A program made the position numbers and the translations under genes. The notes beneath the pieces are model-generated. The model did no database searches. It was not told the DNA's origin and saw only the letters and a list, made by a program, of their open reading frames with translations. DNA of 64,000 nt from Umezawaea tangerina (GTDB taxonomy: Bacteria; Actinomycetota; Actinomycetes; Mycobacteriales; Pseudonocardiaceae): positions 372,001 through 436,000 of the forward strand of contig NZ_PVTF01000009.1 of NCBI RefSeq assembly GCF_003002815.1, written 5' to 3'. Position 1 is the stretch's first letter; each line of letters starts with the position of its first letter. Of the stretch, positions 1 to 64,000 are shown in pieces.

Positions 1-128
1 GCCGTCCGCTCGCTGGCCGTGACCAGCCCGATGTCGTCGTAGTGGTGCAGCGCGCGCACGGTGAGGCCGGTCGCGCGGGCCAGCTCCCCCACGCTCCACC
101 GCTGCTCAGGGCCTTGCCGTCCGGTCAT
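1..128 (-). CDS. MerR-family transcriptional regulator, N-terminal part
   Basis: Only the first 42 codons lie in the window; the rest runs off the left edge. On the minus strand the ATG at 128-126 opens MTGRQGPEQRWSVGELARAT followed by GLTVRALHHYDDIGLV, the usual N-terminal winged-helix DNA-binding segment of MerR proteins (helix-turn-helix, then the H-Y-D-D-I-G-L wing). MerR proteins bind between an overlong -35/-10 pair and untwist it on effector binding. The effector domain is missing, so the ligand cannot be guessed. The promoter directly upstream has the matching 19-bp spacer, which supports the family call and the start choice. Confidence 0.85.
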   Translation of the reverse strand, partial: MTGRQGPEQRWSVGELARATGLTVRALHHYDDIGLVTASERT

Positions 129-135
129 GGAGGCG

Positions 136-166
136 ACGCTACGACCTCACGCGACGTGAGGGTCAA
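136..166 (-). promoter_or_regulatory. MerR-type promoter with 19-bp spacer and dyad operator
   Basis: Read on the minus strand, TTGACC (166-161) and TAGCGT (141-136) are separated by 19 bp. A dyad CCTCACG-CGA-CGTGAGG (145-161) fills the spacer. An overlong spacer with a central palindrome is the hallmark of promoters controlled by MerR proteins, and it sits just upstream of the MerR start at 128, so autoregulation is likely. Confidence 0.75.
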
Positions 167-201
167 GTTTCCCGGACGGGTGGTCGCGTCCGCTATTGTC
201 G

Positions 202-214
202 TTGACTCTGTCAA
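202..214. promoter_or_regulatory. Small inverted repeat upstream of the MarR-GNAT gene
   Basis: TTGAC-TCT-GTCAA is a perfect 5-bp dyad 24 bp before the ATG at 238. It overlaps a plausible -35 hexamer (TTGACT) and could be the autoregulatory operator of the MarR-type gene. The dyad is short, so the role is tentative. Confidence 0.35.
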
Positions 215-237
215 AGACTCAGTTGAGGCGGTCAACG

Positions 238-1158
238 ATGACGGTCGGCCAGGTCCGCGGGTTCACCCGCTTCTACACCCGCGTGATCGGCCTGCTCGAC
301 CGCTGCTACCTCGACTCCCCGTACTCGGCCACCGAGGCCAGGGTGCTGTTCGAGCTGGCCACCCGCGACCACTGCGAGGTCACCGACCTGCGCGCGGACC
401 TCGGCGTGGACGCCGGCTACCTGAGCCGGATCCTCACCCGGTTCGAACGCGACGGGCTCGCCGTGCGCGAGCCGTCCCCCACCGACGGCCGCCGCCAGTC
501 CGCCGGGCTGACCGACCGGGGCCGCGAGGTGTTCGCCGCGCTGGACGAGCGGTCATCGGCGGAGGTGGGCGCCCTGCTGGCGGACGTCCCCGAGTCCGAC
601 CGGCGCAGGCTGACCGCCGCGATGGCGACCGTCCAGCGGGTGCTGGGCCGCACTCCCCCGTCCTCCTACGTGCTGCGCCCGCCGCGGCCCGGCGACCTGG
701 GGTGGGTCGTGCACCGGCACGGCGTGCGCTACGCGGAGGAGAGCGGGTTCGACGGCACGTTCGAGGCGCTCGTCGCCGAGGTCGTCGCGGACTTCGGCCG
801 GGGGCACGACCCCGAGCGCGAGGCGGCGTGGATCGCGGAGGTCGACGGCGAGCCGGTCGGCTCGGTGCTGTGCGTGCGCCTGGACGACACGACGGCGAAG
901 CTGCGGCTGCTGCTCGTGGAGCCGTCCGCGCGCGGTCTCGGCATCGGCGCGCGCCTGGTGGAGGAGTGCCTGCGCTTCGCCGAGCGGGCCGGGTACCGGT
1001 CGATCACGCTGTGGACCGTGGCCGGGCTCGACTCGGCCCGGCGCGTCTACGAACGGGCCGGGTTCACCCTGCGGGAGGAGCGGCCGGACCGGCTCTTCGG
1101 ACGCGACGTGATCGGCCAGACGTGGCAGCGCCCGCTCGGCGGCGAATGGAGCCGATAG
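238..1158 (+). CDS. MarR winged-helix / GNAT acetyltransferase fusion protein
   Basis: The 306-residue protein has two parts. Residues 1-140 form a MarR-type winged helix (YSATEARVLFELA, then AGYLSRILTRFERDGLAVRE, then PTDGRRQ in the wing). Residues about 145-300 form a GNAT N-acetyltransferase with the acetyl-CoA loop SARGLGIGARLV and the C-terminal ARRVYERAGF motif. This two-domain layout is common in actinobacteria and couples DNA binding to acetyl transfer; substrates are generally unknown. I chose the ATG at 238 because the MarR fold begins there; an in-frame TTG at 196 would add 14 non-conserved residues. It reads away from the MerR gene across a shared promoter region. Confidence 0.85.
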   Translation: MTVGQVRGFTRFYTRVIGLLDRCYLDSPYSATEARVLFELATRDHCEVTDLRADLGVDAGYLSRILTRFERDGLAVREPSPTDGRRQSAGLTDRGREVFAALDERSSAEVGALLADVPESDRRRLTAAMATVQRVLGRTPPSSYVLRPPRPGDLGWVVHRHGVRYAEESGFDGTFEALVAEVVADFGRGHDPEREAAWIAEVDGEPVGSVLCVRLDDTTAKLRLLLVEPSARGLGIGARLVEECLRFAERAGYRSITLWTVAGLDSARRVYERAGFTLREERPDRLFGRDVIGQTWQRPLGGEWSR

Positions 1159-1248
1159 GCGATCGCCATTGCGGTGATCGACAGCATTCCGCCGTTCACT
1201 TACGATCGCGTTTCCGACTTCCGTGGATCGGAAACGAGGAGAACCCGA

Positions 1249-4095
1249 GTGGGAAACGTCGTCGACCCGGAAGCCCCGCCACCCATAACCGCAGGTAGAC
1301 GGAACGAAATAGGCAAACTCACCGAGGTTTTGGGCCGATTGGCACAGAGCCGTCCGCAAGTGGTGGAGATCCACGGCGAAACCGGAATCGGCAAGACCCG
1401 ATTACTCGACGAACTCGCCCGAATGGCCGCAGACCACGGAATGGAATTGGTATCGGGTCGAGCGGGCGAATACGAGCGCGATGTCCCTTTCGGGATGGTC
1501 GCCGAGGCGGTCGACCGGCTCGCGACCGCCGGTGGCGACGGCGAGACGCGCGCGGTCGTGGACGCCCTGTCCCCCGATCCCGCGACCGGGGTGACAGCGG
1601 GCGCCGAGCGGTACCGGCTGTACCGGGCCGTGCGGCGGGTGGCCGTCCGGTACGCCCGCACGCCCGGCCTGGTCGTGCTGCTCGACGACCTGCACTGGGC
1701 CGACGAGGCGTCGCTGGAGCTGCTGGAGCACGTCCTGCTGGACATGCCGAGGGTGCCGCTGCTGGTGGCGCTGGCCTACCGCGGCCACCACGTGCCGCCG
1801 GGCCTGCCCGCCGCGCTGGCCAGGACGCGCGCGGAGGTGACCCGGCTCGCGCCCGGCCCGTTGGGGGCCGCGGACGTGGCCCGGCTGCTGCCGGACGTGC
1901 CCGCGCGGCGCAGGCGGCTGCTGCTCGCGGCCAGCGGCGGCAACCCGCTCTACCTGGACGCGCTGGCGCGGGTGGACGACCAGACCGTGGCCGCGCTCGC
2001 CGCGCCGGACCACACCGGCCGGGACGGGGCCGCGCCGGACCACCTCGGCGAGGGCGAGATGCCGCACCGGTTGCAGGCGCTGCTGATGACGGAGCTGCGC
2101 TCGCTCGACGCGATGCGGCGGCTGGTCGCGCAGGCGGCCGCCATCGCGGGCGACCCGGCCGACCTGGACCTGGTCACCAGCATCGCGGACGCGCCGGAGG
2201 ACGAGGTGTTCCGCGCGCTGGACGACCTGGTGGCGCTGGGCGTCGTGCACACGGCCGGGTCGCGGTTCCGGTTCCGCCACCCGCTCGTGCGGGCCGCCGC
2301 CTACCAGTCGGCGGGACCGGCGTGGCGGATCGGCGGCCACCGCCGCGCGGAGGAGTACCTGCGGGCCCGCGGCGGCCCGCTCCCCCTGCGGGCGCACCAC
2401 CTCAGCCGGGCCGCGCGGGCCGGTGACGACGATGTCATCGACACCCTCGTGGAGGCCGCGACCGCGGCGTTGGACACCGCTCCCGGCCACGCGGTCGAGT
2501 GGACCCGCACCGCGCTGCGGCTGCTGCCCGAACGCGCGCAGCGGCGGGCGGAGGTGCTGCTGCTGCTCGCCAGGGCGCTCGGGCTCACCGGGCGGCTGGA
2601 GGAGAGCCGGGACATCCTGCACGAGGTGCTGGAGACGGCAGGTCCGCGGCGCGCGGTCGCCGTGCGGATCTGCGCCGTCGTGGACCGGCTGCTGGGCAGG
2701 CTGGACGAGGCTCGGGCGCTGCTGGAGGCGGAGTCGCCGGACGACCCGGTCGAACGGGTCGGGCTGGTCGTCGAGCTGGCCGCCACCGACGTGCTGCGCG
2801 GCGACCTGGCCGGGTGCGCGGCGCACGCGCGGACCGCCGTGGAGATGGGGCGGGAGCTGGGCGACCGGGGCCAGGTCGCCGCGGGTACGACGCTGCTCGG
2901 CCTGGCTGCGCTGCACGGCGCCGAGACGACGACCGCCCGCGTCCTGGCCACCGACGCGGTCCGGCTCGTCGACGGCCTGTCCGACACCGAGCTGCGCGAG
3001 CACCTGCACCTGCTGCCGCCGCTGGCGTGGCTGGAGCTGCACCTGGAGCGCTACGCCGACAGCGCCCGGCACCTCACCCGCGGCCTGGCGGTCGCACGGG
3101 CCAGCGGGCACACACCCGTGCTGCCCTACCTGCTCATCGTCGACTCGGCGCTGCAGGCGAGGACCGGTCGGCTGGGGCAGTCGCGGCAGCGCGCCGAGGA
3201 CGCGCGGGAGACCTCCGCGCTCATCGGCAGCCCCGAGACCGCGGCCATGGCCAACGCCGTCGAGCTCCGCTCCGCGCTGTGGCAACGGGGTCCGGAGGCC
3301 GCCGCCGAGCTCGCCGGGGGGCGCGCGAAGTCGCGGTGGTGGGCGCAGGAGGCCGACGTGTTCGTCGCGACCGTGCACCTGTTCGCCGACCGGCCCGGCG
3401 AGGCCGCCGAGCACATCGGGCCGCACGTCGGCGACGACCCCAAGGACGTCGTCGGGCTGCACGCCGTGCGGTGGTGCGGGTCGCTCGCCGTGGCGAAGGC
3501 GCACCTGGGGGCGTTGGACGAGGCGCTCGACCTGGCCGAGCACGCCCAGGTGCTCGCCGACGCGACGGACCTGCCGTTCCAGCGCGGGCTCGCCCACCTG
3601 ACCCGGTCGCGGGTGCTCGCCGAGTGCGGCCAGCTGCCGCTGTCGGTCGACGAGGCGGAGGCGGCCGTGCACCGCTTCACCGAGGCCCGCGCCCCGCTGT
3701 ACCGGGCGATGGCCCACGACGTCGCCGCGGTCGCCCTGTCCGCCGCCGGTGACCTGCAACGGGCGCGCGTCGAGTTCGGCCTGGCCAAGAACGGGTACGC
3801 GTCCTGCGACGCCGGGTGGCTGCTGACGCGGGTCCGCAACAGCGAGAGCAGGCTCGGCGCCCGCGCACCGCGTCCCCGCAAGCCGGATGCCGTCGGCACC
3901 GTAGACGCGTTGTCCGTGCGGGAACGGGAGATCGCGCGGCTGGTGGCGGACGGGCTGACCAACCGGGAGATCGCCGCGCGGCTGTACCTGAGCGCGAAGA
4001 CCGTGGAGGCGCACCTCGCGCGGATGTTCACCAAGCTCGGGGTGAAGTCGCGGGTCGGTGTGGCGCAACGGCTTTCCGGGGCGGAGTCCACTTAG
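1249..4095 (+). CDS. LAL-type LuxR transcriptional regulator with AAA ATPase domain
   Basis: The 948-residue protein has the layout of large ATP-binding LuxR (LAL) regulators. The N-terminal NTPase has Walker A GETGIGKT at residues 43-50 and Walker B LVVLLDDLHWAD near 145. A long helical TPR-like middle follows, and a LuxR helix-turn-helix closes the C-terminus (LSVREREIARLVADGLTNRE, then SAKTVEAHLARMFTKLGV). Such proteins activate secondary-metabolite or sugar-utilisation genes. I chose GTG 1249 because GAGGAG lies 7 nt upstream; an in-frame GTG at 1174 has no ribosome site. The target is not obvious: the adjoining genes are a small unknown and an insertion sequence, and the biosynthetic cluster begins about 4.7 kb further on. 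Confidence 0.88.
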   Translation: MGNVVDPEAPPPITAGRRNEIGKLTEVLGRLAQSRPQVVEIHGETGIGKTRLLDELARMAADHGMELVSGRAGEYERDVPFGMVAEAVDRLATAGGDGETRAVVDALSPDPATGVTAGAERYRLYRAVRRVAVRYARTPGLVVLLDDLHWADEASLELLEHVLLDMPRVPLLVALAYRGHHVPPGLPAALARTRAEVTRLAPGPLGAADVARLLPDVPARRRRLLLAASGGNPLYLDALARVDDQTVAALAAPDHTGRDGAAPDHLGEGEMPHRLQALLMTELRSLDAMRRLVAQAAAIAGDPADLDLVTSIADAPEDEVFRALDDLVALGVVHTAGSRFRFRHPLVRAAAYQSAGPAWRIGGHRRAEEYLRARGGPLPLRAHHLSRAARAGDDDVIDTLVEAATAALDTAPGHAVEWTRTALRLLPERAQRRAEVLLLLARALGLTGRLEESRDILHEVLETAGPRRAVAVRICAVVDRLLGRLDEARALLEAESPDDPVERVGLVVELAATDVLRGDLAGCAAHARTAVEMGRELGDRGQVAAGTTLLGLAALHGAETTTARVLATDAVRLVDGLSDTELREHLHLLPPLAWLELHLERYADSARHLTRGLAVARASGHTPVLPYLLIVDSALQARTGRLGQSRQRAEDARETSALIGSPETAAMANAVELRSALWQRGPEAAAELAGGRAKSRWWAQEADVFVATVHLFADRPGEAAEHIGPHVGDDPKDVVGLHAVRWCGSLAVAKAHLGALDEALDLAEHAQVLADATDLPFQRGLAHLTRSRVLAECGQLPLSVDEAEAAVHRFTEARAPLYRAMAHDVAAVALSAAGDLQRARVEFGLAKNGYASCDAGWLLTRVRNSESRLGARAPRPRKPDAVGTVDALSVREREIARLVADGLTNREIAARLYLSAKTVEAHLARMFTKLGVKSRVGVAQRLSGAEST

Positions 4096-4132
4096 GACCC
4101 GGCCCCGGCGGGCGGACCGGCGGGCCGGGTCC
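4095..4132 (+). terminator. GC-rich hairpin after the LAL regulator
   Basis: GGACCCGGCCC (4095-4105) pairs perfectly with GGGCCGGGTCC (4122-4132). There is no T-tract, as is usual for actinobacterial terminators. It starts on the last base of the LAL stop codon. Confidence 0.6.
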
Positions 4133-4146
4133 GGCACAATGCCCGC

Positions 4147-4575
4147 GTGACCTACGTGATCGAGGCCGTGATCGCGCGCGAAGAGCTGCTGCGGGCCGCG
4201 ACGGACGCCCCGCTCGCCACCTTGGCCGCGGGGTGGGCGCTGCTGCCGGTGCGCGGGCCGTCGGGTGACGAGCTGGGGTTCTGGAAGCTCACCGCGGAGC
4301 TGGCCGCCTCCGCCGCGGAGTGGTCCAAGACCGGGCCGGTGGCCTACGTGGAGGCCGAGTTCTGGGCAGGCGTGGGATCGCAGCGAGCGGTCGTGTGGGA
4401 GGGCGGCGAGGTCGTCTTCGGGCCGGTCCAGCTGGAGGAGGGCGACCAGCCGCCGGCGGAGGGAACCGCGATCTCCCAAGCCCTGCGGCGGATCGGGGTC
4501 GTGGCGGAGGAGGACCAGGACGCGTTCGACGCGGTCGGCCTCGGCAGGCACCGGCACACCGCCGACTGGGTCTAG
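4147..4575 (+). CDS. Hypothetical protein, 142 aa
   Basis: I do not recognise this family. The soluble 142-residue product has no signal peptide or membrane segment, is acidic, and has a Trp-rich middle (GFWKLTAELAASAAEW, VEAEFWAGVGSQRAVVWEGG). The start is GTG 4147, with CACAAT 6 nt upstream as a likely -10 box, which fits a leaderless transcript. The terminator of the preceding gene ends at 4132, so it is probably its own unit. Its stop codon TAG (4573-4575) lies inside the CTAG site where the next mobile element begins, so the original stop may have been preserved or supplied by the insertion. Confidence 0.7.
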   Translation: MTYVIEAVIAREELLRAATDAPLATLAAGWALLPVRGPSGDELGFWKLTAELAASAAEWSKTGPVAYVEAEFWAGVGSQRAVVWEGGEVVFGPVQLEEGDQPPAEGTAISQALRRIGVVAEEDQDAFDAVGLGRHRHTADWV

Positions 4576-4736
4576 GGCCTGTATCGAAGTCCGTGTTCGC
4601 GGTAGCCGGGCCTGACGCGGCCCCTGGGGGCACGGCCTGATGGTCCGCATACAACAGCGGTATGCGGACCACCAGGCCGCACCGCCAGGAACCACCTCAG
4701 GCGCGACTCCCATCGAACGAGACTTCGACACACGCC
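4576..4736. mobile_element. MITE-like element of 161 bp with terminal inverted repeats
   Basis: The ends GGCCTGTATCGAAGTC (4576-4591) and GACTTCGACACACGCC (4721-4736) are inverted copies matching at 14 of 16 positions. CTAG flanks both sides (4572-4575 and 4737-4740), as expected for a 4-bp target duplication. There is no coding capacity. The middle holds an imperfect palindrome with a 12-bp perfect core, TGGTCCGCATAC (4638-4649) against GTATGCGGACCA (about 4657-4668), extended by seven more pairs past one mismatch. This is the structure of a non-autonomous miniature element; its parent transposase is not in the window. Confidence 0.6.
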
Positions 4737-4805
4737 CTAGTAGTGCTTTGTTAGGTTACGGCGTGTCGTGGGGACTCCGGACAGACTCGGCGGTTTCATG
4801 TCCCG

Positions 4806-6167
4806 GTGACTCCTGATGAGCTTGCTCATGTCCGGCAACGTCTCGAGGACTTCGCGGCGGAGGTGTTCGCGCCCTTGGCCCGGTCTGATCAGCGGGCCAA
4901 GGGCGAGACGTATCTGCGTGGGCTGCTGCTGGACGGGCGGCGCAAGTCGATGCAGCCGATGGCGGAACGGCTGGGAGTGGATCATCAAGGACTGCAACAG
5001 TTCGTGACGACCTCGACATGGGACACCGACGCGGTGCGGGCGCGACTGGCCCGCACCGCGGTGGAAGCGATCGGCCCGGTGGCCTGGGCGGTCGACGACA
5101 GCGGCTTCCCGAAGGACGGCACGAACTCACCGGGTGTGGCCCGGCAATACTCCGGAACCCTGGGCAAGGTCGCCAACTGCCAGATCGGGGTGAGCGTGCA
5201 CGCGGTCACCGACACCGCCTCCTGCCCACTGCACTGGCGGCTGTTCCTGCCGGAGTCCTGGGACACCGCCAAGGCGGGCCCTGCGGCGATCAAAGCGGCC
5301 AACGCCACGCGGCGCAGGACACTGAAGAACGGGCCACGAGCCACCGCGGCGGCCGGTGGGCCGACCGGCGCCGAGGTCGAGGTGGACGTGCGGGCGGTCA
5401 CCGAGGCCGCCAGGACACGGCGCGACCGGTCCGGCATACCCGAGGACGAGGGACACCGTCCGAAGTGGATACTGGTCGTCGAGATGCTGGACAAGCTCGC
5501 CGGACATGGGCTTCGGCCACCCGTGCTGGTCGCGGACGCCGGCTACGGTGACAACAGCCGGTTCCGGGCCGCGCTCGACAACCGCGACATCGCCTACAGC
5601 GTGCAGCTCCAAGGCGAGGCCCTGGCACACGCCGGCGAGGCGGTTCCCGCCGCACAGGACTGGCCCGGCACGGGCCGGTGCGGCCGCCCGCCGGCCGACA
5701 CACCCGTCTACCCGGACGAGCCGGTCAGCCTGGCCCGGCACGTGGCCGCCGCCGGCCGTGAGGCCGCACTCACCCTCACCTGGCGCGAAGGCAGCAAGGG
5801 CGCGCTGTCCTCCCAGTTCGTGTTCCTGCGGGTCCGGCCCGCCGGGCACCGCGTCCCCCGCGACGGCGAGGACGGCGTCCTGCCCGAGCGGTGGCTGATC
5901 GCCCAGTGGCCCGATGGTGAGCCCGAACCGGTCACCTACTGGCTGTCCAGTCTTCCCGCCGGCACTGGCGCCGTCGACCTCGTCCGCTACGCCAAGATCC
6001 GCTGGCGCATCGAACACGACTACCGCGAACTCAAGACCGGCCTTGGCCTGGACCACTTCGAAGGCCGTTCCTGGCAGGGCTGGCACCGCCACGTCACCCT
6101 GGTCACCGCCGCACACCTGTTCCTCACCCTGCTGCGAGGCGACCCAAAAGCTGCTGCGCCGGCCTGA
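4806..6167 (+). CDS. IS701-family DDE transposase (zero-frame product)
   Basis: The 453-residue product has the IS701 pattern. An N-terminal helical region precedes the first catalytic Asp in AWAVDDSGFPKDG. The second Asp is in VLVADAGYGDNSRFR, and the Glu region is RWRIEHDYRELKTGLGLDHF. It catalyses cut-and-paste movement through the flanking repeats. I chose GTG 4806 because the typical N-terminal TPDELAHVRQRLEDF follows at once. The reading frame ends early at TGA 6165-6167 with KAAAPA, while the adjoining -1 frame continues with GLTLYKVIRELQQLLATWTG and a Cys pair (CLTC) up to TAA 6281-6283 inside the right terminal repeat. A full transposase of about 492 residues would therefore need a frameshift. 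Confidence 0.9.
   Translation: MTPDELAHVRQRLEDFAAEVFAPLARSDQRAKGETYLRGLLLDGRRKSMQPMAERLGVDHQGLQQFVTTSTWDTDAVRARLARTAVEAIGPVAWAVDDSGFPKDGTNSPGVARQYSGTLGKVANCQIGVSVHAVTDTASCPLHWRLFLPESWDTAKAGPAAIKAANATRRRTLKNGPRATAAAGGPTGAEVEVDVRAVTEAARTRRDRSGIPEDEGHRPKWILVVEMLDKLAGHGLRPPVLVADAGYGDNSRFRAALDNRDIAYSVQLQGEALAHAGEAVPAAQDWPGTGRCGRPPADTPVYPDEPVSLARHVAAAGREAALTLTWREGSKGALSSQFVFLRVRPAGHRVPRDGEDGVLPERWLIAQWPDGEPEPVTYWLSSLPAGTGAVDLVRYAKIRWRIEHDYRELKTGLGLDHFEGRSWQGWHRHVTLVTAAHLFLTLLRGDPKAAAPA
6143..6149 (+). other. Candidate -1 ribosomal frameshift site CCCAAAA in the transposase gene
   Basis: The heptamer is phased C-CCA-AAA in the zero frame, which is the canonical X-XXY-YYZ slippery pattern. A -1 slip moves translation into the frame that encodes the 44-residue tail ending at 6283. 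The zero-frame stop follows only 16 nt later. A plain frameshift mutation is the alternative. Confidence 0.5.
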
Positions 6168-6293
6168 CCCTCTACAAGGTCATCCGCGAACTGCAACAGC
6201 TCCTCGCGACCTGGACCGGCGTGTGTCTGACCTGCCACCAAACCGTGAAACCACTACATCGCAACAACCACCGAATAACCTAACAAAGCACTA

Positions 6294-7709
6294 CTAGGGC
6301 TCCCGCGGCACGGGCCGGGCCTGGAGCAGGCGGCCGCCGACGCCCGCGACCACGCACAGCGCGATCGCCACGACGGCCCCCACCGTGTAGCCGCCGTTGT
6401 CCGGGAACCGCGACGGCGCGACCGTGCGCGCGGTCAGGATCGTGGCGCTGAGCGCGCTGCCGACCGAGTAACCGACCGTGCGCAGCACCTGGTGCATGGC
6501 GAGCCCGCTGCTGGTCTCCTCCATCGGCACCCCGGCGACCACCATCCTCGGCAGCACCGCGAACACCAGCCCGGTGCCGAGTCCGGCGAACCCCATCACC
6601 ACGAACATCTCCCACAGCCGCGACCGCGCCACGGCGAACAGCAGCAGCGCGACCGCGAACATCCCGACCCCGGTGGGCAGCAGCACCCTCGGGCTCACGC
6701 TCGCACCGAGCCTGCCGACCAGCGTGTTCACCGCGAAGCTGCACGCCGACATCGGCACCAGCACCAGCCCGGCCACGACGACCGGCGCGCCGAGCCCGTA
6801 GGACTCCGACGTCGGCGTCTGGACGTACCGGATCACCATCGACATCAGCATGTACATGCCCACCCCGGCCACCAGCCCGGTCGCGTTCGCGGCCAGCACC
6901 GACGGGTTGCGCATCAGGCGCAGGTTCACCAGCGGGTGCGGCGTGCGCAGCTCGCGGCGGAACCACACGCCGAGCAGCACCGCCGCCACCGCGAACGCCA
7001 CCAGCGTGCGCGGCGACCCCCAGCCCCAGACCGGCCCCTCGCTCAGCCCGACCAGCAGGCAGGCGATCCCCGGCCCCAGCAGCACCGTGCCCACGACGTC
7101 GAACGGCTTGGCCACCCGCGTCGGGCTCGCCGGAACCACCACGGCCACCAGCGCGATCGCGACCACCCCGAGGCCCGCCGCGAGCCAGAACCCGGCGTGG
7201 AACCCGAGGCTCCCGGCGATCAGCCCCATCAGCGGGTAGCCGAGACCGATGCCGACGACCGCCGTGACCGACAGCGTCGCCACCGCCGCCCGTGCCGCGT
7301 CCGGGGCGAGGTTGTCGCGCGCGACGCTCATCAGCAGCGGCAGCAGCGCCAGCCCGACGCCCTGCATGGCCCGTCCGGCCAGCATCAGCGCGAACGGCAG
7401 CGGGAACGCCGCCAGCACGCTGCCCGCCAGCAGGACCACCAGCGCCGTGAGCAGCACCTGCCGCCGCCACGGGCCGTCCCCCAGCTTCCCCACGACCGGC
7501 GACGCCAGCGCGCCCACCAGCAGGGTCAGCGTGACCGACCACTGCGCGCTGCCCAGGCTCACGTCGTAGTCCGCCGCCACCGTCGGGATGAGCGGCGCGC
7601 CCAGGCTGCTGACCACCGCGATCAGCAGGCCGATGTAGACGAGCGTCGGGGTGAGCGCGCGCGGGGCGCGGACGGCGGTCGACGGCTGTTCGAGGCTGAC
7701 CGATGTCAT
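6294..7709 (-). CDS. MFS drug efflux transporter (DHA2/EmrB-like)
   Basis: The 471-residue membrane protein has about 14 hydrophobic segments. It carries the motif A-like loop GKLGDGPWRRQVLL after TM2 and, in the fifth segment, GIGLGYPLMGLIAGSLGFH, a motif C-like antiporter signature. Proteins of this type export hydrophobic drugs by proton antiport. The ATG at 7709 gives a short cytoplasmic start before TM1 (LVYIGLLIAVVSSLGAPL), and GGTCCTCC lies directly upstream on the coding strand. Its stop codon TAG is formed by the CTAG duplication of the IS701 element. The gene upstream on the same strand is the GNAT-SET fusion, 88 bp away, and no dedicated regulator adjoins it. Confidence 0.85.
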   Translation of the reverse strand: MTSVSLEQPSTAVRAPRALTPTLVYIGLLIAVVSSLGAPLIPTVAADYDVSLGSAQWSVTLTLLVGALASPVVGKLGDGPWRRQVLLTALVVLLAGSVLAAFPLPFALMLAGRAMQGVGLALLPLLMSVARDNLAPDAARAAVATLSVTAVVGIGLGYPLMGLIAGSLGFHAGFWLAAGLGVVAIALVAVVVPASPTRVAKPFDVVGTVLLGPGIACLLVGLSEGPVWGWGSPRTLVAFAVAAVLLGVWFRRELRTPHPLVNLRLMRNPSVLAANATGLVAGVGMYMLMSMVIRYVQTPTSESYGLGAPVVVAGLVLVPMSACSFAVNTLVGRLGASVSPRVLLPTGVGMFAVALLLFAVARSRLWEMFVVMGFAGLGTGLVFAVLPRMVVAGVPMEETSSGLAMHQVLRTVGYSVGSALSATILTARTVAPSRFPDNGGYTVGAVVAIALCVVAGVGGRLLQARPVPREP

Positions 7710-7752
7710 GGAGGACCTTCGGACGGGGGTGGGTGGCAGACCAGCAGATTAC

Positions 7753-7769
7753 TTGCCCATGCGAAGCAA
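7753..7769. promoter_or_regulatory. Possible operator upstream of the MFS gene
   Basis: TTGC-N9-GCAA lies in the 88-bp gap before the transporter start. The arms are only 4 bp, so a regulatory role is a guess from position. Confidence 0.25.
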
Positions 7770-7797
7770 TTTGCCGGATGTGACCCGTGCAACTCCC

Positions 7798-8745
7798 CTA
7801 CGGCTCCTCGGCGATGCGGTCGAGCAGTGGTGGGCTCCAGTGGCCGCCGTAGCGGCGGCGCAGGTGCGGCAGGCGCCAGTCCTGCCCGGTCACGGCGCCG
7901 CGGCACCGGGACGTCCCGCAGCGGCAGTCCATCCGCCACGTCCCGACGCCGGTGTGGGTGGCGTAGTCCACGGTCAGCTCCGCGCCCGCCGGGACGTCCG
8001 CGCGGGCGACCAGGGTGGTCGCGTCGGCGTGCCACAGCGTCGGGTCGCAGGAGTGGTTGCCGTAGCGGGCGGGGTGGACGGGGTCCAGGAGCAGGTGGTG
8101 GCCGTGGGCGACGGTCAGGCTGCTGTAGGGCGGGGTGAGCGCGGCCAGGGCGTCGTCGTCGATGAGCACGCCGCCCAGCCGCAGCACGACCTCGCCCGCG
8201 GGGATCGGGGAGGTGGCGAACAGGCCGAGGCCGTCGATCGGGGAGGGGCGGACCTCGGCGCGCGGGGAGAGCCAGGAGCGCGACGGGTGGCGGACCATGC
8301 GGCGTTCGGCGTCGTCGCCGGTGTCCGCGTCGAGGAACCCGTGCCGCCGGTAGAGGGCACGGGCGCGGTCGTTGTCCCGCAGCACGAGCAGGACGACCCG
8401 ACCGGTCGCGTGCTCCTCGGCCCAGTCGACCACCGCGTCCACGAGCGCGTCGCCGACCCCGCGGCCGCGGGCGAACGGCGCCACCCACATCGAGATCAGG
8501 CCGACCGTGCCGCCGTGGTCGGGCCTGGTGCCGCTGACCATGCCCGCGGGCCTGCCGTCCAGGTAGGCCAGCAGGTTGTGCGTGCCGCCGCCGAGCCGGG
8601 TGCGCCACCGCCGCTCCACGTCGCCCTCGCCGAGCCAGTCCGCGAGCTTCGCGCCGAACGCGCCCGGCGCCTCCCGCAACGCCATGAGGCGGAGCTCCCG
8701 CCAGTCCGCCCAGTCGTCGACCCCGAGCACCCGCACCACGACCAT
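7798..8745 (-). CDS. GNAT acetyltransferase - SET-domain methyltransferase fusion
   Basis: The 315-residue protein joins two protein-modifying folds. Residues 1-155 are a GNAT domain (acetyl-CoA loop APFARGRGVGDALVDAV, later DRARALYRRHGF). Residues about 160-300 are a SET domain: the start RPSPIDGLGLFATSPIPAGE, the AdoMet/lysine-channel motif GNHSCDP, the VDYATH segment, and a post-SET zinc cluster in MDCRCGTSRCRG. SET domains methylate lysines and are rare in bacteria. The linker is almost absent (RRMVRHPSRSW then LSPRAEVRPSP), so this may be a fusion of two formerly separate genes. ATG 8745 begins the GNAT fold directly. Substrates are unknown. It lies between the MFS gene and the condensation-domain gene on the same strand. 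Confidence 0.8.
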   Translation of the reverse strand: MVVVRVLGVDDWADWRELRLMALREAPGAFGAKLADWLGEGDVERRWRTRLGGGTHNLLAYLDGRPAGMVSGTRPDHGGTVGLISMWVAPFARGRGVGDALVDAVVDWAEEHATGRVVLLVLRDNDRARALYRRHGFLDADTGDDAERRMVRHPSRSWLSPRAEVRPSPIDGLGLFATSPIPAGEVVLRLGGVLIDDDALAALTPPYSSLTVAHGHHLLLDPVHPARYGNHSCDPTLWHADATTLVARADVPAGAELTVDYATHTGVGTWRMDCRCGTSRCRGAVTGQDWRLPHLRRRYGGHWSPPLLDRIAEEP

Positions 8746-8789
8746 GCGACCACTGTCGACTCGGCGGGCACCCGGTCGCAACGGCATTT

Positions 8790-10451
8790 CTACGGTCGGC
8801 CGGTCCCTTCGGCGACCACCGGCACCCCGGCCCACGCGGCCCGGTCCGCGGGGTCGTCCGGGGCGCGCTCGCACACGACGTACCGGCCGGGCGCCATCGC
8901 CGTGTACCGACCGGGCAGCAGGGCCAGGCACTTCTCGTGGATCGCCTCCGGCTTCTCGTCCGCCACGACGTACCCGACCAGCTCGGTGCCGCCGAACACC
9001 CGCGCGACCCCGCCGGTGGCCTCGGCCAGCACCCGGCTCGCCGCGTCCAGCTCGACCCAGCACGAGTCCACGCGCACCCAGCCAGGCCCGCGCCGCACCG
9101 GCACGACCCCGGTCACCGCGGGCACCTCCGACACCGGCACCGCGCGGTCGGCGGAGGCGACCAGCAGCGCCTCGACCCCGCGCAGGAACGCCTCGATCGC
9201 CGCGGGCGGCAGGTACCGGGTGTCGGCGTACAGCGCGATCTCCACGTCCTGGCCCGCGCTGACCACGGTGAAGTAGAACGCCACCGGGTAGGAGGTCGCG
9301 GGCAGCCAGGAGAAGACCGTGTCCGGTCCCGCCGCCGCCAGCAGGGCCGCGTCGGGCGGGGTCGTGTCGACCGGGCGTTGCTCCCGGTGCGCGCCCACGT
9401 CGTTGAACACGCAGTCGCGCTGGAACCGGGTCCCGCGCTCGGCGGCCACCGCGTCCATGATCGGCCACAGCCTCCTGGCCTCGAACTGGCTGTAGCGGTA
9501 GGCGTTCATCGTCGCGAGCCGAACGCCGCGGACCACGTCGTCCACAGTGGACGACCCGAGCTCGAACGGCACCAGCGCGTCCTGGGCGATCGTCCCGACG
9601 TACTCCGCCATGCCGGGGCGGAACCTGTTGCCGCAGATGGACACCAACGCCCCGCGCGCGTTGCCGGTGTGCACCGCGAGCAGCGTGGCGGCGGCCGCGA
9701 GCAGCACGGTGGAGTGGGAGACCCCGGTCCTGGCCACGATCGCGGGCAGCGCCAGCCCGGCGGCCCGCGACCTCAGGTACCCCTCGCGACAGCCCTCCTC
9801 CCCCACCGGCGGCACCGAGAACACGCACTGCGGCATCCGGCGGAGCTGCGCCTCCCAGAACCGCAGGGCGGCCGCGGCCCGGCGTCGGGCGGGCTCGGTG
9901 GCCTCGCGCTCGGCCTGGTCGAGCGGCTGGTGCCCGGTGGGCCCGACCACCCGCGACGCGGGGTCGGCGAGCAGTGCGACGAGCTGGCCGGCCACGAGCT
10001 CGATGCTCGCGAAGTCCGTGGCCAGGTGCGACAACGCGAGCGCGACCAGGTGCGGTACACCGGAACGGGTGGCGACCGCGACCCGCAGCGGCAGGTCCTC
10101 GCCGTAGTCGAAGGGCGACCCGGCCAGCCGCTCCCGCAGCACCGGCTCGACGTCGGGCCCGTCCAGCTCGACCACGTCGACGAGCAGCGTCCCCTCCCGC
10201 GCGACGACCTGCTCGGGCCGGTCACCGGGCAGGACGGTGGTGCGCAGGGCCTCGTGCCGGACCAGCAGCACGCGCAACGACTCGGCGACGTCGGCGGCCG
10301 TCACGCCGTCGGGCACCGGGACGAAGCGGCACAGGACGTCCGAGCGCTCCTGCCGCTGCTCGCCGATCCACTCCAGCACGTTGCCCTGCCCGAGCGTGAC
10401 CGGCGCCCGTCCGGCGCGGGCACCGGTGAAGTCGACGCGCAGTTGTCCCAT
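8790..10451 (-). CDS. Free-standing NRPS-type condensation domain protein
   Basis: The 553-residue protein resembles a condensation domain for about 440 residues. The HHxxxDG active-site motif appears as LSHLATDF: the second His (H142) and the Asp (D146) are kept, while the first His is Ser and the Gly is Phe. The last 100 residues resemble the C-terminal subdomain of an adenylation domain (ELVGYVVADEKPEAI, then ALLPGRYTAMAPGRYVVCER), but the conserved NGK lysine stretch is absent, so this tail should not activate substrates. Stand-alone C proteins join carrier-bound acyl groups to amines or alcohols. It faces the biosynthetic operon across a 139-bp gap, and GGGAGG lies 5 nt before its ATG. 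Membership in that pathway is likely but inferred. Confidence 0.75.
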   Translation of the reverse strand: MGQLRVDFTGARAGRAPVTLGQGNVLEWIGEQRQERSDVLCRFVPVPDGVTAADVAESLRVLLVRHEALRTTVLPGDRPEQVVAREGTLLVDVVELDGPDVEPVLRERLAGSPFDYGEDLPLRVAVATRSGVPHLVALALSHLATDFASIELVAGQLVALLADPASRVVGPTGHQPLDQAEREATEPARRRAAAALRFWEAQLRRMPQCVFSVPPVGEEGCREGYLRSRAAGLALPAIVARTGVSHSTVLLAAAATLLAVHTGNARGALVSICGNRFRPGMAEYVGTIAQDALVPFELGSSTVDDVVRGVRLATMNAYRYSQFEARRLWPIMDAVAAERGTRFQRDCVFNDVGAHREQRPVDTTPPDAALLAAAGPDTVFSWLPATSYPVAFYFTVVSAGQDVEIALYADTRYLPPAAIEAFLRGVEALLVASADRAVPVSEVPAVTGVVPVRRGPGWVRVDSCWVELDAASRVLAEATGGVARVFGGTELVGYVVADEKPEAIHEKCLALLPGRYTAMAPGRYVVCERAPDDPADRAAWAGVPVVAEGTGRP

Positions 10452-10590
10452 CGCTGCCTCCCGAGGCTGACACCCGTGCCGACGCTAGCCGGCGCGCCCC
10501 GCCGCAGCATGGGGGAAAACCCTTGTCCTCGGCGGAATCGGGTGTCGCGGCATGGACCGCGGCGCCGTCCGGCGGTCAGGATCGGGTGCC

Positions 10591-11148
10591 ATGAGACCAG
10601 TCACGCTGCGCAGCCGCGACGCGGACGCGACGCGCGCGGTGCTGGACGAGGCCGTGCGCGTGCACGGCGAGGTCCACGCCGAGCCGCCGTTCCGGGGCGT
10701 CCCGTACTACGCCGACGACCGGTTCCGCGACCGGCTGGCGGTCGCGTCGCGGCAGCCGGGGTTCAGCCTGCTCGCGGCGGAGGACGGCGACGAGACCGCC
10801 GGGTACCTCTACGGGTTCGCGCTGCCCGGCCACACCCGCTGGTGGTCGCCGCTCAAGGACGTCCTGCCCGCCGAGACCACCGAGGAGACCGGTGCGCGGA
10901 CCGTGTTCATCCAGGAGATCATGGTCCGCGCGCCGTGGCGGGGCAGGGGGATCGCCCGCACCCTGCACGACGAGTTCCTGCGGTCCCGCGGCGAGGAGCG
11001 CGGGCTGATGTGCGTCGAGCCGGGCAACGAGCCCGCCCGGTCGGCCTACCTGCGCTGGGGGTGGACGCCGGTGGCCACGACCGCGTTCACCCCCGCCGGT
11101 CCCGTCTTCGACTGCCTCCTCAAGCCGCTGCGCAGGGTGCGGGTGTAG
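10591..11148 (+). CDS. GNAT family N-acetyltransferase
   Basis: The 185-residue single-domain GNAT has the acetyl-CoA loop RAPWRGRGIARTLHDEFL after the beta-4 strand VFIQEIMV, and NEPARSAYLRWGW near the C-terminus. I chose ATG 10591 because the fold starts there and CAGGAT 8 nt upstream could be a -10 box of a leaderless message; an in-frame ATG at 10552 adds 13 unstructured residues. It is read in the same direction as the biosynthetic operon, 48 bp before the KAS III-like gene, and might acetylate a pathway amine, but it could equally be unrelated. Confidence 0.75.
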   Translation: MRPVTLRSRDADATRAVLDEAVRVHGEVHAEPPFRGVPYYADDRFRDRLAVASRQPGFSLLAAEDGDETAGYLYGFALPGHTRWWSPLKDVLPAETTEETGARTVFIQEIMVRAPWRGRGIARTLHDEFLRSRGEERGLMCVEPGNEPARSAYLRWGWTPVATTAFTPAGPVFDCLLKPLRRVRV

Positions 11149-11196
11149 GGATTCCCCTCATGCTGTGGTCTGGACAACCTGCCTAACGTCGGCGCC

Positions 11197-12159
11197 ATGT
11201 CCAGTCGGGTCACCACCTTGGAGCGGATCGCCGCCTTCGCACCGGGCCGCTCGGTCCCCATCGAGGACGTCGGGGAGTCGTTGGGGCTGCACAGGTACGT
11301 GGTGCGGATGTTCCGCAACATCCACGGGTTCGACCGGTTGCACCAGGACACCCAGCTCGACCTGTTCGGGCTCGTGACCGCCGCGGCGGAGCTCGTCGTC
11401 AAGGCGACCCCGGACCCCGGCGCGATCAGGTACCTGCTGTTCGCGCACACCGTCCTGGACGTCACGCCGTCGCACGTCGACGCCTCCGACGTGATCCGGC
11501 GGGCGCTCGGGCTGGTCGACGCCGAGGCGTTCGCGGTCACCCAGCAGCACTGCGCGAGCGGGCTGGCCGCGGTCGACATCGCGGGCGAGCTGCTGCGCTC
11601 CGAGGACGACCCGGACGCCCGTGCGCTGGTGATCACCGGCGAGAAGCCCGTCACCGCGCGGTTCCGGGTCGTCAACAACACCACCATCCTCGGCGAGGCG
11701 TCCACGGCGTGCCTGGTCGGCGCGGGCGGCAGCGGTGACGTGGTCCGGGCTTACGCGACCAGGACGCAGGTGCTGCTGTCGGACGGCGTGTACCTGGCCG
11801 ACGACCTGGTCACCGAGTTCAACGACAACTACACCGCGTTCCTGGCCGAGGCCGTCCACAAGGCCCTGTCGCGGGCCGGGCTCACCCTGGACGACATCAC
11901 GATGCTCGTGCCGCACAACGTGAGCAAGCTGCTCTGGTGGCGCACGCTCGACGAGCTGGGCGTCGACCGGTCGCGGGCGTTCTTCGACAACATCGGGCGC
12001 TACAGCCACTGCTGCTGCGCCGACCCGTTCCTCAACTACGCCACCCTGCGCGACGAGGGGCGGCTGGTCGAGGGCGGCCTGTACCTGCTGACGTCGGTGG
12101 GCCTGGGGGCCACCTACGCGGCGATGGTGATCGAGCACCGCGGCGGAGGGACGACATGA
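11197..12159 (+). CDS. KAS III-like ketoacyl synthase / acyltransferase
   Basis: The 320-residue protein has the KAS III (FabH) fold signatures: nucleophile Cys119 in TQQHCASGLAAVD, a conserved glycine-rich stretch VNNTTILGEAST, and His240 in LVPHNVSKLLWW. The third catalytic position differs: the usual GN(T/S)xxAS motif reads GRYSHCCCADP (267-276), so the canonical Asn is missing and an Asp follows. Comparable changes occur in KAS III relatives that transfer acyl groups to O or N nucleophiles (CerJ type) instead of decarboxylative condensation. It opens the operon and overlaps the ATP-grasp start by 4 bp. Role in the pathway: acyl transfer or chain start from a carrier-bound substrate (inference). 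Confidence 0.78.
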   Translation: MSSRVTTLERIAAFAPGRSVPIEDVGESLGLHRYVVRMFRNIHGFDRLHQDTQLDLFGLVTAAAELVVKATPDPGAIRYLLFAHTVLDVTPSHVDASDVIRRALGLVDAEAFAVTQQHCASGLAAVDIAGELLRSEDDPDARALVITGEKPVTARFRVVNNTTILGEASTACLVGAGGSGDVVRAYATRTQVLLSDGVYLADDLVTEFNDNYTAFLAEAVHKALSRAGLTLDDITMLVPHNVSKLLWWRTLDELGVDRSRAFFDNIGRYSHCCCADPFLNYATLRDEGRLVEGGLYLLTSVGLGATYAAMVIEHRGGGTT

Positions 12160-13505
12160 CCACGGACTACCTGCGGGGGATCAAGAAGGCGCTCACCGGC
12201 GACGGGTCGACACCGCTCGTGCTGGTGTGCAACTTCGAGGCGGAGGCGTTCTGGGCCGAGCGATACCTCGGCCTGCCGAGCGTGCCGTTCTCGGCGTCCA
12301 CCCGGCTGGTGCGGCGGATGGAGGAGCTGGGGGTGCTGCTCGGCGGACCGGACGACTACCTGGTGGTGTCCGAGGACGTCGACCCCGGTTTCCGGCGCTA
12401 CGCGGAGGACCTGGGCTTCGCGCTGCCGACCGTGCTGGTGCCGGAGAACGTCGACCCCGCCCGGTCGACCACCGAGAACGCCCTGGCCTCCCCCGAACTA
12501 CTGGCCAGGCTCGGCGGCATCGACGGCGTCCTGCTGCCGATGGGCACCACGGTGCCGGAGCAGAAGCTGGCCGAGGAGACCGGGCTGCCGCTGGCCGTGC
12601 CGGGCGCCGAGGTGTTCGAACGGGTCAACAGCAAGATCTACGGCCGCCGGGTGGCCGCGGCGGGCGGGCTGCGCCCGGTGCCCGGCTTCGAGTGCGAGAC
12701 CACCGCCGAGTTCCTCGCCGTGCTCGACGAGCTGGAACCGCTGGTGGCGCAAGGGGAACGGGTCGTCGTCAAGGACGCCTACGGCGTGTCCGGCAAGGGG
12801 CTCGTGGTGCTGGACGCCGCCGTGAAGGTCGCCGGGGTCCGGAAGCTGGTCACCCGCCGGGCCGCCCGCACCGGCGACGACCGGCTGCACGTGGTCGTGG
12901 AACGCTGGCTGCCCAAGAGGTTCGACCTCAACTACCAGTTCACCGTCGGCCGCGACGGCGCCGTGGCGTTCGACTTCGTCAAGCAGGCGCTGACCGAGGA
13001 CGGCGTGCACAAGGGCCACCTCGTGCCCGCCGAGCTCCCGCCGCACCACCACGAGGAGCTGCGGCGCGCCGCGGACGTCATCGGCGCGCGGCTGCACGCC
13101 GACGGGTTCAGCGGAGTCGCCGGGGTGGACGCGATCCTCGGCGCGGACGGCGTGCTGTACCCGCTGCTGGAGATCAACGCGCGGCTGAACATGTCCACCT
13201 ACCAGGGCGGCGTGACCGAACGCTTGCTGCCGCCCGGCCACACCGCCCTCGCCAGGCACTACACCCTGCGGCTGGACGGACGGCTCCCGTTCGACCACGT
13301 CCGCGCCACCCTCGGGGCGCTGCTGGACGAGCGCGACGGCGAACGGGTCGTCGTCACCTGCGCGGGCACGGTCAACGCCAACGCGGCCGACGACGCGCCG
13401 TTCGAGGGCCGCCTGTACGCCGTCCTCGTCGCCCCCGACCGGTCCCGGCTCGCCGCGCTGGACGCCGCCACCCAGACCGCACTCACCACGCTGGAGAGCC
13501 GATGA
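12156..13505 (+). CDS. ATP-grasp ligase, BtrJ-like (amino acid to carrier protein)
   Basis: The 449-residue protein shows ATP-grasp features: VVVKDAYGVSGKGLVVLD as the nucleotide-binding lysine and glycine-rich loop, LHVVVERWLPK in the middle, and LYPLLEINARLNMSTYQGG as the metal-binding Glu/Asn segment. In butirosin biosynthesis BtrJ, an ATP-grasp enzyme, attaches L-glutamate to the carrier protein BtrI, and BtrK then decarboxylates it. The same trio (ATP-grasp, PLP decarboxylase, ACP) occurs here in order with 4-bp overlaps, so this enzyme probably acylates the ACP at 14777 with an amino acid. Which amino acid cannot be read from sequence. It starts at ATG 12156. Confidence 0.8.
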   Translation: MTTDYLRGIKKALTGDGSTPLVLVCNFEAEAFWAERYLGLPSVPFSASTRLVRRMEELGVLLGGPDDYLVVSEDVDPGFRRYAEDLGFALPTVLVPENVDPARSTTENALASPELLARLGGIDGVLLPMGTTVPEQKLAEETGLPLAVPGAEVFERVNSKIYGRRVAAAGGLRPVPGFECETTAEFLAVLDELEPLVAQGERVVVKDAYGVSGKGLVVLDAAVKVAGVRKLVTRRAARTGDDRLHVVVERWLPKRFDLNYQFTVGRDGAVAFDFVKQALTEDGVHKGHLVPAELPPHHHEELRRAADVIGARLHADGFSGVAGVDAILGADGVLYPLLEINARLNMSTYQGGVTERLLPPGHTALARHYTLRLDGRLPFDHVRATLGALLDERDGERVVVTCAGTVNANAADDAPFEGRLYAVLVAPDRSRLAALDAATQTALTTLESR

Positions 13506-14761
13506 CGAGCGAGTACACCGTCCAGGGACACCCGATCAGCGAGTTGGCGGAGCGGTTCGGCACACCGCTCTACCTCTACGACGGCGACGTGCTGCGCGAC
13601 GTGTACCTCTCGCTGCGCGAGCGGCTCGACCCGCGGGTGGACATCCTGTACTCCGCCAAGGCGAACCCGAACGTCAGCGTGTGCGCGGTGCTCCGCTCGC
13701 TGGGCGCGGGCATCGAGGTGTCGTCGCTGGTCGAGCTCGTGACCGCGCGCCGGGCCGGTGCCGCGCCGGAGGACGTCATCTTCCTCGGCCCCGGCAAGTC
13801 CGCCGAGGAGCTGCGGGCGTGCGTCGACCAGGGCGTGCACGCGATCGTGTGCGAGTCGTTCGACGAGCTGGAGCAGGTCAACGACCTGCGGGTGCCCGGC
13901 GGGGCGCGGGTCATGCTGCGGGTGAACCCGTCGTTCGAGTCCAAGGGCGCGCGGCTCGCCATGGGCGGCAAGCCCCGCCAGTTCGGCATGGACCAGGACG
14001 TGCTGCTGCGGTCGCGGTCGTTCCTGAAGTCGTTGCGGCACGTGGAGATCATCGGGGTGCACGGGTACATGGGCACCCGGATCCTGGACGCCGAGGACGT
14101 CGTGCACAACACCCGCGGCATCCTCGCCGCCGCCGAGGAGCTGTCCGTCGAGCTGGCCTTCGACCTGCGGACGGTGGACGTCGGCGGCGGGCTGGGCGTG
14201 CCGTACTTCGAGAACGAGAAGGACCTCGACGTCGACCTGCTCGCCGCGGGCGTGAACAGCGCCGTCGCCGGGTTCCTCGACCGGCAGGGCGACTGCCGGG
14301 TGATCACCGAGCTGGGCCGGTACCTGGTCGGCTGGTGCGGGACCTACGTGGTGCGCGCGCGGTACGTCAAGGAGTCCATGGGCGAGTGGTTCGTCGTCGC
14401 CGACGGCGGCACGAACCACCACATGGCCGCGGTGGGCATCGGCAGCTTCGTGAAGCGCAACTTCCCGGTGCGGTCGCTGACCCGCTACGCCGAGCCCGCG
14501 TTCCGGCCCTACAACATCACCGGGCCGCTGTGCACGCCGAACGACGTGGTCGCCAAGCAGGTCGCGCTGCCCGAGGTGCACGCGGGCGACCTGATCGGCG
14601 TCGAGCGCTCCGGCGCGTACGGCCCCACCGCCTCCCCCGGCCTGTTCCTCGGCCACGGCTTCCCGGCCGAGGTGCTGGTGCTCGACGGCACGCCGCACCT
14701 GGTGCGCCGCCGCGACACCGTCGAGGACCTGCTGGGCAAGCAGGAGCTCATCCCCACCTGA
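13502..14761 (+). CDS. PLP fold-type III decarboxylase, BtrK-like
   Basis: The 419-residue protein belongs to the diaminopimelate/ornithine decarboxylase group. Lys53 in YSAKANPN binds PLP as a Schiff base; HGYMGT (187-192) and GGGLG (228-232) are phosphate-site motifs; Cys344 in GPLCTPNDVV is the catalytic Cys of the second subunit. CTPND in place of CESGD, and ELGR in place of EPGR, set it apart from lysine-pathway LysA. BtrK of butirosin decarboxylates a glutamyl-carrier thioester to the 4-aminobutyryl thioester, and a similar reaction on the ACP next door is the simplest reading. ATG 13502 overlaps the ligase stop by 4 bp. Confidence 0.83.
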   Translation: MTSEYTVQGHPISELAERFGTPLYLYDGDVLRDVYLSLRERLDPRVDILYSAKANPNVSVCAVLRSLGAGIEVSSLVELVTARRAGAAPEDVIFLGPGKSAEELRACVDQGVHAIVCESFDELEQVNDLRVPGGARVMLRVNPSFESKGARLAMGGKPRQFGMDQDVLLRSRSFLKSLRHVEIIGVHGYMGTRILDAEDVVHNTRGILAAAEELSVELAFDLRTVDVGGGLGVPYFENEKDLDVDLLAAGVNSAVAGFLDRQGDCRVITELGRYLVGWCGTYVVRARYVKESMGEWFVVADGGTNHHMAAVGIGSFVKRNFPVRSLTRYAEPAFRPYNITGPLCTPNDVVAKQVALPEVHAGDLIGVERSGAYGPTASPGLFLGHGFPAEVLVLDGTPHLVRRRDTVEDLLGKQELIPT

Positions 14762-14776
14762 CAAAGGGAGTCCGCA

Positions 14777-15034
14777 ATGGATCGTCCGAGCGTGGTCAAG
14801 ACCATCGTCAACGCCCTGTCCGAGATCATGCAGCGGGAGTACTCCGAGGTGACGGAGGAGACCCGGCTGTTCGAGGACCTGCACCTGGACTCCACGTCGG
14901 TGCTGACCCTGCTGATGGCCCTGGAGGACCAGACCGGGATCGAGGTCGACCCGGAGTCGTTGCAGATGGAGAACTTCCAGACCATCGGCACGCTGGCCGA
15001 CTACATCGAGGGCAACCTCGACGTGTCGGTATGA
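14777..15034 (+). CDS. Acyl carrier protein
   Basis: The 85-residue acidic protein has the phosphopantetheine attachment site at Ser39 in EDLHLDSTSVLTLLMALED. It follows the decarboxylase after 15 bp with AAAGGGAG as ribosome site, the strongest in the operon, which fits a protein needed in excess. It is the likely carrier on which the amino acid is loaded, decarboxylated and modified; the operon brings its own activating transferase (17567). Confidence 0.92.
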   Translation: MDRPSVVKTIVNALSEIMQREYSEVTEETRLFEDLHLDSTSVLTLLMALEDQTGIEVDPESLQMENFQTIGTLADYIEGNLDVSV

Positions 15035-15035
15035 C

Positions 15036-15848
15036 ATGGGCCTGACGCTCCGGGCGGCGAGCGCGTTCGTCGCCGACCACCGCCACCCCTACCGGCGCGA
15101 CGACTGGCTGGTGTCCTACCAGCGGGACCTGCTGGCGCCGTTCGGCGTCCCGTTCGACGAGAGGTTCCTGGAGCAGGGCGCCAACATCGGCTTCCAGGAG
15201 CTGGCCGCGCGGGCGCTGGACGGGCTGGCCGAACCGCCGAGGCCGGACCTGGTGATCATCGCCCACGGGCTGCCCGACCACTACCCGTTCCGCTCGATCG
15301 GCGGGCACGTGGACAAGCTGGTCGGCGGCGGGTCGGAGAACTTCGCCATCTCCGACCAGGGCCTGCGGGCACCGTTCACCGCCCTGCGCGTCGGCGGCGC
15401 CTACGCCCGCTCCGGCCGCTGCCGCGAGCTCGCGCTGGTCGTGGTGGAGCAGTCGACGTTCGGGCAGGACGAGCCGCTCGCACGCGACGGGGCGCTGGCC
15501 GACACCGCCGCGGTCCTGGTGCTGGGCGGCGGAAGGGGCTCGTGGGAGGTGGCCGCGCTGCCGCCCGCGGGTGACCTTGCCGACCTGCTCCTCGACACAG
15601 TGCGGGGCGACCGGCCGCTGGTGGTGGCCGGTCCGTGGACCGACGCCGCCGTGGTCGAGGCGACCGGGCGGCCGCACCACCGGGTCGCACCCGGCTCCTA
15701 CTGCACGAGCCTGTGGCTCGACCTGGCCCGGCACCACGAGCGGTGGGCCGCCGAGCACGACGCGATCGTCCTGTGCGACACCGACCCGCGCACCGGGCGC
15801 AGCCACGCCGCCCTGCTGCGGCACACCGACACGGAGGACCCCACGTGA
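15036..15848 (+). CDS. Thiolase-fold (KAS III-like) protein without evident catalytic Cys
   Basis: The 270-residue protein resembles the N-terminal half of KAS III proteins (PDLVIIAHG, then NFAISDQGLRAPFTALRVGG, then SGRCRELALVVVEQST). Where KAS III has its nucleophile Cys, this sequence reads ISDQG, so the nucleophile is probably replaced, perhaps by Gln as in the chain-length-factor subunits of type II polyketide synthases. The C-terminal half is short and has one Cys in APGSYCTSLW of unknown meaning. It could be a structural partner of the KAS III-like protein at 11197. Start ATG 15036 is 1 nt after the ACP stop. Function is not established. Confidence 0.55.
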   Translation: MGLTLRAASAFVADHRHPYRRDDWLVSYQRDLLAPFGVPFDERFLEQGANIGFQELAARALDGLAEPPRPDLVIIAHGLPDHYPFRSIGGHVDKLVGGGSENFAISDQGLRAPFTALRVGGAYARSGRCRELALVVVEQSTFGQDEPLARDGALADTAAVLVLGGGRGSWEVAALPPAGDLADLLLDTVRGDRPLVVAGPWTDAAVVEATGRPHHRVAPGSYCTSLWLDLARHHERWAAEHDAIVLCDTDPRTGRSHAALLRHTDTEDPT

Positions 15849-16372
15849 GCTACCCGGCGCTGCTGGACGCGCTGCACGACCGCACCGCGGGCGACCACCT
15901 CGTCGCCTCGGCCTCGGGCGTCGTCATCGCCTCCGGCGAGAGCATCGCGGGCGACCACCCGCTGACCCGGTTCGGACTCGGCGTCGGACGCCGGGACCCG
16001 GACGACCCCCTGGTGCTGGAGCGGTTCGCCGACGGGCTGCTGGACCTGCACCGGCAGCTCCTGCGGCGCGGCATCGACCACGCCGTCGAGCACCTCAACG
16101 GGCGCACGTCCGGCGACACCACGCTGCTGGACCGCCAGCTCGTGCAGGCGTCGCTGGCCGACGTGGCCGTCGAGATCCGGGAGAGCGAGGCGCTGCGCCC
16201 GGACGACCCGGCGTCCAGGTGGCGCGCGCACCAGGGCCTCACCGCGGCCGGTCGGCTGCTGCTGACCCTGTTGGGGGCCAGCAGCTTCCTGGTCACCGGA
16301 CCCGGCGGCGAGCTGCACCTGGCCGAGGTCACCGGGAACGTCTACCTGCACCCCGGCGAGGAGGACCGATGA
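15845..16372 (+). CDS. Short acyl-CoA-dehydrogenase-like helical protein
   Basis: The 175-residue protein has no flavin-binding beta domain. Its helical second half (DRQLVQASLADVAVEI, then AHQGLTAAGRLLLTLLGASSFL) looks like a shortened relative of the C-terminal helical domain of acyl-CoA dehydrogenases, ending LAEVTGNVYL. I infer it is a partner of the complete dehydrogenase that follows, as in alpha2beta2 dehydrogenases of actinobacterial steroid pathways, where one subunit lacks cofactor contacts. GTG 15845 overlaps the upstream stop by 4 bp, and its own stop overlaps the next ATG by 4 bp, so translation is coupled. Confidence 0.5.
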   Translation: MSYPALLDALHDRTAGDHLVASASGVVIASGESIAGDHPLTRFGLGVGRRDPDDPLVLERFADGLLDLHRQLLRRGIDHAVEHLNGRTSGDTTLLDRQLVQASLADVAVEIRESEALRPDDPASRWRAHQGLTAAGRLLLTLLGASSFLVTGPGGELHLAEVTGNVYLHPGEEDR

Positions 16373-17583
16373 CCGGCCTGCTGAGCACCGGGGTAGAGCG
16401 CGGCGCCGACGCGCTCGACGGACCGCTGCGGAGGCTGCACGCGCAGTGCCGCGAGGTGGCGCCGTCGTTCCGCGAGGTCGGCGTGGCGCTGGACCGCGAC
16501 CCCGACTCGATCCGCGACTTCCTGCACCTGCCCGCGTTCGGGGTGCTGGGCCAGGTGTTCACGCCGCCGGAGTACCAGACCGGCGACCTGGTCGTGGACG
16601 CGTTCGACCCGACGTGCACGGCGCTGTGCGTGGTGCTGGAGGCGTTGTCGCACGGCGACCCCGGCGCGATCCTCGCCGGTCCAGGCGCGGGGCTGTGCCG
16701 CGACGTCGTGCGCGAGCTGGGTGACGACGCCCAGCGCGAGCAGTTCTTCGGACGCGTCGACGACGGCCCAACGTGGACCTTCTTCGGGCTCACCGAACCC
16801 GGCAAGGGCTCGGCGGCGCTGGAGCTGGACACCCGGCTGACCCCGGCGCCCGACGGCGACGGCTGGCTGCTGCACGGCGAGAAGAAGTACATCGGCAACG
16901 GCGCCCGCGCGCAGATCGGCGTCGTGTTCTGCCGCCGCGCGCCGGGTCCGTGGGGCATCGAGGCCGTCGTGGTCGACCCGTCGGCCGAGGGGTTCAGCGG
17001 TGAGCTGCTGCCGATGGTCGGCCTGCGCGGGGCGCGGATCAGCCACCTGCGGTTCGACGCCGTGCGCGTCCCGGCCGACCGGGTCCTGGGCAGGCACCGC
17101 ACGCCCAGCCGCCGCGGCATCTACGGCGCCCTGCACGCGCTGCTGCGGTTCCGGCCCGGCCTCGGCGCGATGACGCTGGGCCTCACCCAGGCCGCGTGCG
17201 ACTACCTCGCCGAGCACCGGCCGGTGCTGCCCAAGGCCGACCAGGCCAGGGTGGACGCGCTGCTCGACCGGATCGCCGCCGTGCGCCGGATGATGTACGA
17301 CGTGGCGGCCGACGTCGACCGCGGCGTGGTGAACGCGCACCGGATCGGCACGGTGAAGATGCGCGCCGCGCAGCTCGGCGAACGGGCGACCCTGCTGGCC
17401 GCCGAGCTGCTCGGCCCGGCGTCGCTGATCGAGCACCCGTGGCTGGAGAAGGCCTACCGGGACCTGCGGGCGTTCGAGTTCATGGAGGGCACCAGCAACC
17501 TGCACCGGCTGTCGGTGTTCCAGGGCCTGCTGAAGAGCGACTACTTCCCGGCCGCGGGGCACGCCGATGCGCCTCGGCATTGA
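16369..17583 (+). CDS. Acyl-CoA (acyl-ACP) dehydrogenase
   Basis: The 404-residue flavoprotein has FFGLTEPGKGSAALEL as the FAD/substrate motif and EFMEGTSNLHRLSVFQGLL near the C-terminus; the Glu in FMEGT is at the place of the catalytic base in many family members. It should introduce a 2,3-double bond into an acyl thioester. Because the operon has its own carrier protein, the substrate may be an acyl-ACP made from the decarboxylated amino acid. It overlaps both neighbours (4 bp upstream, 17 bp with the phosphopantetheinyl transferase downstream). Confidence 0.82.
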   Translation: MTGLLSTGVERGADALDGPLRRLHAQCREVAPSFREVGVALDRDPDSIRDFLHLPAFGVLGQVFTPPEYQTGDLVVDAFDPTCTALCVVLEALSHGDPGAILAGPGAGLCRDVVRELGDDAQREQFFGRVDDGPTWTFFGLTEPGKGSAALELDTRLTPAPDGDGWLLHGEKKYIGNGARAQIGVVFCRRAPGPWGIEAVVVDPSAEGFSGELLPMVGLRGARISHLRFDAVRVPADRVLGRHRTPSRRGIYGALHALLRFRPGLGAMTLGLTQAACDYLAEHRPVLPKADQARVDALLDRIAAVRRMMYDVAADVDRGVVNAHRIGTVKMRAAQLGERATLLAAELLGPASLIEHPWLEKAYRDLRAFEFMEGTSNLHRLSVFQGLLKSDYFPAAGHADAPRH

Positions 17584-17935
17584 CCTGCTGACCCGCCACG
17601 AGCTGGACGGGTTGCTGACGCGGAGGTGGTTCCGCCGCTTCGCCTTCGCCGACGCCGAGCTGGCGCACGCGGAGTCGTTGGCGGCGGAGCGGGGCGCGGA
17701 GTTCCTGGCAGGCCGGTTCGCCGCCAAGGAGGCGGTGCTCAAGGTGCTCGGCACCGGGCTGTTCCAGGGTGTCGTGCCCAGCCACATCGCGGTGACCCGC
17801 GACCCGTCCGGCGCGCCCGCGGTGTTGTTGCGCGACAGCGCCTGCACCGCCGCGGACGCCGCCGGGATCTCGCGGGTCACCGTGTCGATCACGCACAAGG
17901 GGGAGCTCGTGGCGGCCGTGGCGGTGGGCTGGTGA
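17567..17935 (+). CDS. AcpS-type 4'-phosphopantetheinyl transferase
   Basis: The 122-residue protein has the AcpS signatures: GIDL at the N-terminus with the metal-binding Asp, EFLAGRFAAKEAVLKVLGTG as the central motif, and VTVSITHKGELVAAVAV at the end. It transfers 4'-phosphopantetheine from CoA to the Ser of a carrier protein, most likely the ACP at 14777. A dedicated enzyme inside the operon suggests that the carrier is not served well by the housekeeping AcpS. Overlaps of 17 bp upstream and 4 bp downstream show tight coupling. Confidence 0.87.
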   Translation: MRLGIDLLTRHELDGLLTRRWFRRFAFADAELAHAESLAAERGAEFLAGRFAAKEAVLKVLGTGLFQGVVPSHIAVTRDPSGAPAVLLRDSACTAADAAGISRVTVSITHKGELVAAVAVGW

Positions 17936-18873
17936 TCATCGACGCGCGCGGGCTGCGGCGGTCGTTCGGCGACGTGGAGGCCGTGCGCGGGGTGGACCTG
18001 CGGGTCGAGGAGGGCGAGACCGTCGGCCTCCTCGGCCCCAACGGGGCGGGCAAGACCACGACGCTGCGGATGCTGACCACGTTGCTGCGCCCCACTTCCG
18101 GCACCGCCACGGTCGCGGGCGCCGACCTGCTCACCGAGCAGGCGCTGGTGCGGCGGCGGATCGGGTACGTGGCGCAGAGCGGCGGCACCGAACCGCGGTG
18201 CCGGGTCGCGGAGGAGCTGGTGCTCCAGGCCGAGCTGTACCGGGTCGACCGGACCACCGCGCGCCGCCGTGCGCGGGAGCTGTGCGAACTGCTCGGCCTG
18301 GCGGGTCTGGAGAACCGGACCGTCGGCACGCTGTCGGGCGGCCAGCGGCGCAAGCTCGACATCGCCCTGGGGATGGTCCACTCCCCCGCGCTGCTGTTCC
18401 TGGACGAGCCGAGCCTCGGGCTCGACCCGAGCAGCCGCGACGACCTGTGGGACCACCTGCGGGCGTTGCACGGCACGACGGTCCTGCTGACCACGCACTA
18501 CCTCGACGAAGCCGACGCGTTGTGCGACCGGCTGCTGGTGGTCGACCGCGGGGTCGTCGTGGCGGCGGGGACGTCGGACGAGCTCAAGCGGAGCCTGCAC
18601 GGCGACGTGGTGGTCGTCGACGTCGACCGGGCGGCCGCGCGGGTCCTGGCCGCGCACCCGGCCGTGCGGACGGTGGTCGACGACGGCACGGTGCTGCGGC
18701 TGACCGTGAGCGACGGGGACCGGGTGCTGGCGGAACTGCTGCGGACGCTCGACGGCGCCGGGTTCACGGCGAGGTCGATCCAGCTGCACCGGCCGACGCT
18801 GGACGACGTCTTCCGGGCGGTGACGGGGAACCCGTTGACCGACGAGGTTCCCGTTCGGACGGCGATCGGGTGA
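17932..18873 (+). CDS. ABC transporter ATP-binding protein (DrrA-like)
   Basis: The 313-residue ATPase has Walker A GPNGAGKTTTLRML, signature LSGGQRRKLDIALGM, Walker B ALLFLDEPSLGLD and the H-loop TTHYLDEAD. The extra C-terminal domain of about 90 residues is typical of DrrA-type drug exporters. The start is GTG 17932, overlapping the transferase stop by 4 bp. With the permease at 18885 it probably exports the product of the cluster and gives self-resistance. Confidence 0.9.
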   Translation: MIIDARGLRRSFGDVEAVRGVDLRVEEGETVGLLGPNGAGKTTTLRMLTTLLRPTSGTATVAGADLLTEQALVRRRIGYVAQSGGTEPRCRVAEELVLQAELYRVDRTTARRRARELCELLGLAGLENRTVGTLSGGQRRKLDIALGMVHSPALLFLDEPSLGLDPSSRDDLWDHLRALHGTTVLLTTHYLDEADALCDRLLVVDRGVVVAAGTSDELKRSLHGDVVVVDVDRAAARVLAAHPAVRTVVDDGTVLRLTVSDGDRVLAELLRTLDGAGFTARSIQLHRPTLDDVFRAVTGNPLTDEVPVRTAIG

Positions 18874-18884
18874 GGGGAACACCG

Positions 18885-19622
18885 ATGCGGGACACCGCGC
18901 TCATCTTCCGCAGGCAGCTGGCGCTGTCCCTGCGCAGTCCTCTGTGGATGGTGGTCGGCCTGGTGCAACCGGTGGTGTACCTGGTGTTCTTCGGGCCGCT
19001 GCTGGCCGGGCTGAACCTGGGAGCCGACTCCTGGCAGGTCTACATACCGGGACTGCTGGTGCAGCTGACCCTGTTCGGGGCGGCGTTCGTGGGGTTCTCG
19101 GTGATCGCGGACGTGCGGTCGGGGGTCATCGAGCGGATGCGGGTGACACCGGTCAGCCGGGTGGCGCTGCTGCTGGGACGGGTGCTGCGGGACGTGGTGC
19201 TGCTGGTGGGGCAGAGCGTCGTGCTCGTGGTGGTGGCGGTCGGGTTCGGGCTGAGGGCGCCGGTGGTCGGGGTGCTGATCGGACTGGTGCTGGTGGCCCT
19301 GCTGAGTGCCGGCTTGGCGGCGCTGTCGTACGCGGTGGGGATGGCGACGAAGAGCGAGGAGTCGTTGGCGCCGTTGTTGAACACGGTGACCGTGCCGTTG
19401 TTGTTGCTGTCGGGGGTGTTGTTGCCGATGTCGTTGGGGCCTAGGTGGTTGGACGTGGTGTCGAGGTTGACGCCGTTGAGGTATGTGGTGGACGCGGTTC
19501 GGGAGGTGTTCCTGGGGAGGTATGTGAATGGGGTGGTGGTTTTGGGGGTGGGGGTGGCTTTGGGGATGGTGGGGGTGGCTTTGGGGTGGGGGGTTTGGGT
19601 TTTTCGGAGGGATAACGCGTAG
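18885..19622 (+). CDS. ABC-2 type permease (DrrB-like)
   Basis: The 245-residue integral membrane protein has six hydrophobic segments and the ABC-2 pattern (IERMRVTPVSRVALLLGRVL between TM2 and TM3, then LLSGVLLPMSLGPRWLD). GAGGGGA lies 6 nt before ATG 18885. It closes the operon. The last 180 bp switch to a G/T-rich codon style (ttg, ggg, gtg) unlike the first part of the gene, just before the hairpin-repeat island. Confidence 0.9.
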   Translation: MRDTALIFRRQLALSLRSPLWMVVGLVQPVVYLVFFGPLLAGLNLGADSWQVYIPGLLVQLTLFGAAFVGFSVIADVRSGVIERMRVTPVSRVALLLGRVLRDVVLLVGQSVVLVVVAVGFGLRAPVVGVLIGLVLVALLSAGLAALSYAVGMATKSEESLAPLLNTVTVPLLLLSGVLLPMSLGPRWLDVVSRLTPLRYVVDAVREVFLGRYVNGVVVLGVGVALGMVGVALGWGVWVFRRDNA

Positions 19623-19680
19623 GGGGTTGGTTGTTCGTCGGCTCTGGGGAAGCCCAGCCCCCGGCGCGCGATTGTCTCAA

Positions 19681-19735
19681 TGCCCGATCTTCGTTGTCAA
19701 GACGATAAAGCCATCTTGACAACGAAGATCGGGCA
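19681..19735. repeat. Long perfect hairpin, copy A of a repeat family
   Basis: Positions 19681-19702 pair perfectly over 22 bp with 19714-19735 around an 11-nt loop. The stem begins TGCC, has an inner block TTGTCAAGA, and between them a 9-bp block CGATCTTCG that differs from copy B at 43378. The 30 bp before it (including the dyad ATTG-TCT-CAAT at 19671-19681) and about 45 bp after it (GGAGGGCGCTGT, then ATCGGGGGC) are nearly identical in the two copies. It lies between convergent genes. Confidence 0.85.
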
Positions 19736-19762
19736 GGAGGGCGCTGTGGATCGGGGGCAGAG

Positions 19763-19955
19763 GGGAAGTCTGGCTTCGCCAGCATCAGGCTGCGCCTGAC
19801 CAAACATCCTCGGCTTCGCCGTCGGACGAGGCATCCGCGCTTCGCGGCGGACAGGGCATCGGCTGGCGCCGACGAGGCCCCAGGCGCTCCGCGCCGGATG
19901 CGCGCTGGCGGGCTGCGCCCAACGAGGAGGGGTGGCGGACTCGCTTCGCATCGCG
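19763..19955. repeat. Array of short hairpins with GCTNCGC core, island A
   Basis: Seven exact GCTNCGC heptamers (19773, 19789, 19813, 19839, 19886, 19912, 19943) sit at the tips of small inverted repeats such as CTGGC-TTC-GCCAG and CAGGC-TGC-GCCTG. Most are 24-26 bp apart, and one variant (GGCTGGCGCC at 19861) fills a double gap. On the other strand the core reads GCGNAGC. No open reading frame here looks real. The remaining bases up to 20011 show nothing further. Confidence 0.8.
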
Positions 19956-20011
19956 TCGATTGGGCGGGCGGTGGGCGGTCCGCGCCGGGCGTGAGGTGGC
20001 GCTGTGTGGTG

Positions 20012-20665
20012 TCAGGTTGTTGTTGTTGTTGCGGTTAGTAGTGTGCCTAGGCCGTTGGCTAGTTGGGTGAAGCCCTGTTCGGCGGCTGCTACTGCGTGAG
20101 GGTAGAGGTCGTCGGAGCAGGTGCCGGCTACTACGCGTTCGCGGTTGTCGAGGGAGAGCATCCACATGACGGCCATGATTTGGGTGGCGGCGAGTTTGGC
20201 GGTGAGGGTGGGGAGGGCGGCGGTTTCGTGGAGGGCGGCGGCTAGGGCTTCTTCGCCGTTGACCTTGAATTTGAACATGCCTGCGACCAGGGACGGGGTT
20301 CCCAGGATCACGCGGTAGAGGACCAGGGCCGGTTCGAGGTCGGTGAGGCCGGTGATGGGGTCGCGGCGGGACAGGCCGTCGAGGTAGTGGGTGCGCAGGG
20401 CGGCCAGTGGGGGTTGGTCGGGTGGGCGGTTGCGGACTACGCGGCCTGCCTCGGTTTCGTGGTCGGCCATGCGGCTGATGACCAGGTCTTCCTTCGTGGG
20501 GAAGTAGCTGAAGAGGGTGCGGCGGGAGACCTCGGCGGCCTCGGCGACCTGGGTGATGGACACCTGGTCGTAGCCGTGTTCGGCGAACAAGGCCAAGGCC
20601 GTGTCGGAGATGGCCTGGTAGGTCCGCAGCTTCTTCCGCTCGCGCAAACCGGTCTGCTCGCTCAC
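20012..20665 (-). CDS. TetR-family regulator
   Basis: The 217-residue protein has the TetR helix-turn-helix (ITQVAEAAEVSRRTLFSYFPTKEDLV) and a helical ligand domain. The C-terminus ends in a run of Thr (LLTATTTTT) encoded by a short repeat of GTT on the + strand, so the last residues are probably unstructured. The start is GTG 20665. It is divergent from the FAD monooxygenase at 20740 with 74 bp between them, the usual arrangement for a repressor controlling itself and its neighbour; the effector may be the monooxygenase substrate. Confidence 0.87.
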   Translation of the reverse strand: MSEQTGLRERKKLRTYQAISDTALALFAEHGYDQVSITQVAEAAEVSRRTLFSYFPTKEDLVISRMADHETEAGRVVRNRPPDQPPLAALRTHYLDGLSRRDPITGLTDLEPALVLYRVILGTPSLVAGMFKFKVNGEEALAAALHETAALPTLTAKLAATQIMAVMWMLSLDNRERVVAGTCSDDLYPHAVAAAEQGFTQLANGLGTLLTATTTTT

Positions 20666-20688
20666 CGCACCAGACTAGCCGGCCTGTC

Positions 20689-20728
20689 TGCACTGGGGTA
20701 TAACTTGCACTCAGTCTACTTATGCACT
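20689..20728. promoter_or_regulatory. Triple TGCACT repeat between tetR and monooxygenase gene
   Basis: TGCACT occurs at 20689, 20706 and 20723, each exactly 17 bp apart. CTCAGT (20710-20715) and ACTGAG (20726-20731) also form a dyad. TATAAC (20699-20704) may be a -10 box. This is the likely TetR operator region; GAGGGAG at 20731 is the ribosome site of the monooxygenase. Confidence 0.55.
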
Positions 20729-20739
20729 GAGAGGGAGTT

Positions 20740-22152
20740 ATGGACGTCGTCGTGATCGGGGCGGGGCCGACGGGGCTGGTGTTGGCGCACGAGTTGGCGT
20801 TGGGTGGGGCCGAGGTCGTGGTGGTGGAGCGGTTGGCCGAGCGGGTGCGGCAGGTGAAGGGAGGGGCGATCCAGCCGCGCACGTCGGAGCTGCTGGACGC
20901 ACGGGGGCTGCTGGAGGCGATCCAGGAGCGGGCGCTGGAGCGGACGAACGCGGGTGGGCACTTCGCGGGGCTGCCGGTGTCGTTGGACTGCGAGGGCTGG
21001 CAGACCCGGCACCCGTACCCGATCGCCGTCCCGCAGTGGGCGATCGAGGACGTGCTGGCCGAGGCGGCCGTGGCGCGCGGGGTCGCGATCATGCGGGACC
21101 ACGCGGTGACGGCGGTGGAGCAGGACGACGACGGAGTGACCGTGACGGCGGGTGGGGTGGAGCTGCGGGCGGCGTACGCGGTGGCCTGCGACGGGGCGCA
21201 CAGCGCTGTGCGGAAGCTGCTGGAGCTGCCGTTCCCCGGCAGGCCCGGCACCTACCGGGCGGTGCTGACCGACGTGCGGCTGACCGCCGTGTCCGAGCTG
21301 GTGCCGACCACGGCGGGCCACCTGAGCACGATGACCCGGCACGACAACGGGTACTTCGGGATGCTGGTGCCGGTCGGCGGGGACGAGTACCGGTTCACCT
21401 ACGGCGCCACGAGCACCGAGGAGGAGGCGAAGGCGACGCCGGAAGGCGTGCAGCGCGCGTTGACCGCGGTCTACGGCGAGGGCACGGTGCTCGGCGAGGT
21501 GCTGAACTCGTCGTGGTTCAGCGACGCGACCCGGCAGCTGGAGCACTACCGGCACGGGCGGGTGCTGTTCGCGGGCGACTCGGCGCACATCCACCCGCCG
21601 TGGGGCGGGCAGGGGCTGAACCTCGGGGTGCAGGACGCGGTCAACCTGGGCTGGAAGCTCGCGGCGACGACCGCCGGGTGGGCGCCGGAGGGGCTGCTCG
21701 ACACCTACCAGGTCGAACGCCACCCGAAGGCCGCGCGCGTGCTGCACCACACCTCGGCCCAGCGGCTGCTGGCCACCCCCAAGCCGGACGAGGACCTGGT
21801 GGCGTTGCGCGAGATCTTCACCGACCTCATCCGGCTGCCCGACGCCAACCACCACCTGGCCGGGATGATGTCGGGCCTGGACGCCGAGGGACGGGTGCCC
21901 GACCACGACCTGGTCACCGAGGACGGTCCCGTCCGGCTCGCCGAGCTGCTGCGCACCGGTCGCGGGCTGCTGCTGGACCCGACCGGCTCGCTCGACGTGC
22001 CCGAAGGCTGGGCGGACCGCGTGGACGTGGTGCGGGTGAAGTCCGCCGACGACCTCGGCCCGCTGCTGCTCCGACCGGACACCACGGTGTGCTGGTCCGG
22101 CGAGGGGTCGTTGGCCGACGCGCTCACGACAACGTTCGGCCGCGCGGCCTGA
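20740..22152 (+). CDS. FAD-dependent monooxygenase (rifampicin monooxygenase-like)
   Basis: The 470-residue class A flavoprotein hydroxylase has the N-terminal FAD motif VVVIGAGPTGLVLAHELALG, the middle DG motif AYAVACDGAHSAVRKLL and the second FAD motif FAGDSAHIHPPWGGQGLNLG. Length and motifs match Rox-type enzymes that hydroxylate and inactivate rifamycins, but the same subgroup also serves in polyketide tailoring. The divergent TetR gene suggests induction by its substrate. ATG 20740 follows GAGGGAG. It is separated from the cluster by the hairpin island and tetR, so a role in that pathway is only possible. Confidence 0.83.
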   Translation: MDVVVIGAGPTGLVLAHELALGGAEVVVVERLAERVRQVKGGAIQPRTSELLDARGLLEAIQERALERTNAGGHFAGLPVSLDCEGWQTRHPYPIAVPQWAIEDVLAEAAVARGVAIMRDHAVTAVEQDDDGVTVTAGGVELRAAYAVACDGAHSAVRKLLELPFPGRPGTYRAVLTDVRLTAVSELVPTTAGHLSTMTRHDNGYFGMLVPVGGDEYRFTYGATSTEEEAKATPEGVQRALTAVYGEGTVLGEVLNSSWFSDATRQLEHYRHGRVLFAGDSAHIHPPWGGQGLNLGVQDAVNLGWKLAATTAGWAPEGLLDTYQVERHPKAARVLHHTSAQRLLATPKPDEDLVALREIFTDLIRLPDANHHLAGMMSGLDAEGRVPDHDLVTEDGPVRLAELLRTGRGLLLDPTGSLDVPEGWADRVDVVRVKSADDLGPLLLRPDTTVCWSGEGSLADALTTTFGRAA

Positions 22153-22203
22153 GCCGAGGGCCCCGGCGCGCCCGTCGCGAGGCCCCCGGATGTTGTCGGC
22201 GGT

Positions 22204-22229
22204 CGCGGTGGCGTCAGGACGCCACCGCG
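22204..22229 (+). terminator. Hairpin after the FAD monooxygenase
   Basis: CGCGGTGGCG (22204-22213) pairs perfectly with CGCCACCGCG (22220-22229) around a 6-nt loop, 52 bp after the stop codon. Confidence 0.6.
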
Positions 22230-22312
22230 GCGCCGGTCGCGACCGGACGTCCGTTCGACACGATCTCATCACGGACGGATCCGGTCACCCCACGTCTTCG
22301 TCCACTACGGAC

Positions 22313-22900
22313 ATGAGACCCAAGAGACGCATCGCGGCCCTGCTGGTCAGCACCGCCGCCCTCGCCATGGCCGCCACCGCGTGCGGCCCGTCGGACACGT
22401 CCGGCACCCCCACGGGCGCGGCGGGCACCAAGGCACCGGCCGCCACGTCCGCCGCGGCCGAGGGCACGCCCGGCACGGGCTGTCCGCTCAGCGCGGCCGA
22501 CCTGTCGAGCGCCACCGGGCTCAGCTTCGAGCTCGGCGACACCCGCCAGGACCACGAACTGGAGACCCAGCCGGGCGTGAAGGCCCTCGTCTGCGTCTTC
22601 ATCTCCCCCAGCACCCCGCAGGACGCGGGCGACCCGCTCGTGCTCCGCGTCGACACCATCACCGGCGCCAACGCCGCCGCGGCCCGCACCCACTTCGAGA
22701 GCGACTGCACCGACAACGGCGGCACGCTCGGCGAGTCCGCCGTCGCCGACGGCAAGACGTGCACCCGCGGCGCCAACACCATCGAGGGCGACCTCGGAAA
22801 GGGTGGCCGCACGGTCGACGTCTACTTCGTCAACGCCACCACCGACACCGCCGCCGCGATGACCGAGAAGTTCGACAAGGTGCTCGCCGCGGTCTCCTGA
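22313..22900 (+). CDS. Putative lipoprotein, possibly DUF3558-like
   Basis: The 195-residue product begins with a lipoprotein signal: MRPKRRIAALLVSTAALAMA and then ATAC, with Cys24 as the likely lipidated residue. A Thr/Ala-rich linker follows (GTPTGAAGTKAPAATSAAAE) and then a folded domain with four Cys (GCPLSAADL, LVCVF, DCTDNGG, KTCTRG) that could form two disulfides. The pattern is like actinobacterial DUF3558 lipoproteins, whose function is unclear. I chose ATG 22313 because it starts the signal sequence. It converges with the SDR gene, with 9 bp between stop codons. Confidence 0.7.
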   Translation: MRPKRRIAALLVSTAALAMAATACGPSDTSGTPTGAAGTKAPAATSAAAEGTPGTGCPLSAADLSSATGLSFELGDTRQDHELETQPGVKALVCVFISPSTPQDAGDPLVLRVDTITGANAAAARTHFESDCTDNGGTLGESAVADGKTCTRGANTIEGDLGKGGRTVDVYFVNATTDTAAAMTEKFDKVLAAVS

Positions 22901-22909
22901 CGCGACCGG

Positions 22910-23749
22910 TCAGGCCCGCTCCAGGGCCCGGTCCAGCCGGGCGTCCGCGTCGGACCACACGGCTTCGGCCAGGTCGGCGTCGAGGACGAGCGCGTTGGGT
23001 GCCGCGGGAGTGGTGTGCGCGAAGTAGCGGCCCGCCACGGGGTCCGCGGTGGTGGCGAGGTGGACCAGCCGGTGGGCGGCGGTGCGCGGTGAGGCCAGGA
23101 ACGGCCTGCCGAGCACCTTCGCGACCGCCCCGACCGCGCCGAGGTAGCGACCGAAGTCGGAGGCCACGATGCCGGGGTGGAAGTCGGCGACCGGCACGTC
23201 GGGATGGCGGGAGGCGTAGGCGCGGTGCAGCAGCAGCGCGGCGAGCTTGGCGCGCGCGTAGCGCTGGTGCGGACCGAGCCCGAGCGGGTTGTCGAGCTGC
23301 TCGCCGACGTTGCCCGCCTCCAGCGTCGCGCCCTTGTGGGACCTCGACGACGTGGACACGACCCGTCCACGCCCGGCGCGCAGGGCGGGCGTGAGCAGTG
23401 CGACCAGCAGCATCGGCGCGAGCGCGTTGACCTGGTAGTTGGGCTCGTGGCCGTCCGCGGTCGGCTCGGTCGACGGGAACGCGCCGCCCGCGTTGTCGGC
23501 CAGGACGTGGACGACGGGATGGGCCTCGCGCAGCTCCTCCGCGACGCGGCGCACGTCGGCCAGCACGGCGAAGTCGGCGAGGTGCGCGGTTCCCCCGACC
23601 TCCTCGGCGACGGCCCGCGTCCGCCGCGGGGAACGCCCGAGCACGACCACCTCGGCACCGCGGGCGGCGAAGAGGCGGGCGGCCTCGGCACCGGTGCCGG
23701 AGCTCGCGCCGGTCACCACCACCGTGCGCCCGGCGAGGTCGCGGCTCAC
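22910..23749 (-). CDS. SDR-family NAD(P)-dependent oxidoreductase
   Basis: The 279-residue short-chain dehydrogenase has the nucleotide motif VVVTGASSGTGAEAARLF, the DNAGG motif, Ser in VVSTSSRSHKG and the catalytic pair in RYARAKLAAL (YxxxK). It resembles retinol-dehydrogenase/WW-domain-type SDRs, whose substrates are mostly unknown in bacteria. GTG 23749 overlaps the stop of the preceding NmrA-like gene by 4 bp, so the two form an operon controlled from the dyad near 24450. Confidence 0.85.
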   Translation of the reverse strand: MSRDLAGRTVVVTGASSGTGAEAARLFAARGAEVVVLGRSPRRTRAVAEEVGGTAHLADFAVLADVRRVAEELREAHPVVHVLADNAGGAFPSTEPTADGHEPNYQVNALAPMLLVALLTPALRAGRGRVVSTSSRSHKGATLEAGNVGEQLDNPLGLGPHQRYARAKLAALLLHRAYASRHPDVPVADFHPGIVASDFGRYLGAVGAVAKVLGRPFLASPRTAAHRLVHLATTADPVAGRYFAHTTPAAPNALVLDADLAEAVWSDADARLDRALERA

Positions 23750-24423
23750 GACCGCGCCGCCGGTCCGCTGACCACGACGGACCGCTTCGGGTGGGCGTCG
23801 GTGAGCGCGACGCGCAGCAGGACCTCCGCGAGGTCGGCCCGGCGGATCCGGTAGGCGGCGGGACGGGTGAGCGCGGCGGAGGCGGTGGCCAGCCCCGTGC
23901 GCGGACCGTCGACAAGGGCACCGAAGTGGCACACCGTCCAGTCCAGTGTGGACGACTCCAGGACCCGCACGGCTCGGGCGAGGTCGTCGAAGTCCTTGCG
24001 CAGCACCGTCTTGCCGAGCAGCCTGATGAGCGGTGGCGCGAGGGGCGCGGTCGCCGCGCTGCCGTAGCTGAGCATCACGACCGCGCGCGCCACCCCGGCG
24101 TCCGCCGCGGCGCCGACGAGCGTGCGGGCCGCGCGGGCGAGGATCTTCGGGTGGCGCCCGTCCCGCAGCGCGAGGGTGTTGCCCAGCGCCGAGATGACCG
24201 CGTCCTGCCCCTTGGCCGCCACGGCGAGCGCCGCCACGTCGTCGACCGGGTCGCCGACGACCGTGTCCAGCATCGGGTGCGCGGGCAGGACCGGCCGTCG
24301 GACGAACGCGGTGACGTGGTGGCCCGCCGCGAGCGCCTGGTCCACCACCTCCCGGCCGGTCGCCCCGGTCGCGCCCAGCACCAGGATCCGGCGCAGGCCG
24401 TCCGATCCGCTCCCGCGCGTCAT
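23746..24423 (-). CDS. NmrA/atypical SDR NAD(P)-binding protein
   Basis: The 225-residue protein begins with the Rossmann motif ILVLGATGATGREVVDQALA and has FVRRPVLP and VISALGNTLALRDG, as in atypical SDRs of the NmrA/flavin-reductase-like group. The YxxxK pair of classical SDRs is not evident. I chose ATG 24423 because GGGGAG lies 5 nt upstream on the coding strand and the Rossmann fold starts soon after; an in-frame ATG at 24456 is less supported. It heads a two-gene operon with the SDR at 22910. Confidence 0.8.
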   Translation of the reverse strand: MTRGSGSDGLRRILVLGATGATGREVVDQALAAGHHVTAFVRRPVLPAHPMLDTVVGDPVDDVAALAVAAKGQDAVISALGNTLALRDGRHPKILARAARTLVGAAADAGVARAVVMLSYGSAATAPLAPPLIRLLGKTVLRKDFDDLARAVRVLESSTLDWTVCHFGALVDGPRTGLATASAALTRPAAYRIRRADLAEVLLRVALTDAHPKRSVVVSGPAARS

Positions 24424-24446
24424 GCCGACTCCCCGTCCGTGGGCTC

Positions 24447-24512
24447 TGTGAGACACCGCGTCTCACAGGGGGAGCCTGCCACCCGGCGATCTATGAGTCA
24501 AGTCGTCTCACA
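24447..24512. promoter_or_regulatory. Palindromic operator with extra half-site, upstream of the SDR operon
   Basis: TGTGAGAC-N5-GTCTCACA (24447-24467) is a perfect 8-bp dyad. A third GTCTCACA lies at 24505-24512. On the minus strand a TTGACT (24501-24496) lies between them and may be the -35 box. The shape fits a TetR-type regulator; no such gene adjoins. Confidence 0.6.
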
Positions 24513-24520
24513 GTGGCGGA

Positions 24521-24554
24521 CGTCCCGGCCGCGCGGTGGTGCGCGGCCGGGACG
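24521..24554 (-). terminator. Hairpin terminator of the GH92 gene
   Basis: CGTCCCGGCCGCGC (24521-24534) pairs perfectly with 24541-24554 around a 6-nt loop, starting 7 bp after the GH92 stop codon. Confidence 0.75.
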
Positions 24555-24560
24555 ACGCTG

Positions 24561-27257
24561 CTACGGAACCCTCCACTGCTGGGCAGTGCTGGAGTTGCAG
24601 TCGTAGATCTGCAGTTGCGTCCCGTTGGCCGAGTTGCTGTTCGGGACGTCCAGGCAGCGACCGGACGGCGGGTTGACCAGCGACCCGTTCGCCTTCGGCC
24701 ACCACTGCTGGGCGCCGGTGCCGTTGCAGTCCCAGAGCTGGATCTTGGCACCGTTCGACCGGCTGCTGCTGCTCACGTCCATGCACCGGCCCGCGGCGCG
24801 GACCGTGCCGTCCGACGCCAGGGTCCACTGCTGGGCGGCGGAGGTGTTGCAGTCCCACAGGCGCACGGGCGCGCCGTTGCCCGTGACGGCCGGGTCGGCG
24901 TCCGCGCACTTGGACGCCAGACCGCTGACGGCACCGGTGCGCGCGGGCGTCGGGCCGACGTCGAACGACGGCGGGGCGTCGGCCGCGGCCGTGCCCCACG
25001 AGGACGCCGACGTGCCCAGCGCGTAGTCGAGCGTGCCGCCGTTGGCGACGAACGTCGACGGCAGCCACGGCTTGGTCGACGCGGTTCCGTTGACGCGCAA
25101 CGACTGCACGTACTTCGCCGAGTCGGACGCGCCCGCCGCGGTGATCGTGATGGTCTTGCCGTTGCCGCGGGTGATCGTGGTCTGCGGGAACTGCGGGCTC
25201 GCGAGCACCAGGTCGGCGCGGCCCGGCGCCTCCGGGTACATGCCGAGCGCGGCCCACACCGCCCACGACGACATCTCACCGAGGTCGTCGTTGCCCACCA
25301 GGCCTTCCGGGACCGGCGTGAAGATCGACGTCAGGGCGCGGCGCACCACGTCCTGCGTCTTCGCCGGGGCGCCCGCGTAGGCGTAGGCCCACGGGGTGTT
25401 CAGCGTCGGCTCGTTGCCCAGGTAGGCGTAGGGCTTCTTGGGGCCCGCGTTGAGCTCGGTGAAGAACGTGTCCAGCCGCGAGACCACGGTCGCGTTGCCG
25501 CCCATCGCGTCGAACAGGCCGCGGTGGTTGTAGGGCACGAGCCACGTGTACTGGGCGGCGTTGCCCTCGACGTACTCGTTCTCCTGGATGGGGTCGAACG
25601 CGGGCCAGCTCAGGTCGGTGTTGCGCGGCTTGAGGTACTTCTGCCCGGACTCGAAGATGTTGCGCCAGTTCTGCGCGCGCCGCAGGAAGTTCTCCGCCGT
25701 GGCCGTGTCGCCCAGTCGCGACGCGAGCTGGCTGATGGCGAAGTCGGCGCTGGTGTACTCCAGCGTCGTCGAGGCGGAACCCCAGACGTCCGGCAGGCCC
25801 GTCGGGACGTAGCCGTAGGTGTTGTACTGCAACCAGCCCGGCCGCTGCCGGACGTCGTTGACGCCCGCGACGATGCGCTGCAGGGCCTGCGCGGTGTCGA
25901 ACGACGTGCCGCCGAACGCGTGCACCGTGGAGACGATGATCGCCATCGGGTCGCCGTTCATGACCCCCGTGCCGCCGTTGGCGACGGTCCAGCGGTCGAA
26001 GTAGCCGCCCTGCGCCGCCTGGTTCACGGCCGACTGCGCGATGTCGGAGGCTTCCTTGGGCGCCAGCAGGGAGATGAGCGCTATCTGGGAGCGGTAGACG
26101 TCCCAGCCGGAGTAGTTCGCGTACTGCACGGTCGACGTGGTGTGCACCTGGTTGTCGAACCCGGTGTACCGGCCGTTGACGTCGCTGTACACGTTGGGGT
26201 GCAACAGGGAGTGGTAGAGCGACGTGTACAGCGTGCGCAGCTGCGTCGTCGTGCCGCCGGTGACGTCGATCCGCCCCAGCCAGCCGTTCCACGCCGCCCG
26301 CGACTGGGCCTTCACCTCGTCGAACGACTTCGTGCCGGTCTCGCTCGCCAGGTTGGCCTTCGCGCCGTCGAGGTCGACGAACGAGATGCCGATGCGGGCC
26401 GTCACCGTGCTGGTGTTGAAGGAGACGAACGCCGCCGCCGCGAACGGCTGCACGTCCTGCTGCGTCACGCCGGGCGACGCGGGCAGGTTCTGCGTCTCGG
26501 CGGTCTTCGGCTCGGGCGGCAGCTGCTGCCCGCTCTTGCCCTCGACCGTCCGCCGCGACTCGTCGACCTTGCCCTGCTCGTCCACCACGCCCGCGGTGCT
26601 GAAGTTCTGGTCGAACGTCACCGTGAAGTGCAACCGGTACCGGTTGCCCGCCCCGCAGAACCCACCGCTGTCGGTGTACCCGGACAGGCTGTTCGTCCCG
26701 ATCGTGATCGACCCGCTCGCCGCGTTGAACGCCTTCGCGGCGTCCACCGACAACGACGCCCGCTGCCCCGCCGGGTAGGTGAACCGCGCGACCCCCGACC
26801 GCTGGTTCGCCGTCAGCTCCGTCCGCAGCCCGTTGTCGAACGCCACCGAGTAGTAGCCCGGCTGCGCGATCTCGTTGGCGTGGTTGAACGTGTAGTAGCT
26901 CACCGGGCTCGTACCCAGCGTCGGCATGAACGGGATGTTCCCGAAGTCACTGCACCCCGGCCCCGACAGGTGCGTCAGGCTGAAGCCGCGGATGCGGTTG
27001 TCGTCGTAGTGGTAACCACCGTGCTGGTGCGTGACGGTGTCCGGACTCCACTGCAACATGCCGAACGGCGACACAGCACCGGGGAACGTGTTGCCCGCCC
27101 CACCACCATGCCCGAAGTCCGGCCCACCGGGCTTCGTACCGACGAACGCGTTGACGTACTGAGCCGGATCAGTCACCGCCTGAGCCGTACCGGCCGATAT
27201 CGGGACCGCGACGGCCGCGAAGGTCACGGCCGCCAGGACCACGGAACGAAGACGCAT
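24561..27257 (-). CDS. Secreted GH92 alpha-mannosidase-type glycosidase with C-terminal ricin-B (CBM13) domain
   Basis: The 898-residue protein has a Sec signal (MRLRSVVLAAVTFAAVAVPI, cleavage after GTAQA). It shows GH92 features: YVNAFVGTKPGGPDFGHG with FPGAVSPFGM near the start, GWDVYRSQI in the middle, and GLVGNDDLGEMSSWAVWAAL near residue 650, which holds the acidic catalytic region. GH92 enzymes are calcium-dependent exo-alpha-mannosidases. The last 130 residues form a beta-trefoil with three QxW repeats (AQQWTL, AQQWWP, AQQWRV), a sugar-binding domain. GGAGGAA lies before ATG 27257. A LacI-type palindrome just upstream suggests control by sugar availability. Confidence 0.9.
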   Translation of the reverse strand: MRLRSVVLAAVTFAAVAVPISAGTAQAVTDPAQYVNAFVGTKPGGPDFGHGGGAGNTFPGAVSPFGMLQWSPDTVTHQHGGYHYDDNRIRGFSLTHLSGPGCSDFGNIPFMPTLGTSPVSYYTFNHANEIAQPGYYSVAFDNGLRTELTANQRSGVARFTYPAGQRASLSVDAAKAFNAASGSITIGTNSLSGYTDSGGFCGAGNRYRLHFTVTFDQNFSTAGVVDEQGKVDESRRTVEGKSGQQLPPEPKTAETQNLPASPGVTQQDVQPFAAAAFVSFNTSTVTARIGISFVDLDGAKANLASETGTKSFDEVKAQSRAAWNGWLGRIDVTGGTTTQLRTLYTSLYHSLLHPNVYSDVNGRYTGFDNQVHTTSTVQYANYSGWDVYRSQIALISLLAPKEASDIAQSAVNQAAQGGYFDRWTVANGGTGVMNGDPMAIIVSTVHAFGGTSFDTAQALQRIVAGVNDVRQRPGWLQYNTYGYVPTGLPDVWGSASTTLEYTSADFAISQLASRLGDTATAENFLRRAQNWRNIFESGQKYLKPRNTDLSWPAFDPIQENEYVEGNAAQYTWLVPYNHRGLFDAMGGNATVVSRLDTFFTELNAGPKKPYAYLGNEPTLNTPWAYAYAGAPAKTQDVVRRALTSIFTPVPEGLVGNDDLGEMSSWAVWAALGMYPEAPGRADLVLASPQFPQTTITRGNGKTITITAAGASDSAKYVQSLRVNGTASTKPWLPSTFVANGGTLDYALGTSASSWGTAAADAPPSFDVGPTPARTGAVSGLASKCADADPAVTGNGAPVRLWDCNTSAAQQWTLASDGTVRAAGRCMDVSSSSRSNGAKIQLWDCNGTGAQQWWPKANGSLVNPPSGRCLDVPNSNSANGTQLQIYDCNSSTAQQWRVP

Positions 27258-27283
27258 GGTTCCTCCTGCAGGGACGAGGAAGA

Positions 27284-27297
27284 TGACAACGTTGTCA
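27284..27297 (-). promoter_or_regulatory. LacI-family operator palindrome upstream of GH92
   Basis: TGACAACGTTGTCA is a perfect 14-bp palindrome centred on CG, 26 bp before the start codon. This form is typical of LacI/GalR operators in actinobacteria that repress glycoside-hydrolase genes until the sugar inducer is present. Confidence 0.7.
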
Positions 27298-27419
27298 GCG
27301 TGGATTCTCCCACCGACTTCCCTGGTCAGGAACCCGCTACGCGGCGCAACCTTCGTACACCCACCGTTGTCCAGCGGACAGAACAAGGGACACGACCACA
27401 AGCCAGAGCCGAGCAGCCC

Positions 27420-27560
27420 GACCCAACAAAACCCAAGGAGCACCCACAACCACAACAGACCCGAGGACCACGCCCACCCACAACGACACCGAGCACGCCC
27501 ACCCACGACAGAACCCGAGGAGCACGCCCACCCACGACGCCAGCGAGCCCACCCGTCCGC
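27420..27560. repeat. C/A-rich degenerate tandem repeats
   Basis: The 13-mer CACGCCCACCCAC recurs at 27469, 27494 and 27523, preceded by variants of CGAGGA or CCGAG. The surrounding 140 bp are built from related C/A-rich pieces. No gene is seen. It leads into the long palindrome at 27563. Confidence 0.6.
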
Positions 27561-27562
27561 CC

Positions 27563-27683
27563 GTGCGGCCGACTTGACTTGGGGTTTTTGGGCTTAAACT
27601 TGCGGCGGCGGGCAGGCTCTACCACCTGCCCTTTTTCGCCCGACGAAGCCCAAAAAAGGGGCCCCAAGTCAAGTCGGCCGCAC
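27563..27683. repeat. 121-bp nested palindrome (island C)
   Basis: Positions 27563-27584 pair perfectly with 27662-27683 (22 bp, outer arm GTGCGGCCGACTTGACTTGG). After a GGGG bulge on the right side (27658-27661), TTTTTGGGCTT (27585-27595) pairs with AAGCCCAAAAA (27646-27656). A third hairpin, GGGCAGG (27610-27616) with CCTGCCC (27625-27631), sits in the loop. The strong ends and lack of coding suggest a non-autonomous mobile repeat or a structured RNA. Confidence 0.8.
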
Positions 27684-27699
27684 CCGGAGACAGCTGTAG

Positions 27700-27870
27700 C
27701 GACACCCCGCTTAGATCCTCTGCGCGATACCCCGCCCTACCCCTCTGCGGCGATACCCCGCTTAGATCCTCCGCGACGACACCCCGCTCTGCCCCCTCCG
27801 CGACGACACCCCGCGCTTCGACACCCCGCGACAACACCCCGTCCTACCCCACGACAGCATCAACCACCCC
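27700..27870. repeat. Imperfect tandem repeats, period 25-27 bp
   Basis: Units of the form CGAYACCCCGCTTAGATCCT followed by CYGCG start at 27700, 27725, 27751, 27777 and 27804, with a shortened one at 27819. The array follows the nested palindrome. The remaining bases up to the prcA stop at 27926 show nothing further that I can name. Confidence 0.75.
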
Positions 27871-27925
27871 ACACACAACAAAGCGGGACACCCCCACCCG
27901 GAGATGCCCCGCAATGCCTCAAACC

Positions 27926-28741
27926 CTAAGCCTTGTCGTCGTTCGGCGGCAGGTTCACATCCTTCGTCGGCTTGGCCGGCCCACCCTTGGTGGACGTAGG
28001 CGCCTCCGACTTCGGATCCTCCGCCCCCGGCTCCTCCCCGGACGGCAGCATCGCGTCCAGAGCCGCCCCCACGATCCGCCGGAAAGCCCGACGCGGTCGG
28101 TCGCGTTCGAGGACCGCCACTTCCAGCTTGCCCCGGTCCAGCAGGTCCGGTTTACCGTTGCCGGTGCTCGTCGACCCCGCGCTCAGCCCGCGGACCGCCA
28201 CGCTCACGGCGTCGGCCAGCGCCAGCCCGTCGGCGAACAGGTCCTTGAGCGCGGTCGTGGTGGCCTCGGCCTGGCCGCCCATGACCACGTACTGGGGCTC
28301 GTCGACGATGGAGCCGTCGTAGGTGAGCCGGTACATGGTGTCCTGCTCGGGCAGGCTGCCGACCTCCGCGACGCAGATCTCCACCTCAAGGGGCTTGATC
28401 TGCTCGGTGAAGATCGACCCCAGCGTCTGCGCGTACACGTTGGCCAGGGAGCGGCCGGTGACGTCGCGCGGGTCGTTCTGGTACCCGCGGATGTCGGCGA
28501 ACCGGATCCCGGCCTGGCGCAGGTTCTCGAACTCGCTGTACCGGCCGACGGCCGCGAAGCCGATGCGGTCGTAGATCTCCGAGACCTTGTGCAGCGTGCT
28601 CGACGGGTTCTCGGCCACGAACAGGATCCCGTCGGCGTACCTGAGCACGACGACGCTGCGGCCCCTGGCAATACCCTTCCTGGCGTACTCCGAGCGGTCG
28701 CGCAGGATCTGCTCGGGTGAGGCGTACAACGGCATCGTCAC
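27926..28741 (-). CDS. prcA: 20S proteasome alpha subunit
   Basis: The 271-residue subunit forms the gated outer rings of the 20S core with PrcB. It matches actinobacterial PrcA throughout: [60 protein letters not shown], and RPRRAFRRI near residue 220. An acidic, Lys/Pro-rich tail of about 40 residues follows ([17 protein letters not shown]). I chose GTG 28741 (AGGAG 8 nt upstream), two codons before an ATG at 28735; both give nearly the same protein. It is the last gene of dop-pup-prcB-prcA, 40 bp after prcB. A pafA ligase gene, often near prcA, does not follow here; repeats and the GH92 gene do. Confidence 0.97.
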
Positions 28742-28781
28742 TGGCGCGGCTCCTGACCTCGGCGAATGGGGGTGAACACGG

Positions 28782-29621
28782 CTAGACCCTGCGGCCTTCG
28801 ACGACGGCCTCGGCGACCGCGGCCGTGCGCTCCTCGGACAGCGGGACGGCGCCCTCGGCCGCGGTGATCGTGACGATCACCGGGTAGATGCGCCGGACGG
28901 TGTCGGGGCCGCCGGTGGCGGTGTCGTCGTCCGCCGCGTCGTAGAGCGCCTCGACGGCGGCACGGGCGGCGCCGTCGGCGTCGGCGTCCGGGTCGTAGAG
29001 CTTCTTCAGCGCGGACTTGGCGAACAGCGAGCCCGAGCCCACGGCCTGGTAGCCCTGGTTCTCCTCGTAGCGGCCGCCGGTGACGTCGTAGGACACGATC
29101 CGGCCCGCGCGATCGGGGTCCGGGGCCTCGGTGTCGAAGCCCGCGAACAGCGGCACCACCGCGAGGCCCGCCATGGCCGCGTCCAGGTTGCCCCTGATCA
29201 TCGCGGCCAGGCGGTTGGCCTTGCCGTCGATCGAGAGCGAGACGCCCTCGATCTTCTCGTAGTGCCGGAGCTCGACCGCGAAGAGGCGCACGATCTCGAT
29301 CGCGATGCCCGCGGTGCCCGCGATGCCGACCGCGGAGTAGTCGTCGGTGACGAACACCTTCTTCATGTCCCGCTGGGCGATCACGTTGCCCATGGTCGCC
29401 CGCCGGTCGCCCGCGATCAGGACGCCGCCCTTGAAGGTGACGGCCACGATCGTGGTCCCGTGCGGGGCCTGGACGTGGCTGCCCTCGGGCAGCTTGCGCC
29501 CCGACGGGAGCAGCTCGGGCGCCTGGGCGCGGAGGAAGTCGGTGAACGACGATGACCCCGGCGTCAAGTACGCCGGGGGCAACGACGCGGACGGGTACCG
29601 CCCGGACGAGCTGTTTTCCAT
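28782..29621 (-). CDS. prcB: 20S proteasome beta subunit
   Basis: The 279-residue precursor has a 55-residue propeptide ending in APHG, after which Thr56 starts the mature protein ([20 protein letters not shown]) and acts as N-terminal nucleophile. Asp and Lys of the active site are in AGDRRAT and MKKVFV. The catalytic subunit makes up the two inner rings of the proteasome that degrades pupylated proteins. The gene lies 51 bp after pup and 40 bp before prcA on the same strand. Confidence 0.97.
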
Positions 29622-29672
29622 GTGTGGCTTCGTCTCCTGTCCCCGAGTCGGCTGGTGGGCGGTGCGTACCGC

Positions 29673-29867
29673 CTACTCGCCGCCCTTTTGCACGTATGCC
29701 CGCACGAAGTCCTCGGCGTTCTCCTCGAGAACGTCGTCGATCTCGTCCAGGATCGCGTCGACGTCCTCGCCGAGCTTCTCGCGTCGTTCCTGACCGGCCG
29801 CCGCGGCGTCGCCGCCATCGCCGTCGCCGTCACCGCCGCCTTGCCGCTGAACCTGTTCCTGTGCCAT
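29673..29867 (-). CDS. pup: Prokaryotic ubiquitin-like protein Pup
   Basis: The 64-residue protein is disordered and acidic, with the Gly/Asp-rich front GGGDGDGDGGDAAAA and the Mpa-binding helix region EKLGEDVDAILDEIDDVLEE. It ends AYVQKGGE. The last residue is Glu (GAG before TAG), so it can be ligated to target lysines directly; Pup proteins ending in Gln first need deamidation by Dop. ATG 29867 is preferred over upstream in-frame starts because the conserved length begins there. Confidence 0.97.
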   Translation of the reverse strand: MAQEQVQRQGGGDGDGDGGDAAAAGQERREKLGEDVDAILDEIDDVLEENAEDFVRAYVQKGGE

Positions 29868-29958
29868 CTCAGCCTCCCGCGTCGACCCGAGTGAAGGGGT
29901 CTCCCACAACATTACCCAGCAGGACCGACAATTAGTGCCTGCCACACGGGTTCGATGA

Positions 29959-31464
29959 TCAGCCCCTCGTCAGGGCGTCCACCAGTTGTTCGGCCGTCTC
30001 GGCGGCCTCCAGGAGCGCTCCCACGTGGGCTTTCGTCCCCCGGAGGGGTTCGAGGGTGGGGATCCGGACGAGCGACTCCCGACCGAGGTCGAAGATCACG
30101 GAGTCCCACGAGGCGGCCGCCACGGACTGCGGGTAGCGCTCCAGGCACCGGCCGCGGAAGTACGCGCGGGTGTCCTCGGGCGGCGACTTGATGGCCGCGA
30201 GGACCTCCTCCTCGCTGACCAGGCGCTTCATCGAGCCGCGCGCGACCAGCCGGTTGTAGAGGCCCTTGTCCAGCCGGACGTCGGAGTACTGCAGGTCGAC
30301 GAGCTTGAGCCGGGGCGCGCCCCAGGCCAGGCCGTCGCGGGAGCGGTAGCCCTCCAGCAGCCGCAGCTTGGCCACCCAGTCGAGGCGGTCCGCGCACTCC
30401 TGCGGGTCGCGGCGCAGCGCGTCGAGCACCTCGCCCCAGATCCGCACGACGTCGCGGTCGGCGGCGTGGTCGCCGGAGGTGTCCTCCTCGAGGAACCGCA
30501 CGGCCCGCTCGTGGTAGGCGGACTGGATGTCCAGGCCGGTCATCTTCCGGCCGCCGGACAGCTCCACCTGCACCTTCAGCGTCGGGTCGTGGCTGATCTG
30601 GTGCACGGCGCGGACCGGGTCGAGCAGCCGCAGGTCGTCGAAGCGCCTGCCGGCCTCGATCATGTCCAGCACGATCGAGGCGGTGCCGACCTTGAGGTAG
30701 GTGGAGTACTCGGCGAGGTTCGCGTCGCCGATGATGCAGTGCAGCCTGCGGTACTTGTCCGCGTCGGCGTGGGGCTCGTCGCGGGTGTTGATGATGCCGC
30801 GCTTGAGCGTGGTCTCCAGGCCGACCTCGACCTCGATGTAGTCCGAGCGCTGGGAGAGCTGGAAGCCCTCCTCGTCGCCGGTCGGACCGATGCCGACCCG
30901 GCCGGAGCCGGTGACGACCTGGCGCGACGCGAAGAACGGGGTGAGGCCCGCGATCACCGCGGTGAACGGGGTGCTGCGGGCCATCAGGTAGTTCTCGTGG
31001 GTGCCGTAGCTGGCGCCCTTGCCGTCCACGTTGTTCTTGTACAGCTGCAGCCGGGGCTGGCCGGGCACGCTGGCCGCCTTGATGGCCGCCTGCTCCATGA
31101 TCCGCTCGCCCGCCTTGTCCCAGATCACCGCGTCGCGCGCGTTGGTGACCTCGGGCGCGGAGTACTCCGGGTGGGCGTGGTCGACGTAGAGCCGGGCGCC
31201 GTTGGTGAGGATGACGTTGGCCGCGCCGAGGTCCTCGACGTCGGTGTCGATCGGGTGGTTGCCCGGCACGCCGAGGTCGAACCCGCGCGCGTCGCGCAGG
31301 GGCGACTCCACCTCGTAGTCCCACCGGGCCCTGCGGGCGCGCGGGATGTCGGCGGCCGCCGCGTAGGCCAGCACCACTTGTGTCGAGGTCAGCACCGGGT
31401 TCGCCGTCGCATCCCCCGGCACCGAGATGCCGTACTCGACTTCGGTTCCCATGATCCGCCTCAT
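29959..31464 (-). CDS. dop: Depupylase / Pup deamidase Dop
   Basis: The 501-residue member of the carboxylate-amine ligase-like Pup family has the Dop start [59 protein letters not shown] and the C-terminal [18 protein letters not shown]. It removes Pup from substrates by isopeptide cleavage; since Pup here ends in Glu, the deamidase activity would not be needed. It is first in dop-pup-prcB-prcA and divergent from the FAD monooxygenase at 31550. In most actinobacteria mpa lies directly upstream of dop; here mpa is 12.6 kb away. Confidence 0.96.
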
Positions 31465-31549
31465 GGGGGCAGCCTACGGCGTCCGCCCCTGCTCGGGGCT
31501 ATATGGCGTTGCCAATACTCTGCGTTCGCCACGGACGAAAGGACCCCCG

Positions 31550-32713
31550 TTGAGCACTGTCGAGGTGCCCCTGCTCGTCGTCGGAGGCGGGATCGGCGGG
31601 CTCGCCACCGCCCTGGCCGCGGCCCGGCGGGGGCTGCCGGTGCGCGTGCTGGAGCGGTCGGCGGCGTTCGGCGAGATCGGCGCGGGCCTCCAGATGGGCC
31701 CGAACGCGAGCCGCGCGCTCGACGCGCTGGGCGTGCTGGACGACGTCCTGCCGCTGGCCGTGCGGCCCGCGGCGGGCGTGCTCAGGGACGCGGTGAGCGG
31801 GCGCGTGCTGACCAGGCTCGACCTGGGCGGGGCCTTCCGCGACCGGTACGGCCACCCCTACCTCGTGATGCACCGCGGCGACCTCCTCGACGTGCTGCTC
31901 GACCACTGCCGCGCGCACGACCTGGTCACCCTGGAGGCGGGCCGGGAGGTCGTCTCCTCCGAGGTGCGGGCCGACGGCGCCGAGGTGCGCTGCGCGGACG
32001 GGTCGACCTACCGGGCGCGCACGCTGGTGGCCGCCGACGGGCTGGGGTCCGGGCTGCGCGGGCACCTGAGCGACGACGAGCCGGTGTGCAGCGGGTACGC
32101 CGCCTACCGGGGCACCGCGCCGCGCGAGGGCGACGGGCCGGACGAGGTCGTGCTCTGGATCGGGCCCGGCCTGCACCTGGTGCGCTACCCGGTCCGGGCG
32201 GGCGCGCTGGTCAACCAGGTCGCGGTGTTCCGCAGTCCCCGGTTCCACGCCGGTGAGGCCGAGTGGGGCGGCGTGGACGAGCTGGAGGCCGCCTTCGCGG
32301 GCACCTGCGAGCCGGTCCGCGACGCCGTGGCGCGGGTGGGCCGCGACCGGCACTGGGCGATGCACGACCGGGAGCCGCTGGACTCGTGGGTCACCGGCAG
32401 GCTCGTCCTGGTCGGCGACGCCGCGCACCCGATGCTCCAGTACCTCGGCCAGGGCGCCTGCCAGGCGCTGGAGGACGCGGTGGAACTGGGCGCGCGGCTG
32501 CACGAGGACTCGGGCACCGCACTGGAGGCGTTCCAGCGTGCCCGGCGGCCCAAGGCCGTGCGCTGCCAGACGTCCGCACGGCCGTGGGGCGACCTGTGGC
32601 ACACGGCGGACCCGCTGCTGATCGGCGTGCGCGACCGGATGTTCGCGCTGCGCGCCGACGACGACTACACCGAGCTGGACTGGCTCTACGCGGGGCCCGG
32701 AGACCCCGCGTAG
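31550..32713 (+). CDS. FAD-dependent monooxygenase, 3-hydroxybenzoate 6-hydroxylase-like
   Basis: The 387-residue flavoprotein hydroxylase has the N-terminal LLVVGGGIGGLATALAAARR, the GAGLQMGPNASRALDALGV segment of salicylate/hydroxybenzoate hydroxylases, VAADGLGSGLRGHL, and the second FAD motif VLVGDAAHPMLQYLGQGACQ. It probably hydroxylates an aromatic acid with NAD(P)H and O2. I chose TTG 31550 because GAAAGGA lies 7 nt upstream and the FAD motif starts soon after. It sits between dop and the subtilase, where mpa would be expected, and its stop is 4 bp from the subtilase stop. Confidence 0.83.
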   Translation: MSTVEVPLLVVGGGIGGLATALAAARRGLPVRVLERSAAFGEIGAGLQMGPNASRALDALGVLDDVLPLAVRPAAGVLRDAVSGRVLTRLDLGGAFRDRYGHPYLVMHRGDLLDVLLDHCRAHDLVTLEAGREVVSSEVRADGAEVRCADGSTYRARTLVAADGLGSGLRGHLSDDEPVCSGYAAYRGTAPREGDGPDEVVLWIGPGLHLVRYPVRAGALVNQVAVFRSPRFHAGEAEWGGVDELEAAFAGTCEPVRDAVARVGRDRHWAMHDREPLDSWVTGRLVLVGDAAHPMLQYLGQGACQALEDAVELGARLHEDSGTALEAFQRARRPKAVRCQTSARPWGDLWHTADPLLIGVRDRMFALRADDDYTELDWLYAGPGDPA

Positions 32714-32717
32714 GCCG

Positions 32718-35700
32718 TCAGACCAGCCGGTAGGCGTCGAGGATCGTCTGCTCGACGGTGTCGCCCCCGCGATCGGCCGCGGTGGCCCGCAGCGACACCG
32801 ACACGGCGTCGCGGGGGTGGTGCACGACGACCAGCGACCGGCCGAGCACCGGCGCCCGCCGCCAGGTCCGGCCGCCGTCGTAGGACACCTCCGCGGTCAA
32901 GGACCGGGGCGCGGGCCCCTGCACGGCGACCGGGATCGCGAACGCCCGGCCCGCGCGGGCCGCGGTGGTGTCCGGGTCGAACCGGACGGCCATGAGCGGC
33001 AGGGCGGTCGTCCGGTCGGTGCGACCCGACCGGAACGTCCACGTCGCCGACACCGCCGTGCTGGTGGTCGCCCCCGCCCGGCGGGCCGAGGTGGTCAGCC
33101 GGTACTCCCCCGGCTCTGCGGGCAGCGCGAAGTCGGCCGCACCGGTGCCCGACGCCTCGCCGACCGGCACCCCGTCGCGGACGACCGTCGTGGACCGCGG
33201 GTCCACGGTGGAGAAGCCCGCGTTGCCATCCCGGTCGCCGAACAACGGCACGTCCACGTGCAGCGCGTCACCGGTCCGGGTGACCCACTGCCCCGCGTCG
33301 CGGGTCGGCGGGAACGCCGGGCCGAGCACGCCCCGGCCGACGTGCTCGGCATAGGTCCGCCCGGCCCGGTACCGCTTCACCGGACCGCGCTGCTCGAACG
33401 TCGTCGTGGAGCCGTCCGCGGCGATCTCGCGGGTGTCGGTCCGCCACGACGTGCCCTCGGTGCTGAGGTACTCGTCGCGCGGACCGGTCACCGGCAGCGG
33501 CAGCCCGTGGTCGGCGACCGCGGCCCCGGTCGTGGGGAACGGCTTCACCAACCGCCTGCCCGGCCCGACCTCCGCCCGCACGTGCGCCAGGTCGGCCTTC
33601 GCGGGCGCGCGGGTGAACCCGGTCGGCCACGCGCCGTCCTGGTGCCAGGCCAGCCCGTAGAAGTCGCCGTTGTCGGCGGCCCACTGGGTGCTGACCAGCG
33701 ACCGGAACTCCTCGTCGGCCGGGGCGGGCGGGCCGACGTTCGCCACCCGCATCCGGTTCAGGCTGGCGTCGCCACCGGACATGGACCCCTTGCCCACCAC
33801 GGCACCCGTGCCGAGCCGGTGGTCGTAGTGGACGGCCGCGCCGCGCACGAACGCGGTCGGGTCGGGCGCGGTGATCCGGATCGGCTGGGCGGTGCCGAAG
33901 TCGAGGTCGAGGGTGGTGTCGCGGTCCAGCACCAGCGACGGCCGGACGAGCCAGTCGAACGTCGGCCCACCCGCGGTGCTGTCGACCAGGTAGCGCCCCT
34001 TGGGCAGCCGGACGGTCACGCTGCCGTCCGGCTCGTAGGGCTGGATCGCGTCGCCGGTCGCGTAGCTGATGACCGTGGTGCTGTAGTTGCCCGACGGCGC
34101 GCCGGGCCGCTGCACGTGGTGGAGCGTCAGGTCGTAGCTCTCCGCCTCCCGGACGATCGCCAGCGGCGTGCGCACGCTCGTGCCGGCGCCGGTCGCGACC
34201 ACCGCGCCGTGGTAGGTGCCGTCGGCGGTGTCCAGGCCGGTGAACCCGGTGACGGACGCGGTCGCCTCGCCGCCCGCGGGCACGGTCAGCCGCGCGGGCG
34301 CGAGGGTGAACATCCCGGTGGGCGCGGCGGCGTCCACGGCGAGGTCCAGCACGACGTCGGTCGGGCCGGAGTTGCGGTAGGACAAGGACCTCGTCACAGG
34401 CTGGTCGTCGTCGTGCGGGTAGACGTGCGTGCCGAGGGAGACCGACGACGGGACCGTGCCGACGGTCTGGGTGATCGCGCGGGCCACGTCGACCCGGCCG
34501 GAGCCCTGCTCGAACGGGGTCAGGCCCGCGGTGGGCTTCGCGGACGCGGTGAGCGCCGACTTCAGTTGACCACCGGTCCAGTCCGGGTGCTCGCCCGCCA
34601 GGATCGCGGCGGCACCGGCGACGTGCGGGGTGGCCATCGAGGTGCCGGACGCCGACACGTAGCCGGGCTCGACGGGTGTGCCGATCCGGCCGTTGGCGGC
34701 CTTCGCGGCGACGATCCCGACGCCCGGCGCGGTGAGGTCCGGCTTGATCACGCCGTCGCCGACCCGCGGACCGCGGCTGGAGAAGGGCGCCAGCGAGTCG
34801 TCCCGGTCGACGGCCCCGACGGTGAGGGCCGCGTCCGCGCTGCCGGGCGAGCCGATCGTGGTCACCCGCGGCCCCTCGTTGCCCGCGGCCACCACGAACA
34901 GCGTGCCGTAGCGCGCGGACAGCGCGTTCACGGCTTCCTCGACCGGGTCCTCGGTGTCGGAGTCGACCGCGCCCAGGCTCATGTTGACCACCCGCGCGCC
35001 CTGCTCGGCGGCCCACTGCATGCCTTGCAGCACACCGGACTCCGTGCCGCCGCCGTTGTCGCCGAGCACTTTCGCGTCGAGCAGCCGCGCGCCGGGCGCC
35101 ACGCCCCGGTACCTCGTCCCGTTGCTCGCGATGGTGGACGCGACGTGGGTGCCGTGGCCGTAGCGGTCGACGTTGTCGGCGGCCGGGCTGAAGTTGCGCT
35201 CGGCGATCTCCTGCCCCACCAGGTCCGGGTGCGTCTCGTCGACACCGGTGTCCAGCACCGCGACCTTCACGCCCGCGCCGGTGAGACCCGCCTCCCACGC
35301 CGCCGGGGCGCCGATCTGCCGCACGCTGCGGTCGAGCGAGGCCTTGACCCGCCCGTCCAGCCACACCTTCCGCGCGCCGCCGTCGAGGATCGCCCGCCAC
35401 GCCGAGCCGTCCGTCGCGGCGGCCACCGCGCTGGCGTCGATGACCGGCAGCTCCGCGGTCGTGCCCGCCATCGCGGTCCGGACCGCGCCGGGCCGGTGGC
35501 CGACGATCACCGGGACCGGCCGCCCCCGCACGCCGTACCCGGCCTCGGCCAGCGCGGTGACGTCGAAGAGCCGCTCGTCCAGCCCGCCGTCGCGGATCGG
35601 CCCGAGCGCGTCCTCCGGCACCACGTACCGGTGCCCCTTCCGCTCGTACACCGAGAACACGAGCGCCTCGCGTCCCGGTGCGGGCTCGACCCCGCCGCCG

Positions 35701-35837
35701 TCGACCACCCGGTCGCCGGTGATGAGCGTGATCTCCTGGTCGGACAACGGGGTCGCGCCCGCCACGGCTACCTGCGCCGTGGCGAGCGCGACCAGTGCGG
35801 CGACCGCGAGGGCGCCAACCTTCCCCACTGGGTTCAC
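32718..35837 (-). CDS. Secreted S8 subtilisin-like serine protease, 1,039 aa
   Basis: A signal peptide (VGALAVAALVALATAQVAVA) precedes a prodomain and the catalytic domain. The triad is visible: Asp in VAVLDTGVDETHPDL (near 199), His in YGHGTHVASTIAS (near 230) and Ser in SGTSMATPHVAGAAAILAGE (near 400), with oxyanion Asn in VVAAGNEGP. About 600 further residues hold Ig-like/beta-sandwich regions typical of large actinobacterial subtilases. The start is GTG 35837. The protease is likely secreted for protein breakdown. It has no evident link to the flanking proteasome genes. Confidence 0.9.
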   Translation of the reverse strand: MNPVGKVGALAVAALVALATAQVAVAGATPLSDQEITLITGDRVVDGGGVEPAPGREALVFSVYERKGHRYVVPEDALGPIRDGGLDERLFDVTALAEAGYGVRGRPVPVIVGHRPGAVRTAMAGTTAELPVIDASAVAAATDGSAWRAILDGGARKVWLDGRVKASLDRSVRQIGAPAAWEAGLTGAGVKVAVLDTGVDETHPDLVGQEIAERNFSPAADNVDRYGHGTHVASTIASNGTRYRGVAPGARLLDAKVLGDNGGGTESGVLQGMQWAAEQGARVVNMSLGAVDSDTEDPVEEAVNALSARYGTLFVVAAGNEGPRVTTIGSPGSADAALTVGAVDRDDSLAPFSSRGPRVGDGVIKPDLTAPGVGIVAAKAANGRIGTPVEPGYVSASGTSMATPHVAGAAAILAGEHPDWTGGQLKSALTASAKPTAGLTPFEQGSGRVDVARAITQTVGTVPSSVSLGTHVYPHDDDQPVTRSLSYRNSGPTDVVLDLAVDAAAPTGMFTLAPARLTVPAGGEATASVTGFTGLDTADGTYHGAVVATGAGTSVRTPLAIVREAESYDLTLHHVQRPGAPSGNYSTTVISYATGDAIQPYEPDGSVTVRLPKGRYLVDSTAGGPTFDWLVRPSLVLDRDTTLDLDFGTAQPIRITAPDPTAFVRGAAVHYDHRLGTGAVVGKGSMSGGDASLNRMRVANVGPPAPADEEFRSLVSTQWAADNGDFYGLAWHQDGAWPTGFTRAPAKADLAHVRAEVGPGRRLVKPFPTTGAAVADHGLPLPVTGPRDEYLSTEGTSWRTDTREIAADGSTTTFEQRGPVKRYRAGRTYAEHVGRGVLGPAFPPTRDAGQWVTRTGDALHVDVPLFGDRDGNAGFSTVDPRSTTVVRDGVPVGEASGTGAADFALPAEPGEYRLTTSARRAGATTSTAVSATWTFRSGRTDRTTALPLMAVRFDPDTTAARAGRAFAIPVAVQGPAPRSLTAEVSYDGGRTWRRAPVLGRSLVVVHHPRDAVSVSLRATAADRGGDTVEQTILDAYRLV

Positions 35838-35841
35838 TTGA

Positions 35842-35857
35842 TCCAGAGTGGTCTGGA
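35842..35857. promoter_or_regulatory. Inverted repeat just upstream of the subtilase start
   Basis: TCCAGA-GTGG-TCTGGA is a perfect 6-bp dyad 4 bp before the GTG start, between the subtilase gene and the end of the FtsX-type permease gene. It may be an operator or a small hairpin in the leader. Confidence 0.4.
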
Positions 35858-35891
35858 CAAGTGGGCGTGGGAAGGGTCGTTCGGGTGAACG

Positions 35892-38393
35892 TCACCCCGA
35901 GGCGAGCCCCGCCGCCGGGCGGATCCGCGAGGCGCCGCGGGCCGGGCCGAACGCCGACAGCACCGCCAGCACGACGACGGCGAGCCCGCCGAGCCCCAGC
36001 GAGAGCCAGTCGGCGCTGGGGAACGTGGACACCCCGACCGCGGCGATCGTCAGCTGGGCGTACCCGAGGCCGAGCAGACCACCGCCGAGCACGCCGACCA
36101 GCGCGAGCAGCACCGCCTCGGCCACGACCCCGTGCTGCAGGCCGCCCTTGGTAACGCCGAGCGCACGGCGCAGCGCCAGCTCCTTGCGGCGTTCCTGCAC
36201 CGAGATCGTGAGCGTGGTGCCGATCCCGGTCACCGCGACCGCGACGGACAGGCCGAGCAGGACCATCAGCATCACGATCGCGAGGTCGAGGTAGTGCTGG
36301 TTCTCGGCCGAGTCGCTCGCGCTGGTGGACACCGCCACCGTCGGTTCGGCGGCCAGCCCGGCCAGCACGGCGGCGCGGTAGGCGCCGACGTCCGCGCCCG
36401 GCTTGAGCGCCACGACGACGCTGCTCGCCGGCCCGATCGAGGGATCGGCGACCACGACGCCCTCGTAGGACAGGAGGCCGCTCGGGACCGTGCCCACGAC
36501 CTTCACCGTGCGCGCCCCACCGGGAAGGCCGTCCAGCGTGACGGCCTGCCCCACCGAGGTCCCCCACGACCACATGGCCCCCTCGGACATCAGCGCGGTG
36601 CCCTCGCGGAGGTCGGCCAGCCCGGTCGCGCCCTCGTTCTCGGCGTTGAGCCACGTCGCGAGCCGCTGGGGGTCCGCGCCCAGCGCGACGTAGGTGTCGC
36701 CGTCGGCGCGCTTGCCCTCGGCGCGGTGCAGCACGGCGCTGCCCGCGACCTCGGGGCGGTTCGCGACGCGGTCGACCTCGTCGGTCAACGGGCGTTCGCC
36801 GACGTCGGAGATCTGCACGTCGGGCCGGGAGCCCTGGGACAGCTCGCTTTCCAGGTTCCGGACGGTGCCGACGGTGACGGCGAAGAAGGTGACCATCGCG
36901 GCGGCGAGCACGAGCGGCATGGCGACCGACGCCGAGCGGTGGGGTACCCGGCGCACCTCGGCCGCGGCCAGCTTCCAGTTCGCGCCGCCGACCTTCGCGG
37001 CGACCGAGCCGAACAGCATGCTGATCGCGGGCACCACCACCGGGCCCAGCACCCCGAACAGCGCGGCGACCGCGATGATCGCCGAGAACAGCACCGCGAA
37101 CATCGCGCCGGTCGTGCCCTTGGCGGCCAGCGCCGCCATGACCAGCCCGCCCGCGACGACCACCAGGAACAGCCCGAACACCATCCGCCAGCGGGCCACC
37201 GAACTGCTCGGCGTCGCACCCTCGGACGTGCGCAGCGCGGCCAGCGGCGAGACCCGCGTGGCGGCCAGCGACGGCCGGACGGCGGCGAACGCGCTGAGGA
37301 GCGCGGCGACGACCGCACCGACGACCGCGTACCCGGTCGAGGGCAGCAGCTCCGGGGTGAGCGAGGACGTGCCGAACATCGCGGACACCCCGGTCACGTC
37401 GAAGATCCGCGACAGCCCGAGCGCGACGGGTCCGCCGACCAGCGCGCCGAGCGCGCCCGCCACCGCGCCGGTGAGCAACGCCTCCAGGAGGTTGGCCAGC
37501 ACCAGCGGTTTGCGGGTGGCGCCGAGGCAGCGCAGCAGCGCGGTCTGGCGCTGGCGCTGGAGGTACACCGCGCGGAACGTGGCGGCCGCGACGAAGGACG
37601 CGGTGGCCAGCGCGAGGATCGCGAACATGATGAGCACCGTGGACAGCGCCTCCCCGTTGCTGCCGCCGAGTCCGCTGCGCGCGCTCTCGCTCACCCCGCT
37701 CACCAGCAGCCCCGGCCCGGCCGCCGCGGCGACGGCCGCCTGCTCACCGCCGACGACGTGCAGCTCGGACACCTCCGGCTTCGGGTCGAGCTTGGCCGCC
37801 AGCGCCTCGCCCACCACGACGGCCGGCTGGTCGCCCGTGGAGCCGCGCTTGGTGATCCCCCGGACCACCACGTCGAGCGGCTTGCCCTGCGCGTCGGCGA
37901 CCTTCACCGTCGCACCCGGCGCGAGGTGGTACTGGTCCGCGGTGACCCGGTCGACCGCGATCTCCCCGTCGCTCGCGGGCGACCGACCCTCGCCGATCGG
38001 GACGCGGCGCAGTCCCTCCCGGTCCACCTCGACGTCGCCGACCCCGCGCCTGGTGCCCGCGCGACCGTTGTCCAGCAACAGGTCCACGCCGATCCGGCGG
38101 ACCGGCACGACCCGTTCCACGCCGGGCACGGCCGCGATCCGGTCCGCGGCGGCCTGGTCGAGCACGGGTCGGACGGGGAGGTCGAGCATCGGGTCCTGGT
38201 CGAGGCCGACCTGGAGGGTCACCGCCGACGGCACGACCGGCATGCCCTCGTCGGCCGCCTTGACCAGCGCGTCGCTCAGCACGAGCGAGGCGATCAGGCA
38301 CGCGACACCGACGATCAGGGCGACACCCGGCAGCAGCGCGCGGCCGGGTCGGTGGCGGAACTCCGCTAGCGCGAGTCCGATCGTTGTGGGCAA
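35892..38393 (-). CDS. FtsX/MacB-type ABC transporter permease, 833 aa
   Basis: The protein has an N-terminal TM, a large extracytoplasmic part, a first FtsX domain of three TMs (ILALATASFVAAATFRAVYL, RQTALLRCLGATRKPLVLAN), a second extracytoplasmic part and a second FtsX domain (ERRKELALRRALGVTKGGL, then three TMs) at the C-terminus. Duplicated FtsX permeases of this size export lipids, peptides or lipoproteins and need a separate ATPase; none adjoins, so it may pair with one encoded elsewhere. I chose TTG 38393 because GAGGAGGAG lies just upstream. It is divergent from the Nudix gene. Confidence 0.85.
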   Translation of the reverse strand: MPTTIGLALAEFRHRPGRALLPGVALIVGVACLIASLVLSDALVKAADEGMPVVPSAVTLQVGLDQDPMLDLPVRPVLDQAAADRIAAVPGVERVVPVRRIGVDLLLDNGRAGTRRGVGDVEVDREGLRRVPIGEGRSPASDGEIAVDRVTADQYHLAPGATVKVADAQGKPLDVVVRGITKRGSTGDQPAVVVGEALAAKLDPKPEVSELHVVGGEQAAVAAAAGPGLLVSGVSESARSGLGGSNGEALSTVLIMFAILALATASFVAAATFRAVYLQRQRQTALLRCLGATRKPLVLANLLEALLTGAVAGALGALVGGPVALGLSRIFDVTGVSAMFGTSSLTPELLPSTGYAVVGAVVAALLSAFAAVRPSLAATRVSPLAALRTSEGATPSSSVARWRMVFGLFLVVVAGGLVMAALAAKGTTGAMFAVLFSAIIAVAALFGVLGPVVVPAISMLFGSVAAKVGGANWKLAAAEVRRVPHRSASVAMPLVLAAAMVTFFAVTVGTVRNLESELSQGSRPDVQISDVGERPLTDEVDRVANRPEVAGSAVLHRAEGKRADGDTYVALGADPQRLATWLNAENEGATGLADLREGTALMSEGAMWSWGTSVGQAVTLDGLPGGARTVKVVGTVPSGLLSYEGVVVADPSIGPASSVVVALKPGADVGAYRAAVLAGLAAEPTVAVSTSASDSAENQHYLDLAIVMLMVLLGLSVAVAVTGIGTTLTISVQERRKELALRRALGVTKGGLQHGVVAEAVLLALVGVLGGGLLGLGYAQLTIAAVGVSTFPSADWLSLGLGGLAVVVLAVLSAFGPARGASRIRPAAGLASG

Positions 38394-38497
38394 GGCTCCT
38401 CCTCGTGACGGTGTGCGTTCCGACCGTAGGAACCACCGGCGTCGCCGTGCGTCGGTCCGTGGTAGCAATGGGCGGTACGACCACAGGAGGACAACCG

Positions 38498-39013
38498 GTG
38501 ACATCGTCGTTGGAGCTGGTCGCCGTCTTCGCCGAGGACGGCACCCCGTTGCCGGGCAGGCCGAGGGGCGACGTGCGGGCCGAAGGGCTGTGGCACGCCT
38601 GCGCGTCGATCCTGGTGCGGTCGCCGGACGGGCGGCGCGTGTACGTCCACCGGCGCACCGACACCAAGGACGTCTACCCCGGCCTCCACGACTGCTGGGC
38701 GGGCGGGGTGCTGGCCGACGGCGAGGACCCGGACGCCTGCGCGGAACGGGAGCTGGCCGAGGAGCTGGGAGTCCGCGGGGTGCCGTTGACCCGGTCGTTC
38801 AGCACCCGGTTCGTCGACCCGCCGATCCGCTACTTCGCGCACGTCTACGAGGTGCGCACCGACGGCCCGTTCGTGCACCAGCCGGAGGAGGTCGCCTCCG
38901 GCGGCTGGATGGACCTCGACGAGCTGCGGGTGCGGGTGGACGACCCGGAGTGGGCGGTCGTGCCGGACGGCCGCGCCCTGTTCCTGGAGTGGCTCGCGCG
39001 CGGGGAGGGCTGA
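38498..39013 (+). CDS. Nudix hydrolase
   Basis: The 171-residue protein has a complete Nudix box, GGVLADGEDPDACAERELAE plus ELGV, for cleaving nucleoside-diphosphate-linked compounds. The flanking HACASILVRSPDGRRVYVHR and TKDVYPGLHDCWAGG resemble the YfcD/isopentenyl-diphosphate-isomerase-like subgroup, but the substrate cannot be told. GTG 38498 follows AGGAGG; an in-frame GTG at 38384 would overlap the divergent permease start. Confidence 0.87.
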   Translation: MTSSLELVAVFAEDGTPLPGRPRGDVRAEGLWHACASILVRSPDGRRVYVHRRTDTKDVYPGLHDCWAGGVLADGEDPDACAERELAEELGVRGVPLTRSFSTRFVDPPIRYFAHVYEVRTDGPFVHQPEEVASGGWMDLDELRVRVDDPEWAVVPDGRALFLEWLARGEG

Positions 39014-39017
39014 CCGG

Positions 39018-39701
39018 TCAGGCCTGGGCGAGCAGTCCCGCGGCCGCGGCCGCGAGCCGGGTGGTGACCTCGGTGGCGCGCTCGACGCTGATGGTCTCCA
39101 TCCGCAACGTGATCGCCAGGTCGTCCTTGGCCAGCACGGTGGTGCACGCGCCGCGACCGCCGGGCAGCGCCTCGCACCACGCCACCGCGTCGTCCACTCC
39201 GGACAGTTGCAGCGCGGTCTCCGGGCACGTCAACGCCTTGCGCGCGGCGTCGACGACGACCTCGGCCTCCGGGTAGCCGGTGACCCGCTGCTCCAGCTTG
39301 CTCGCGCCGCTCTGGCTGCGGGTCGAGACCCGGTAGCCGTCGGGGGCCCGGCCGGGCACGGTGAGCGGCTTGCCGCACACCGTCTCCGCGACCGAGGGCG
39401 CGGCGGCGGCCGACTCGCGGACGTCCAGCCCGTCCTCGGTCAGCGCGGGCTGCGGCAGGGCGAGGGCGGCCAGCTCGGCGGCGGGCCTGGCCTTGGCGCT
39501 CGGACCGGAGCTCGGGCTCGGGCTGGTGCTGGTCGGCGTCGCGGGCGCGGCCTTGGCGGTCGCGCCCGCCGACGTGCTCGTGGTGGTCGGGCCCGTGGTC
39601 TCGTCGAGGGCGAAGCCCCGGCGCAGCGGGCGCTGCTCGACCGAACAGCCGGTGATCATCAGGGTGGTCGCGACCACGACCGCGACGTGCGCGCGACGCA
39701 A
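39018..39701 (-). CDS. Putative lipoprotein, 227 aa
   Basis: It has a lipoprotein signal with lipobox ITGC (VVVATTLMITGCS, Cys19). A Thr/Ser/Pro-rich linker of about 45 residues follows (TSTSPSPSSGPSAKA), then a C-terminal domain with three or four Cys (ETVCGKPL, ALTCPETA, AWCEALPGGRGACTTVL). The architecture is that of surface lipoproteins of the DUF3558 kind; function unknown. TTG 39701 is chosen because GGAGG lies 6 nt before it. It converges with the Nudix gene (4-bp gap) and follows the ABC/two-component block. Confidence 0.7.
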   Translation of the reverse strand: MRRAHVAVVVATTLMITGCSVEQRPLRRGFALDETTGPTTTSTSAGATAKAAPATPTSTSPSPSSGPSAKARPAAELAALALPQPALTEDGLDVRESAAAAPSVAETVCGKPLTVPGRAPDGYRVSTRSQSGASKLEQRVTGYPEAEVVVDAARKALTCPETALQLSGVDDAVAWCEALPGGRGACTTVLAKDDLAITLRMETISVERATEVTTRLAAAAAGLLAQA

Positions 39702-39773
39702 GGCTGTCCTCCAAGCTCGGTGATCTCCCAGAACTTAGTGGCTCGCGTCGCGCGCGGGTCGCACGGGGTCGGC

Positions 39774-40535
39774 TCAGGCGTCGCGGCGGACCAGCACCAG
39801 CGCACCGGCCCCGAGCGCCACGACCAGGTAGGCGATCATGACCGCGAGCGCCTGCGCCGGGGTCAGCTGGCCGGTGAGCTGCCCGGAGAACTGCGGCCCC
39901 AGGTAGAGGGGCGTCACCGAGACCACCCGGTTGTTCCAGGGCGCGGGCAACAGCACGGCCACCACCGGGACGACGAACATCAGCACGCACAACGTGACCA
40001 GCGCACCCGCCGTCGACCTCAGCAGCACCCCGAAACCCAGTCCCACCAGTGCGATCACCAGCGCGGCGAGCCCGTTCGCGAACAGCGCGGGCAGCGCCTC
40101 GGAGAACGGGTCGCCCGAGATGGGCGCGGGCCGGTCACCGGTCACCACCTTGCCGATGGCGTAGGCGGCGAACGACACCGCGGTGCCCAGCGCCAGCGCG
40201 CCGACGCCGACGACCACCACCTTGGCGACCAGCAGCACCAGCCTCCGCGGCGCGGCGACGAGGACAGTGCGGATCATCCCGTTGCCGTACTCCGACGTGG
40301 CCACGAGCGCCCCGAGCACACCGAACGCGAACTGCGCGAACGGCATGACGACGACGCTCGGGTCGGCGGAGGCGAAGGCCGCCTGGACGTCGGGGGTGGA
40401 CCGGTCCCACTCGGCGGTCATCAGGTAGGAGATCAGCGTGCCGAGGGCGAGCACGCCCACGACGCTCAGCAGCAGGTACCAGGTGGACCGCACGGTGCGG
40501 ACCTTCAGCCATTCCGAGGCCGTCACGTCGATCAC
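39774..40535 (-). CDS. ABC-2 type transporter permease
   Basis: The 253-residue membrane protein has six TM segments, with the N-terminal amphipathic start TASEWLKVRTVRSTWYLLLS and SEYGNGMIRTVLVAAPRR after TM2, the pattern of ABC-2 permeases paired with NatA/BcrA-like ATPases. GTG 40535 overlaps the ATPase stop by 4 bp. Transporters of this kind next to NarL-type two-component systems often export antimicrobial peptides or drugs; the substrate is unknown. Confidence 0.87.
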   Translation of the reverse strand: MIDVTASEWLKVRTVRSTWYLLLSVVGVLALGTLISYLMTAEWDRSTPDVQAAFASADPSVVVMPFAQFAFGVLGALVATSEYGNGMIRTVLVAAPRRLVLLVAKVVVVGVGALALGTAVSFAAYAIGKVVTGDRPAPISGDPFSEALPALFANGLAALVIALVGLGFGVLLRSTAGALVTLCVLMFVVPVVAVLLPAPWNNRVVSVTPLYLGPQFSGQLTGQLTPAQALAVMIAYLVVALGAGALVLVRRDA

Positions 40536-41440
40536 CGGGCCACCTCCGCGGTGCGGAACTCCACGCTGTCCTCGGTCAGCTCCAGGTAGGCGTCCTCCAG
40601 GGTCGCGCTGCGCGGGGTCAGCTCGTGCACCGCGATGCCGTGCCGGGCGGCCAGGTCCGCGATGTCCGCGGCCTCCAGCGACCGCACGACCAGCGCGCCG
40701 TCGTCCACGGACACCGACGCGCCCGCGTTCTCCAGCACCGACCGCAGCCCGGCGACGTCGGGCGTGCGCACCAGCACGTCGCGCTTGAACCGGTCGGCCA
40801 GGTCGCGCATCGACGACTCCAGGATCAGCCGCCCGCGCCCGACCACGATGATCCGGTCGGCGGTGAGCGCCATCTCGCTCATCAGGTGGCTGGACACCAG
40901 CACGGTCCGCCCCTCGGCGGCCAGTCCCCTCATCAGGCCCCTGATCCACCGGATGCCCTCCGGGTCGAGCCCGTTGACCGGCTCGTCGAACAGCAGCACC
41001 CCCGGATCGCCGAGCAGGGCCGCCGCGACCCCCAGCCGCTGCTTCATGCCCAGCGACAGCGCGGACACCCGCCGCTTGGCGGCACCGGCCAGGCCGACCT
41101 GCTCCAGCACCTCGACCACCCGCTTGAGGCCGATGCCGTTGCTGCGGGCCAGGCACCGCAGGTGGTTCACGGCGGAACGGCCACCGTGCACGGCGTTGGC
41201 GTCGAGCAGCGCGCCGACCTCGAACATCGGCCGCTTGATCCCCGCGTACCGCCTGCCGTTGACCAGCGCCTCGCCGGACGTGGGGGCGTCGAGCCCCAGC
41301 ACCGCCCGCATGGTCGTCGACTTCCCGGCGCCGTTGGGGCCCAGGAACCCCGCCACGTAGCCGGGTTTCACCTCGAAGGAGAGTCCGTCGACCGCCCGGA
41401 CCGCGCCGTAGCGCTTGGTGAGCTCGCGTACTTCGATCAT
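40532..41440 (-). CDS. ABC transporter ATP-binding protein
   Basis: The 302-residue ATPase has Walker A GPNGAGKSTTMRAVLGL, signature LSLGMKQRLGVAAALLG, Walker B VLLFDEPVNGLD and H-loop SSHLMSEMALTADR. The C-terminal extension of about 85 residues is as in BcrA/NatA types. I chose ATG 41440 (MIEVRELTKRYG); an upstream in-frame start at 41491 would cover the intergenic dyad. It forms an operon with the permease and is divergent from the sensor kinase at 41550. Confidence 0.9.
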   Translation of the reverse strand: MIEVRELTKRYGAVRAVDGLSFEVKPGYVAGFLGPNGAGKSTTMRAVLGLDAPTSGEALVNGRRYAGIKRPMFEVGALLDANAVHGGRSAVNHLRCLARSNGIGLKRVVEVLEQVGLAGAAKRRVSALSLGMKQRLGVAAALLGDPGVLLFDEPVNGLDPEGIRWIRGLMRGLAAEGRTVLVSSHLMSEMALTADRIIVVGRGRLILESSMRDLADRFKRDVLVRTPDVAGLRSVLENAGASVSVDDGALVVRSLEAADIADLAARHGIAVHELTPRSATLEDAYLELTEDSVEFRTAEVAR

Positions 41441-41495
41441 GCCGAGAACCTTGGCGCGATCGGCGCCGCCGCGGATCGGCCCAGCGACCACGACC

Positions 41496-41520
41496 GGGGT
41501 CGGACCACGGTCCGATCCCC
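41496..41520. promoter_or_regulatory. Dyad between ABC transporter and two-component operons
   Basis: GGGGTCGGACC-AC-GGTCCGATCCCC is a near-perfect inverted repeat with a 7-bp perfect core on each side. It lies centrally between the divergent starts at 41440 and 41550 and is the best candidate for the binding site of the response regulator at 42659. Confidence 0.6.
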
Positions 41521-41549
41521 TCCGGCCGGTCCGTCGCTACGGTCGACCG

Positions 41550-42662
41550 GTGACTGCACCTCCCCGCCTGGTCAAGTGGCTGCCGGTCGCCTACTCGGTC
41601 GCCGTGGACGTGGCCGCCGCCGTCGCCGCGACGCTCCTCTACCTCACCTTCGTCGAGATCACCCACGGTCCGGTGCCGTTCGGCTACGTGCTGGCCTTCC
41701 TGATCGGCGTTCCCCTGGCGGTGCGGCGCAAGTGGCCGCTGGCCGTCTACGCGGTCGTGGTGCTCGCCCAGAACACCGCGACCCTGCTGCACATCACGCT
41801 GGAGGTGTACACGCCGACGCTGTTCGCCCTGTACCTGGTCGCGGTCGCCCTGCCCCGCCGCCGGTCAACGCCGGCGCTGGCGTGCGGCGCGGTGCTGACG
41901 GCGGTCGCCGTCGCCATCTCCGAACCGTGGCCGGACGACTTCGGCATCACCCTGACGGTGTGGTTCCTGATGGGCGCGACCTGGACGTTGGGGTGGACCA
42001 CGCGGGTCCGACGGGAGTACGCGGCGAAGGCCGCGGCCGAGGAGGCCGAGCACGCGCTGACCGAGGAGCGGCTGCGGATCGCGCGGGAGCTGCACGACAT
42101 CGTCGCCCACAGCCTGACGATGATCGCGGTGAAGGCCGGGATCGCCAACCACGTGGCCGAGGAGCAGCCCGCCGAGGCCAGGGACGCCCTCCGGGTCATC
42201 GAGACCACGAGCCGGGCCACCTTGGTGGAGATGCGGCACCTGCTGGGGGTGCTGAGGTCGTCGGAGGGGCCGGAGCTCTCGCCCGTGCCGGGTCTGGGAG
42301 ACCTGCCGGCGCTGGTGGAGCGGGCGGGGATGGCCGGAGTGCCGGTGTCGCTGACCATTACGGGTGCGCCGGGACTGCCGGACGGGGTGGGGCTGACGGT
42401 GTACCGGATCGTGCAGGAGTCGGTGACGAACGTGGTGAAGCACGCCGCACCCGCGCGGTGCTCGGTCTCGATAGCCGTCTCGGACGCGCGGGTCGTGGTC
42501 GAGGTGTCGGACGACGGCGCCGGTGAACGGGTGCTCGCCGGTGGCGGCGGGCACGGGTTGGCGGGGATGAGGGAGCGGGTGGCGATGTACGGGGGCGAGT
42601 TCCGGGCCGGACCGGGACGCGACGGCGGGTTCCGGGTGGTCGCCGAGGTGCCGTTCGGATGA
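41550..42662 (+). CDS. NarL-type sensor histidine kinase
   Basis: The 370-residue kinase has about four to five N-terminal TM segments without a large extracellular loop, so it probably senses a signal at or in the membrane. A HisKA_3 box follows (RLRIARELHDIVAHSLTMIA, phospho-His in ELHDIV), then an ATPase domain with YRIVQESVTNVVKHA (N box) and VSDDGAG/GGGGHGLAGMRERV (G boxes). GTG 41550 lies 6 nt after TACGGT, which could be a leaderless -10. It overlaps the response regulator gene by 4 bp. Confidence 0.9.
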   Translation: MTAPPRLVKWLPVAYSVAVDVAAAVAATLLYLTFVEITHGPVPFGYVLAFLIGVPLAVRRKWPLAVYAVVVLAQNTATLLHITLEVYTPTLFALYLVAVALPRRRSTPALACGAVLTAVAVAISEPWPDDFGITLTVWFLMGATWTLGWTTRVRREYAAKAAAEEAEHALTEERLRIARELHDIVAHSLTMIAVKAGIANHVAEEQPAEARDALRVIETTSRATLVEMRHLLGVLRSSEGPELSPVPGLGDLPALVERAGMAGVPVSLTITGAPGLPDGVGLTVYRIVQESVTNVVKHAAPARCSVSIAVSDARVVVEVSDDGAGERVLAGGGGHGLAGMRERVAMYGGEFRAGPGRDGGFRVVAEVPFG

Positions 42663-43294
42663 TCAGCGTCTTGGTGGTGGACGACCAGGCCCTGCTCCGG
42701 GGCAGCTTCCGGCTGCTGGTGGACTCCGCGCCGGACCTCCAGGTGGTCGGCGAGGCGGGCAACGGTCGTGAAGCGGTCGAGCTCGTGCGGACCACGGGGC
42801 CGGACGTCGTGCTGATGGACATCCGGATGCCGGAGATGGACGGGATCGAGGCGACCAGGCGGATCGCCGCCGAGTCGAAAGTGCTGATCCTGACGACGTT
42901 CGACCTGGACGCGTACGTGTACGCGGCGCTGCGGGCCGGGGCGAGCGGGTTCCTGCTCAAGGACACGCCACCGGTGGAACTGCTGGCGGGGGTTCGGACG
43001 ATCGCCGCCGGGGAGGGGCTGCTGGCGCCGACGGTGACGCGGCGGTTGATCGAGGAGTTCGGGAGGAGGCCGGAGAGGCGGGTCAGTCGGGGGCTGGAAG
43101 GGGTTACGGAGAGGGAGAGGGAGGTGCTGGTGCTGATCGCGAAGGGGTTGTCGAACGCGGAGATCATGGGGGCGTTGCATGTGAGTGCGGGGACGGTGAA
43201 GACGCATGTGGGGAGGTTGTTGGGGAAGTTGCAGGCGCGGGATCGGGCGCAGTTGGTGATTGCGGCTTATGAGGCGGGGGTGGTGGATGTGTAG
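42659..43294 (+). CDS. NarL/LuxR-family response regulator
   Basis: The 211-residue protein has a receiver domain (VVDDQALLRG; phospho-acceptor Asp in DVVLMDIRMPEMDG; Thr in LILTTFD; Lys in FLLKD) and a LuxR helix-turn-helix (VTEREREVLVLIAKGLSNAE, then SAGTVKTHVGRLLGKL). It is partner of the kinase at 41550 and probable regulator of the divergent ABC transporter. The last 230 bp of the gene are written in a G/T-rich codon style, as in the permease that ends before island A. Confidence 0.92.
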   Translation: MISVLVVDDQALLRGSFRLLVDSAPDLQVVGEAGNGREAVELVRTTGPDVVLMDIRMPEMDGIEATRRIAAESKVLILTTFDLDAYVYAALRAGASGFLLKDTPPVELLAGVRTIAAGEGLLAPTVTRRLIEEFGRRPERRVSRGLEGVTEREREVLVLIAKGLSNAEIMGALHVSAGTVKTHVGRLLGKLQARDRAQLVIAAYEAGVVDV

Positions 43295-43377
43295 GTCTGC
43301 GGGGGTGGGGCGGGCGGGGGTTGGGCGGGGGTTGGGGGAAAGAGGGAAGCCCGGCCCCCGGTGCGCGATTGTCTCAA

Positions 43378-43434
43378 TGCCTCACCCCTGTTTGTCAAGA
43401 CGATGAAGCTGTCTTGACAAACAGGGGTGAGGCA
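43378..43434. repeat. Long perfect hairpin, copy B of a repeat family
   Basis: Positions 43378-43401 pair perfectly over 24 bp with 43411-43434 around a 9-nt loop. TGCC at the base and the inner block TTGTCAAGA are the same as in copy A (19681), but the block between them is TCACCCCTGT, with matching change on the other arm. Flanks (GCGCGATTGTCTCAA before, GGAGGGCGCTGT after) are shared. Bases 43295-43377 before it are G-rich and hold no gene. Confidence 0.85.
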
Positions 43435-43462
43435 GGAGGGCGCTGTTTATCGGGGGCGGGAG

Positions 43463-44034
43463 GGGGTCTGGCTTCGCCAGGATCAGGGCATCCTCGCTGC
43501 GCGTCGGACAAGGCATCAGGCTTCGCCTGACAAGGCCCCTGGCGCTCCGCGCCGGATGGGGGTGGCGGCTGACGCCCGGCGGATGATCCTCGCTGCGCGT
43601 TGGACAAAGCATCGAGCTTCGCCTGACAAAGCATCGGCTGGCGCCGACAAGGCCCCAGGCGCTCCGCGCCGGTTGGGGGTGGCGGGCTGCGCCCATCGGG
43701 GGCATCCTCGGCTCCGCCATCGGACACCGCATCCTCGCTGCGCGTTGGACACTGCATCCTCGCTACGCGTCGGACAAGGCGGGCGGGCGCTCCGCGCCGG
43801 TTGGGGGTGGCGAGCTCCGCCCAACGGGGGCATCCTCGCTGCGCGTTGGACACTGCATCCTCGCTACGCGTCGGACAAGGCGGGCGGGCGCTCCGCGCCG
43901 GATGCGCGCTGGCGGGCTCCGCCCAACGGGGGCATCCTCGGCTCCGCCATCGGACACCGCATCCTCGCTGCGCGTTGGACCAGGCATCAGGCTTCGCCTG
44001 ACAAAGCATCCGGGCTGCGCCGGACAGGGCGACA
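43463..44034. repeat. Large array of short hairpins with GCTNCGC core, island B
   Basis: There are 21 exact GCTNCGC heptamers between 43471 and 44020 with spacing of 23-27 bp, apart from two gaps of 48 and 45 bp that contain variants (GGCTGACGCC, GGCTGGCGCC). Units are small inverted repeats such as CAGGC-TTC-GCCTG, GGCGC-TCC-GCGCC and GGGC-TCC-GCCC, joined by linkers like GGACA and GGCAT. A higher-order copy is visible: about 70 bp from 43730 recurs from 43831. Open frames across it (for example on the minus strand with repeated CPTRSEDA) follow from the repeats and are not genes. Confidence 0.85.
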
Positions 44035-44065
44035 GGGGGCGAGGCGGGTACAGGGGGTGTAGATG

Positions 44066-44101
44066 CGGAAAGCCCGCCTGTGGTGGCAGGCGGGCTTTCC
44101 G
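44066..44101 (-). terminator. Hairpin terminator of mpa
   Basis: CGGAAAGCCCGCCTG (44066-44080) pairs perfectly with 44087-44101 around TGGTGG, 12 bp after the mpa stop codon. It also separates the gene from the repeat island. Confidence 0.8.
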
Positions 44102-44113
44102 GTGTCGTGGTTG

Positions 44114-45913
44114 TTACAGGTATTGGCCGGTGTTGGTGGCCGTGTCGATGGCGCGGCCGGAGTCCGTGCTCTTGCCGGTGACGAGGGTGCGGATGTAGAC
44201 GATCCGTTCACCCTTCTTGCCGGAGATGCGGGCCCAGTCGTCCGGGTTGGTGGTGTTGGGGAGGTCTTCGTTCTCGGCGAACTCGTCGACGATCGCGGCC
44301 AGGAGGTGGCGGACCGAGAGGCCGGGCTGCTTGGTGTCGAGCAGGGCCTTGATGGCTGCCTTCTTGGCGCGGTCGACGATGTTCTGGATCATGGCGCCGG
44401 AGTTGAAGTCCCGGAAGTACAGGACCTCCTTGTCACCGTTGGCGTAGGTGACCTCCAGGAACCGGTTCTCCTCCGACTCCTCGTACATGCGCTCGACCGT
44501 GTGCTGCACCATGCCCTCGATGCAGGCCTGCGGGTCACCGCCGAACTCGGCGAGGTCGTCCGCGTGGATCGGCAGGTCGGGCGTCAGGTACTTGTTGAAG
44601 ATGTCCATGGCGCCCTCGGCGTCCGGACGTTCGATCTTGATCTTCACGTCGAGCCTGCCGGGTCGCAGGATCGCGGGGTCGATCATGTCCTCGCGGTTGG
44701 AGGCGCCGATGACGATGACGTTCTCGAGGCCCTCGACGCCGTCGATCTCCGACAGCAGCTGGGGCACGATGGTCGTCTCGACGTCGGACGACACGCCCGA
44801 GCCGCGGGTGCGGAAGATCGAGTCCATCTCGTCGAAGAACACGATGACCGGGGTGCCCTCGGAGGCCTTCTCGCGAGCCCGCTGGAAGATCAGGCGGATG
44901 CTCCGCTCGGTCTCGCCGACGAACTTGTTGAGCAGCTCCGGGCCCTTGATGTTGAGGAAGTAGGACTTGGCCTGCTTCCCCGTCTCACCGCGGGCCTCGA
45001 GCACCTTCTTGGCCAGCGAGTTCGCCACGGCCTTGGCGATGAGCGTCTTGCCGCAGCCGGGAGGGCCGTACAGCAGGACGCCCTTCGGCGGCCGGAGCTT
45101 GTACTCGCGGAACAGGTCGGCGTGCAGGAACGGCATCTCCACGGCGTCGCGGATCTGCTCGATCTGCCTGCCGAGGCCACCGATGTCGGTGTAGAGGACG
45201 TCCGGGACCTCCTCGAGCACGAGGTCCTCGACCTCGGCCTTGGGGACCCGCTCGTAGGCGAAGCCCGCCTTCGAGTCGACCAGCAGCGAGTCGCCCACCT
45301 TCAACGGCGAGTCGATCAGCGGCTGGGCCAGCCACACGACCCGCTCCTCGTCGGCGTGGCCGACGACGAGCGCGCGCTGGACAGAGTTCTCCGGCTCGAC
45401 GCCGTCGAGGATCTCGCGCAACGTGCAGACCTCACCGGTCTGCTCGAAGCTGCCTCCCTCGACGACCGTGAGTGCCTCGTTCAGGCGCACCGACTGCCCG
45501 CGCACCAGGGTGGGGGACTCCACCGCAGGCGAGACGGACACCCGCATGCGACGGCCTGAGGTGAACACGTCCACCGTGCCGTCTTCGAACTGCTCGAGGA
45601 ATACGCCGTAGCCGCTGGGCGGTTGGGCCAGGCGGTCGACCTCCTCGCGCAGGGCCAGCAGTTGGCCTCGTGCCTCTCGGAGGGTGTCAATGAGCTTCGT
45701 GTTGCGCTCGGTCAATTGGCTGACGCGCTCGGATGCCTCGGCCAATCGCTGCTCCAGCAGGCGGACGTGTCGCGGGGACTCCGTCAGCTTGCGGCGCAGC
45801 AGCGCGATCTCGTCCTCGAGGAACCTGACCTGCGCTGTCAGCTCATCTGAGTTGTTGCCCGTGTTCAGCTCGCCACCCTCATCGGGTTGGCTGCCGGGAT
45901 GACCGTGCTGCAT
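44114..45913 (-). CDS. mpa: Proteasome-associated AAA ATPase (Mpa/ARC)
   Basis: The 599-residue ring ATPase unfolds pupylated proteins for the 20S core. Residues 22-97 form the coiled coil that captures Pup, followed by two OB folds, then the AAA domain with Walker A GPPGCGKT (283-290) and Walker [11 protein letters not shown] (near 360). The C-terminus is GQYL, the penultimate-Tyr motif that docks into the alpha ring. I chose ATG 45913 because GGGAGGAGGG lies upstream and the acidic front MQHGHPGSQ is typical; an upstream start at 45946 lacks a ribosome site. It is on the same strand as dop but 12.6 kb upstream of it. Confidence 0.96.
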
Positions 45914-46153
45914 GTCGGCACCCTCCTCCCGTGTTCGTATCAGCAACGGTACCGGCGATCACCGACAAAAGCGGCTATCCCCAAGGTCATCGAGAGTCGT
46001 GTGGCGTCACCAACGACCCTCCCAAGGGGATGGACTGCTCCATCTCGGTGTCAAGTGGAACCACCCACCCGCTACCGTGCGTCCTGTACGTCGTCCACCG
46101 GCGTGTGTCCGGGAAGTGTCCACGCCACCAGCGGCAAGTTCTAGGAGAACGTG

Positions 46154-46903
46154 ATGTCCGTCCCGCCGCAGCAGCCCGGTCCGTACGGCCAGCAGCCGGA
46201 TCCACATGGCCAACAGCCTGGGCAATTCGGTCAGCAGCCGGGGTTCGGACAGCAACCGGGCGGGTATCCTCCGCCGCCCGGCGGTGTCCCACAGGGTGGA
46301 CAACCGCCCGGTTACGGCCCCCCTTCCGGGGGTTTTCCCCAGCAGCCGCCGCAGGGACAGCCCGGTTACGGCCAGCAGCCTTACGGCCAGCAGGGCCAGT
46401 ACGGCCAGCCCCCATACGGCCAACCGGGTGGTTTCGGCCAACCCGGCCCGCAGGGGCAGCCCTACGGGCCCCCGAAGAAGAAAAACCCGCTCGTGTGGGT
46501 CTTCGCGGGCGTCGGCGTCCTCGTGGTCGCGGCCATCGTGGTCGTCGTCGTCACGATGACCGGCGGCTCCGCCAAGGGCACCGCGGACCAGCTCGCGGCC
46601 GAGCTCAACAAGGGCAAGGACGCGAACGTCAGCACCATCCAGTCCTTCACCTGCAAGAAGGACCGGGACAAGGCCGCCGACATCAAGGTGAACGACCCCG
46701 GCTCGCAGGGCGAGGAGTTCAAGGACGTCAAGGTCACGTTCACCGTGGGCGAGGTGGCCGAGACCGGCGACTCCGCGACGGCCAAGCTCAGCCTGAAGGT
46801 CGAGAACGTGCCCGACAAGTACAAGGACTTCATCAAGGACGACTCGGTCACCCTCAAGATGATCAAGGAAGACGGCGACTGGAAGATCTGCGACACCTTC
46901 TGA
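46154..46903 (+). CDS. Membrane protein with Pro/Gln/Gly/Tyr-rich cytoplasmic tail
   Basis: The first 108 residues of this 249-residue protein are low-complexity repeats of the type GYGQQP, PYGQ and QPGGFGQ. A Lys cluster (PKKKNP) and one TM segment (LVWVFAGVGVLVVAAIVVVV, about 113-133) follow, then an external domain of about 110 residues (FTCKKDRDKAADIKVNDPGS, EDGDWKICDTF) like DUF4878-type lumazine/NTF2-like modules with a Cys near each end. ATG 46154 follows AGGAG by 6 nt. Divergent from mpa across 240 bp. Function unknown; the tail may mediate clustering. Confidence 0.75.
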   Translation: MSVPPQQPGPYGQQPDPHGQQPGQFGQQPGFGQQPGGYPPPPGGVPQGGQPPGYGPPSGGFPQQPPQGQPGYGQQPYGQQGQYGQPPYGQPGGFGQPGPQGQPYGPPKKKNPLVWVFAGVGVLVVAAIVVVVVTMTGGSAKGTADQLAAELNKGKDANVSTIQSFTCKKDRDKAADIKVNDPGSQGEEFKDVKVTFTVGEVAETGDSATAKLSLKVENVPDKYKDFIKDDSVTLKMIKEDGDWKICDTF

Positions 46904-46917
46904 CCCCGCCCCACGTC

Positions 46918-46960
46918 GTCGAACGGCCCGCCCCGGCACTCCTGGGGCGGGCCGTTCGAC
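46918..46960. terminator. Bidirectional hairpin between the membrane protein gene and trmI
   Basis: GTCGAACGGCCCGCCCC (46918-46934) pairs perfectly with 46944-46960 (17 bp, 9-nt loop). The convergent genes end at 46903 and 46967, so it can serve both. Confidence 0.85.
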
Positions 46961-46966
46961 GTCCGG

Positions 46967-47824
<858 letters not shown>

Positions 47825-47875
47825 TCAAGGCGCACGATGGTCTCAGGGCCCGCGGCGGCCGCCGACACCGGGCGG

Positions 47876-48091
47876 TCAGGTCCAGCGGATGACGGTCCTG
47901 GTGCCGAAGAACGCGAGGAGACCGCCGACCAGCACGAACGCGATGGCGACCGGCAGGTTCATCGGTTCCGGCACGTAGAGGGCGAGGAACCAGCTCTTCG
48001 ACTGGATGCCGGCGGCCAGGAAGATGATGGGCAGGATCCCCTGCGGGATCAGCATGACGAACCCGAGGACCTGGGCGATGATCGCGATCAT
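47876..48091 (-). CDS. Small membrane protein, 71 aa
   Basis: The product has two hydrophobic segments (IAIIAQVLGFVMLIPQGILP with following IIFLAAGI, and LPVAIAFVLVGGLLAFFG) and ends RTVIRWT. GGAGG lies 5 nt before ATG 48091, which supports this start over longer frames. I do not recognise a family. It precedes trmI on the same strand with 81 bp between them and is divergent from the kinase gene at 48238. Confidence 0.65.
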   Translation of the reverse strand: MIAIIAQVLGFVMLIPQGILPIIFLAAGIQSKSWFLALYVPEPMNLPVAIAFVLVGGLLAFFGTRTVIRWT

Positions 48092-48237
48092 GACTGCCTC
48101 CTGGGCTGTCGTGGGAGCCGTTTGCGTTGCCACCAGCCTGGCCGTCCGGGGCCGTTCCCGAGTCCATCGGTCGTACCGAAGGGGTGTCATCACTTCGTAG
48201 GACCCGCAGGCCAGGGCCGGTGTGCTGAGATGACCAC

Positions 48238-49374
48238 GTGCGCCGACTCCCCGACCCCGCCCGCGATCTGCTGATCGCGCTGGGCTGCTTCGCGGTCGGC
48301 GCCGTGCTCTACCGGTTCAACCTCTACGAGCTGTGGGCGGGCCCGTCGGACACCCCGTTCGGCTGGCGGCTGCTCGTGCTCGGCATCGCCTGCCTCGGCC
48401 AGCTGCTGCGCAGTCGCGCGCCGCTCGTGGGGGCGTTCGTCGCGCTGTCGGCGGCGTCGGTGGACGTGGCGCTGGGGCTGAGCGCGCCGGTGATCATCGT
48501 GCTGATGGACCTGCTGCACGTGGCCACGCTGCGCGGGTCCAAGCGGACCAGCCAGCTGATCATCGGCCTGGTCGTGATGACGGCGGTCGGGATCGCGGTC
48601 GGGATCGCGCTGACCGTGCAGGACTGGCGCAGCGCGGTCGGGTCCGGGCTGCAGATCTTCTCGGTGCTGGTCATGCCCGTGTGGTGGGCCATCAACCTGC
48701 GGCAGCACCGGCTCAACACCGAGCAGGTGGAGCGGATCTCGCAGCTGGACCGGCGGGCGGCGGTGACGGCCGAGCGCACCCGGATGGCGCGGGACCTGCA
48801 CGACGTGATCGCCGGGCACCTGTCCGCGATCGCCATCCAGTCCGAGGCGGTGCTGTCGATGGCCGCGCGCGACCCGGAGACCGTGCGGACGGTGCTGAGG
48901 TCGGTGCGCGAGAACAGCATCCAGTCGCTGGCCGAGATGCGGACCATGATCGACGTGCTGCGGGCCGACGACGAGGTGCCCGACGAGCCCGCCTCGGCGC
49001 GGCTGAGCGAGCTGGGGCGGCTGGTCGACTCGGCGCGCGCGGGCGGGCTGCGGGTGGAGCTGTCCGGCGAGGCGCCCACCGACCTGCCCGTCGCCGTGGA
49101 CCTGGCGGCGTACCGGATCGTGCAGGAGTCGCTAACCAACGCGCTCAAGCACGCGCCGGGCGCGCGCGTCGAGGTGGCGCTGGACGAGGCAGGGAAGCGG
49201 CTGGCCGTTACCGTGACGAGCGAGTGGCGTGGCGCCTCCACGCCGGGGACCGGGAGCGGGCTGGTCGGCATGGCCGAGCGGGCGCAGGCCGTCGGCGGGA
49301 CGTTCGACGCCGGGCGCGTCGACGACCGGTGGCGGGTCCGGGCCGAACTGCCGACAGGAGGAGCGCGCGGGTGA
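48238..49374 (+). CDS. NarL-type sensor histidine kinase
   Basis: The 378-residue kinase has five or six TM segments in residues 10-155, a HisKA_3 box (RTRMARDLHDVIAGHLSAIA, phospho-His in DLHDVI) and an ATPase domain with YRIVQESLTNALKHAPG and GSGLVGMAERAQAVGG. It probably senses membrane or cell-wall state. It starts at GTG 48238. It overlaps the response regulator gene by 4 bp. It is the second such pair in the window; the first is at 41550. Confidence 0.9.
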   Translation: MRRLPDPARDLLIALGCFAVGAVLYRFNLYELWAGPSDTPFGWRLLVLGIACLGQLLRSRAPLVGAFVALSAASVDVALGLSAPVIIVLMDLLHVATLRGSKRTSQLIIGLVVMTAVGIAVGIALTVQDWRSAVGSGLQIFSVLVMPVWWAINLRQHRLNTEQVERISQLDRRAAVTAERTRMARDLHDVIAGHLSAIAIQSEAVLSMAARDPETVRTVLRSVRENSIQSLAEMRTMIDVLRADDEVPDEPASARLSELGRLVDSARAGGLRVELSGEAPTDLPVAVDLAAYRIVQESLTNALKHAPGARVEVALDEAGKRLAVTVTSEWRGASTPGTGSGLVGMAERAQAVGGTFDAGRVDDRWRVRAELPTGGARG

Positions 49375-50036
49375 CCATCAGGGTGCTGGTGGCCGACGAC
49401 CACACCGCCATCAGGGCCGGGCTGGTGATGATCCTCGGCGGTGGCGAGGGCGTCGAGGTCGTCGGCGAGGCTGGTGACGGCGCCGCGGCGGTGCGGATGG
49501 CGCGGGCGCTCAAGCCCGACGTCGTGCTGATGGACATCCGGATGCCGGGCATGGACGGGATCGCGGCCACCCGCGAGCTGGTCGGCGACGGCGTGTGCCA
49601 GGTGCTGGTGCTGACCACGTTCGACATGGACGAGTACGTGCACGCCTCCCTGCGCGCCGGCGCGGCCGGGTTCCTGCTGAAGTCGGTCGAGGCGGCGGCG
49701 CTGGTCGACGCCGTGCGGCTGGTCGCGGCGGGCGACGGGGTGCTGGCGCCCAGCGTGACGCGGCGGCTGATGCGGGACTTCGCCGCCGTGGCGCCCCGGC
49801 AGGTGGAGCGGCCGAAGGTGCTGGACCTGCTGACCGAGCGCGAGACCGAGGTGCTGCGCTGCCTCGGCGAGGGCCTGTCGAACCAGGGCATCGGGCGGCG
49901 GCTGCACATCGGCGAGACGACGGTGAAGACGCACGTGTCGCGGGTGCTGACGAAGCTGGACCTGCGGTCGCGGGTGCAGGCGGCGATCCTGGCGCAGGAG
50001 GCCGGGTTGGTCAGCGACGGTCCAGCGCGGCCTTGA
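49371..50036 (+). CDS. NarL/LuxR-family response regulator
   Basis: The 221-residue protein has a receiver (VLVADDHTAIRAGL; Asp in DVVLMDIRMPGMDG; Thr in LVLTTFDMDEYV; Lys in FLLKSV) and a LuxR helix-turn-helix (LTERETEVLRCLGEGLSNQG, then GETTVKTHVSRVLTKLDL). GTG 49371 follows AGGAGGAG. It is partner of the kinase at 48238. Its last 26 bp overlap the 3' end of the convergent site-2 protease gene, so the two transcripts are antisense there. Confidence 0.92.
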   Translation: MTIRVLVADDHTAIRAGLVMILGGGEGVEVVGEAGDGAAAVRMARALKPDVVLMDIRMPGMDGIAATRELVGDGVCQVLVLTTFDMDEYVHASLRAGAAGFLLKSVEAAALVDAVRLVAAGDGVLAPSVTRRLMRDFAAVAPRQVERPKVLDLLTERETEVLRCLGEGLSNQGIGRRLHIGETTVKTHVSRVLTKLDLRSRVQAAILAQEAGLVSDGPARP

Positions 50037-51141
50037 GGTCCTCCCGGCGCAGCACGCCGGACGGGCGGCCCTCCAGGTCGACCACGAGGAACTGCCACGC
50101 GGCGGTGCCCTGGACCCGGTCGACGATCTCCTCACCGGGCTCGTCGGCCAGCAGGACCGTCTCGGGGCGGATGGGGTCGGCCGCCTGCTCCGCGGGGGCG
50201 TGCGGCGACCTCGTGGACAGCCTGCGGGCCAGGTCCTGGTCGAGCAGCCCGACGGCCACGCCGTCCGCGCGGACGAGGACCACTCCCCTGCCCGCCGACG
50301 CCGCCAGCGCGCCGGAGACCGGGCTCTCGGCGGGCAGCTGCAGGACGGGCTGGACGAGCTCGGCGAGGGTCAGGCCTTCGGGCCAGGTGCGCCTGCGTTC
50401 GGCGGACAGCTCGCCGCGGGCGCCCGCCACCACGAACCAGGCGGTGAGGACGCAGACGCCGAAGCGGACCCAGGCGTCGTCCTCGCCCTGCACGACACCC
50501 CAGAACGCCCAGGCGACCAGCAGCGCGGCCACCACACCGCCGCCCAGCACGGCCGCCCTGGTGCCGGACGCGCGCTTGCCGGTGGCGGCCCAGATGCCCG
50601 CCCGCAGGATGCGGCCGCCGTCGAGCGGGAGGCCGGGGAGCAGGTTGAACACGGCCACCGCGGCGTTGGCGAAGGCCGTCTGCGCGATCAGCAGCCACAG
50701 CGAGGTGTCCGGTTCCATGACCATCGCGGCCACGCCGAACGCCGCCGCGAGCCCCACCGAGACGGCCGGGCCTGCCGCGGCGACCAGGCCCTCGTGGCTG
50801 GGTCTGGTGGGCGTGCGCATCATCTCCGACACGCCGCCGAGCAGGAACAGCCGCAGCCTGCGCACCGGCAGGCCGAGGCGGATGGCGGTGAGCGAGTGGC
50901 CCAGCTCGTGGGCGAGCACCGACAGCCCGAGGAAGATCGTGAACGCGGCGGCGATGACGAACGCGGTGAGCGCGCCGACGTCCGGGAGCAGGCGGCCCAC
51001 CAGCGGGGTGTAGATCAGCACGATCGCCGCGGAGCCCAGCCACCACGAGGGCGCGAGCAGCACGGGCACGCCGGCGGCGCGGAACAGCAGCACGCCGCCG
51101 TCCCGGTCAACCTGCCTGCGCCAGCTCCCCGTCGTGGCCAT
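50011..51141 (-). CDS. Site-2 protease family (M50) metalloprotease, Rip3-like with CBS region
   Basis: The 376-residue membrane protease has the zinc motif HELGHSLTAIRLGLPV in the second/third TM and the third ligand in FNLLPGLPLDGGRIL. About six TM segments are followed by a C-terminal region of about 130 residues (RRRTWPEGLTLAELVQPVLQ and AAWQFLVVDLEGRPSGVLRR) that looks like a degenerate CBS pair. Such proteins cut membrane-embedded anti-sigma factors or other substrates. ATG 51141 is divergent from the RecB-like gene at 51247. Confidence 0.9.
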   Translation of the reverse strand: MATTGSWRRQVDRDGGVLLFRAAGVPVLLAPSWWLGSAAIVLIYTPLVGRLLPDVGALTAFVIAAAFTIFLGLSVLAHELGHSLTAIRLGLPVRRLRLFLLGGVSEMMRTPTRPSHEGLVAAAGPAVSVGLAAAFGVAAMVMEPDTSLWLLIAQTAFANAAVAVFNLLPGLPLDGGRILRAGIWAATGKRASGTRAAVLGGGVVAALLVAWAFWGVVQGEDDAWVRFGVCVLTAWFVVAGARGELSAERRRTWPEGLTLAELVQPVLQLPAESPVSGALAASAGRGVVLVRADGVAVGLLDQDLARRLSTRSPHAPAEQAADPIRPETVLLADEPGEEIVDRVQGTAAWQFLVVDLEGRPSGVLRREDLKAALDRR

Positions 51142-51246
51142 TGGGGCAGCCTAGGGTCATCTGTGTACGACTGCCGTGACACGTGGGAGCCCGCACGGCC
51201 GGTGGGCGATCGGGAACTGTCGGTGGTCTCGCCTATCGTTCGGGGC

Positions 51247-52134
51247 ATGTCCGACCCAGCAGCGGCCAGTGCGGTCGTCACCAGTACCCGTCCGGTGCGG
51301 CGGCCCGCGTTGTCGCCGTCCAGGGCCGGGGACTTCAAGCAGTGTCCGCTGTTGTACCGGTTCCGCGCGGTGGACCGGCTGCCCGAGGTGCCCACGAGGG
51401 CGCAGGTGCGCGGCACCGTGGTGCACGCGGTGCTGGAGGACCTGTTCGGGCTGCCCGCGGGCGAGCGGACGCCGGAGGTGGCGAAGAACCTGCTGGGGCC
51501 CGCGTGGGAGCGGGTGCGCGAGGAGCGGCCCGAGTTCGCCGGGCTGTTCGACAGCGCGGACGACCCGGAGCTGGGCGAGTGGCTGCTGTCGGCCGAGGGG
51601 CTGCTGGACGGGTACTTCGAGCTGGAGGACCCGCGCCGGTTCGAGCCCGACGCGCGGGAGCTGCTGGTCGAGTCCGAGCTGCCGTCCGGGGTGCTGCTGC
51701 GCGGGTACGTCGACCGCGTGGACGTCGCCCCGACGGGGGAGATCCGGGTGGTCGACTACAAGACCGGTGCCGCACCCCGCCTGGTCGGCGAGGCGAAGGC
51801 GCTGTTCCAGATGAAGTTCTACGCGCTGGTGCTGTGGAAGCTGCGCGGCGTGGTGCCCCGCCAGCTGCGGCTGATGTACCTCGCGGACAAGCAGGCGCTG
51901 GCCTACACGCCGGACGAGGCCGAGCTCACCCGGTTCGAGCGGACGCTGGAGGCCATCTGGGAGGCCATCCTGCGGGCGGGCAGGACCGGCGACTTCCGGC
52001 CCAACCCGAGCAGGTTGTGCGACTACTGCGACCACAAGGCGTTCTGCCCGGCGTTCGACGGCACGCCGCCGCCCTACCCCGGCTGGCCGGAGCCCGACGC
52101 GAGCGTCGAGACGCCGCTGGACAGGGTCGACTGA
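51247..52134 (+). CDS. RecB-family exonuclease with Fe-S cluster
   Basis: The 295-residue PD-(D/E)XK nuclease has active-site elements VHAVLEDLF, RGYVDRVDVAPTGEIRVVDY with KTG, and QMKFYALVLWKL. A Cys near the N-terminus (DFKQCPLLYRF) and three near the C-terminus (LCDYCDHKAFC) match the 4Fe-4S clamp of AddB/AdnB-type nucleases. It is a small stand-alone nuclease probably active in DNA repair. ATG 51247 lies shortly after TATCGT, a possible -10 of a leaderless message. Its stop overlaps the thioesterase start (TGATG). Confidence 0.88.
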   Translation: MSDPAAASAVVTSTRPVRRPALSPSRAGDFKQCPLLYRFRAVDRLPEVPTRAQVRGTVVHAVLEDLFGLPAGERTPEVAKNLLGPAWERVREERPEFAGLFDSADDPELGEWLLSAEGLLDGYFELEDPRRFEPDARELLVESELPSGVLLRGYVDRVDVAPTGEIRVVDYKTGAAPRLVGEAKALFQMKFYALVLWKLRGVVPRQLRLMYLADKQALAYTPDEAELTRFERTLEAIWEAILRAGRTGDFRPNPSRLCDYCDHKAFCPAFDGTPPPYPGWPEPDASVETPLDRVD

Positions 52135-52907
52135 TGGCCGGGTTCTACCGGCACCTGGGCGAGAACCGGTACCTCGCGACCCCGCACACGGCCGGGCCGT
52201 GGAGCACGGAGAGCCAGCACCTCGGGCCGCCGTCCGCGCTGCTGGTGCGGGAGATGGAGAACCTGGCGCCGCGGGCCGACATGGCGTTCGCGCGGGTCGT
52301 GTTCGACGTGCTCGGGCCGGTCCCGGTGGCCGAGCTGGCGGTGTCGGCGTCGGTCGTGCGGCCGGGGCGGTCGGTCGAGCTGCTGGGCGCGGAGCTGCGG
52401 CACGGGGGTCGTGCGGTGCTGCGCGCGCAGGCGTGGCGGATCAGCCGCGGGGACACCGCGCCGCTGGCCACCGAGTTCTCCGGCATGCTGCCCGAACCGC
52501 GGATGTGCCCCTCGATGGAGATGCCCTCCGACTGGCGGTGCGGGTACCTCGACGCGGTCGACTGGCGGTCGGTGGACGGCGGCATCTTCACCCCCGGCGA
52601 CGCGGTCGTGTGGGGCAAGCCGCTGCTGCCCACCGTCCAGGACGAGGAGAGCACCGCCCTGCAGCGGATGTTCGCCATCACGGACTCGGCCAGCGGGGTG
52701 TCGAGCAGGCTGGACATCCGCAAGTGGTTCGCGATCAACACCGACCTCACCGTGCACCTGCACCGCGAGCCCGAGGGGTCCTGGTTCGCCCTCGACGCCG
52801 AGACCGCGATCGGGTCGGGCGGGGTCGGCGTGGCGACCAGCGTCGTGCACGACCTGTTGGGCCCGGTGGGCCGGACCGCGCAGTCGCTGTTCGTCCGCGA
52901 GAGGTAG
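52134..52907 (+). CDS. Acyl-CoA thioesterase-like double-hotdog protein
   Basis: The 257-residue protein resembles TesB-type thioesterase-family proteins of actinobacteria: GPWSTESQHLGPPSALLVRE in the first hotdog and a second hotdog with RMFAITDSASGVSSRLDIRK and FAINTDLTVHLHREPEGSWF. It should hydrolyse acyl-CoA, but catalytic residues are hard to assign. ATG 52134 overlaps the RecB-like stop, so the two are cotranslated although functionally unrelated on the face of it. Confidence 0.78.
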   Translation: MAGFYRHLGENRYLATPHTAGPWSTESQHLGPPSALLVREMENLAPRADMAFARVVFDVLGPVPVAELAVSASVVRPGRSVELLGAELRHGGRAVLRAQAWRISRGDTAPLATEFSGMLPEPRMCPSMEMPSDWRCGYLDAVDWRSVDGGIFTPGDAVVWGKPLLPTVQDEESTALQRMFAITDSASGVSSRLDIRKWFAINTDLTVHLHREPEGSWFALDAETAIGSGGVGVATSVVHDLLGPVGRTAQSLFVRER

Positions 52908-52946
52908 GGCGGGAACGCCGACAGGTCCGGTGCCTGGGAAAACCGC

Positions 52947-52984
52947 GGCTCCGGGTGTGGCGCACAATCGCCGCACCCGGAGCC
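52947..52984. terminator. Bidirectional hairpin between thioesterase and LPMO genes
   Basis: GGCTCCGGGTG (52947-52957) pairs perfectly with CACCCGGAGCC (52974-52984), with an inner GGCG/CGCC stem. The convergent genes end at 52907 and 52991. Confidence 0.75.
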
Positions 52985-52990
52985 CCCGGC

Positions 52991-53644
52991 CTACTGGAAG
53001 ATCACGTCACTGCAGAGGTAGTACGACTGGTCGAGGTGGCTGGCCTGCCAGATCACGTACACCACGTGCCGCCCGGTGCGGCTGCCCGCGTTGACCGGGG
53101 TCGCGTACGTCCCGGCAGGCGCGTAACGGCCCGTCGTGGTCACGAGCTCCAGGTTGCCCCACCCGAGTGCCTGCCGGGTCGGGTCGAAGCCCTGCTTGGT
53201 GATGTAGACGCGGAGGTAGTCCGCGCCGTGGTGGGCCTGGTCGGTGACCGTCAGGGTGAACTGCCTGCTCTTGGTCGCGGCCTGCCAGGCTCCGACGGTG
53301 TCGAGGGCGTTGTAGCGGGGGCTCTGGGTGCGCCCGCCACTGCACAGCGTGCCGTCGGGGATGGCGGCCTGGTGGTTGCCGCCGACGTTCTCGCGGTACA
53401 GGCCGTTCCAGTTCCACATCGCGTTGGGGTCGGCCTGCCAGGCCTGCCAGCACATCGGGTCCTTGGTGGCCATCGTCGGGTTCTGGAAGTCGCTGCCCCA
53501 CCGCTGCCAGCAGCCGTAGTTGCGGGACGGCGGGTCGGTGGTCGAGCCGTGCGCGTTCGCGACGCCGACCACGAGCGAGGCGAGCAGCGCGGCGACCGCC
53601 GCGAGCACGCCGAGCACCTGGGGTAACACCTTTCGGAAGTTCAC
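52991..53644 (-). CDS. Secreted AA10 lytic polysaccharide monooxygenase
   Basis: The 217-residue precursor has a signal peptide (VLGVLAAVAALLASLVVGVA) cut after ANA, leaving His as first mature residue (HGSTTDPPSRNYGCWQRWGS). This N-terminal His with the later His in TDQAHHGADYLRVYITK makes the copper histidine brace. Several Cys (YGCWQ, PMCWQA, TLCSGG, YLCSDV) probably form disulfides. The single-domain AA10 enzyme oxidatively cleaves chitin or cellulose. I chose GTG 53644 because GGAGGACGT precedes it; a longer frame would put 50 residues before the signal peptide. Confidence 0.92.
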   Translation of the reverse strand: MNFRKVLPQVLGVLAAVAALLASLVVGVANAHGSTTDPPSRNYGCWQRWGSDFQNPTMATKDPMCWQAWQADPNAMWNWNGLYRENVGGNHQAAIPDGTLCSGGRTQSPRYNALDTVGAWQAATKSRQFTLTVTDQAHHGADYLRVYITKQGFDPTRQALGWGNLELVTTTGRYAPAGTYATPVNAGSRTGRHVVYVIWQASHLDQSYYLCSDVIFQ

Positions 53645-53818
53645 ACGTCCTCCACGTTGAGGATTGCGGAACAGGGATCTGGGAATGCTCCCAGCTCGCA
53701 CCGTAGCGAAGGATGCACGTTCTGTGAACACAGGGTGACGGCCATGGAGGCGGAACCGCAGGTCGACGGGGACCCGACGTCCGGTTTCGGCCAATTCGGC
53801 CGCGGGAACGGCTCATCC

Positions 53819-53854
53819 GTGCGGTGACCGCCGATCCGTCGGCGGTCACCGCAC
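53819..53854 (-). terminator. Hairpin terminator of hisE-hisG
   Basis: GTGCGGTGACCGCCGA (53819-53834) pairs perfectly with 53839-53854 around a 4-nt loop, 5 bp beyond the hisG stop codon. The 53645-53818 stretch upstream of the LPMO shows no gene. Confidence 0.82.
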
Positions 53855-53859
53855 GGGGG

Positions 53860-54705
53860 TCACAGCCGGCAGAACCGGATGTCGGACGCGAGGATCGCCT
53901 TCGCGCCCAGCGCGGACAGCTGGTCCATCAGCCGGTTGGCGTCCTTGCGGGGCACCATCGCGCGCACGGCCACCTGGGCCGGGTCGGCGAGCGGGGCCAC
54001 GGTCGGCGACTCGAGGCCCGGCGTGACGCGGAGCGCCTCGTCCAGCAGCGAGCGCGGGCAGTCGTAGTCGAGCATCAGGTAGTGCTGGGCGAACACGACG
54101 CCCTGCAGGCGGGCGGTGAGCTGCTGCTTGGCCGCCGAGTCCTCGACCGCCGAGGAGTGGATGAGGACGGCCTCGGACTCGCAGATCGTGTGGCCGAACG
54201 GCACCAGGTCGTGCTGCTGGAGCGTGCGGCCGGAGCCGACCACGTCCGCGATCAGGTCGGCCACGCCGAGCTGGATGGAGATCTCCACCGCGCCGTCGAG
54301 CCGGATGATCTCCGCCTCGATGCCGTGCTTCTCCAGGTCCGCCTGGACGAGCGTCTTGTACGCGGTGGCGAGCCGCTTGCCCTTGATGTCGGCGAGCTGC
54401 CAGTCGGTGCCCTTGGGCCCCGCGTAGCGGAAGGTCGAGCCGCCGAAGCCGAGCGGGAGCCGCGGTTCGACGTTGGCGCCGGAGTCGCGCATCAGGTCGA
54501 GGCCGGTGATGCCGAGGTCGAGCCTGCCGGAACCGACGTAGATCGCGATGTCCTTGGGGCGCAGGAAGAAGAACTCGACGTCGTTGGCCGAGTCGATGAC
54601 GGTGAGGTCGCGCTGCTCGTTGCGCTGGCGGTAGCCCGCCTCCCTCAGCATCTCGGAGGCGCGCTCGGCGAGCGCGCCCTTGTTCGGAACAGCCACGCGC
54701 AGCAT
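53860..54705 (-). CDS. hisG: ATP phosphoribosyltransferase, long form
   Basis: The 281-residue enzyme catalyses the first step of histidine biosynthesis (ATP plus PRPP). The N-terminal [20 protein letters not shown], the lobe with [39 protein letters not shown] as PRPP-loop region, and the C-terminal regulatory ACT-like domain ([37 protein letters not shown]) show the long, histidine-feedback-inhibited form. It lies 10 bp after hisE. Confidence 0.97.
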
Positions 54706-54715
54706 GGGTCTCCCC

Positions 54716-54979
54716 TTACAGGTACTTGTAGATGTCGTCCAGGGTGAGCCCGCGGCCCAGCATCAACACCTGCAGCCGGTAGAGGAGCTGCGAGATCTCC
54801 TCCGACAGCCGCTCGTCGGACTCGTGCTCCGCCGCGATCCACACCTCGCCGGCTTCCTCGAGCACCTTCTTGCCCTGCGCGTGCACGCCGGCCTCCAGTG
54901 CTGCGACGGTGCCGGACCCCTCAGGCTTGGTGTGGGCGCGCTCGCTGAGTTCCGCGAACAGCTCGTCGAAGGTCTTCAC
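54716..54979 (-). CDS. hisE: Phosphoribosyl-ATP pyrophosphatase
   Basis: The 87-residue all-alpha NTP pyrophosphatase has [20 protein letters not shown] and [20 protein letters not shown], where the Glu/Asp residues bind Mg. It performs the second step of histidine synthesis. I chose GTG 54979 ([11 protein letters not shown]) by homology of length; no strong ribosome site is visible. The hisE-hisG pair is the usual actinobacterial arrangement apart from the other his genes. Confidence 0.94.
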
Positions 54980-55114
54980 GAGCGGGAATCTTCCCACCCC
55001 GCGTCCGGACGCGGTGCATCCGGGCGCAGATGTCCACCCAGTGGACTGACACTGGACACGTCGACCGGGGCGCAGGCAGCACCGTCCGGGACGGCTGGTT
55101 TTGCGCTCCGAGCA

Positions 55115-55135
55115 ATCTTGCACCCCACGCAAGAT
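55115..55135 (+). promoter_or_regulatory. TetR operator dyad overlapping promoter
   Basis: ATCTTGC-N7-GCAAGAT is a perfect 7-bp dyad. It overlaps TTGCAC (55118-55123), with TATCGT (55142-55147) 18 bp on as -10 and the ATG 7 bp after that. Autorepression by the TetR protein that follows is likely. Confidence 0.65.
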
Positions 55136-55153
55136 CCCCACTATCGTGTGCCG

Positions 55154-55768
55154 ATGACGACCCCTCCCCTCGGCCTGCGCGACCAGAAGAAGCTGGCCAG
55201 GCGCGAAGCGATGATCCAGGCGGCCGTGCGGCTCGCCGTGGAGCGCGGCGTGGAGAACGCCCTGATCGAGGACATCACCGCCGCGGCGGGCGTGTCCCAC
55301 CGGACGTTCAGCAACTACTTCGGCGGCAAGGCGGAAGCCATCGCCGCCCGCCACCTCGACCGCGCGCGCGGCGTCGCGGAGGCGCTGCGCGCCCGCCCCG
55401 CCGGCGAGCCGCTGTGGGACGCGATCACGCACGCGGCGCTGTCGCCGTACAAGGCCGACCGCAAGCGCCCGGATCCGGAGTGGACGGCCAGCATCCGGCT
55501 GATGACGAGCGAGCCGAGCCTGCTGGGCGAGTTCCTCAAGACGAACGCGATCGCCGAGCGCGAGCTCGCCGAGGTGGTGGCCGAGCGCACCGGGACCAAG
55601 GTCACCAGGGACCTGTACCCGCGGCTGGTCGCGGCGACGGTGTGGGCCGCGGTGGAGGTCGCCACCGACAAGTGGCTGAGCACGGCCAAGCCCGCGCCGA
55701 TCACGCAGCTGGTGCGCAACGCGCTGCGCCAGGTGGCCGCCGGACTGCCCGACCCGTCGGCGGGCTGA
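55154..55768 (+). CDS. TetR-family regulator
   Basis: The 204-residue protein has a TetR helix-turn-helix ([20 protein letters not shown], then [17 protein letters not shown]) and a helical C-terminal domain of the TetR_C_17/MftR-like kind ([20 protein letters not shown]). The target is not evident: neighbours are hisE (divergent) and a small membrane protein gene. ATG 55154 lies 6 nt after a -10-like TATCGT, so the message may be leaderless. Confidence 0.87.
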
Positions 55769-55777
55769 GACGCGGAA

Positions 55778-55810
55778 CGGCCGGACCCCGTCGTGCTCGG
55801 GGCCCGGCCG
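55778..55810. terminator. Hairpin after the TetR gene
   Basis: CGGCCGG-A-CCCCG (55778-55790) pairs with CGGGG-C-CCGGCCG (55798-55810), one mismatch in 13. It lies between convergent genes ending at 55768 and 55835. Confidence 0.7.
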
Positions 55811-55834
55811 CGGGGGCGAGGTACTGCTGTCGGG

Positions 55835-56059
55835 TCAGGCACTCCGGTGCAGGCGCAGGGCGGGGGTCCGGCGGTGGCGCGGGGTCGCGCCGAGGGCGGA
55901 GGCCGCGCGGAGGTCGGCGTCGGTGCGGATGAGGTCGCGGTCCTGGACGTCGTTGCTGCCCGCGAGCCGCGAGTGCGGGTAGGACTGCCTGGCGTTGTTG
56001 CGTTCCAGGCCGTAGGCGAGCAGTGCCAGGACGATGAGGGCGATCAGCGCGGTGGTCAT
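55835..56059 (-). CDS. Small membrane-anchored protein, 74 aa
   Basis: It has one N-terminal TM segment (MTTALIALIVLALLAYGLER) followed by a charged tail with many Arg and Asp (DVQDRDLIRTDADLRAASAL). No known family. ATG 56059 begins the TM segment. Divergent from the GlxA-type regulator, with an inverted repeat shared between them, so the regulator may control it. Confidence 0.6.
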   Translation of the reverse strand: MTTALIALIVLALLAYGLERNNARQSYPHSRLAGSNDVQDRDLIRTDADLRAASALGATPRHRRTPALRLHRSA

Positions 56060-56073
56060 GGCAGTAAATCTAC

Positions 56074-56119
56074 GATGCACAACATCTCGCCAACAGTGGC
56101 AGCTCTGACGTTGTGCATC
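56074..56119. promoter_or_regulatory. Paired operator sites between the small membrane protein and GlxA-type gene
   Basis: GATGCACAAC (56074-56083) and GTTGTGCATC (56110-56119) are perfect inverted 10-mers 26 bp apart, between divergent starts at 56059 and 56146. TACTCT (56134-56139) is a probable -10 for the regulator. Likely autoregulatory sites of the AraC-type protein. Confidence 0.65.
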
Positions 56120-56145
56120 AAAATCCTGCCAAGTACTCTCGGGGG

Positions 56146-57108
56146 ATGCTCAACACCGTCGCCTGCGTCGTCATGGACGGCCTCGCCCCGTTCGAGTTCG
56201 GCCTCATCTGCGAGGTCTTCGGCATCGACCGGACCGACGAGGGCGTGCCGCCGATGGAGTTCCGGGTCTGCGGCGAGCACCCCGGCGTCCCCGTCCGCAC
56301 GAACGTCGGCGCGAGCCTGACCCCGGAGCTCGGCCTGGACGCGCTGGTCGGCGCGGACCTGGTGGCCGTGCCCGCGTTCCGCATCCGCGACGAGTACCCG
56401 CCCGCCGTCATCGACGCGCTGCGCCGGGCCGTGGCCGCGGGCGCCACCGTGCTCTCGGTGTGCAGCGGCGCGTTCCTGCTGGGCGAGGCCGGTCTGCTCG
56501 ACGGGCGCCGGTGCACGACCCACTGGCAGTACGCCGAGACCTTCCCGGCCAGGTTCCCGCTGGCGAGGCTCGACCCGGACGTGCTGTTCGTCGACGACGG
56601 CAACATCGTCACCAGCGCGGGCACCGCGTCCGGCATCGACGCCTGCCTGCACCTGATCCGCCGCGAGCACGGGTCGGTGGCCGCGACGGCCATCGCGCGC
56701 CGGATGGTCGTGGCCCCGCAGCGCGACGGCGGCCAGCGCCAGTACGTGGAGCTCCCCATCCCCACCTGCACGGCGGACAGCCTCGAACCGATCCTGGCCT
56801 GGATGCTGGAGACGCTGGCCACCGAGCACCCGGTCGCCGAGCTGGCGCAGCGCGCCCAGCTGTCCGAGCGCACCTTCGCCCGCCGCTTCGTCGCCGAGAC
56901 CGGCACCACGCCGCACCGCTGGCTGACCACGCAACGGGTGCTGCGCGCCCGGCACCTGTTGGAGGACACCGACTTCAGCGTCGACGAGGTCGCGCGGCAC
57001 AGCGGGTTCGGCACGGCTCCCCTGCTGCGCCACCACTTCCACAAGGCCGTCGGCGTGACCCCGAACGACTACCGCCGCACCTTCGCCCACCGCCCGACGT
57101 CGGTGTAG
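56146..57108 (+). CDS. GlxA-family AraC-type transcriptional regulator
   Basis: The 320-residue protein has an N-terminal DJ-1/PfpI-like domain (ACVVMDGLAPFEFGLICEVF; the nucleophile-elbow stretch VLSVCSGAFLLGEAGLLDGR keeps a Cys) and a C-terminal AraC double helix-turn-helix (LAQRAQLSERTFARRFVAET and VDEVARHSGFGTAPLLRHHF). Such regulators control catabolic and developmental genes. ATG 56146 lies 6 nt after TACTCT, fitting a leaderless message; an upstream in-frame ATG at 56113 would place the start within the operator. Confidence 0.9.
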   Translation: MLNTVACVVMDGLAPFEFGLICEVFGIDRTDEGVPPMEFRVCGEHPGVPVRTNVGASLTPELGLDALVGADLVAVPAFRIRDEYPPAVIDALRRAVAAGATVLSVCSGAFLLGEAGLLDGRRCTTHWQYAETFPARFPLARLDPDVLFVDDGNIVTSAGTASGIDACLHLIRREHGSVAATAIARRMVVAPQRDGGQRQYVELPIPTCTADSLEPILAWMLETLATEHPVAELAQRAQLSERTFARRFVAETGTTPHRWLTTQRVLRARHLLEDTDFSVDEVARHSGFGTAPLLRHHFHKAVGVTPNDYRRTFAHRPTSV

Positions 57109-57112
57109 CGGC

Positions 57113-57781
57113 GTGTCTGACTACGCGGCCGTCCTGGCCACGCTGCGGCAGGCCCGCGGGATCAGCCCGTTCTTCGTGCTCGACGTCGGCCGCCCGGACG
57201 GCACGTGGCACCACGGCACCGCGCTCACCGACGGGAGCCGGGCGCTGCCGGACACCCTCGACGAGATCGGCGCGCGCTACCGGACGACCGAACGCCGGGT
57301 CGCCGCGTCGCTGTTCTTCCTCAGCTACACCGCCCGCCTGCTCTGCCCCACCGTCGCCGCGCACGTCCTGGACGGCGCGGTCCCGGACGTCCGGCCGGAG
57401 AACCTGTGGTGGCGCTACGACCCCGAGCAGGGCCTGCGGGTCCGGCTCGACGAGCCGCTGGCGGGTCCCGGCGTCGTCGAGGCGATGACGCCGGTCGTGG
57501 ACGCGGTCCGCCGCGAGAGCGGTGTCGCGGTCGGGCTGCTGTGGGGCAACGCGGCGTCGTCGATGGCGGGCGGGCTGCGCACGATGGCCCGCACCGGCAC
57601 CGCGAGCGCGCGGGAGTGCCTGGAGAAGGGGGCGGAGCTGTTCGCCGACGGGCCGCTGCGGCGTGCGGGTCAGTTCCTCGACTTCCCCGACGAGGTCGCC
57701 TTCCTGCGGTCCAGCTGCTGCCTCTACTACCGCCTCGACGGCGGCGGTACCTGCGGCGACTGTCCGCTGTCACCGAGGTGA
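57113..57781 (+). CDS. FhuF-like (2Fe-2S) protein
   Basis: The 222-residue protein ends with RSSCCLYYRLDGGGTCGDCP, the C-terminal Cys pattern (CC-x10-C-x2-C) that holds the 2Fe-2S cluster in FhuF-type ferric-siderophore reductases. The N-terminal part is helical and matches that family loosely (RVAASLFFLSYTARLLCPTV). It may release iron from siderophores in the cytoplasm. GTG 57113 is 4 bp after the GlxA-type stop, so the two genes are probably cotranscribed. A cobalamin riboswitch follows its 3' end. Confidence 0.8.
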   Translation: MSDYAAVLATLRQARGISPFFVLDVGRPDGTWHHGTALTDGSRALPDTLDEIGARYRTTERRVAASLFFLSYTARLLCPTVAAHVLDGAVPDVRPENLWWRYDPEQGLRVRLDEPLAGPGVVEAMTPVVDAVRRESGVAVGLLWGNAASSMAGGLRTMARTGTASARECLEKGAELFADGPLRRAGQFLDFPDEVAFLRSSCCLYYRLDGGGTCGDCPLSPR

Positions 57782-57829
57782 CCTGCACGACAACTCGTCT
57801 GGTCGGTTGTGCCGGGGCGCACGCGGCCT

Positions 57830-57990
57830 TTACGGTTCCCCCGCCGCAGTGGACGGGAAGCCGGTGTGAATCCGGCGCGGTCCTCGCCACTGTGACCGGG
57901 TAGCGACCCCGCCGAGAACGTCACTGGCAGAGAGCCTGCTGGGAAGACGCGGGCTAGCGGTGACCTGGGAGTCAGGAGACCGGCTGCGGC
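57830..57990 (+). ncRNA. Cobalamin (AdoCbl) riboswitch upstream of cbtB-cbtA
   Basis: The conserved cobalamin-riboswitch pieces appear in order: GGGAAGCCGGTGTGAATCCG (57855-57874), GCCACTGTGA (57886-57895), paired arms around GCCTGCTGGGAAGACGCGGG (57934-57953), and the B12 box GTCAGGAGACCGGC (57971-57984). It ends about 45 bp before the cbtB start and should shut down the cobalt-uptake genes when B12 is plentiful. Boundaries are estimates. Confidence 0.93.
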
Positions 57991-58035
57991 GCCGAGTACA
58001 CCGTTGACCTTCCACGAGGTATGGAGGAGCCCGTC

Positions 58036-58221
58036 ATGACGAGCCCCGCACTGACACCGTCCATCGCCGTGCCCAAATGGGCTTTCGCCGTCGCGCTCGT
58101 GGCCTTGATCGTCGCCTGGGTGGTCCTCCAGGAGAACGGCGTCGCGCTCGGCGCGGCCGCCGAGAACGTCCACGAGTTCTTCCACGACGGACGCCACGCC
58201 CTCGGCGTTCCGTGCCACTAG
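58036..58221 (+). CDS. cbtB: Cobalt transporter subunit CbtB
   Basis: The 61-residue protein has one TM segment (WAFAVALVALIVAWVVLQEN) and a C-terminal His-rich metal end, HEFFHDGRHALGVPCH, typical of CbtB. GGAGGAG lies 7 nt before ATG 58036, so an in-frame ATG at 58021 is less likely. Together with CbtA it forms a predicted cobalt importer, found by its link to B12 riboswitches. Confidence 0.93.
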   Translation: MTSPALTPSIAVPKWAFAVALVALIVAWVVLQENGVALGAAAENVHEFFHDGRHALGVPCH

Positions 58222-58232
58222 GCGGCACGGAC

Positions 58233-58988
58233 ATGGCACCCACCACCTACACCGGACTGCTGACCCGCGGCCTCGCCGCGGGTGGCATCGCCGGTCTCGC
58301 GGCCGGACTGGTCAGCCTGTTCGTCGTCGAAGTGCCGATCCGCGCCGCGCTGGCCGTCGAGGAGGCCCGCGCGGCGGCGGAGCACGCCGAAGGCGGCGAG
58401 CACGAGCACGCGGAGCTCTTCAGCCGCGGCACCCAGGTCGTGGGCGGTGTGCTGGCCGCGGTGGTCCTCGGACTCGCGGTCGGCGCCCTGTTCGCGACGG
58501 TCTTCGCCTACACGCGGCGCTGGTTCGTCGACAAGCAGCCGTTCTTCCGCAGCGCCGCGCTGGGGTTGTCGGCGTTCGGCGTGGCGGCGCTGCTGCCCGC
58601 CATCAAGTACCCGGCCAACCCGCCCGCGGTGGGCGACCCGACGACGGTCAACTTCCGCACGGGCCTGTACCTGGGGCTCATCCTGGCCGGCATCGTCGTC
58701 GCGTACGGGGCGAGCTACCTCGCCTCGCGGCTCGGCCACCTGGCCGCGCCGGTGCGCGTCACGGCCGTGCTGCTCGCGACCGTCGTCGCGGTGACCGTCC
58801 TGCTGCTGGTGTTCCCGCCGCCGCCGGACGCGATCCCGGCCGACATGCCGTCGGGTGTCCTGTGGGACTTCCGGCTGGCGTCGTTGGCCGAGACGGCGAC
58901 CCTCTGGATCGGGCTCGGCGTGGTGTTCGGGCTGCTGATCGACCCGGCGGTCCGCAAGAGCGAGGCCAAGGCCGCCGTAGCGGCCTAG
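58233..58988 (+). CDS. cbtA: Cobalt transporter subunit CbtA
   Basis: The 251-residue membrane protein has about six TM segments. A His/Glu-rich loop after TM1 (AEHAEGGEHEHAELFSRGTQ) probably binds the metal. LSAFGVAALLPAIKYPANPP with GDPTTVNFRTGLYL is typical of CbtA. It follows cbtB by 11 bp and is under the same riboswitch. Cobalt brought in would feed corrinoid synthesis, whose user MetH is encoded 0.7 kb away. Confidence 0.93.
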   Translation: MAPTTYTGLLTRGLAAGGIAGLAAGLVSLFVVEVPIRAALAVEEARAAAEHAEGGEHEHAELFSRGTQVVGGVLAAVVLGLAVGALFATVFAYTRRWFVDKQPFFRSAALGLSAFGVAALLPAIKYPANPPAVGDPTTVNFRTGLYLGLILAGIVVAYGASYLASRLGHLAAPVRVTAVLLATVVAVTVLLLVFPPPPDAIPADMPSGVLWDFRLASLAETATLWIGLGVVFGLLIDPAVRKSEAKAAVAA

Positions 58989-59003
58989 GACGACACGAAG
59001 GTG

Positions 59004-59033
59004 GAAGGGGAGCCCTCGCGGGGGCTCCCCTTC
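59004..59033. terminator. Bidirectional hairpin between cbtA and the HAD gene
   Basis: GAAGGGGAGCCC (59004-59015) pairs perfectly with GGGCTCCCCTTC (59022-59033). The convergent genes end at 58988 and 59041. Confidence 0.82.
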
Positions 59034-59040
59034 TTCCGTC

Positions 59041-59709
59041 TCACAGCGCCGAGAGCACGGCCAGGTCGACGCCCACGAGCGACTCGCGGAAGATCCGCCG
59101 CTCCCCCTGGTCGACCGGGACGTCGCACGGCACCACCAGCACCGTGCAGCCCGCGCCGACGGCGGACGCGACACCGGTCGGCGAGTCCTCGACGGCGACG
59201 CAGTCGGCGGCGTCCACCCCGAGCAGCCGGGCGGCGCGCAGGTACGGCTCCGGCAGCGGCTTGTTGTGCCCGTCGACCTCGTCACCGCACACTGTCACGT
59301 CGAACAGGTCGCGGCCGATGGTGTCCAGCGCGACCTCGGTCAGCGCCCGTTCGGTCGAGGTCACCAGAGCCATCGGGACACCCGAGTCCCGCACCGCGCG
59401 CAACGCCTCCGGCGCGCCCGGCCGCCACGGCAGCCCGGCGCGGAACACCTCCTCGGTGCGGCGCGCGATCCACACGGCGGCGTCGTTGAGGTCGTCCGGG
59501 GACGGTTCCAGGCCGACCTCGGCGAAGAGCAGCGACAGCGTGGTCGGGACGTTCGAGCCCACCATGGCGTGCCGGGTCTCCAGCGACAGCGTGCCGCCGA
59601 GCTTCTCGGCGAACTCGTAGAGCGGGACGTCCCACAGCTTCTCGGAGTCCAGCAGGGTGCCGTCCATGTCCCACAGGACGGCGGCGGGGGCTCTGTCCAG
59701 TTCAGACAT
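59041..59709 (-). CDS. HAD-superfamily phosphatase
   Basis: The 222-residue HAD hydrolase of the beta-phosphoglucomutase/GPH-like subgroup has the nucleophile motif LWDMDGTLLDSEKLW, motif II MALVTSTERAL, motif III Lys in HNKPLPEPYLRAARLLG and motif IV VAVEDSPTGVASA. A helical cap lies after motif I. The substrate is unknown; the position after metH suggests a housekeeping phosphatase. Its ATG overlaps the metH stop by 8 bp, so the two are translationally coupled. Confidence 0.88.
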   Translation of the reverse strand: MSELDRAPAAVLWDMDGTLLDSEKLWDVPLYEFAEKLGGTLSLETRHAMVGSNVPTTLSLLFAEVGLEPSPDDLNDAAVWIARRTEEVFRAGLPWRPGAPEALRAVRDSGVPMALVTSTERALTEVALDTIGRDLFDVTVCGDEVDGHNKPLPEPYLRAARLLGVDAADCVAVEDSPTGVASAVGAGCTVLVVPCDVPVDQGERRIFRESLVGVDLAVLSAL

Positions 59710-62700
59710 TGAAGTACTTCGCTTCCGGGTGGTGTGCGACGAACGCGTCGGTGGACTGCTCGGGGTGCAGCTGGAGCTCCTCGGACAGCACCACACCGAT
59801 CCGGTCGGGCTCCAGCAGGGAGACGACCTTGACCCGGTCCTCCATCTCCGGGCAGGCACCGTAGCCGAACGAGTAGCGCGCGCCGCGGTACCCCAGCTTG
59901 AAGTACTCCTCGACGTCGGTCGGGTCCTCGGCCGCGACCGAGCCGCCGTCGGCCCAGCGCAGCTCCTCGCGGACCCGCCGGTGCCAGTGCTCGGCCAGCG
60001 CCTCGGTGAGCTGCACGCCGAGGCCGTGCACCTCCAGGTACTCGCGGTAGGCGTCCTTGGCGAACAGCTCGTTGGCGTGGTCCGCGATCGGCTGCCCCAT
60101 CGTGACGAGGTGGAACGCGATCACGTCGACCACGCCCTCCGCCACGGCGGCGTCGCGCTGCCGCCAGAAGTCCGCCAGGCACAGCCGCCGGTCGCGGCGC
60201 TGGCGCGGGAAGGTGAACCGCAGCCGTTCGGGCGCGTCGGGCCTCGGCTCCTGGAGGACCACCAGGTCGTCGCCCTCGGCCACGCACGGGAAGTAGCCGT
60301 AGACGACGGCGGCGTGCGCGAGGACGCCCTCGGTCGCCAGCCGGTCCATCCAGTACCGCAGCCGCGGCCTGCCCTCGGTCTCCACCAGTTCCTCGTACGT
60401 CGGCCCGCCGCCGCGCGCACCCTTGAGGCCCCACTGGCCCATGAACGTGGCCCGTTCGTCCAGCAGCGCGGAGTAGTCGGCGACCGGGATGCCCTTGACG
60501 ACCCGGCTGCCCCAGAACGGCGGCGTCGGGATCGGCACGTCCACGGCGACGTCGGAGCGGGCCGCGACCGGTTCGGTCTCCAGGGCCTCCGCCTTGGCCT
60601 TGCGCTCGGCGGCGATCCGCAGCGACCGCTCCCGCCGCGCCTTGCGCTCGGCGGCCTTGGCCTCGGCCTCCGGGTCGACCACCGGGGACTCGCCGCGCTT
60701 GGCCGCCATGATCGCGTCCATCAGCCGGAGGCCCTCGAACGCGTCGCGGGCGTAGCGGACCTCGCCCAGGTACACGTCGGTCAGGTCGTTCTCCACGTAC
60801 GCCCTGGTCAACGCCGCGCCGCCGAGCAGGACCGGCCACCGCGCGGCGACCCCGCGCGAGTTCATCTCGGCCAGGTTCTCCTTCATGACCACGGTGGACT
60901 TCACCAGCAGGCCGGACATGCCGATGGCGTCCGCGCGATGCTCGGCGGCCGCGTCGAGGATCGTGGTGATCGGCTGCTTGATGCCGAGGTTCACCACCTC
61001 GTAGCCGTTGTTGGTCAGGATGATGTCGACCAGGTTCTTGCCGATGTCGTGCACGTCGCCCTTGACCGTGGCCAGCACGATCCGGCCCTTGCCGCCGTCG
61101 TCGGCGCGTTCCATGTGCGGTTCGAGGTGCGCGACGGCGGTCTTCATCACCTCGGCGGACTGGAGCACGAACGGCAGCTGCATCTGGCCGGAGCCGAACA
61201 GCTCGCCGACGGTCTTCATGCCCGACAGCAGGGTGTCGTTGATGATCTGCAGCGCCGGGCGCTGGTCCAGCGCGCTGTCCAGGTCGGCCTCCAGCCCGAC
61301 GCGCTCACCGTCCACGATGCGGCGTTCCAGCCGTTCGAACAGCGGCAGCGCGGCCAGCTCCTCGGCCCGCGACGCCTTGTCCGACGACGTGGTGACGCCC
61401 TCGAACAGCTCCATCAGCCGTTGCAGCGGGTCGTAGCCCTCGCGGCGGCGGTCGTAGACCAGGTCCAGCGCGACCGCGCGCTGCTCGTCCGGGATCCGCG
61501 CCATCGGGATGATCTTGGAGGCGTGCACGATCGCGGAGTCCAGACCGGCCTGCGCGCACTCGTGCAGGAACACGGAGTTGAGCACCTGCCGGGCGGCCGG
61601 GTTCAGCCCGAACGAGACGTTCGACAGCCCCAGCGTCGTCTGGACGTCCGGGTAGAGCCGCTTGAGCTCGCGGATGGCCTCGATCGTCTCGACGCCGTCC
61701 TTGCGGACCTCCTCCTGCCCGGTGGAGATCGGGAAGGTGAGGCAGTCGACGATGATGTCGGAGGTCCGCATCCCCCAGTTGGTGGTCAGGTCGGTGATGA
61801 TCCGCTTGGCCACCCGCACCTTCCACTCGGCGGTGCGCGCCTGGCCCTCCTCGTCGATGCACAGCGCCACGACCGCGGAGCCGTGCTCGGCCACCAGCTC
61901 CATGATCCGGTGGAACCGCGACTCCGGCCCGTCGCCGTCCTCGTAGTTGACCGAGTTGACCGCCGACCGGCCGCCCAGGCACTCCAGGCCCGCCCGCAGC
62001 ACCTCCGGCTCGGTCGAGTCGAGCATGATCGGCAACGTCGACGCCGTGGCCAGCCGCGACGCCAGCGCCGTCATGTCCGCCGCGCCGTCGCGGCCGACGT
62101 AGTCCACGTTCAGGTCGAGCAGGTGGGCGCCGTCGCGGGTCTGGTCGCGGGCGATCTCGACGCAGTCGTCGAACCGGTCCTCCAGCATCGCCGTCCGGAA
62201 CGCCTTCGAGCCGTTCGCGTTCGTCCGCTCGCCGATCATCAGCACCGACGCGTCCTGCCGGAACGGCACCGCCTGGTAGAGCGACGACACGCCCGGCTCC
62301 GGCCGCGGCCTCCGGACCGTCGGGCCGAGGTCGCGCACCGCCCGCACGACCTGCCGGATGTGCTCGCCGGTCGTGCCGCAGCAGCCGCCGACCAGCCGGG
62401 TGCCGAAGTCGCGCACGAACCCGACCAGCGCTTCCGCCAGCTCCTCCGGCGACAACGGGTAGACCGCCCCGTTCGGACCCAGTCGCGGGAGGCCCGCGTT
62501 CGGCATCACCGACAGCGGGATCCGGGCGTGCTTGGCGAGCTGCCGCAGGTGTTCGCTCATCTCGGCGGGTCCGGTCGCGCAGTTCAACCCGATCAGGTCG
62601 ATCCCGAGCGGTTCCAGCGCCGTCAGCGCGGCCCCGATCTCCGAGCCGAGCAGCATCGTGCCGGTCGTCTCGACCGTCACCTGGGCGATGATCGGCACCG

Positions 62701-63259
62701 TCCGGCCGTCCGCCGCCATCGCCCGCTTGGCCCCGATGATCGACGCCTTGGTCTGCAGCAGGTCCTGCGAGGTCTCCACGACGATCGCGTCCACACCACC
62801 CGCGAGCAGGCCTTTCACCTGCTCCACGTACGCGTCGCGCAACCGCGCGAACGGCGCGTGCCCCAACGTCGGCAGCTTCGTGCCGGGCCCGACCGACCCG
62901 AGCACGAACCTCGGCCGCCCCGGTTCGGCGAACTCGTCGGCCACCTCGCGGGCCAGCGCACCGCCCACTCTGGACAGTTCGAAGATCCGGTCGGAGATGC
63001 CGTAGTCGGCCAGGTTGGGCAGGTTGGCCCCGAACGTGTTGGTCTCGACGGCGTCGGCCCCCGCCTCCAGGTAGGCCCGGTGCACACCCCGCACCACGTC
63101 CGGCCTGGTGACGTTCAGGATCTCGTTGCAACCCTCGTGACCTGCGAAGTCGTCCAGCGTGAGGTCCACGGACTGGAGCATCGTGCCCATCGCCCCGTCG
63201 GCGACGACCACACGATCTTCGAGCGCGGCCAGCAAAGGTGATGAGACACGATCCACCAT
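59702..63259 (-). CDS. metH: Cobalamin-dependent methionine synthase
   Basis: The 1,185-residue four-module enzyme transfers a methyl group from methyltetrahydrofolate to homocysteine through B12. The homocysteine domain (1-320) has VVADGAMGTMLQ and zinc Cys in GLNCATGPAEM and VGGCCGTTGEH. The folate domain (350-610) has IGERTNANGSKAF and DGAHLLDLNVDYVGRDG. The B12 cap and Rossmann domain have DVHDIGKNLVDIIL near residue 735, with the Co-binding His. The activation domain ends the protein (RYSFGYGACPEMEDR, LQLHPEQSTDAFVAHHPEAK). ATG 63259. The riboswitch-controlled cobalt transporter genes lie close by. Confidence 0.97.
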   Translation of the reverse strand: MVDRVSSPLLAALEDRVVVADGAMGTMLQSVDLTLDDFAGHEGCNEILNVTRPDVVRGVHRAYLEAGADAVETNTFGANLPNLADYGISDRIFELSRVGGALAREVADEFAEPGRPRFVLGSVGPGTKLPTLGHAPFARLRDAYVEQVKGLLAGGVDAIVVETSQDLLQTKASIIGAKRAMAADGRTVPIIAQVTVETTGTMLLGSEIGAALTALEPLGIDLIGLNCATGPAEMSEHLRQLAKHARIPLSVMPNAGLPRLGPNGAVYPLSPEELAEALVGFVRDFGTRLVGGCCGTTGEHIRQVVRAVRDLGPTVRRPRPEPGVSSLYQAVPFRQDASVLMIGERTNANGSKAFRTAMLEDRFDDCVEIARDQTRDGAHLLDLNVDYVGRDGAADMTALASRLATASTLPIMLDSTEPEVLRAGLECLGGRSAVNSVNYEDGDGPESRFHRIMELVAEHGSAVVALCIDEEGQARTAEWKVRVAKRIITDLTTNWGMRTSDIIVDCLTFPISTGQEEVRKDGVETIEAIRELKRLYPDVQTTLGLSNVSFGLNPAARQVLNSVFLHECAQAGLDSAIVHASKIIPMARIPDEQRAVALDLVYDRRREGYDPLQRLMELFEGVTTSSDKASRAEELAALPLFERLERRIVDGERVGLEADLDSALDQRPALQIINDTLLSGMKTVGELFGSGQMQLPFVLQSAEVMKTAVAHLEPHMERADDGGKGRIVLATVKGDVHDIGKNLVDIILTNNGYEVVNLGIKQPITTILDAAAEHRADAIGMSGLLVKSTVVMKENLAEMNSRGVAARWPVLLGGAALTRAYVENDLTDVYLGEVRYARDAFEGLRLMDAIMAAKRGESPVVDPEAEAKAAERKARRERSLRIAAERKAKAEALETEPVAARSDVAVDVPIPTPPFWGSRVVKGIPVADYSALLDERATFMGQWGLKGARGGGPTYEELVETEGRPRLRYWMDRLATEGVLAHAAVVYGYFPCVAEGDDLVVLQEPRPDAPERLRFTFPRQRRDRRLCLADFWRQRDAAVAEGVVDVIAFHLVTMGQPIADHANELFAKDAYREYLEVHGLGVQLTEALAEHWHRRVREELRWADGGSVAAEDPTDVEEYFKLGYRGARYSFGYGACPEMEDRVKVVSLLEPDRIGVVLSEELQLHPEQSTDAFVAHHPEAKYFNV

Positions 63260-63309
63260 GCGCCAAGCCTACGGGCAACGGACTTGGACCAGGGTCGTAG
63301 TCTGACCCG

Positions 63310-64000
63310 GTGACCGATCCGGACCAGGCCTCCCCCACCCCCTACGACCCTCGGAAACCCCTCACCAACCCGATCATGGTGGCGGCGTTCGAGGGCTGGA
63401 ACGACGCTGGAGACGCAGCCAGTACCGCGATCGAACACCTGCAACTCACCTGGGACGCGACGCCCTTGGCGGAGATCGATCCCGACGACTACTACGACTT
63501 CCAGGTGACCCGCCCCACGGTCCGCATGGTGGACGGCATCACCCGAAGGGTTGAATTCCCCACAACCCGCCTGACCGTGTGCCGCCCTCCCGGCTCCGCC
63601 ACCGACGTCATCCTCGTCCACGGCATCGAGCCCAACATGCGCTGGGGCAAGTTCGCCGCGGAACTGCTGGGCCACATCGAGGGCCTCGGCATCACCACCG
63701 TCGTCACCCTGGGCGCCCTCCTCATGGACACCCCCCACACCCGCCCCGTCCCCGTCACCGGCACCGCCTACGACGAGGAGTCCGCCGCCAAGTACGGCCT
63801 CGAACGCTCCCGCTACGAGGGCCCCACCGGCATAGTCGGCGTCTTCCAGGACCTCTGCGTCCAGGCAGGCATCCCCGCCATCTCCTTCTGGGCCGCGGTC
63901 CCCCACTACGTCTCCCAACCCCCCTCCCCCAAAGCCACCCTCGCCCTCCTCCACCGCGTCGAAGAAGTCCTCGACGTCGAGGTCCCGCTGGGCGCGCTGC
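63310..64000 (+). CDS. PAC2-family protein, N-terminal part
   Basis: The open frame from GTG 63310 runs 230 codons to the window edge without a stop. It reads NPIMVAAFEGWNDAGDAAST near the start, then DVILVHGIEPNMRWGKFAAE, then TTVVTLGALLMDTPHTRPVP and QAGIPAISFWAAVPHYVSQP. These are signatures of PAC2 (proteasome assembly chaperone 2-like, DUF75) proteins, common beside metH in actinobacteria; their role is unclear. TAGTCT 6 nt before the GTG may be a leaderless -10. The last 250 bp are strongly C-ending in codon choice. It is divergent from metH. Confidence 0.87.
   Translation, partial: MTDPDQASPTPYDPRKPLTNPIMVAAFEGWNDAGDAASTAIEHLQLTWDATPLAEIDPDDYYDFQVTRPTVRMVDGITRRVEFPTTRLTVCRPPGSATDVILVHGIEPNMRWGKFAAELLGHIEGLGITTVVTLGALLMDTPHTRPVPVTGTAYDEESAAKYGLERSRYEGPTGIVGVFQDLCVQAGIPAISFWAAVPHYVSQPPSPKATLALLHRVEEVLDVEVPLGAL

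What the first reader, a model, noticed from the sequence alone, without database searches (positions are those of the whole stretch)
19645..43480. Repeat family with covarying hairpin stems, two copies 23.7 kb apart
Copy A (19681-19735) and copy B (43378-43434) share flanks of about 30 bp before and 45 bp after, the stem base TGCC and the inner stem block TTGTCAAGA, yet the middle of the stem differs completely (CGATCTTCG versus TCACCCCTGT) with the pairing arm changed to match. Such compensatory change means that pairing itself is under selection, in RNA or as a DNA hairpin or cruciform. Both copies sit between convergent genes and both lead straight into an array of mini-hairpins.
Basis: seen in the sequence. 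Interest (0 to 1): 0.8.

Follow-up and report, generated by a model that had tools for sequence, protein, structure and literature searches.

The report
Hairpin repeats centred in mutation-skewed DNA
The two hairpins belong to a repeat family with 177 copies in this genome whose stems change sequence but stay paired, and the copies examined typically sit in the middle of about one kilobase of DNA on each side that has mutated in a strand-specific way, which suggests that these small non-coding elements drive local mutation.

Summary
Copies A and B are 2 of 177 copies in this 10.7-Mb actinomycete genome. The anatomy recurs in other genera: outer stem P1, internal loop J, hypervariable stem P2, near-invariant tip P3 (TGTCAAGRC-loop-GYCTTGACA). 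P2 covaries strongly: 96.9% of cells pair against 69.1% shuffled, 0/500. P2 has almost no G-T or A-C intermediates and favours neither strand, so pairing matters or is renewed in DNA rather than RNA. At 19 sampled loci orthologous with a sister species the element keeps its place, but P2 similarity is no better than chance.

The larger finding is a skew. Up to about 1 kb of DNA on both sides, genes included, is G-rich (and T-rich) on the element's own strand, whatever the gene direction (GC skew positive in 86/92 and 87/92 copies read). Element-free orthologous genes lack it. One inverted orthologue reverses it on one flank. It ignores replication direction in the sister species. My reading: DNA hairpins that recurrently expose one strand and so cause local strand-specific mutation. 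The enzyme is unknown; no Y1/RAYT transposase was found in 12 of 12 genomes.

The parts
19649..19664 (+). Copy A: conserved left edge GAAGCCC and P1 5' arm GCCCCCGG
   Evidence: located; P1 paired in the fold
19665..19680 (+). Copy A: internal loop J, 5' side (CGCGCGATTGTCTCAA)
19681..19694 (+). Copy A: variable stem P2, 5' arm (TGCCCGATCTTCGT)
19695..19721 (+). Copy A: conserved tip P3 with loop (TGTCAAGAC-GATAAAGCC-ATCTTGACA)
19722..19735 (+). Copy A: variable stem P2, 3' arm
19736..19758 (+). Copy A: internal loop J 3' side (GGAGGGCGCTGTGGA) and P1 3' arm (TCGGGGGC)
19768..20001 (+). Mini-hairpin array following copy A (GC-rich palindromes with spacers such as GGACAAGGCATC); ends approximate
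   Evidence: whole island absent at the orthologous place in G001
43346..43361 (+). Copy B: conserved left edge GAAGCCC and P1 5' arm
43362..43377 (+). Copy B: internal loop J, 5' side (TGCGCGATTGTCTCAA)
43378..43392 (+). Copy B: variable stem P2, 5' arm (TGCCTCACCCCTGTT)
43393..43419 (+). Copy B: conserved tip P3 with loop (TGTCAAGAC-GATGAAGCT-GTCTTGACA)
43420..43434 (+). Copy B: variable stem P2, 3' arm
43435..43457 (+). Copy B: internal loop J 3' side and P1 3' arm
43468..44026 (+). Mini-hairpin array following copy B (25-nt and 101-nt tandem units); ends approximate
18751..21250 (+). Zone around copy A with + strand GC skew of 0.2 or more in most 500-bp windows, reaching into both convergent genes
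42251..43500 (+). Zone around copy B with + strand GC skew of 0.2 or more in 500-bp windows, reaching into the LuxR-type gene
27563..27683 (-). Copy of a second, different structured repeat family (22-bp outer stem GTGCGGCCGACTTGACTTGGGG), also inside an oriented skew patch (27251-28250)

Best explanation
The hairpins are copies of a high-copy, non-coding DNA element that works as a folded DNA hairpin. The tip P3 and internal loop J are kept in sequence, as a protein recognition site would be. P2 has to be paired but can have any sequence. The outer stem P1 also seems to covary (judged by eye). Shown: anatomy, covariation, positional conservation with turnover of P2, location mostly at gene 3' ends without regard to transcription direction, and about 1 kb on each side in which the element's + strand has lost C (and A) and gained G (and T). 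Inferred: the hairpin is recognised, perhaps nicked on one strand, so that the + strand repeatedly becomes single-stranded on both sides. Damage to that strand and error-prone refilling then give C>G, C>T and A>G changes. The same process changes P2, and fold-back or template-switch copying, together with selection for a foldable hairpin, restores its pairing. The fork-linked orientation in three genomes of another genus suggests spread or maintenance through lagging-strand single-stranded DNA there. The enzyme is unknown.
For: 177 copies in the own genome, 0 for the reversed control. Covariation. WC pairing of P2 in G000 0.990 against 0.552 with arms dealt at random. In P2 almost no wobble and no strand preference of mismatches: 11 against 16 of 2925 cells. 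No bias of element orientation in tandem gene pairs, 47 against 50. GC skew on the element + strand positive in 86 of 92 (up) and 87 of 92 (down) G000 copies read, 87 and 88 after turning one misoriented copy; 43 and 41 of 46 in G002; 25 of 25 and 20 of 24 in G272. Four-fold sites in G000: + strand C falls from 0.43-0.45 at 1.2-1.5 kb upstream to 0.08 (+ genes within 300 bp upstream), and is 0.11 in - genes 300-600 bp downstream. The same genes where the element is absent are not skewed. At one locus with the element inverted the substitutions of one flank run the opposite way (C>G 81 against G>C 4). Substitutions rise towards the element, with G/T exceeding A/C 0.030 to 0.003 per site at 300-600 bp downstream. 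Skew is independent of fork direction in G002: upstream mean 0.238 (n=29) and 0.246 (n=17). Element + strand = lagging template in 50/57, 18/21 and 13/15 listed copies of G213, G222 and G259.
Against: No enzyme was found, and the obvious candidate family is absent. G002 shows no fork-linked orientation (27 of 60 listed copies). The skew is weak in G078 and G213 (means 0.06-0.07, 19-20 of 25-27 copies positive) and not consistent in the five copies each of G001, G222 and G259 (up 4 of 5 each; down 3, 2 and 2 of 5); in 39 further distinct copies GC skew is positive in 31 upstream and 26 downstream. TA skew in G000 is weaker (56 and 79 of 92). In + genes downstream of G000 elements C hardly changes with distance (0.27-0.35), although T rises from 0.06 to 0.18. 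Downstream asymmetry of substitutions is strong but upstream it is weaker (300-600 bp: C/T 0.032 against A/G 0.023, G/T 0.019 against A/C 0.007). The inverted locus shows the reversal clearly on one flank only. The loop-closing pair of P3 is C-A in 34 of 233 copies and T-G in 1, a strand-asymmetric pattern that would be a wobble on the - strand. Stem mismatches are common in G002 (25 of 46 fully paired over 13 pairs). Causation is inferred from presence/absence at two sites and one inverted locus, not from an experiment.
Confidence: 0.5

Rival explanations
1. Template switching alone: one arm of the palindrome is copied onto the other during replication, so covariation needs no selection for pairing; P3 and J are conserved for another reason.
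For: Near-absence of wobble or mismatch intermediates and replacement of most of P2 at an orthologous locus (L055/L271, 9 of 13 positions, same J, P3 and loop). The process is described for RNA genes (PMC8794818, abstract and the part of the introduction shown) and for E. coli and yeast quasipalindromes (abstract starts in the search listing).
Against: It does not explain new P2 sequences, the conserved tip, or the oriented skew of the flanks. Mismatched chimeras persist, and several loci of G002 share the same imperfect stem.
Confidence: 0.25
2. A structured RNA (3' UTR element or small RNA) with selected pairing.
For: Covariation with a conserved terminal loop and internal loop looks like an RNA motif. 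The loop-closing P3 pair is C-A in 34 copies, which would be a wobble if the - strand were the RNA.
Against: G-T/T-G about 0.4% of P2 cells and no excess on either strand; no orientation preference relative to transcription (47 against 50 in tandem pairs); no Rfam family at gathering score, and the hits below gathering score are eukaryotic miRNA precursors, which I take to reflect a long hairpin; it would not explain skew on both flanks.
Confidence: 0.08
3. Bidirectional transcription terminators between gene 3' ends.
For: 119 of 230 copies lie between convergent genes and only 14 in apparent divergent pairs; copies in G078 and G213 often have GTTTT(T) after the stem.
Against: No T run after the stem at the window copies (GGAGGGCG follows). 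At site B a separate ordinary 15-bp hairpin stands next to the ATPase gene (44066-44101), similar hairpins are seen in G001 and G002 (by eye), and G001 does without the island. A conserved tip and flank skew are not terminator traits.
Confidence: 0.08
4. Insertion preference or replication bias: elements insert, oriented, into DNA that was already G/T-skewed, or the skew is ordinary leading-strand skew.
For: Orientation follows the fork in G213, G222 and G259; the only 3 counter-oriented G213 copies with enough flank have mean GC skew 0.03 up and -0.06 down.
Against: Element-free orthologues are unskewed: both flanks of site A and of site B in G001, and the TetR side of site A in G002. Skew in G002 is equal in both replication orientations. 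Random points show same-sign skew in 65 of 4000 (other actinomycetes) and 16 of 3316 (window away from the islands) against 59 of 92 elements in G000.
Confidence: 0.07
5. REP/RAYT-type or MITE-type mobile palindromes mobilised by an undetected transposase; skew is a by-product of nick-primed re-synthesis at the palindrome.
For: High-copy extragenic palindromes; uneven distribution among genomes; islands present or absent at orthologous sites. Nick-primed strand replacement causing excess substitutions was proposed for rayt genes (PMC2817692, passages read).
Against: No Y1 transposase in 12 of 12 genomes, no GTAG/GTGG head at the stem foot (by eye), and at least 19 sampled copies are at positions shared between two species.
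Confidence: 0.2

Closest known systems
REP / BIME elements with RAYT transposases
   Same: Short extragenic palindromes in high copy number, palindromic features preserved through variation, species-specific variants (PMC2817692, passages read).
   Different: No RAYT/Y1 gene found in 12 genomes, no GTAG head (by eye), stem with conserved tip and variable middle, oriented flank mutation.
IS200/IS605 single-stranded DNA elements and their hairpins
   Same: Functional unit would be a DNA hairpin; orientation tied to the lagging-strand template in three genomes; targeting of that strand is stated for IS608 and ISDra2 in the abstract start of PMC6006769 (search listing).
   Different: No transposase gene found, no orientation bias in G002, persistence at orthologous loci.
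Integron attC sites
   Same: Single-stranded folded recombination sites with conserved boxes and sequence-tolerant stem parts (recalled).
   Different: Here the tip is conserved and the middle varies; integrase and cassettes were not searched for.
Strand-coordinated clustered hypermutation of long single-stranded DNA (kataegis in eukaryotes)
   Same: Mutation clusters from lesions in long single-stranded DNA (abstract starts of PMC6786661 and PMC3521656 in the search listing); C>T and C>G on one strand as its signature is recalled.
   Different: Bacterial, tied to a repeated hairpin, accumulated over evolution rather than in one burst, and also A>G; no deaminase known here.
Quasipalindrome template-switch mutations
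   Same: Would keep arms complementary (PMC8794818).
   Different: Explains arm identity only.

Membership tests
REP/RAYT elements | High-copy extragenic palindrome | tested here: met
   177 copies; gene-end context of 230 sampled copies
REP/RAYT elements | Cognate Y1 (PF01797) transposase in the genome | tested here: not met
   0 of 12 element-rich genomes; 1 of 8 others; 5 of 14 control genomes positive
REP/RAYT elements | GTAG/GTGG head at the foot of the palindrome | tested here: not met
   stem foot is preceded by TCTCAA, GTGACT or GTGCTGA-like sequences (by inspection)
IS200/IS605-type ssDNA element | Orientation bias to the lagging-strand template | tested here: inconclusive
   met in G213 50/57, G222 18/21, G259 13/15; not in G002 27/60 (listed copies only, terminus assumed opposite dnaA)
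IS200/IS605-type ssDNA element | Hairpin formed in DNA | tested here: inconclusive
   absence of wobble pairs and of strand preference in P2; no direct probing possible
MITE | Target-site duplication at a clean insertion junction | tested here: inconclusive
   G001 lacks the whole island at both sites but intergenic DNA is too diverged to place a junction
MITE | Autonomous relative with a transposase between the same ends | not tested
   no full gene set of these genomes was available
Intrinsic terminator | GC hairpin followed by a T run | tested here: not met
   window copies are followed by GGAGGGCG; four or five T after a G occur in copies of some other genomes
Known structured RNA (Rfam 15) | Match at gathering score | tested here: not met
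   only a cobalamin riboswitch at 57830-58002 in the window; miRNA hits below gathering score at site A
Integron attC | Cognate integron integrase and cassette arrays | not tested
   no search made

The most novel reading that the evidence does not exclude
A class of small non-coding DNA hairpins acts as a local, strand-specific mutator. Hundreds of copies at gene ends each keep about 2 kb of chromosome under directional mutation (C and A lost, G and T gained on one strand), which reshapes the codons of the neighbouring genes and diversifies the hairpin's own stem while its recognition tip is conserved. At least two different repeat families in this genus do so.
Probability: 0.45. Interest if true: 0.93.

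Novelty: new variant of a known kind. Interest (0 to 1): 0.8.

Why it matters
Bacterial mutation is usually treated as nearly uniform apart from replication and transcription strand effects. Here a dispersed repeat appears to set the local direction of mutation in protein-coding genes, visible at third codon positions and as shifted substitution spectra, and it is oriented by the repeat itself. That gives a natural, testable system for hairpin-triggered single-stranded DNA and error-prone repair in bacteria. It also warns that perfect covariation need not mean RNA structure, and it gives a concrete reason why intergenic palindromes could distort codon usage, gene prediction and phylogenies of neighbouring genes.

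Tried and rejected
Rfam search of the window and of site A: only unrelated or sub-threshold hits. RAYT/Y1 transposase: not found in 12 element-rich genomes. Transcription-associated skew: rejected because the sign is the same on both sides and in convergent, tandem(+) and tandem(-) contexts. Replication skew: rejected for G002. Ordinary hairpins as cause: 1 of 45 perfect hairpins in loci of other named genomes shows same-sign skew. Neighbouring genes in six loci were listed but no shared gene was seen by eye; they were not searched against families. Identity of the organism: records of its own genome may be left out of the named collection (note), so the genus is not named; the family search sampled 46 genera, and the two nearest named relatives of one window protein are Lentzea species (73-74% identity), so family Pseudonocardiaceae is my inference. 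Literature: seven searches listed no paper whose title or abstract start describes this repeat or an element-oriented skew; the library holds only part of the literature.

Rows dropped and weak points of my counts. The G271 match (L102, stem not paired; probably chance) was left out's element counts by genome; without it the strict pattern stands in 10 genomes and 4 genera. Copies with two or more tip mismatches were kept only if P2 paired (2 copies, L246 and L247). Copies with fewer than 10 of 13 P2 pairs (8 of 233) were left out of the mismatch-type count. My purine-loop rule turned one G000 copy (L031) the wrong way; turned correctly the GC-skew counts are 87 and 88 of 92. The mixed set of 47 matches held 2 repeats and copies already counted; 39 were new. 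Which of the loci L188-L207 belong to G001 and G259 was inferred from listing order and sequence. In one search two of five measures (pairs changed on both sides, 16 against 14.7; further pair types, 50 against 51.1) do not exceed the shuffles, and the structure was chosen on the same alignment. In one search at most 14 candidates per genome were scored (10), so copy numbers there are floors and weak single matches may be ordinary hairpins. Gene directions and coding sites come from my own codon-bias caller, not from annotation. P1 covariation was judged by eye.
Full report
What was checked. Copy A has 22-bp arms (19681-19702, 19714-19735) and copy B has 24-bp arms (43378-43401, 43411-43434), all complementary, with folding z-scores of -8.3 and -9.7. 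Flanks, stem base and inner block are shared, the stem middle differs and is matched on the other arm. Both sites lie between convergent genes and run into GC-rich arrays.

Copy number and range. The inner palindrome occurs 177 times in the genome to which the window belongs (10.7 Mb, 34 contigs), with no match for the reversed control. I read 92 of the 177. A strict pattern finds it in 11 of 297 genomes and 5 of 46 genera of the family, with 177, 139 and 78 copies in the three genomes of the own genus; one of the 11 (G271) is probably a chance match. A covariance model finds matches at E <= 1e-4 in 89 of 297 genomes and 16 of 46 genera; scoring was limited to 14 candidates per genome, and weak single matches may be ordinary hairpins. 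In a sample of the class it is nearly absent: 2 of 394 genomes at E <= 1e-10, one of them the own genome.

Anatomy. From outside to inside: outer stem P1 (GCCCCCG/CGGGGGC, CACCCCG/CGGGGTG, GCATCCC/GGGATGC and others); internal loop J with conserved 5' and 3' sequences; stem P2 of about 13-17 bp, variable; tip P3 (TGTCAAGRC / GYCTTGACA) with a purine-rich loop, 9 nt in the counted copies, such as GGGAAAGAT or GATAAAGCC, and longer in some other genomes. Between copies of one genome P2 is hypervariable: 26 of 27 distinct 13-nt arms in G078, 53 of 92 in G000, but 9 of 25 in G272.

Covariation. In 62 aligned copies from ten genomes, chosen for distinct arms, 96.9% of cells pair against 69.1% in shuffles, the covariation score is 0.673 against 0.142, and no slid version exceeds 0.148; the number of pairs that change on both sides (16 of 24) and the number of further pair types are not above shuffles. 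Across 233 copies 194 are fully paired over 13 P2 pairs. In the 225 copies with at least 10 pairs, 45 of 2925 cells are not Watson-Crick: 11 G-T/T-G, 16 A-C/C-A, 18 others. RNA stems under selection usually pass through G-U pairs (general knowledge; also stated as the common belief in PMC8794818); here they are about 0.4% and not enriched on either strand. I conclude that pairing is kept or renewed at the level of DNA. One observation points the other way: the pair that closes the P3 loop is C-A in 34 of 233 copies and T-G in 1. Exceptions to pairing exist: chimeras such as L009, L045 and L062, whose arms come from different variants, and several G002 loci that share an imperfect stem; only 25 of 46 G002 copies are fully paired.

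Persistence and turnover. At 19 loci both flanks of a G000 copy match those of a G002 copy (81-97% identity in the matched stretches); 18 are in the same orientation and one (L035/L294) is inverted (from 92 and 46 sampled copies). At these loci P2 differs at 6.1 of 13 positions on average, the same as random pairs of the same subtype between the genomes (6.2-6.4), and 14 of 19 keep the subtype. At L055/L271 the upstream intergenic flank, J, P3 and the loop are conserved while 9 of 13 P2 positions have changed on both arms. So position is inherited and P2 turns over faster than its surroundings.

Context. Of 230 copies 119 lie between convergent genes, 97 between tandem genes (47 in one orientation, 50 in the other) and 14 in apparent divergent pairs (own gene caller). 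The element sits mostly at gene ends and does not care about transcription direction.

The oriented skew. Oriented by the element (purine-rich loop strand = +), GC and TA skew rise towards the element from both sides with the same sign. In G000 GC skew is positive in 86 of 92 copies at -600 to -150 and 87 of 92 at +450 to +900 (means 0.24 and 0.22), against a mean of 0.02 at -1400 to -1000 and 0.11 at +1050 to +1450; with one misoriented copy corrected the counts are 87 and 88. TA skew is weaker (positive in 56 and 79 of 92). In G002 GC skew is positive in 43 and 41 of 46. In G272 it is 25 of 25 and 20 of 24. In G078 and G213 it is weaker (20 of 27 and 19 of 25; 19 and 19 of 26), and in five copies each of G001, G222 and G259 it is not consistent downstream. 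In 39 further distinct copies from these and other genomes it is positive in 31 upstream and 26 downstream. In G000 it is the same in convergent, tandem(+) and tandem(-) settings. At four-fold degenerate sites in G000 the + strand C content falls from 0.43-0.45 at 1.2-1.5 kb upstream to 0.08 within 300 bp upstream in genes on +, and is 0.11 at 300-600 bp downstream in genes on - (0.29 at 1.2-1.5 kb), with G near 0.79 in both; genes on - upstream fall to 0.23; genes on + downstream hardly change in C (0.27-0.35) although T rises from 0.06 to 0.18. In the window only 18751-21250, 42251-43500, 27251-28250 and 63251-63750 hold 500-bp windows with |GC skew| of 0.2 or more; the first two hold copies A and B, the third holds another repeat, the fourth is unexplained.

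Presence/absence tests. Site B: the LuxR-type gene beside the island has four-fold C of 0.17 (0.05 in its nearer half) in the window and 0.08 in G002, which also has the element, but 0.48 in G001, where the island is absent, and 0.42 on average in 17 named homologues taken from the 80 (range 0.22-0.66). Site A: the TetR gene has coding-strand G of 0.08 in its nearer half in the window, against 0.49 in G001 and 0.45 in G002, whose fetched stretches (1601 and 2701 bp) hold no element; in G002 only the TetR side of the site is orthologous. Substitutions from G001 to the window within 600 bp upstream of site A are C>G 52 against G>C 3, C>T 16 against T>C 0, A>G 11 against G>A 2; upstream of site B C>G 60 against G>C 8, C>T 20 against T>C 0, A>G 12 against G>A 7 (direction read from the empty site, not from an outgroup). 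At L035/L294, where the element is inverted between species, the L035 downstream flank shows C>G 81 against G>C 4, C>T 43 against T>C 10, A>G 44 against G>A 1, as expected if each lineage mutates by the orientation of its own element; the other flank differs little (94.6% identity, C>G 16 against G>C 3). Over 18 orthologous pairs divergence rises from about 7-8% beyond 1.2 kb to 11.5-13% at 0-600 bp upstream and 300-600 bp downstream (20% in the sparse 0-300 bp downstream). The excess is strand-asymmetric, strongly downstream (300-600 bp: G/T 0.030 against A/C 0.003, C/T 0.036 against A/G 0.014 per site) and less so upstream (G/T 0.019 against A/C 0.007, C/T 0.032 against A/G 0.023). Gene ends may also be less conserved in general, which this does not exclude.

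Controls. Same-sign skew above 0.15 on both sides: 59 of 92 elements in G000 and 20 of 46 in G002, but only 4 of 24, 1 of 25 and 2 of 26 in G272, G078 and G213; 65 of 4000 random points in other named genomes, 16 of 3316 points of the window away from the islands, 1 of 45 ordinary perfect hairpins. In G002 the skew is equal for copies in both replication orientations (upstream 0.238, n=29; 0.246, n=17), so it is not replication skew there. In G213, G222 and G259 the element + strand is the lagging-strand template in 50 of 57, 18 of 21 and 13 of 15 listed copies (p = 4e-9, 0.0015, 0.007), but in 27 of 60 in G002 (dnaA positions; circular chromosomes with the terminus opposite dnaA assumed; the lists are copies that earlier calls printed, not all copies). 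In G213 only 3 counter-oriented copies could be measured, and they show no skew, so replication is not excluded as its cause there.

Reading. The data describe a DNA hairpin with a conserved tip and internal loop, a stem that needs only pairing, and a zone of directional mutation on one strand on both sides. The simplest mechanism that gives the same sign on both sides is recurrent single-strandedness of the + strand around the hairpin, for example a strand-specific nick at the folded element followed by gap widening and error-prone refilling. A break with two-sided resection or transcription of convergent genes would give opposite signs. The dominance of C>G beside C>T would fit loss of deaminated cytosine and insertion of C opposite the gap, but that is inference. 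Pairing of P2 can be restored by fold-back or template-switch copying (a process described in PMC8794818) and by selection for a foldable hairpin; I cannot separate the two. A related idea, nick-primed re-synthesis at palindromes that raises substitution in the neighbouring gene, was proposed for RAYT genes (PMC2817692, passages read), but no Y1 transposase was found in 12 element-rich genomes.

A second family. The third skewed patch of the window contains a different structured repeat (outer arms 27563-27584 and 27662-27683). BLAST gives 40 scored places for it, the cap, in each of the three genomes of the genus. Ten copies per genome were examined: in the window's orientation upstream GC skew is negative in 10, 10 and 7 of 10 and downstream in 10, 9 and 9 of 10 for G000, G002 and G001. 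So the skew is not special to one sequence family.

Limits. No enzyme, no experiment, two presence/absence sites and one inverted locus; the skew is strong only in the own genus and, upstream, in G272. Gene directions and coding sites come from a simple caller. Papers were seen as search listings except PMC8794818 (abstract and start of the introduction) and PMC2817692 (passages).

Noticed in passing
   Followed up: partly
window 63251-63750: A patch with GC skew of -0.21; no inverted repeat was reported in 62700-64000.
   Followed up: partly
window 57830-58002: Cobalamin riboswitch (RF00174, 104.6 bits).
   Followed up: no
window 35751-35793: A hairpin that matches part of the element model on both strands (23 and 17 bits); probably an ordinary hairpin.
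   Followed up: no
L190 and L222 (genome G078): Two element copies break off at the same base of the right P1 arm and continue with the same sequence CAATACCGCTAAGTTAAGCGCGG, perhaps an insertion sequence that targets the hairpin.
   Followed up: no
L201/L207 (genome G001, C2:723428 and 723720): Two copies in inverted orientation about 290 bp apart with different P2 stems.
   Followed up: no
L009, L045, L062 (genome G000): Chimeric copies whose left and right P2 arms match two different variants, evidence of recombination within the conserved tip.
   Followed up: partly
window 44066-44101: Ordinary 15-bp perfect hairpin beside the proteasomal ATPase gene; similar hairpins with other sequences are seen at this place in G001 and G002 (by eye).
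   Followed up: partly
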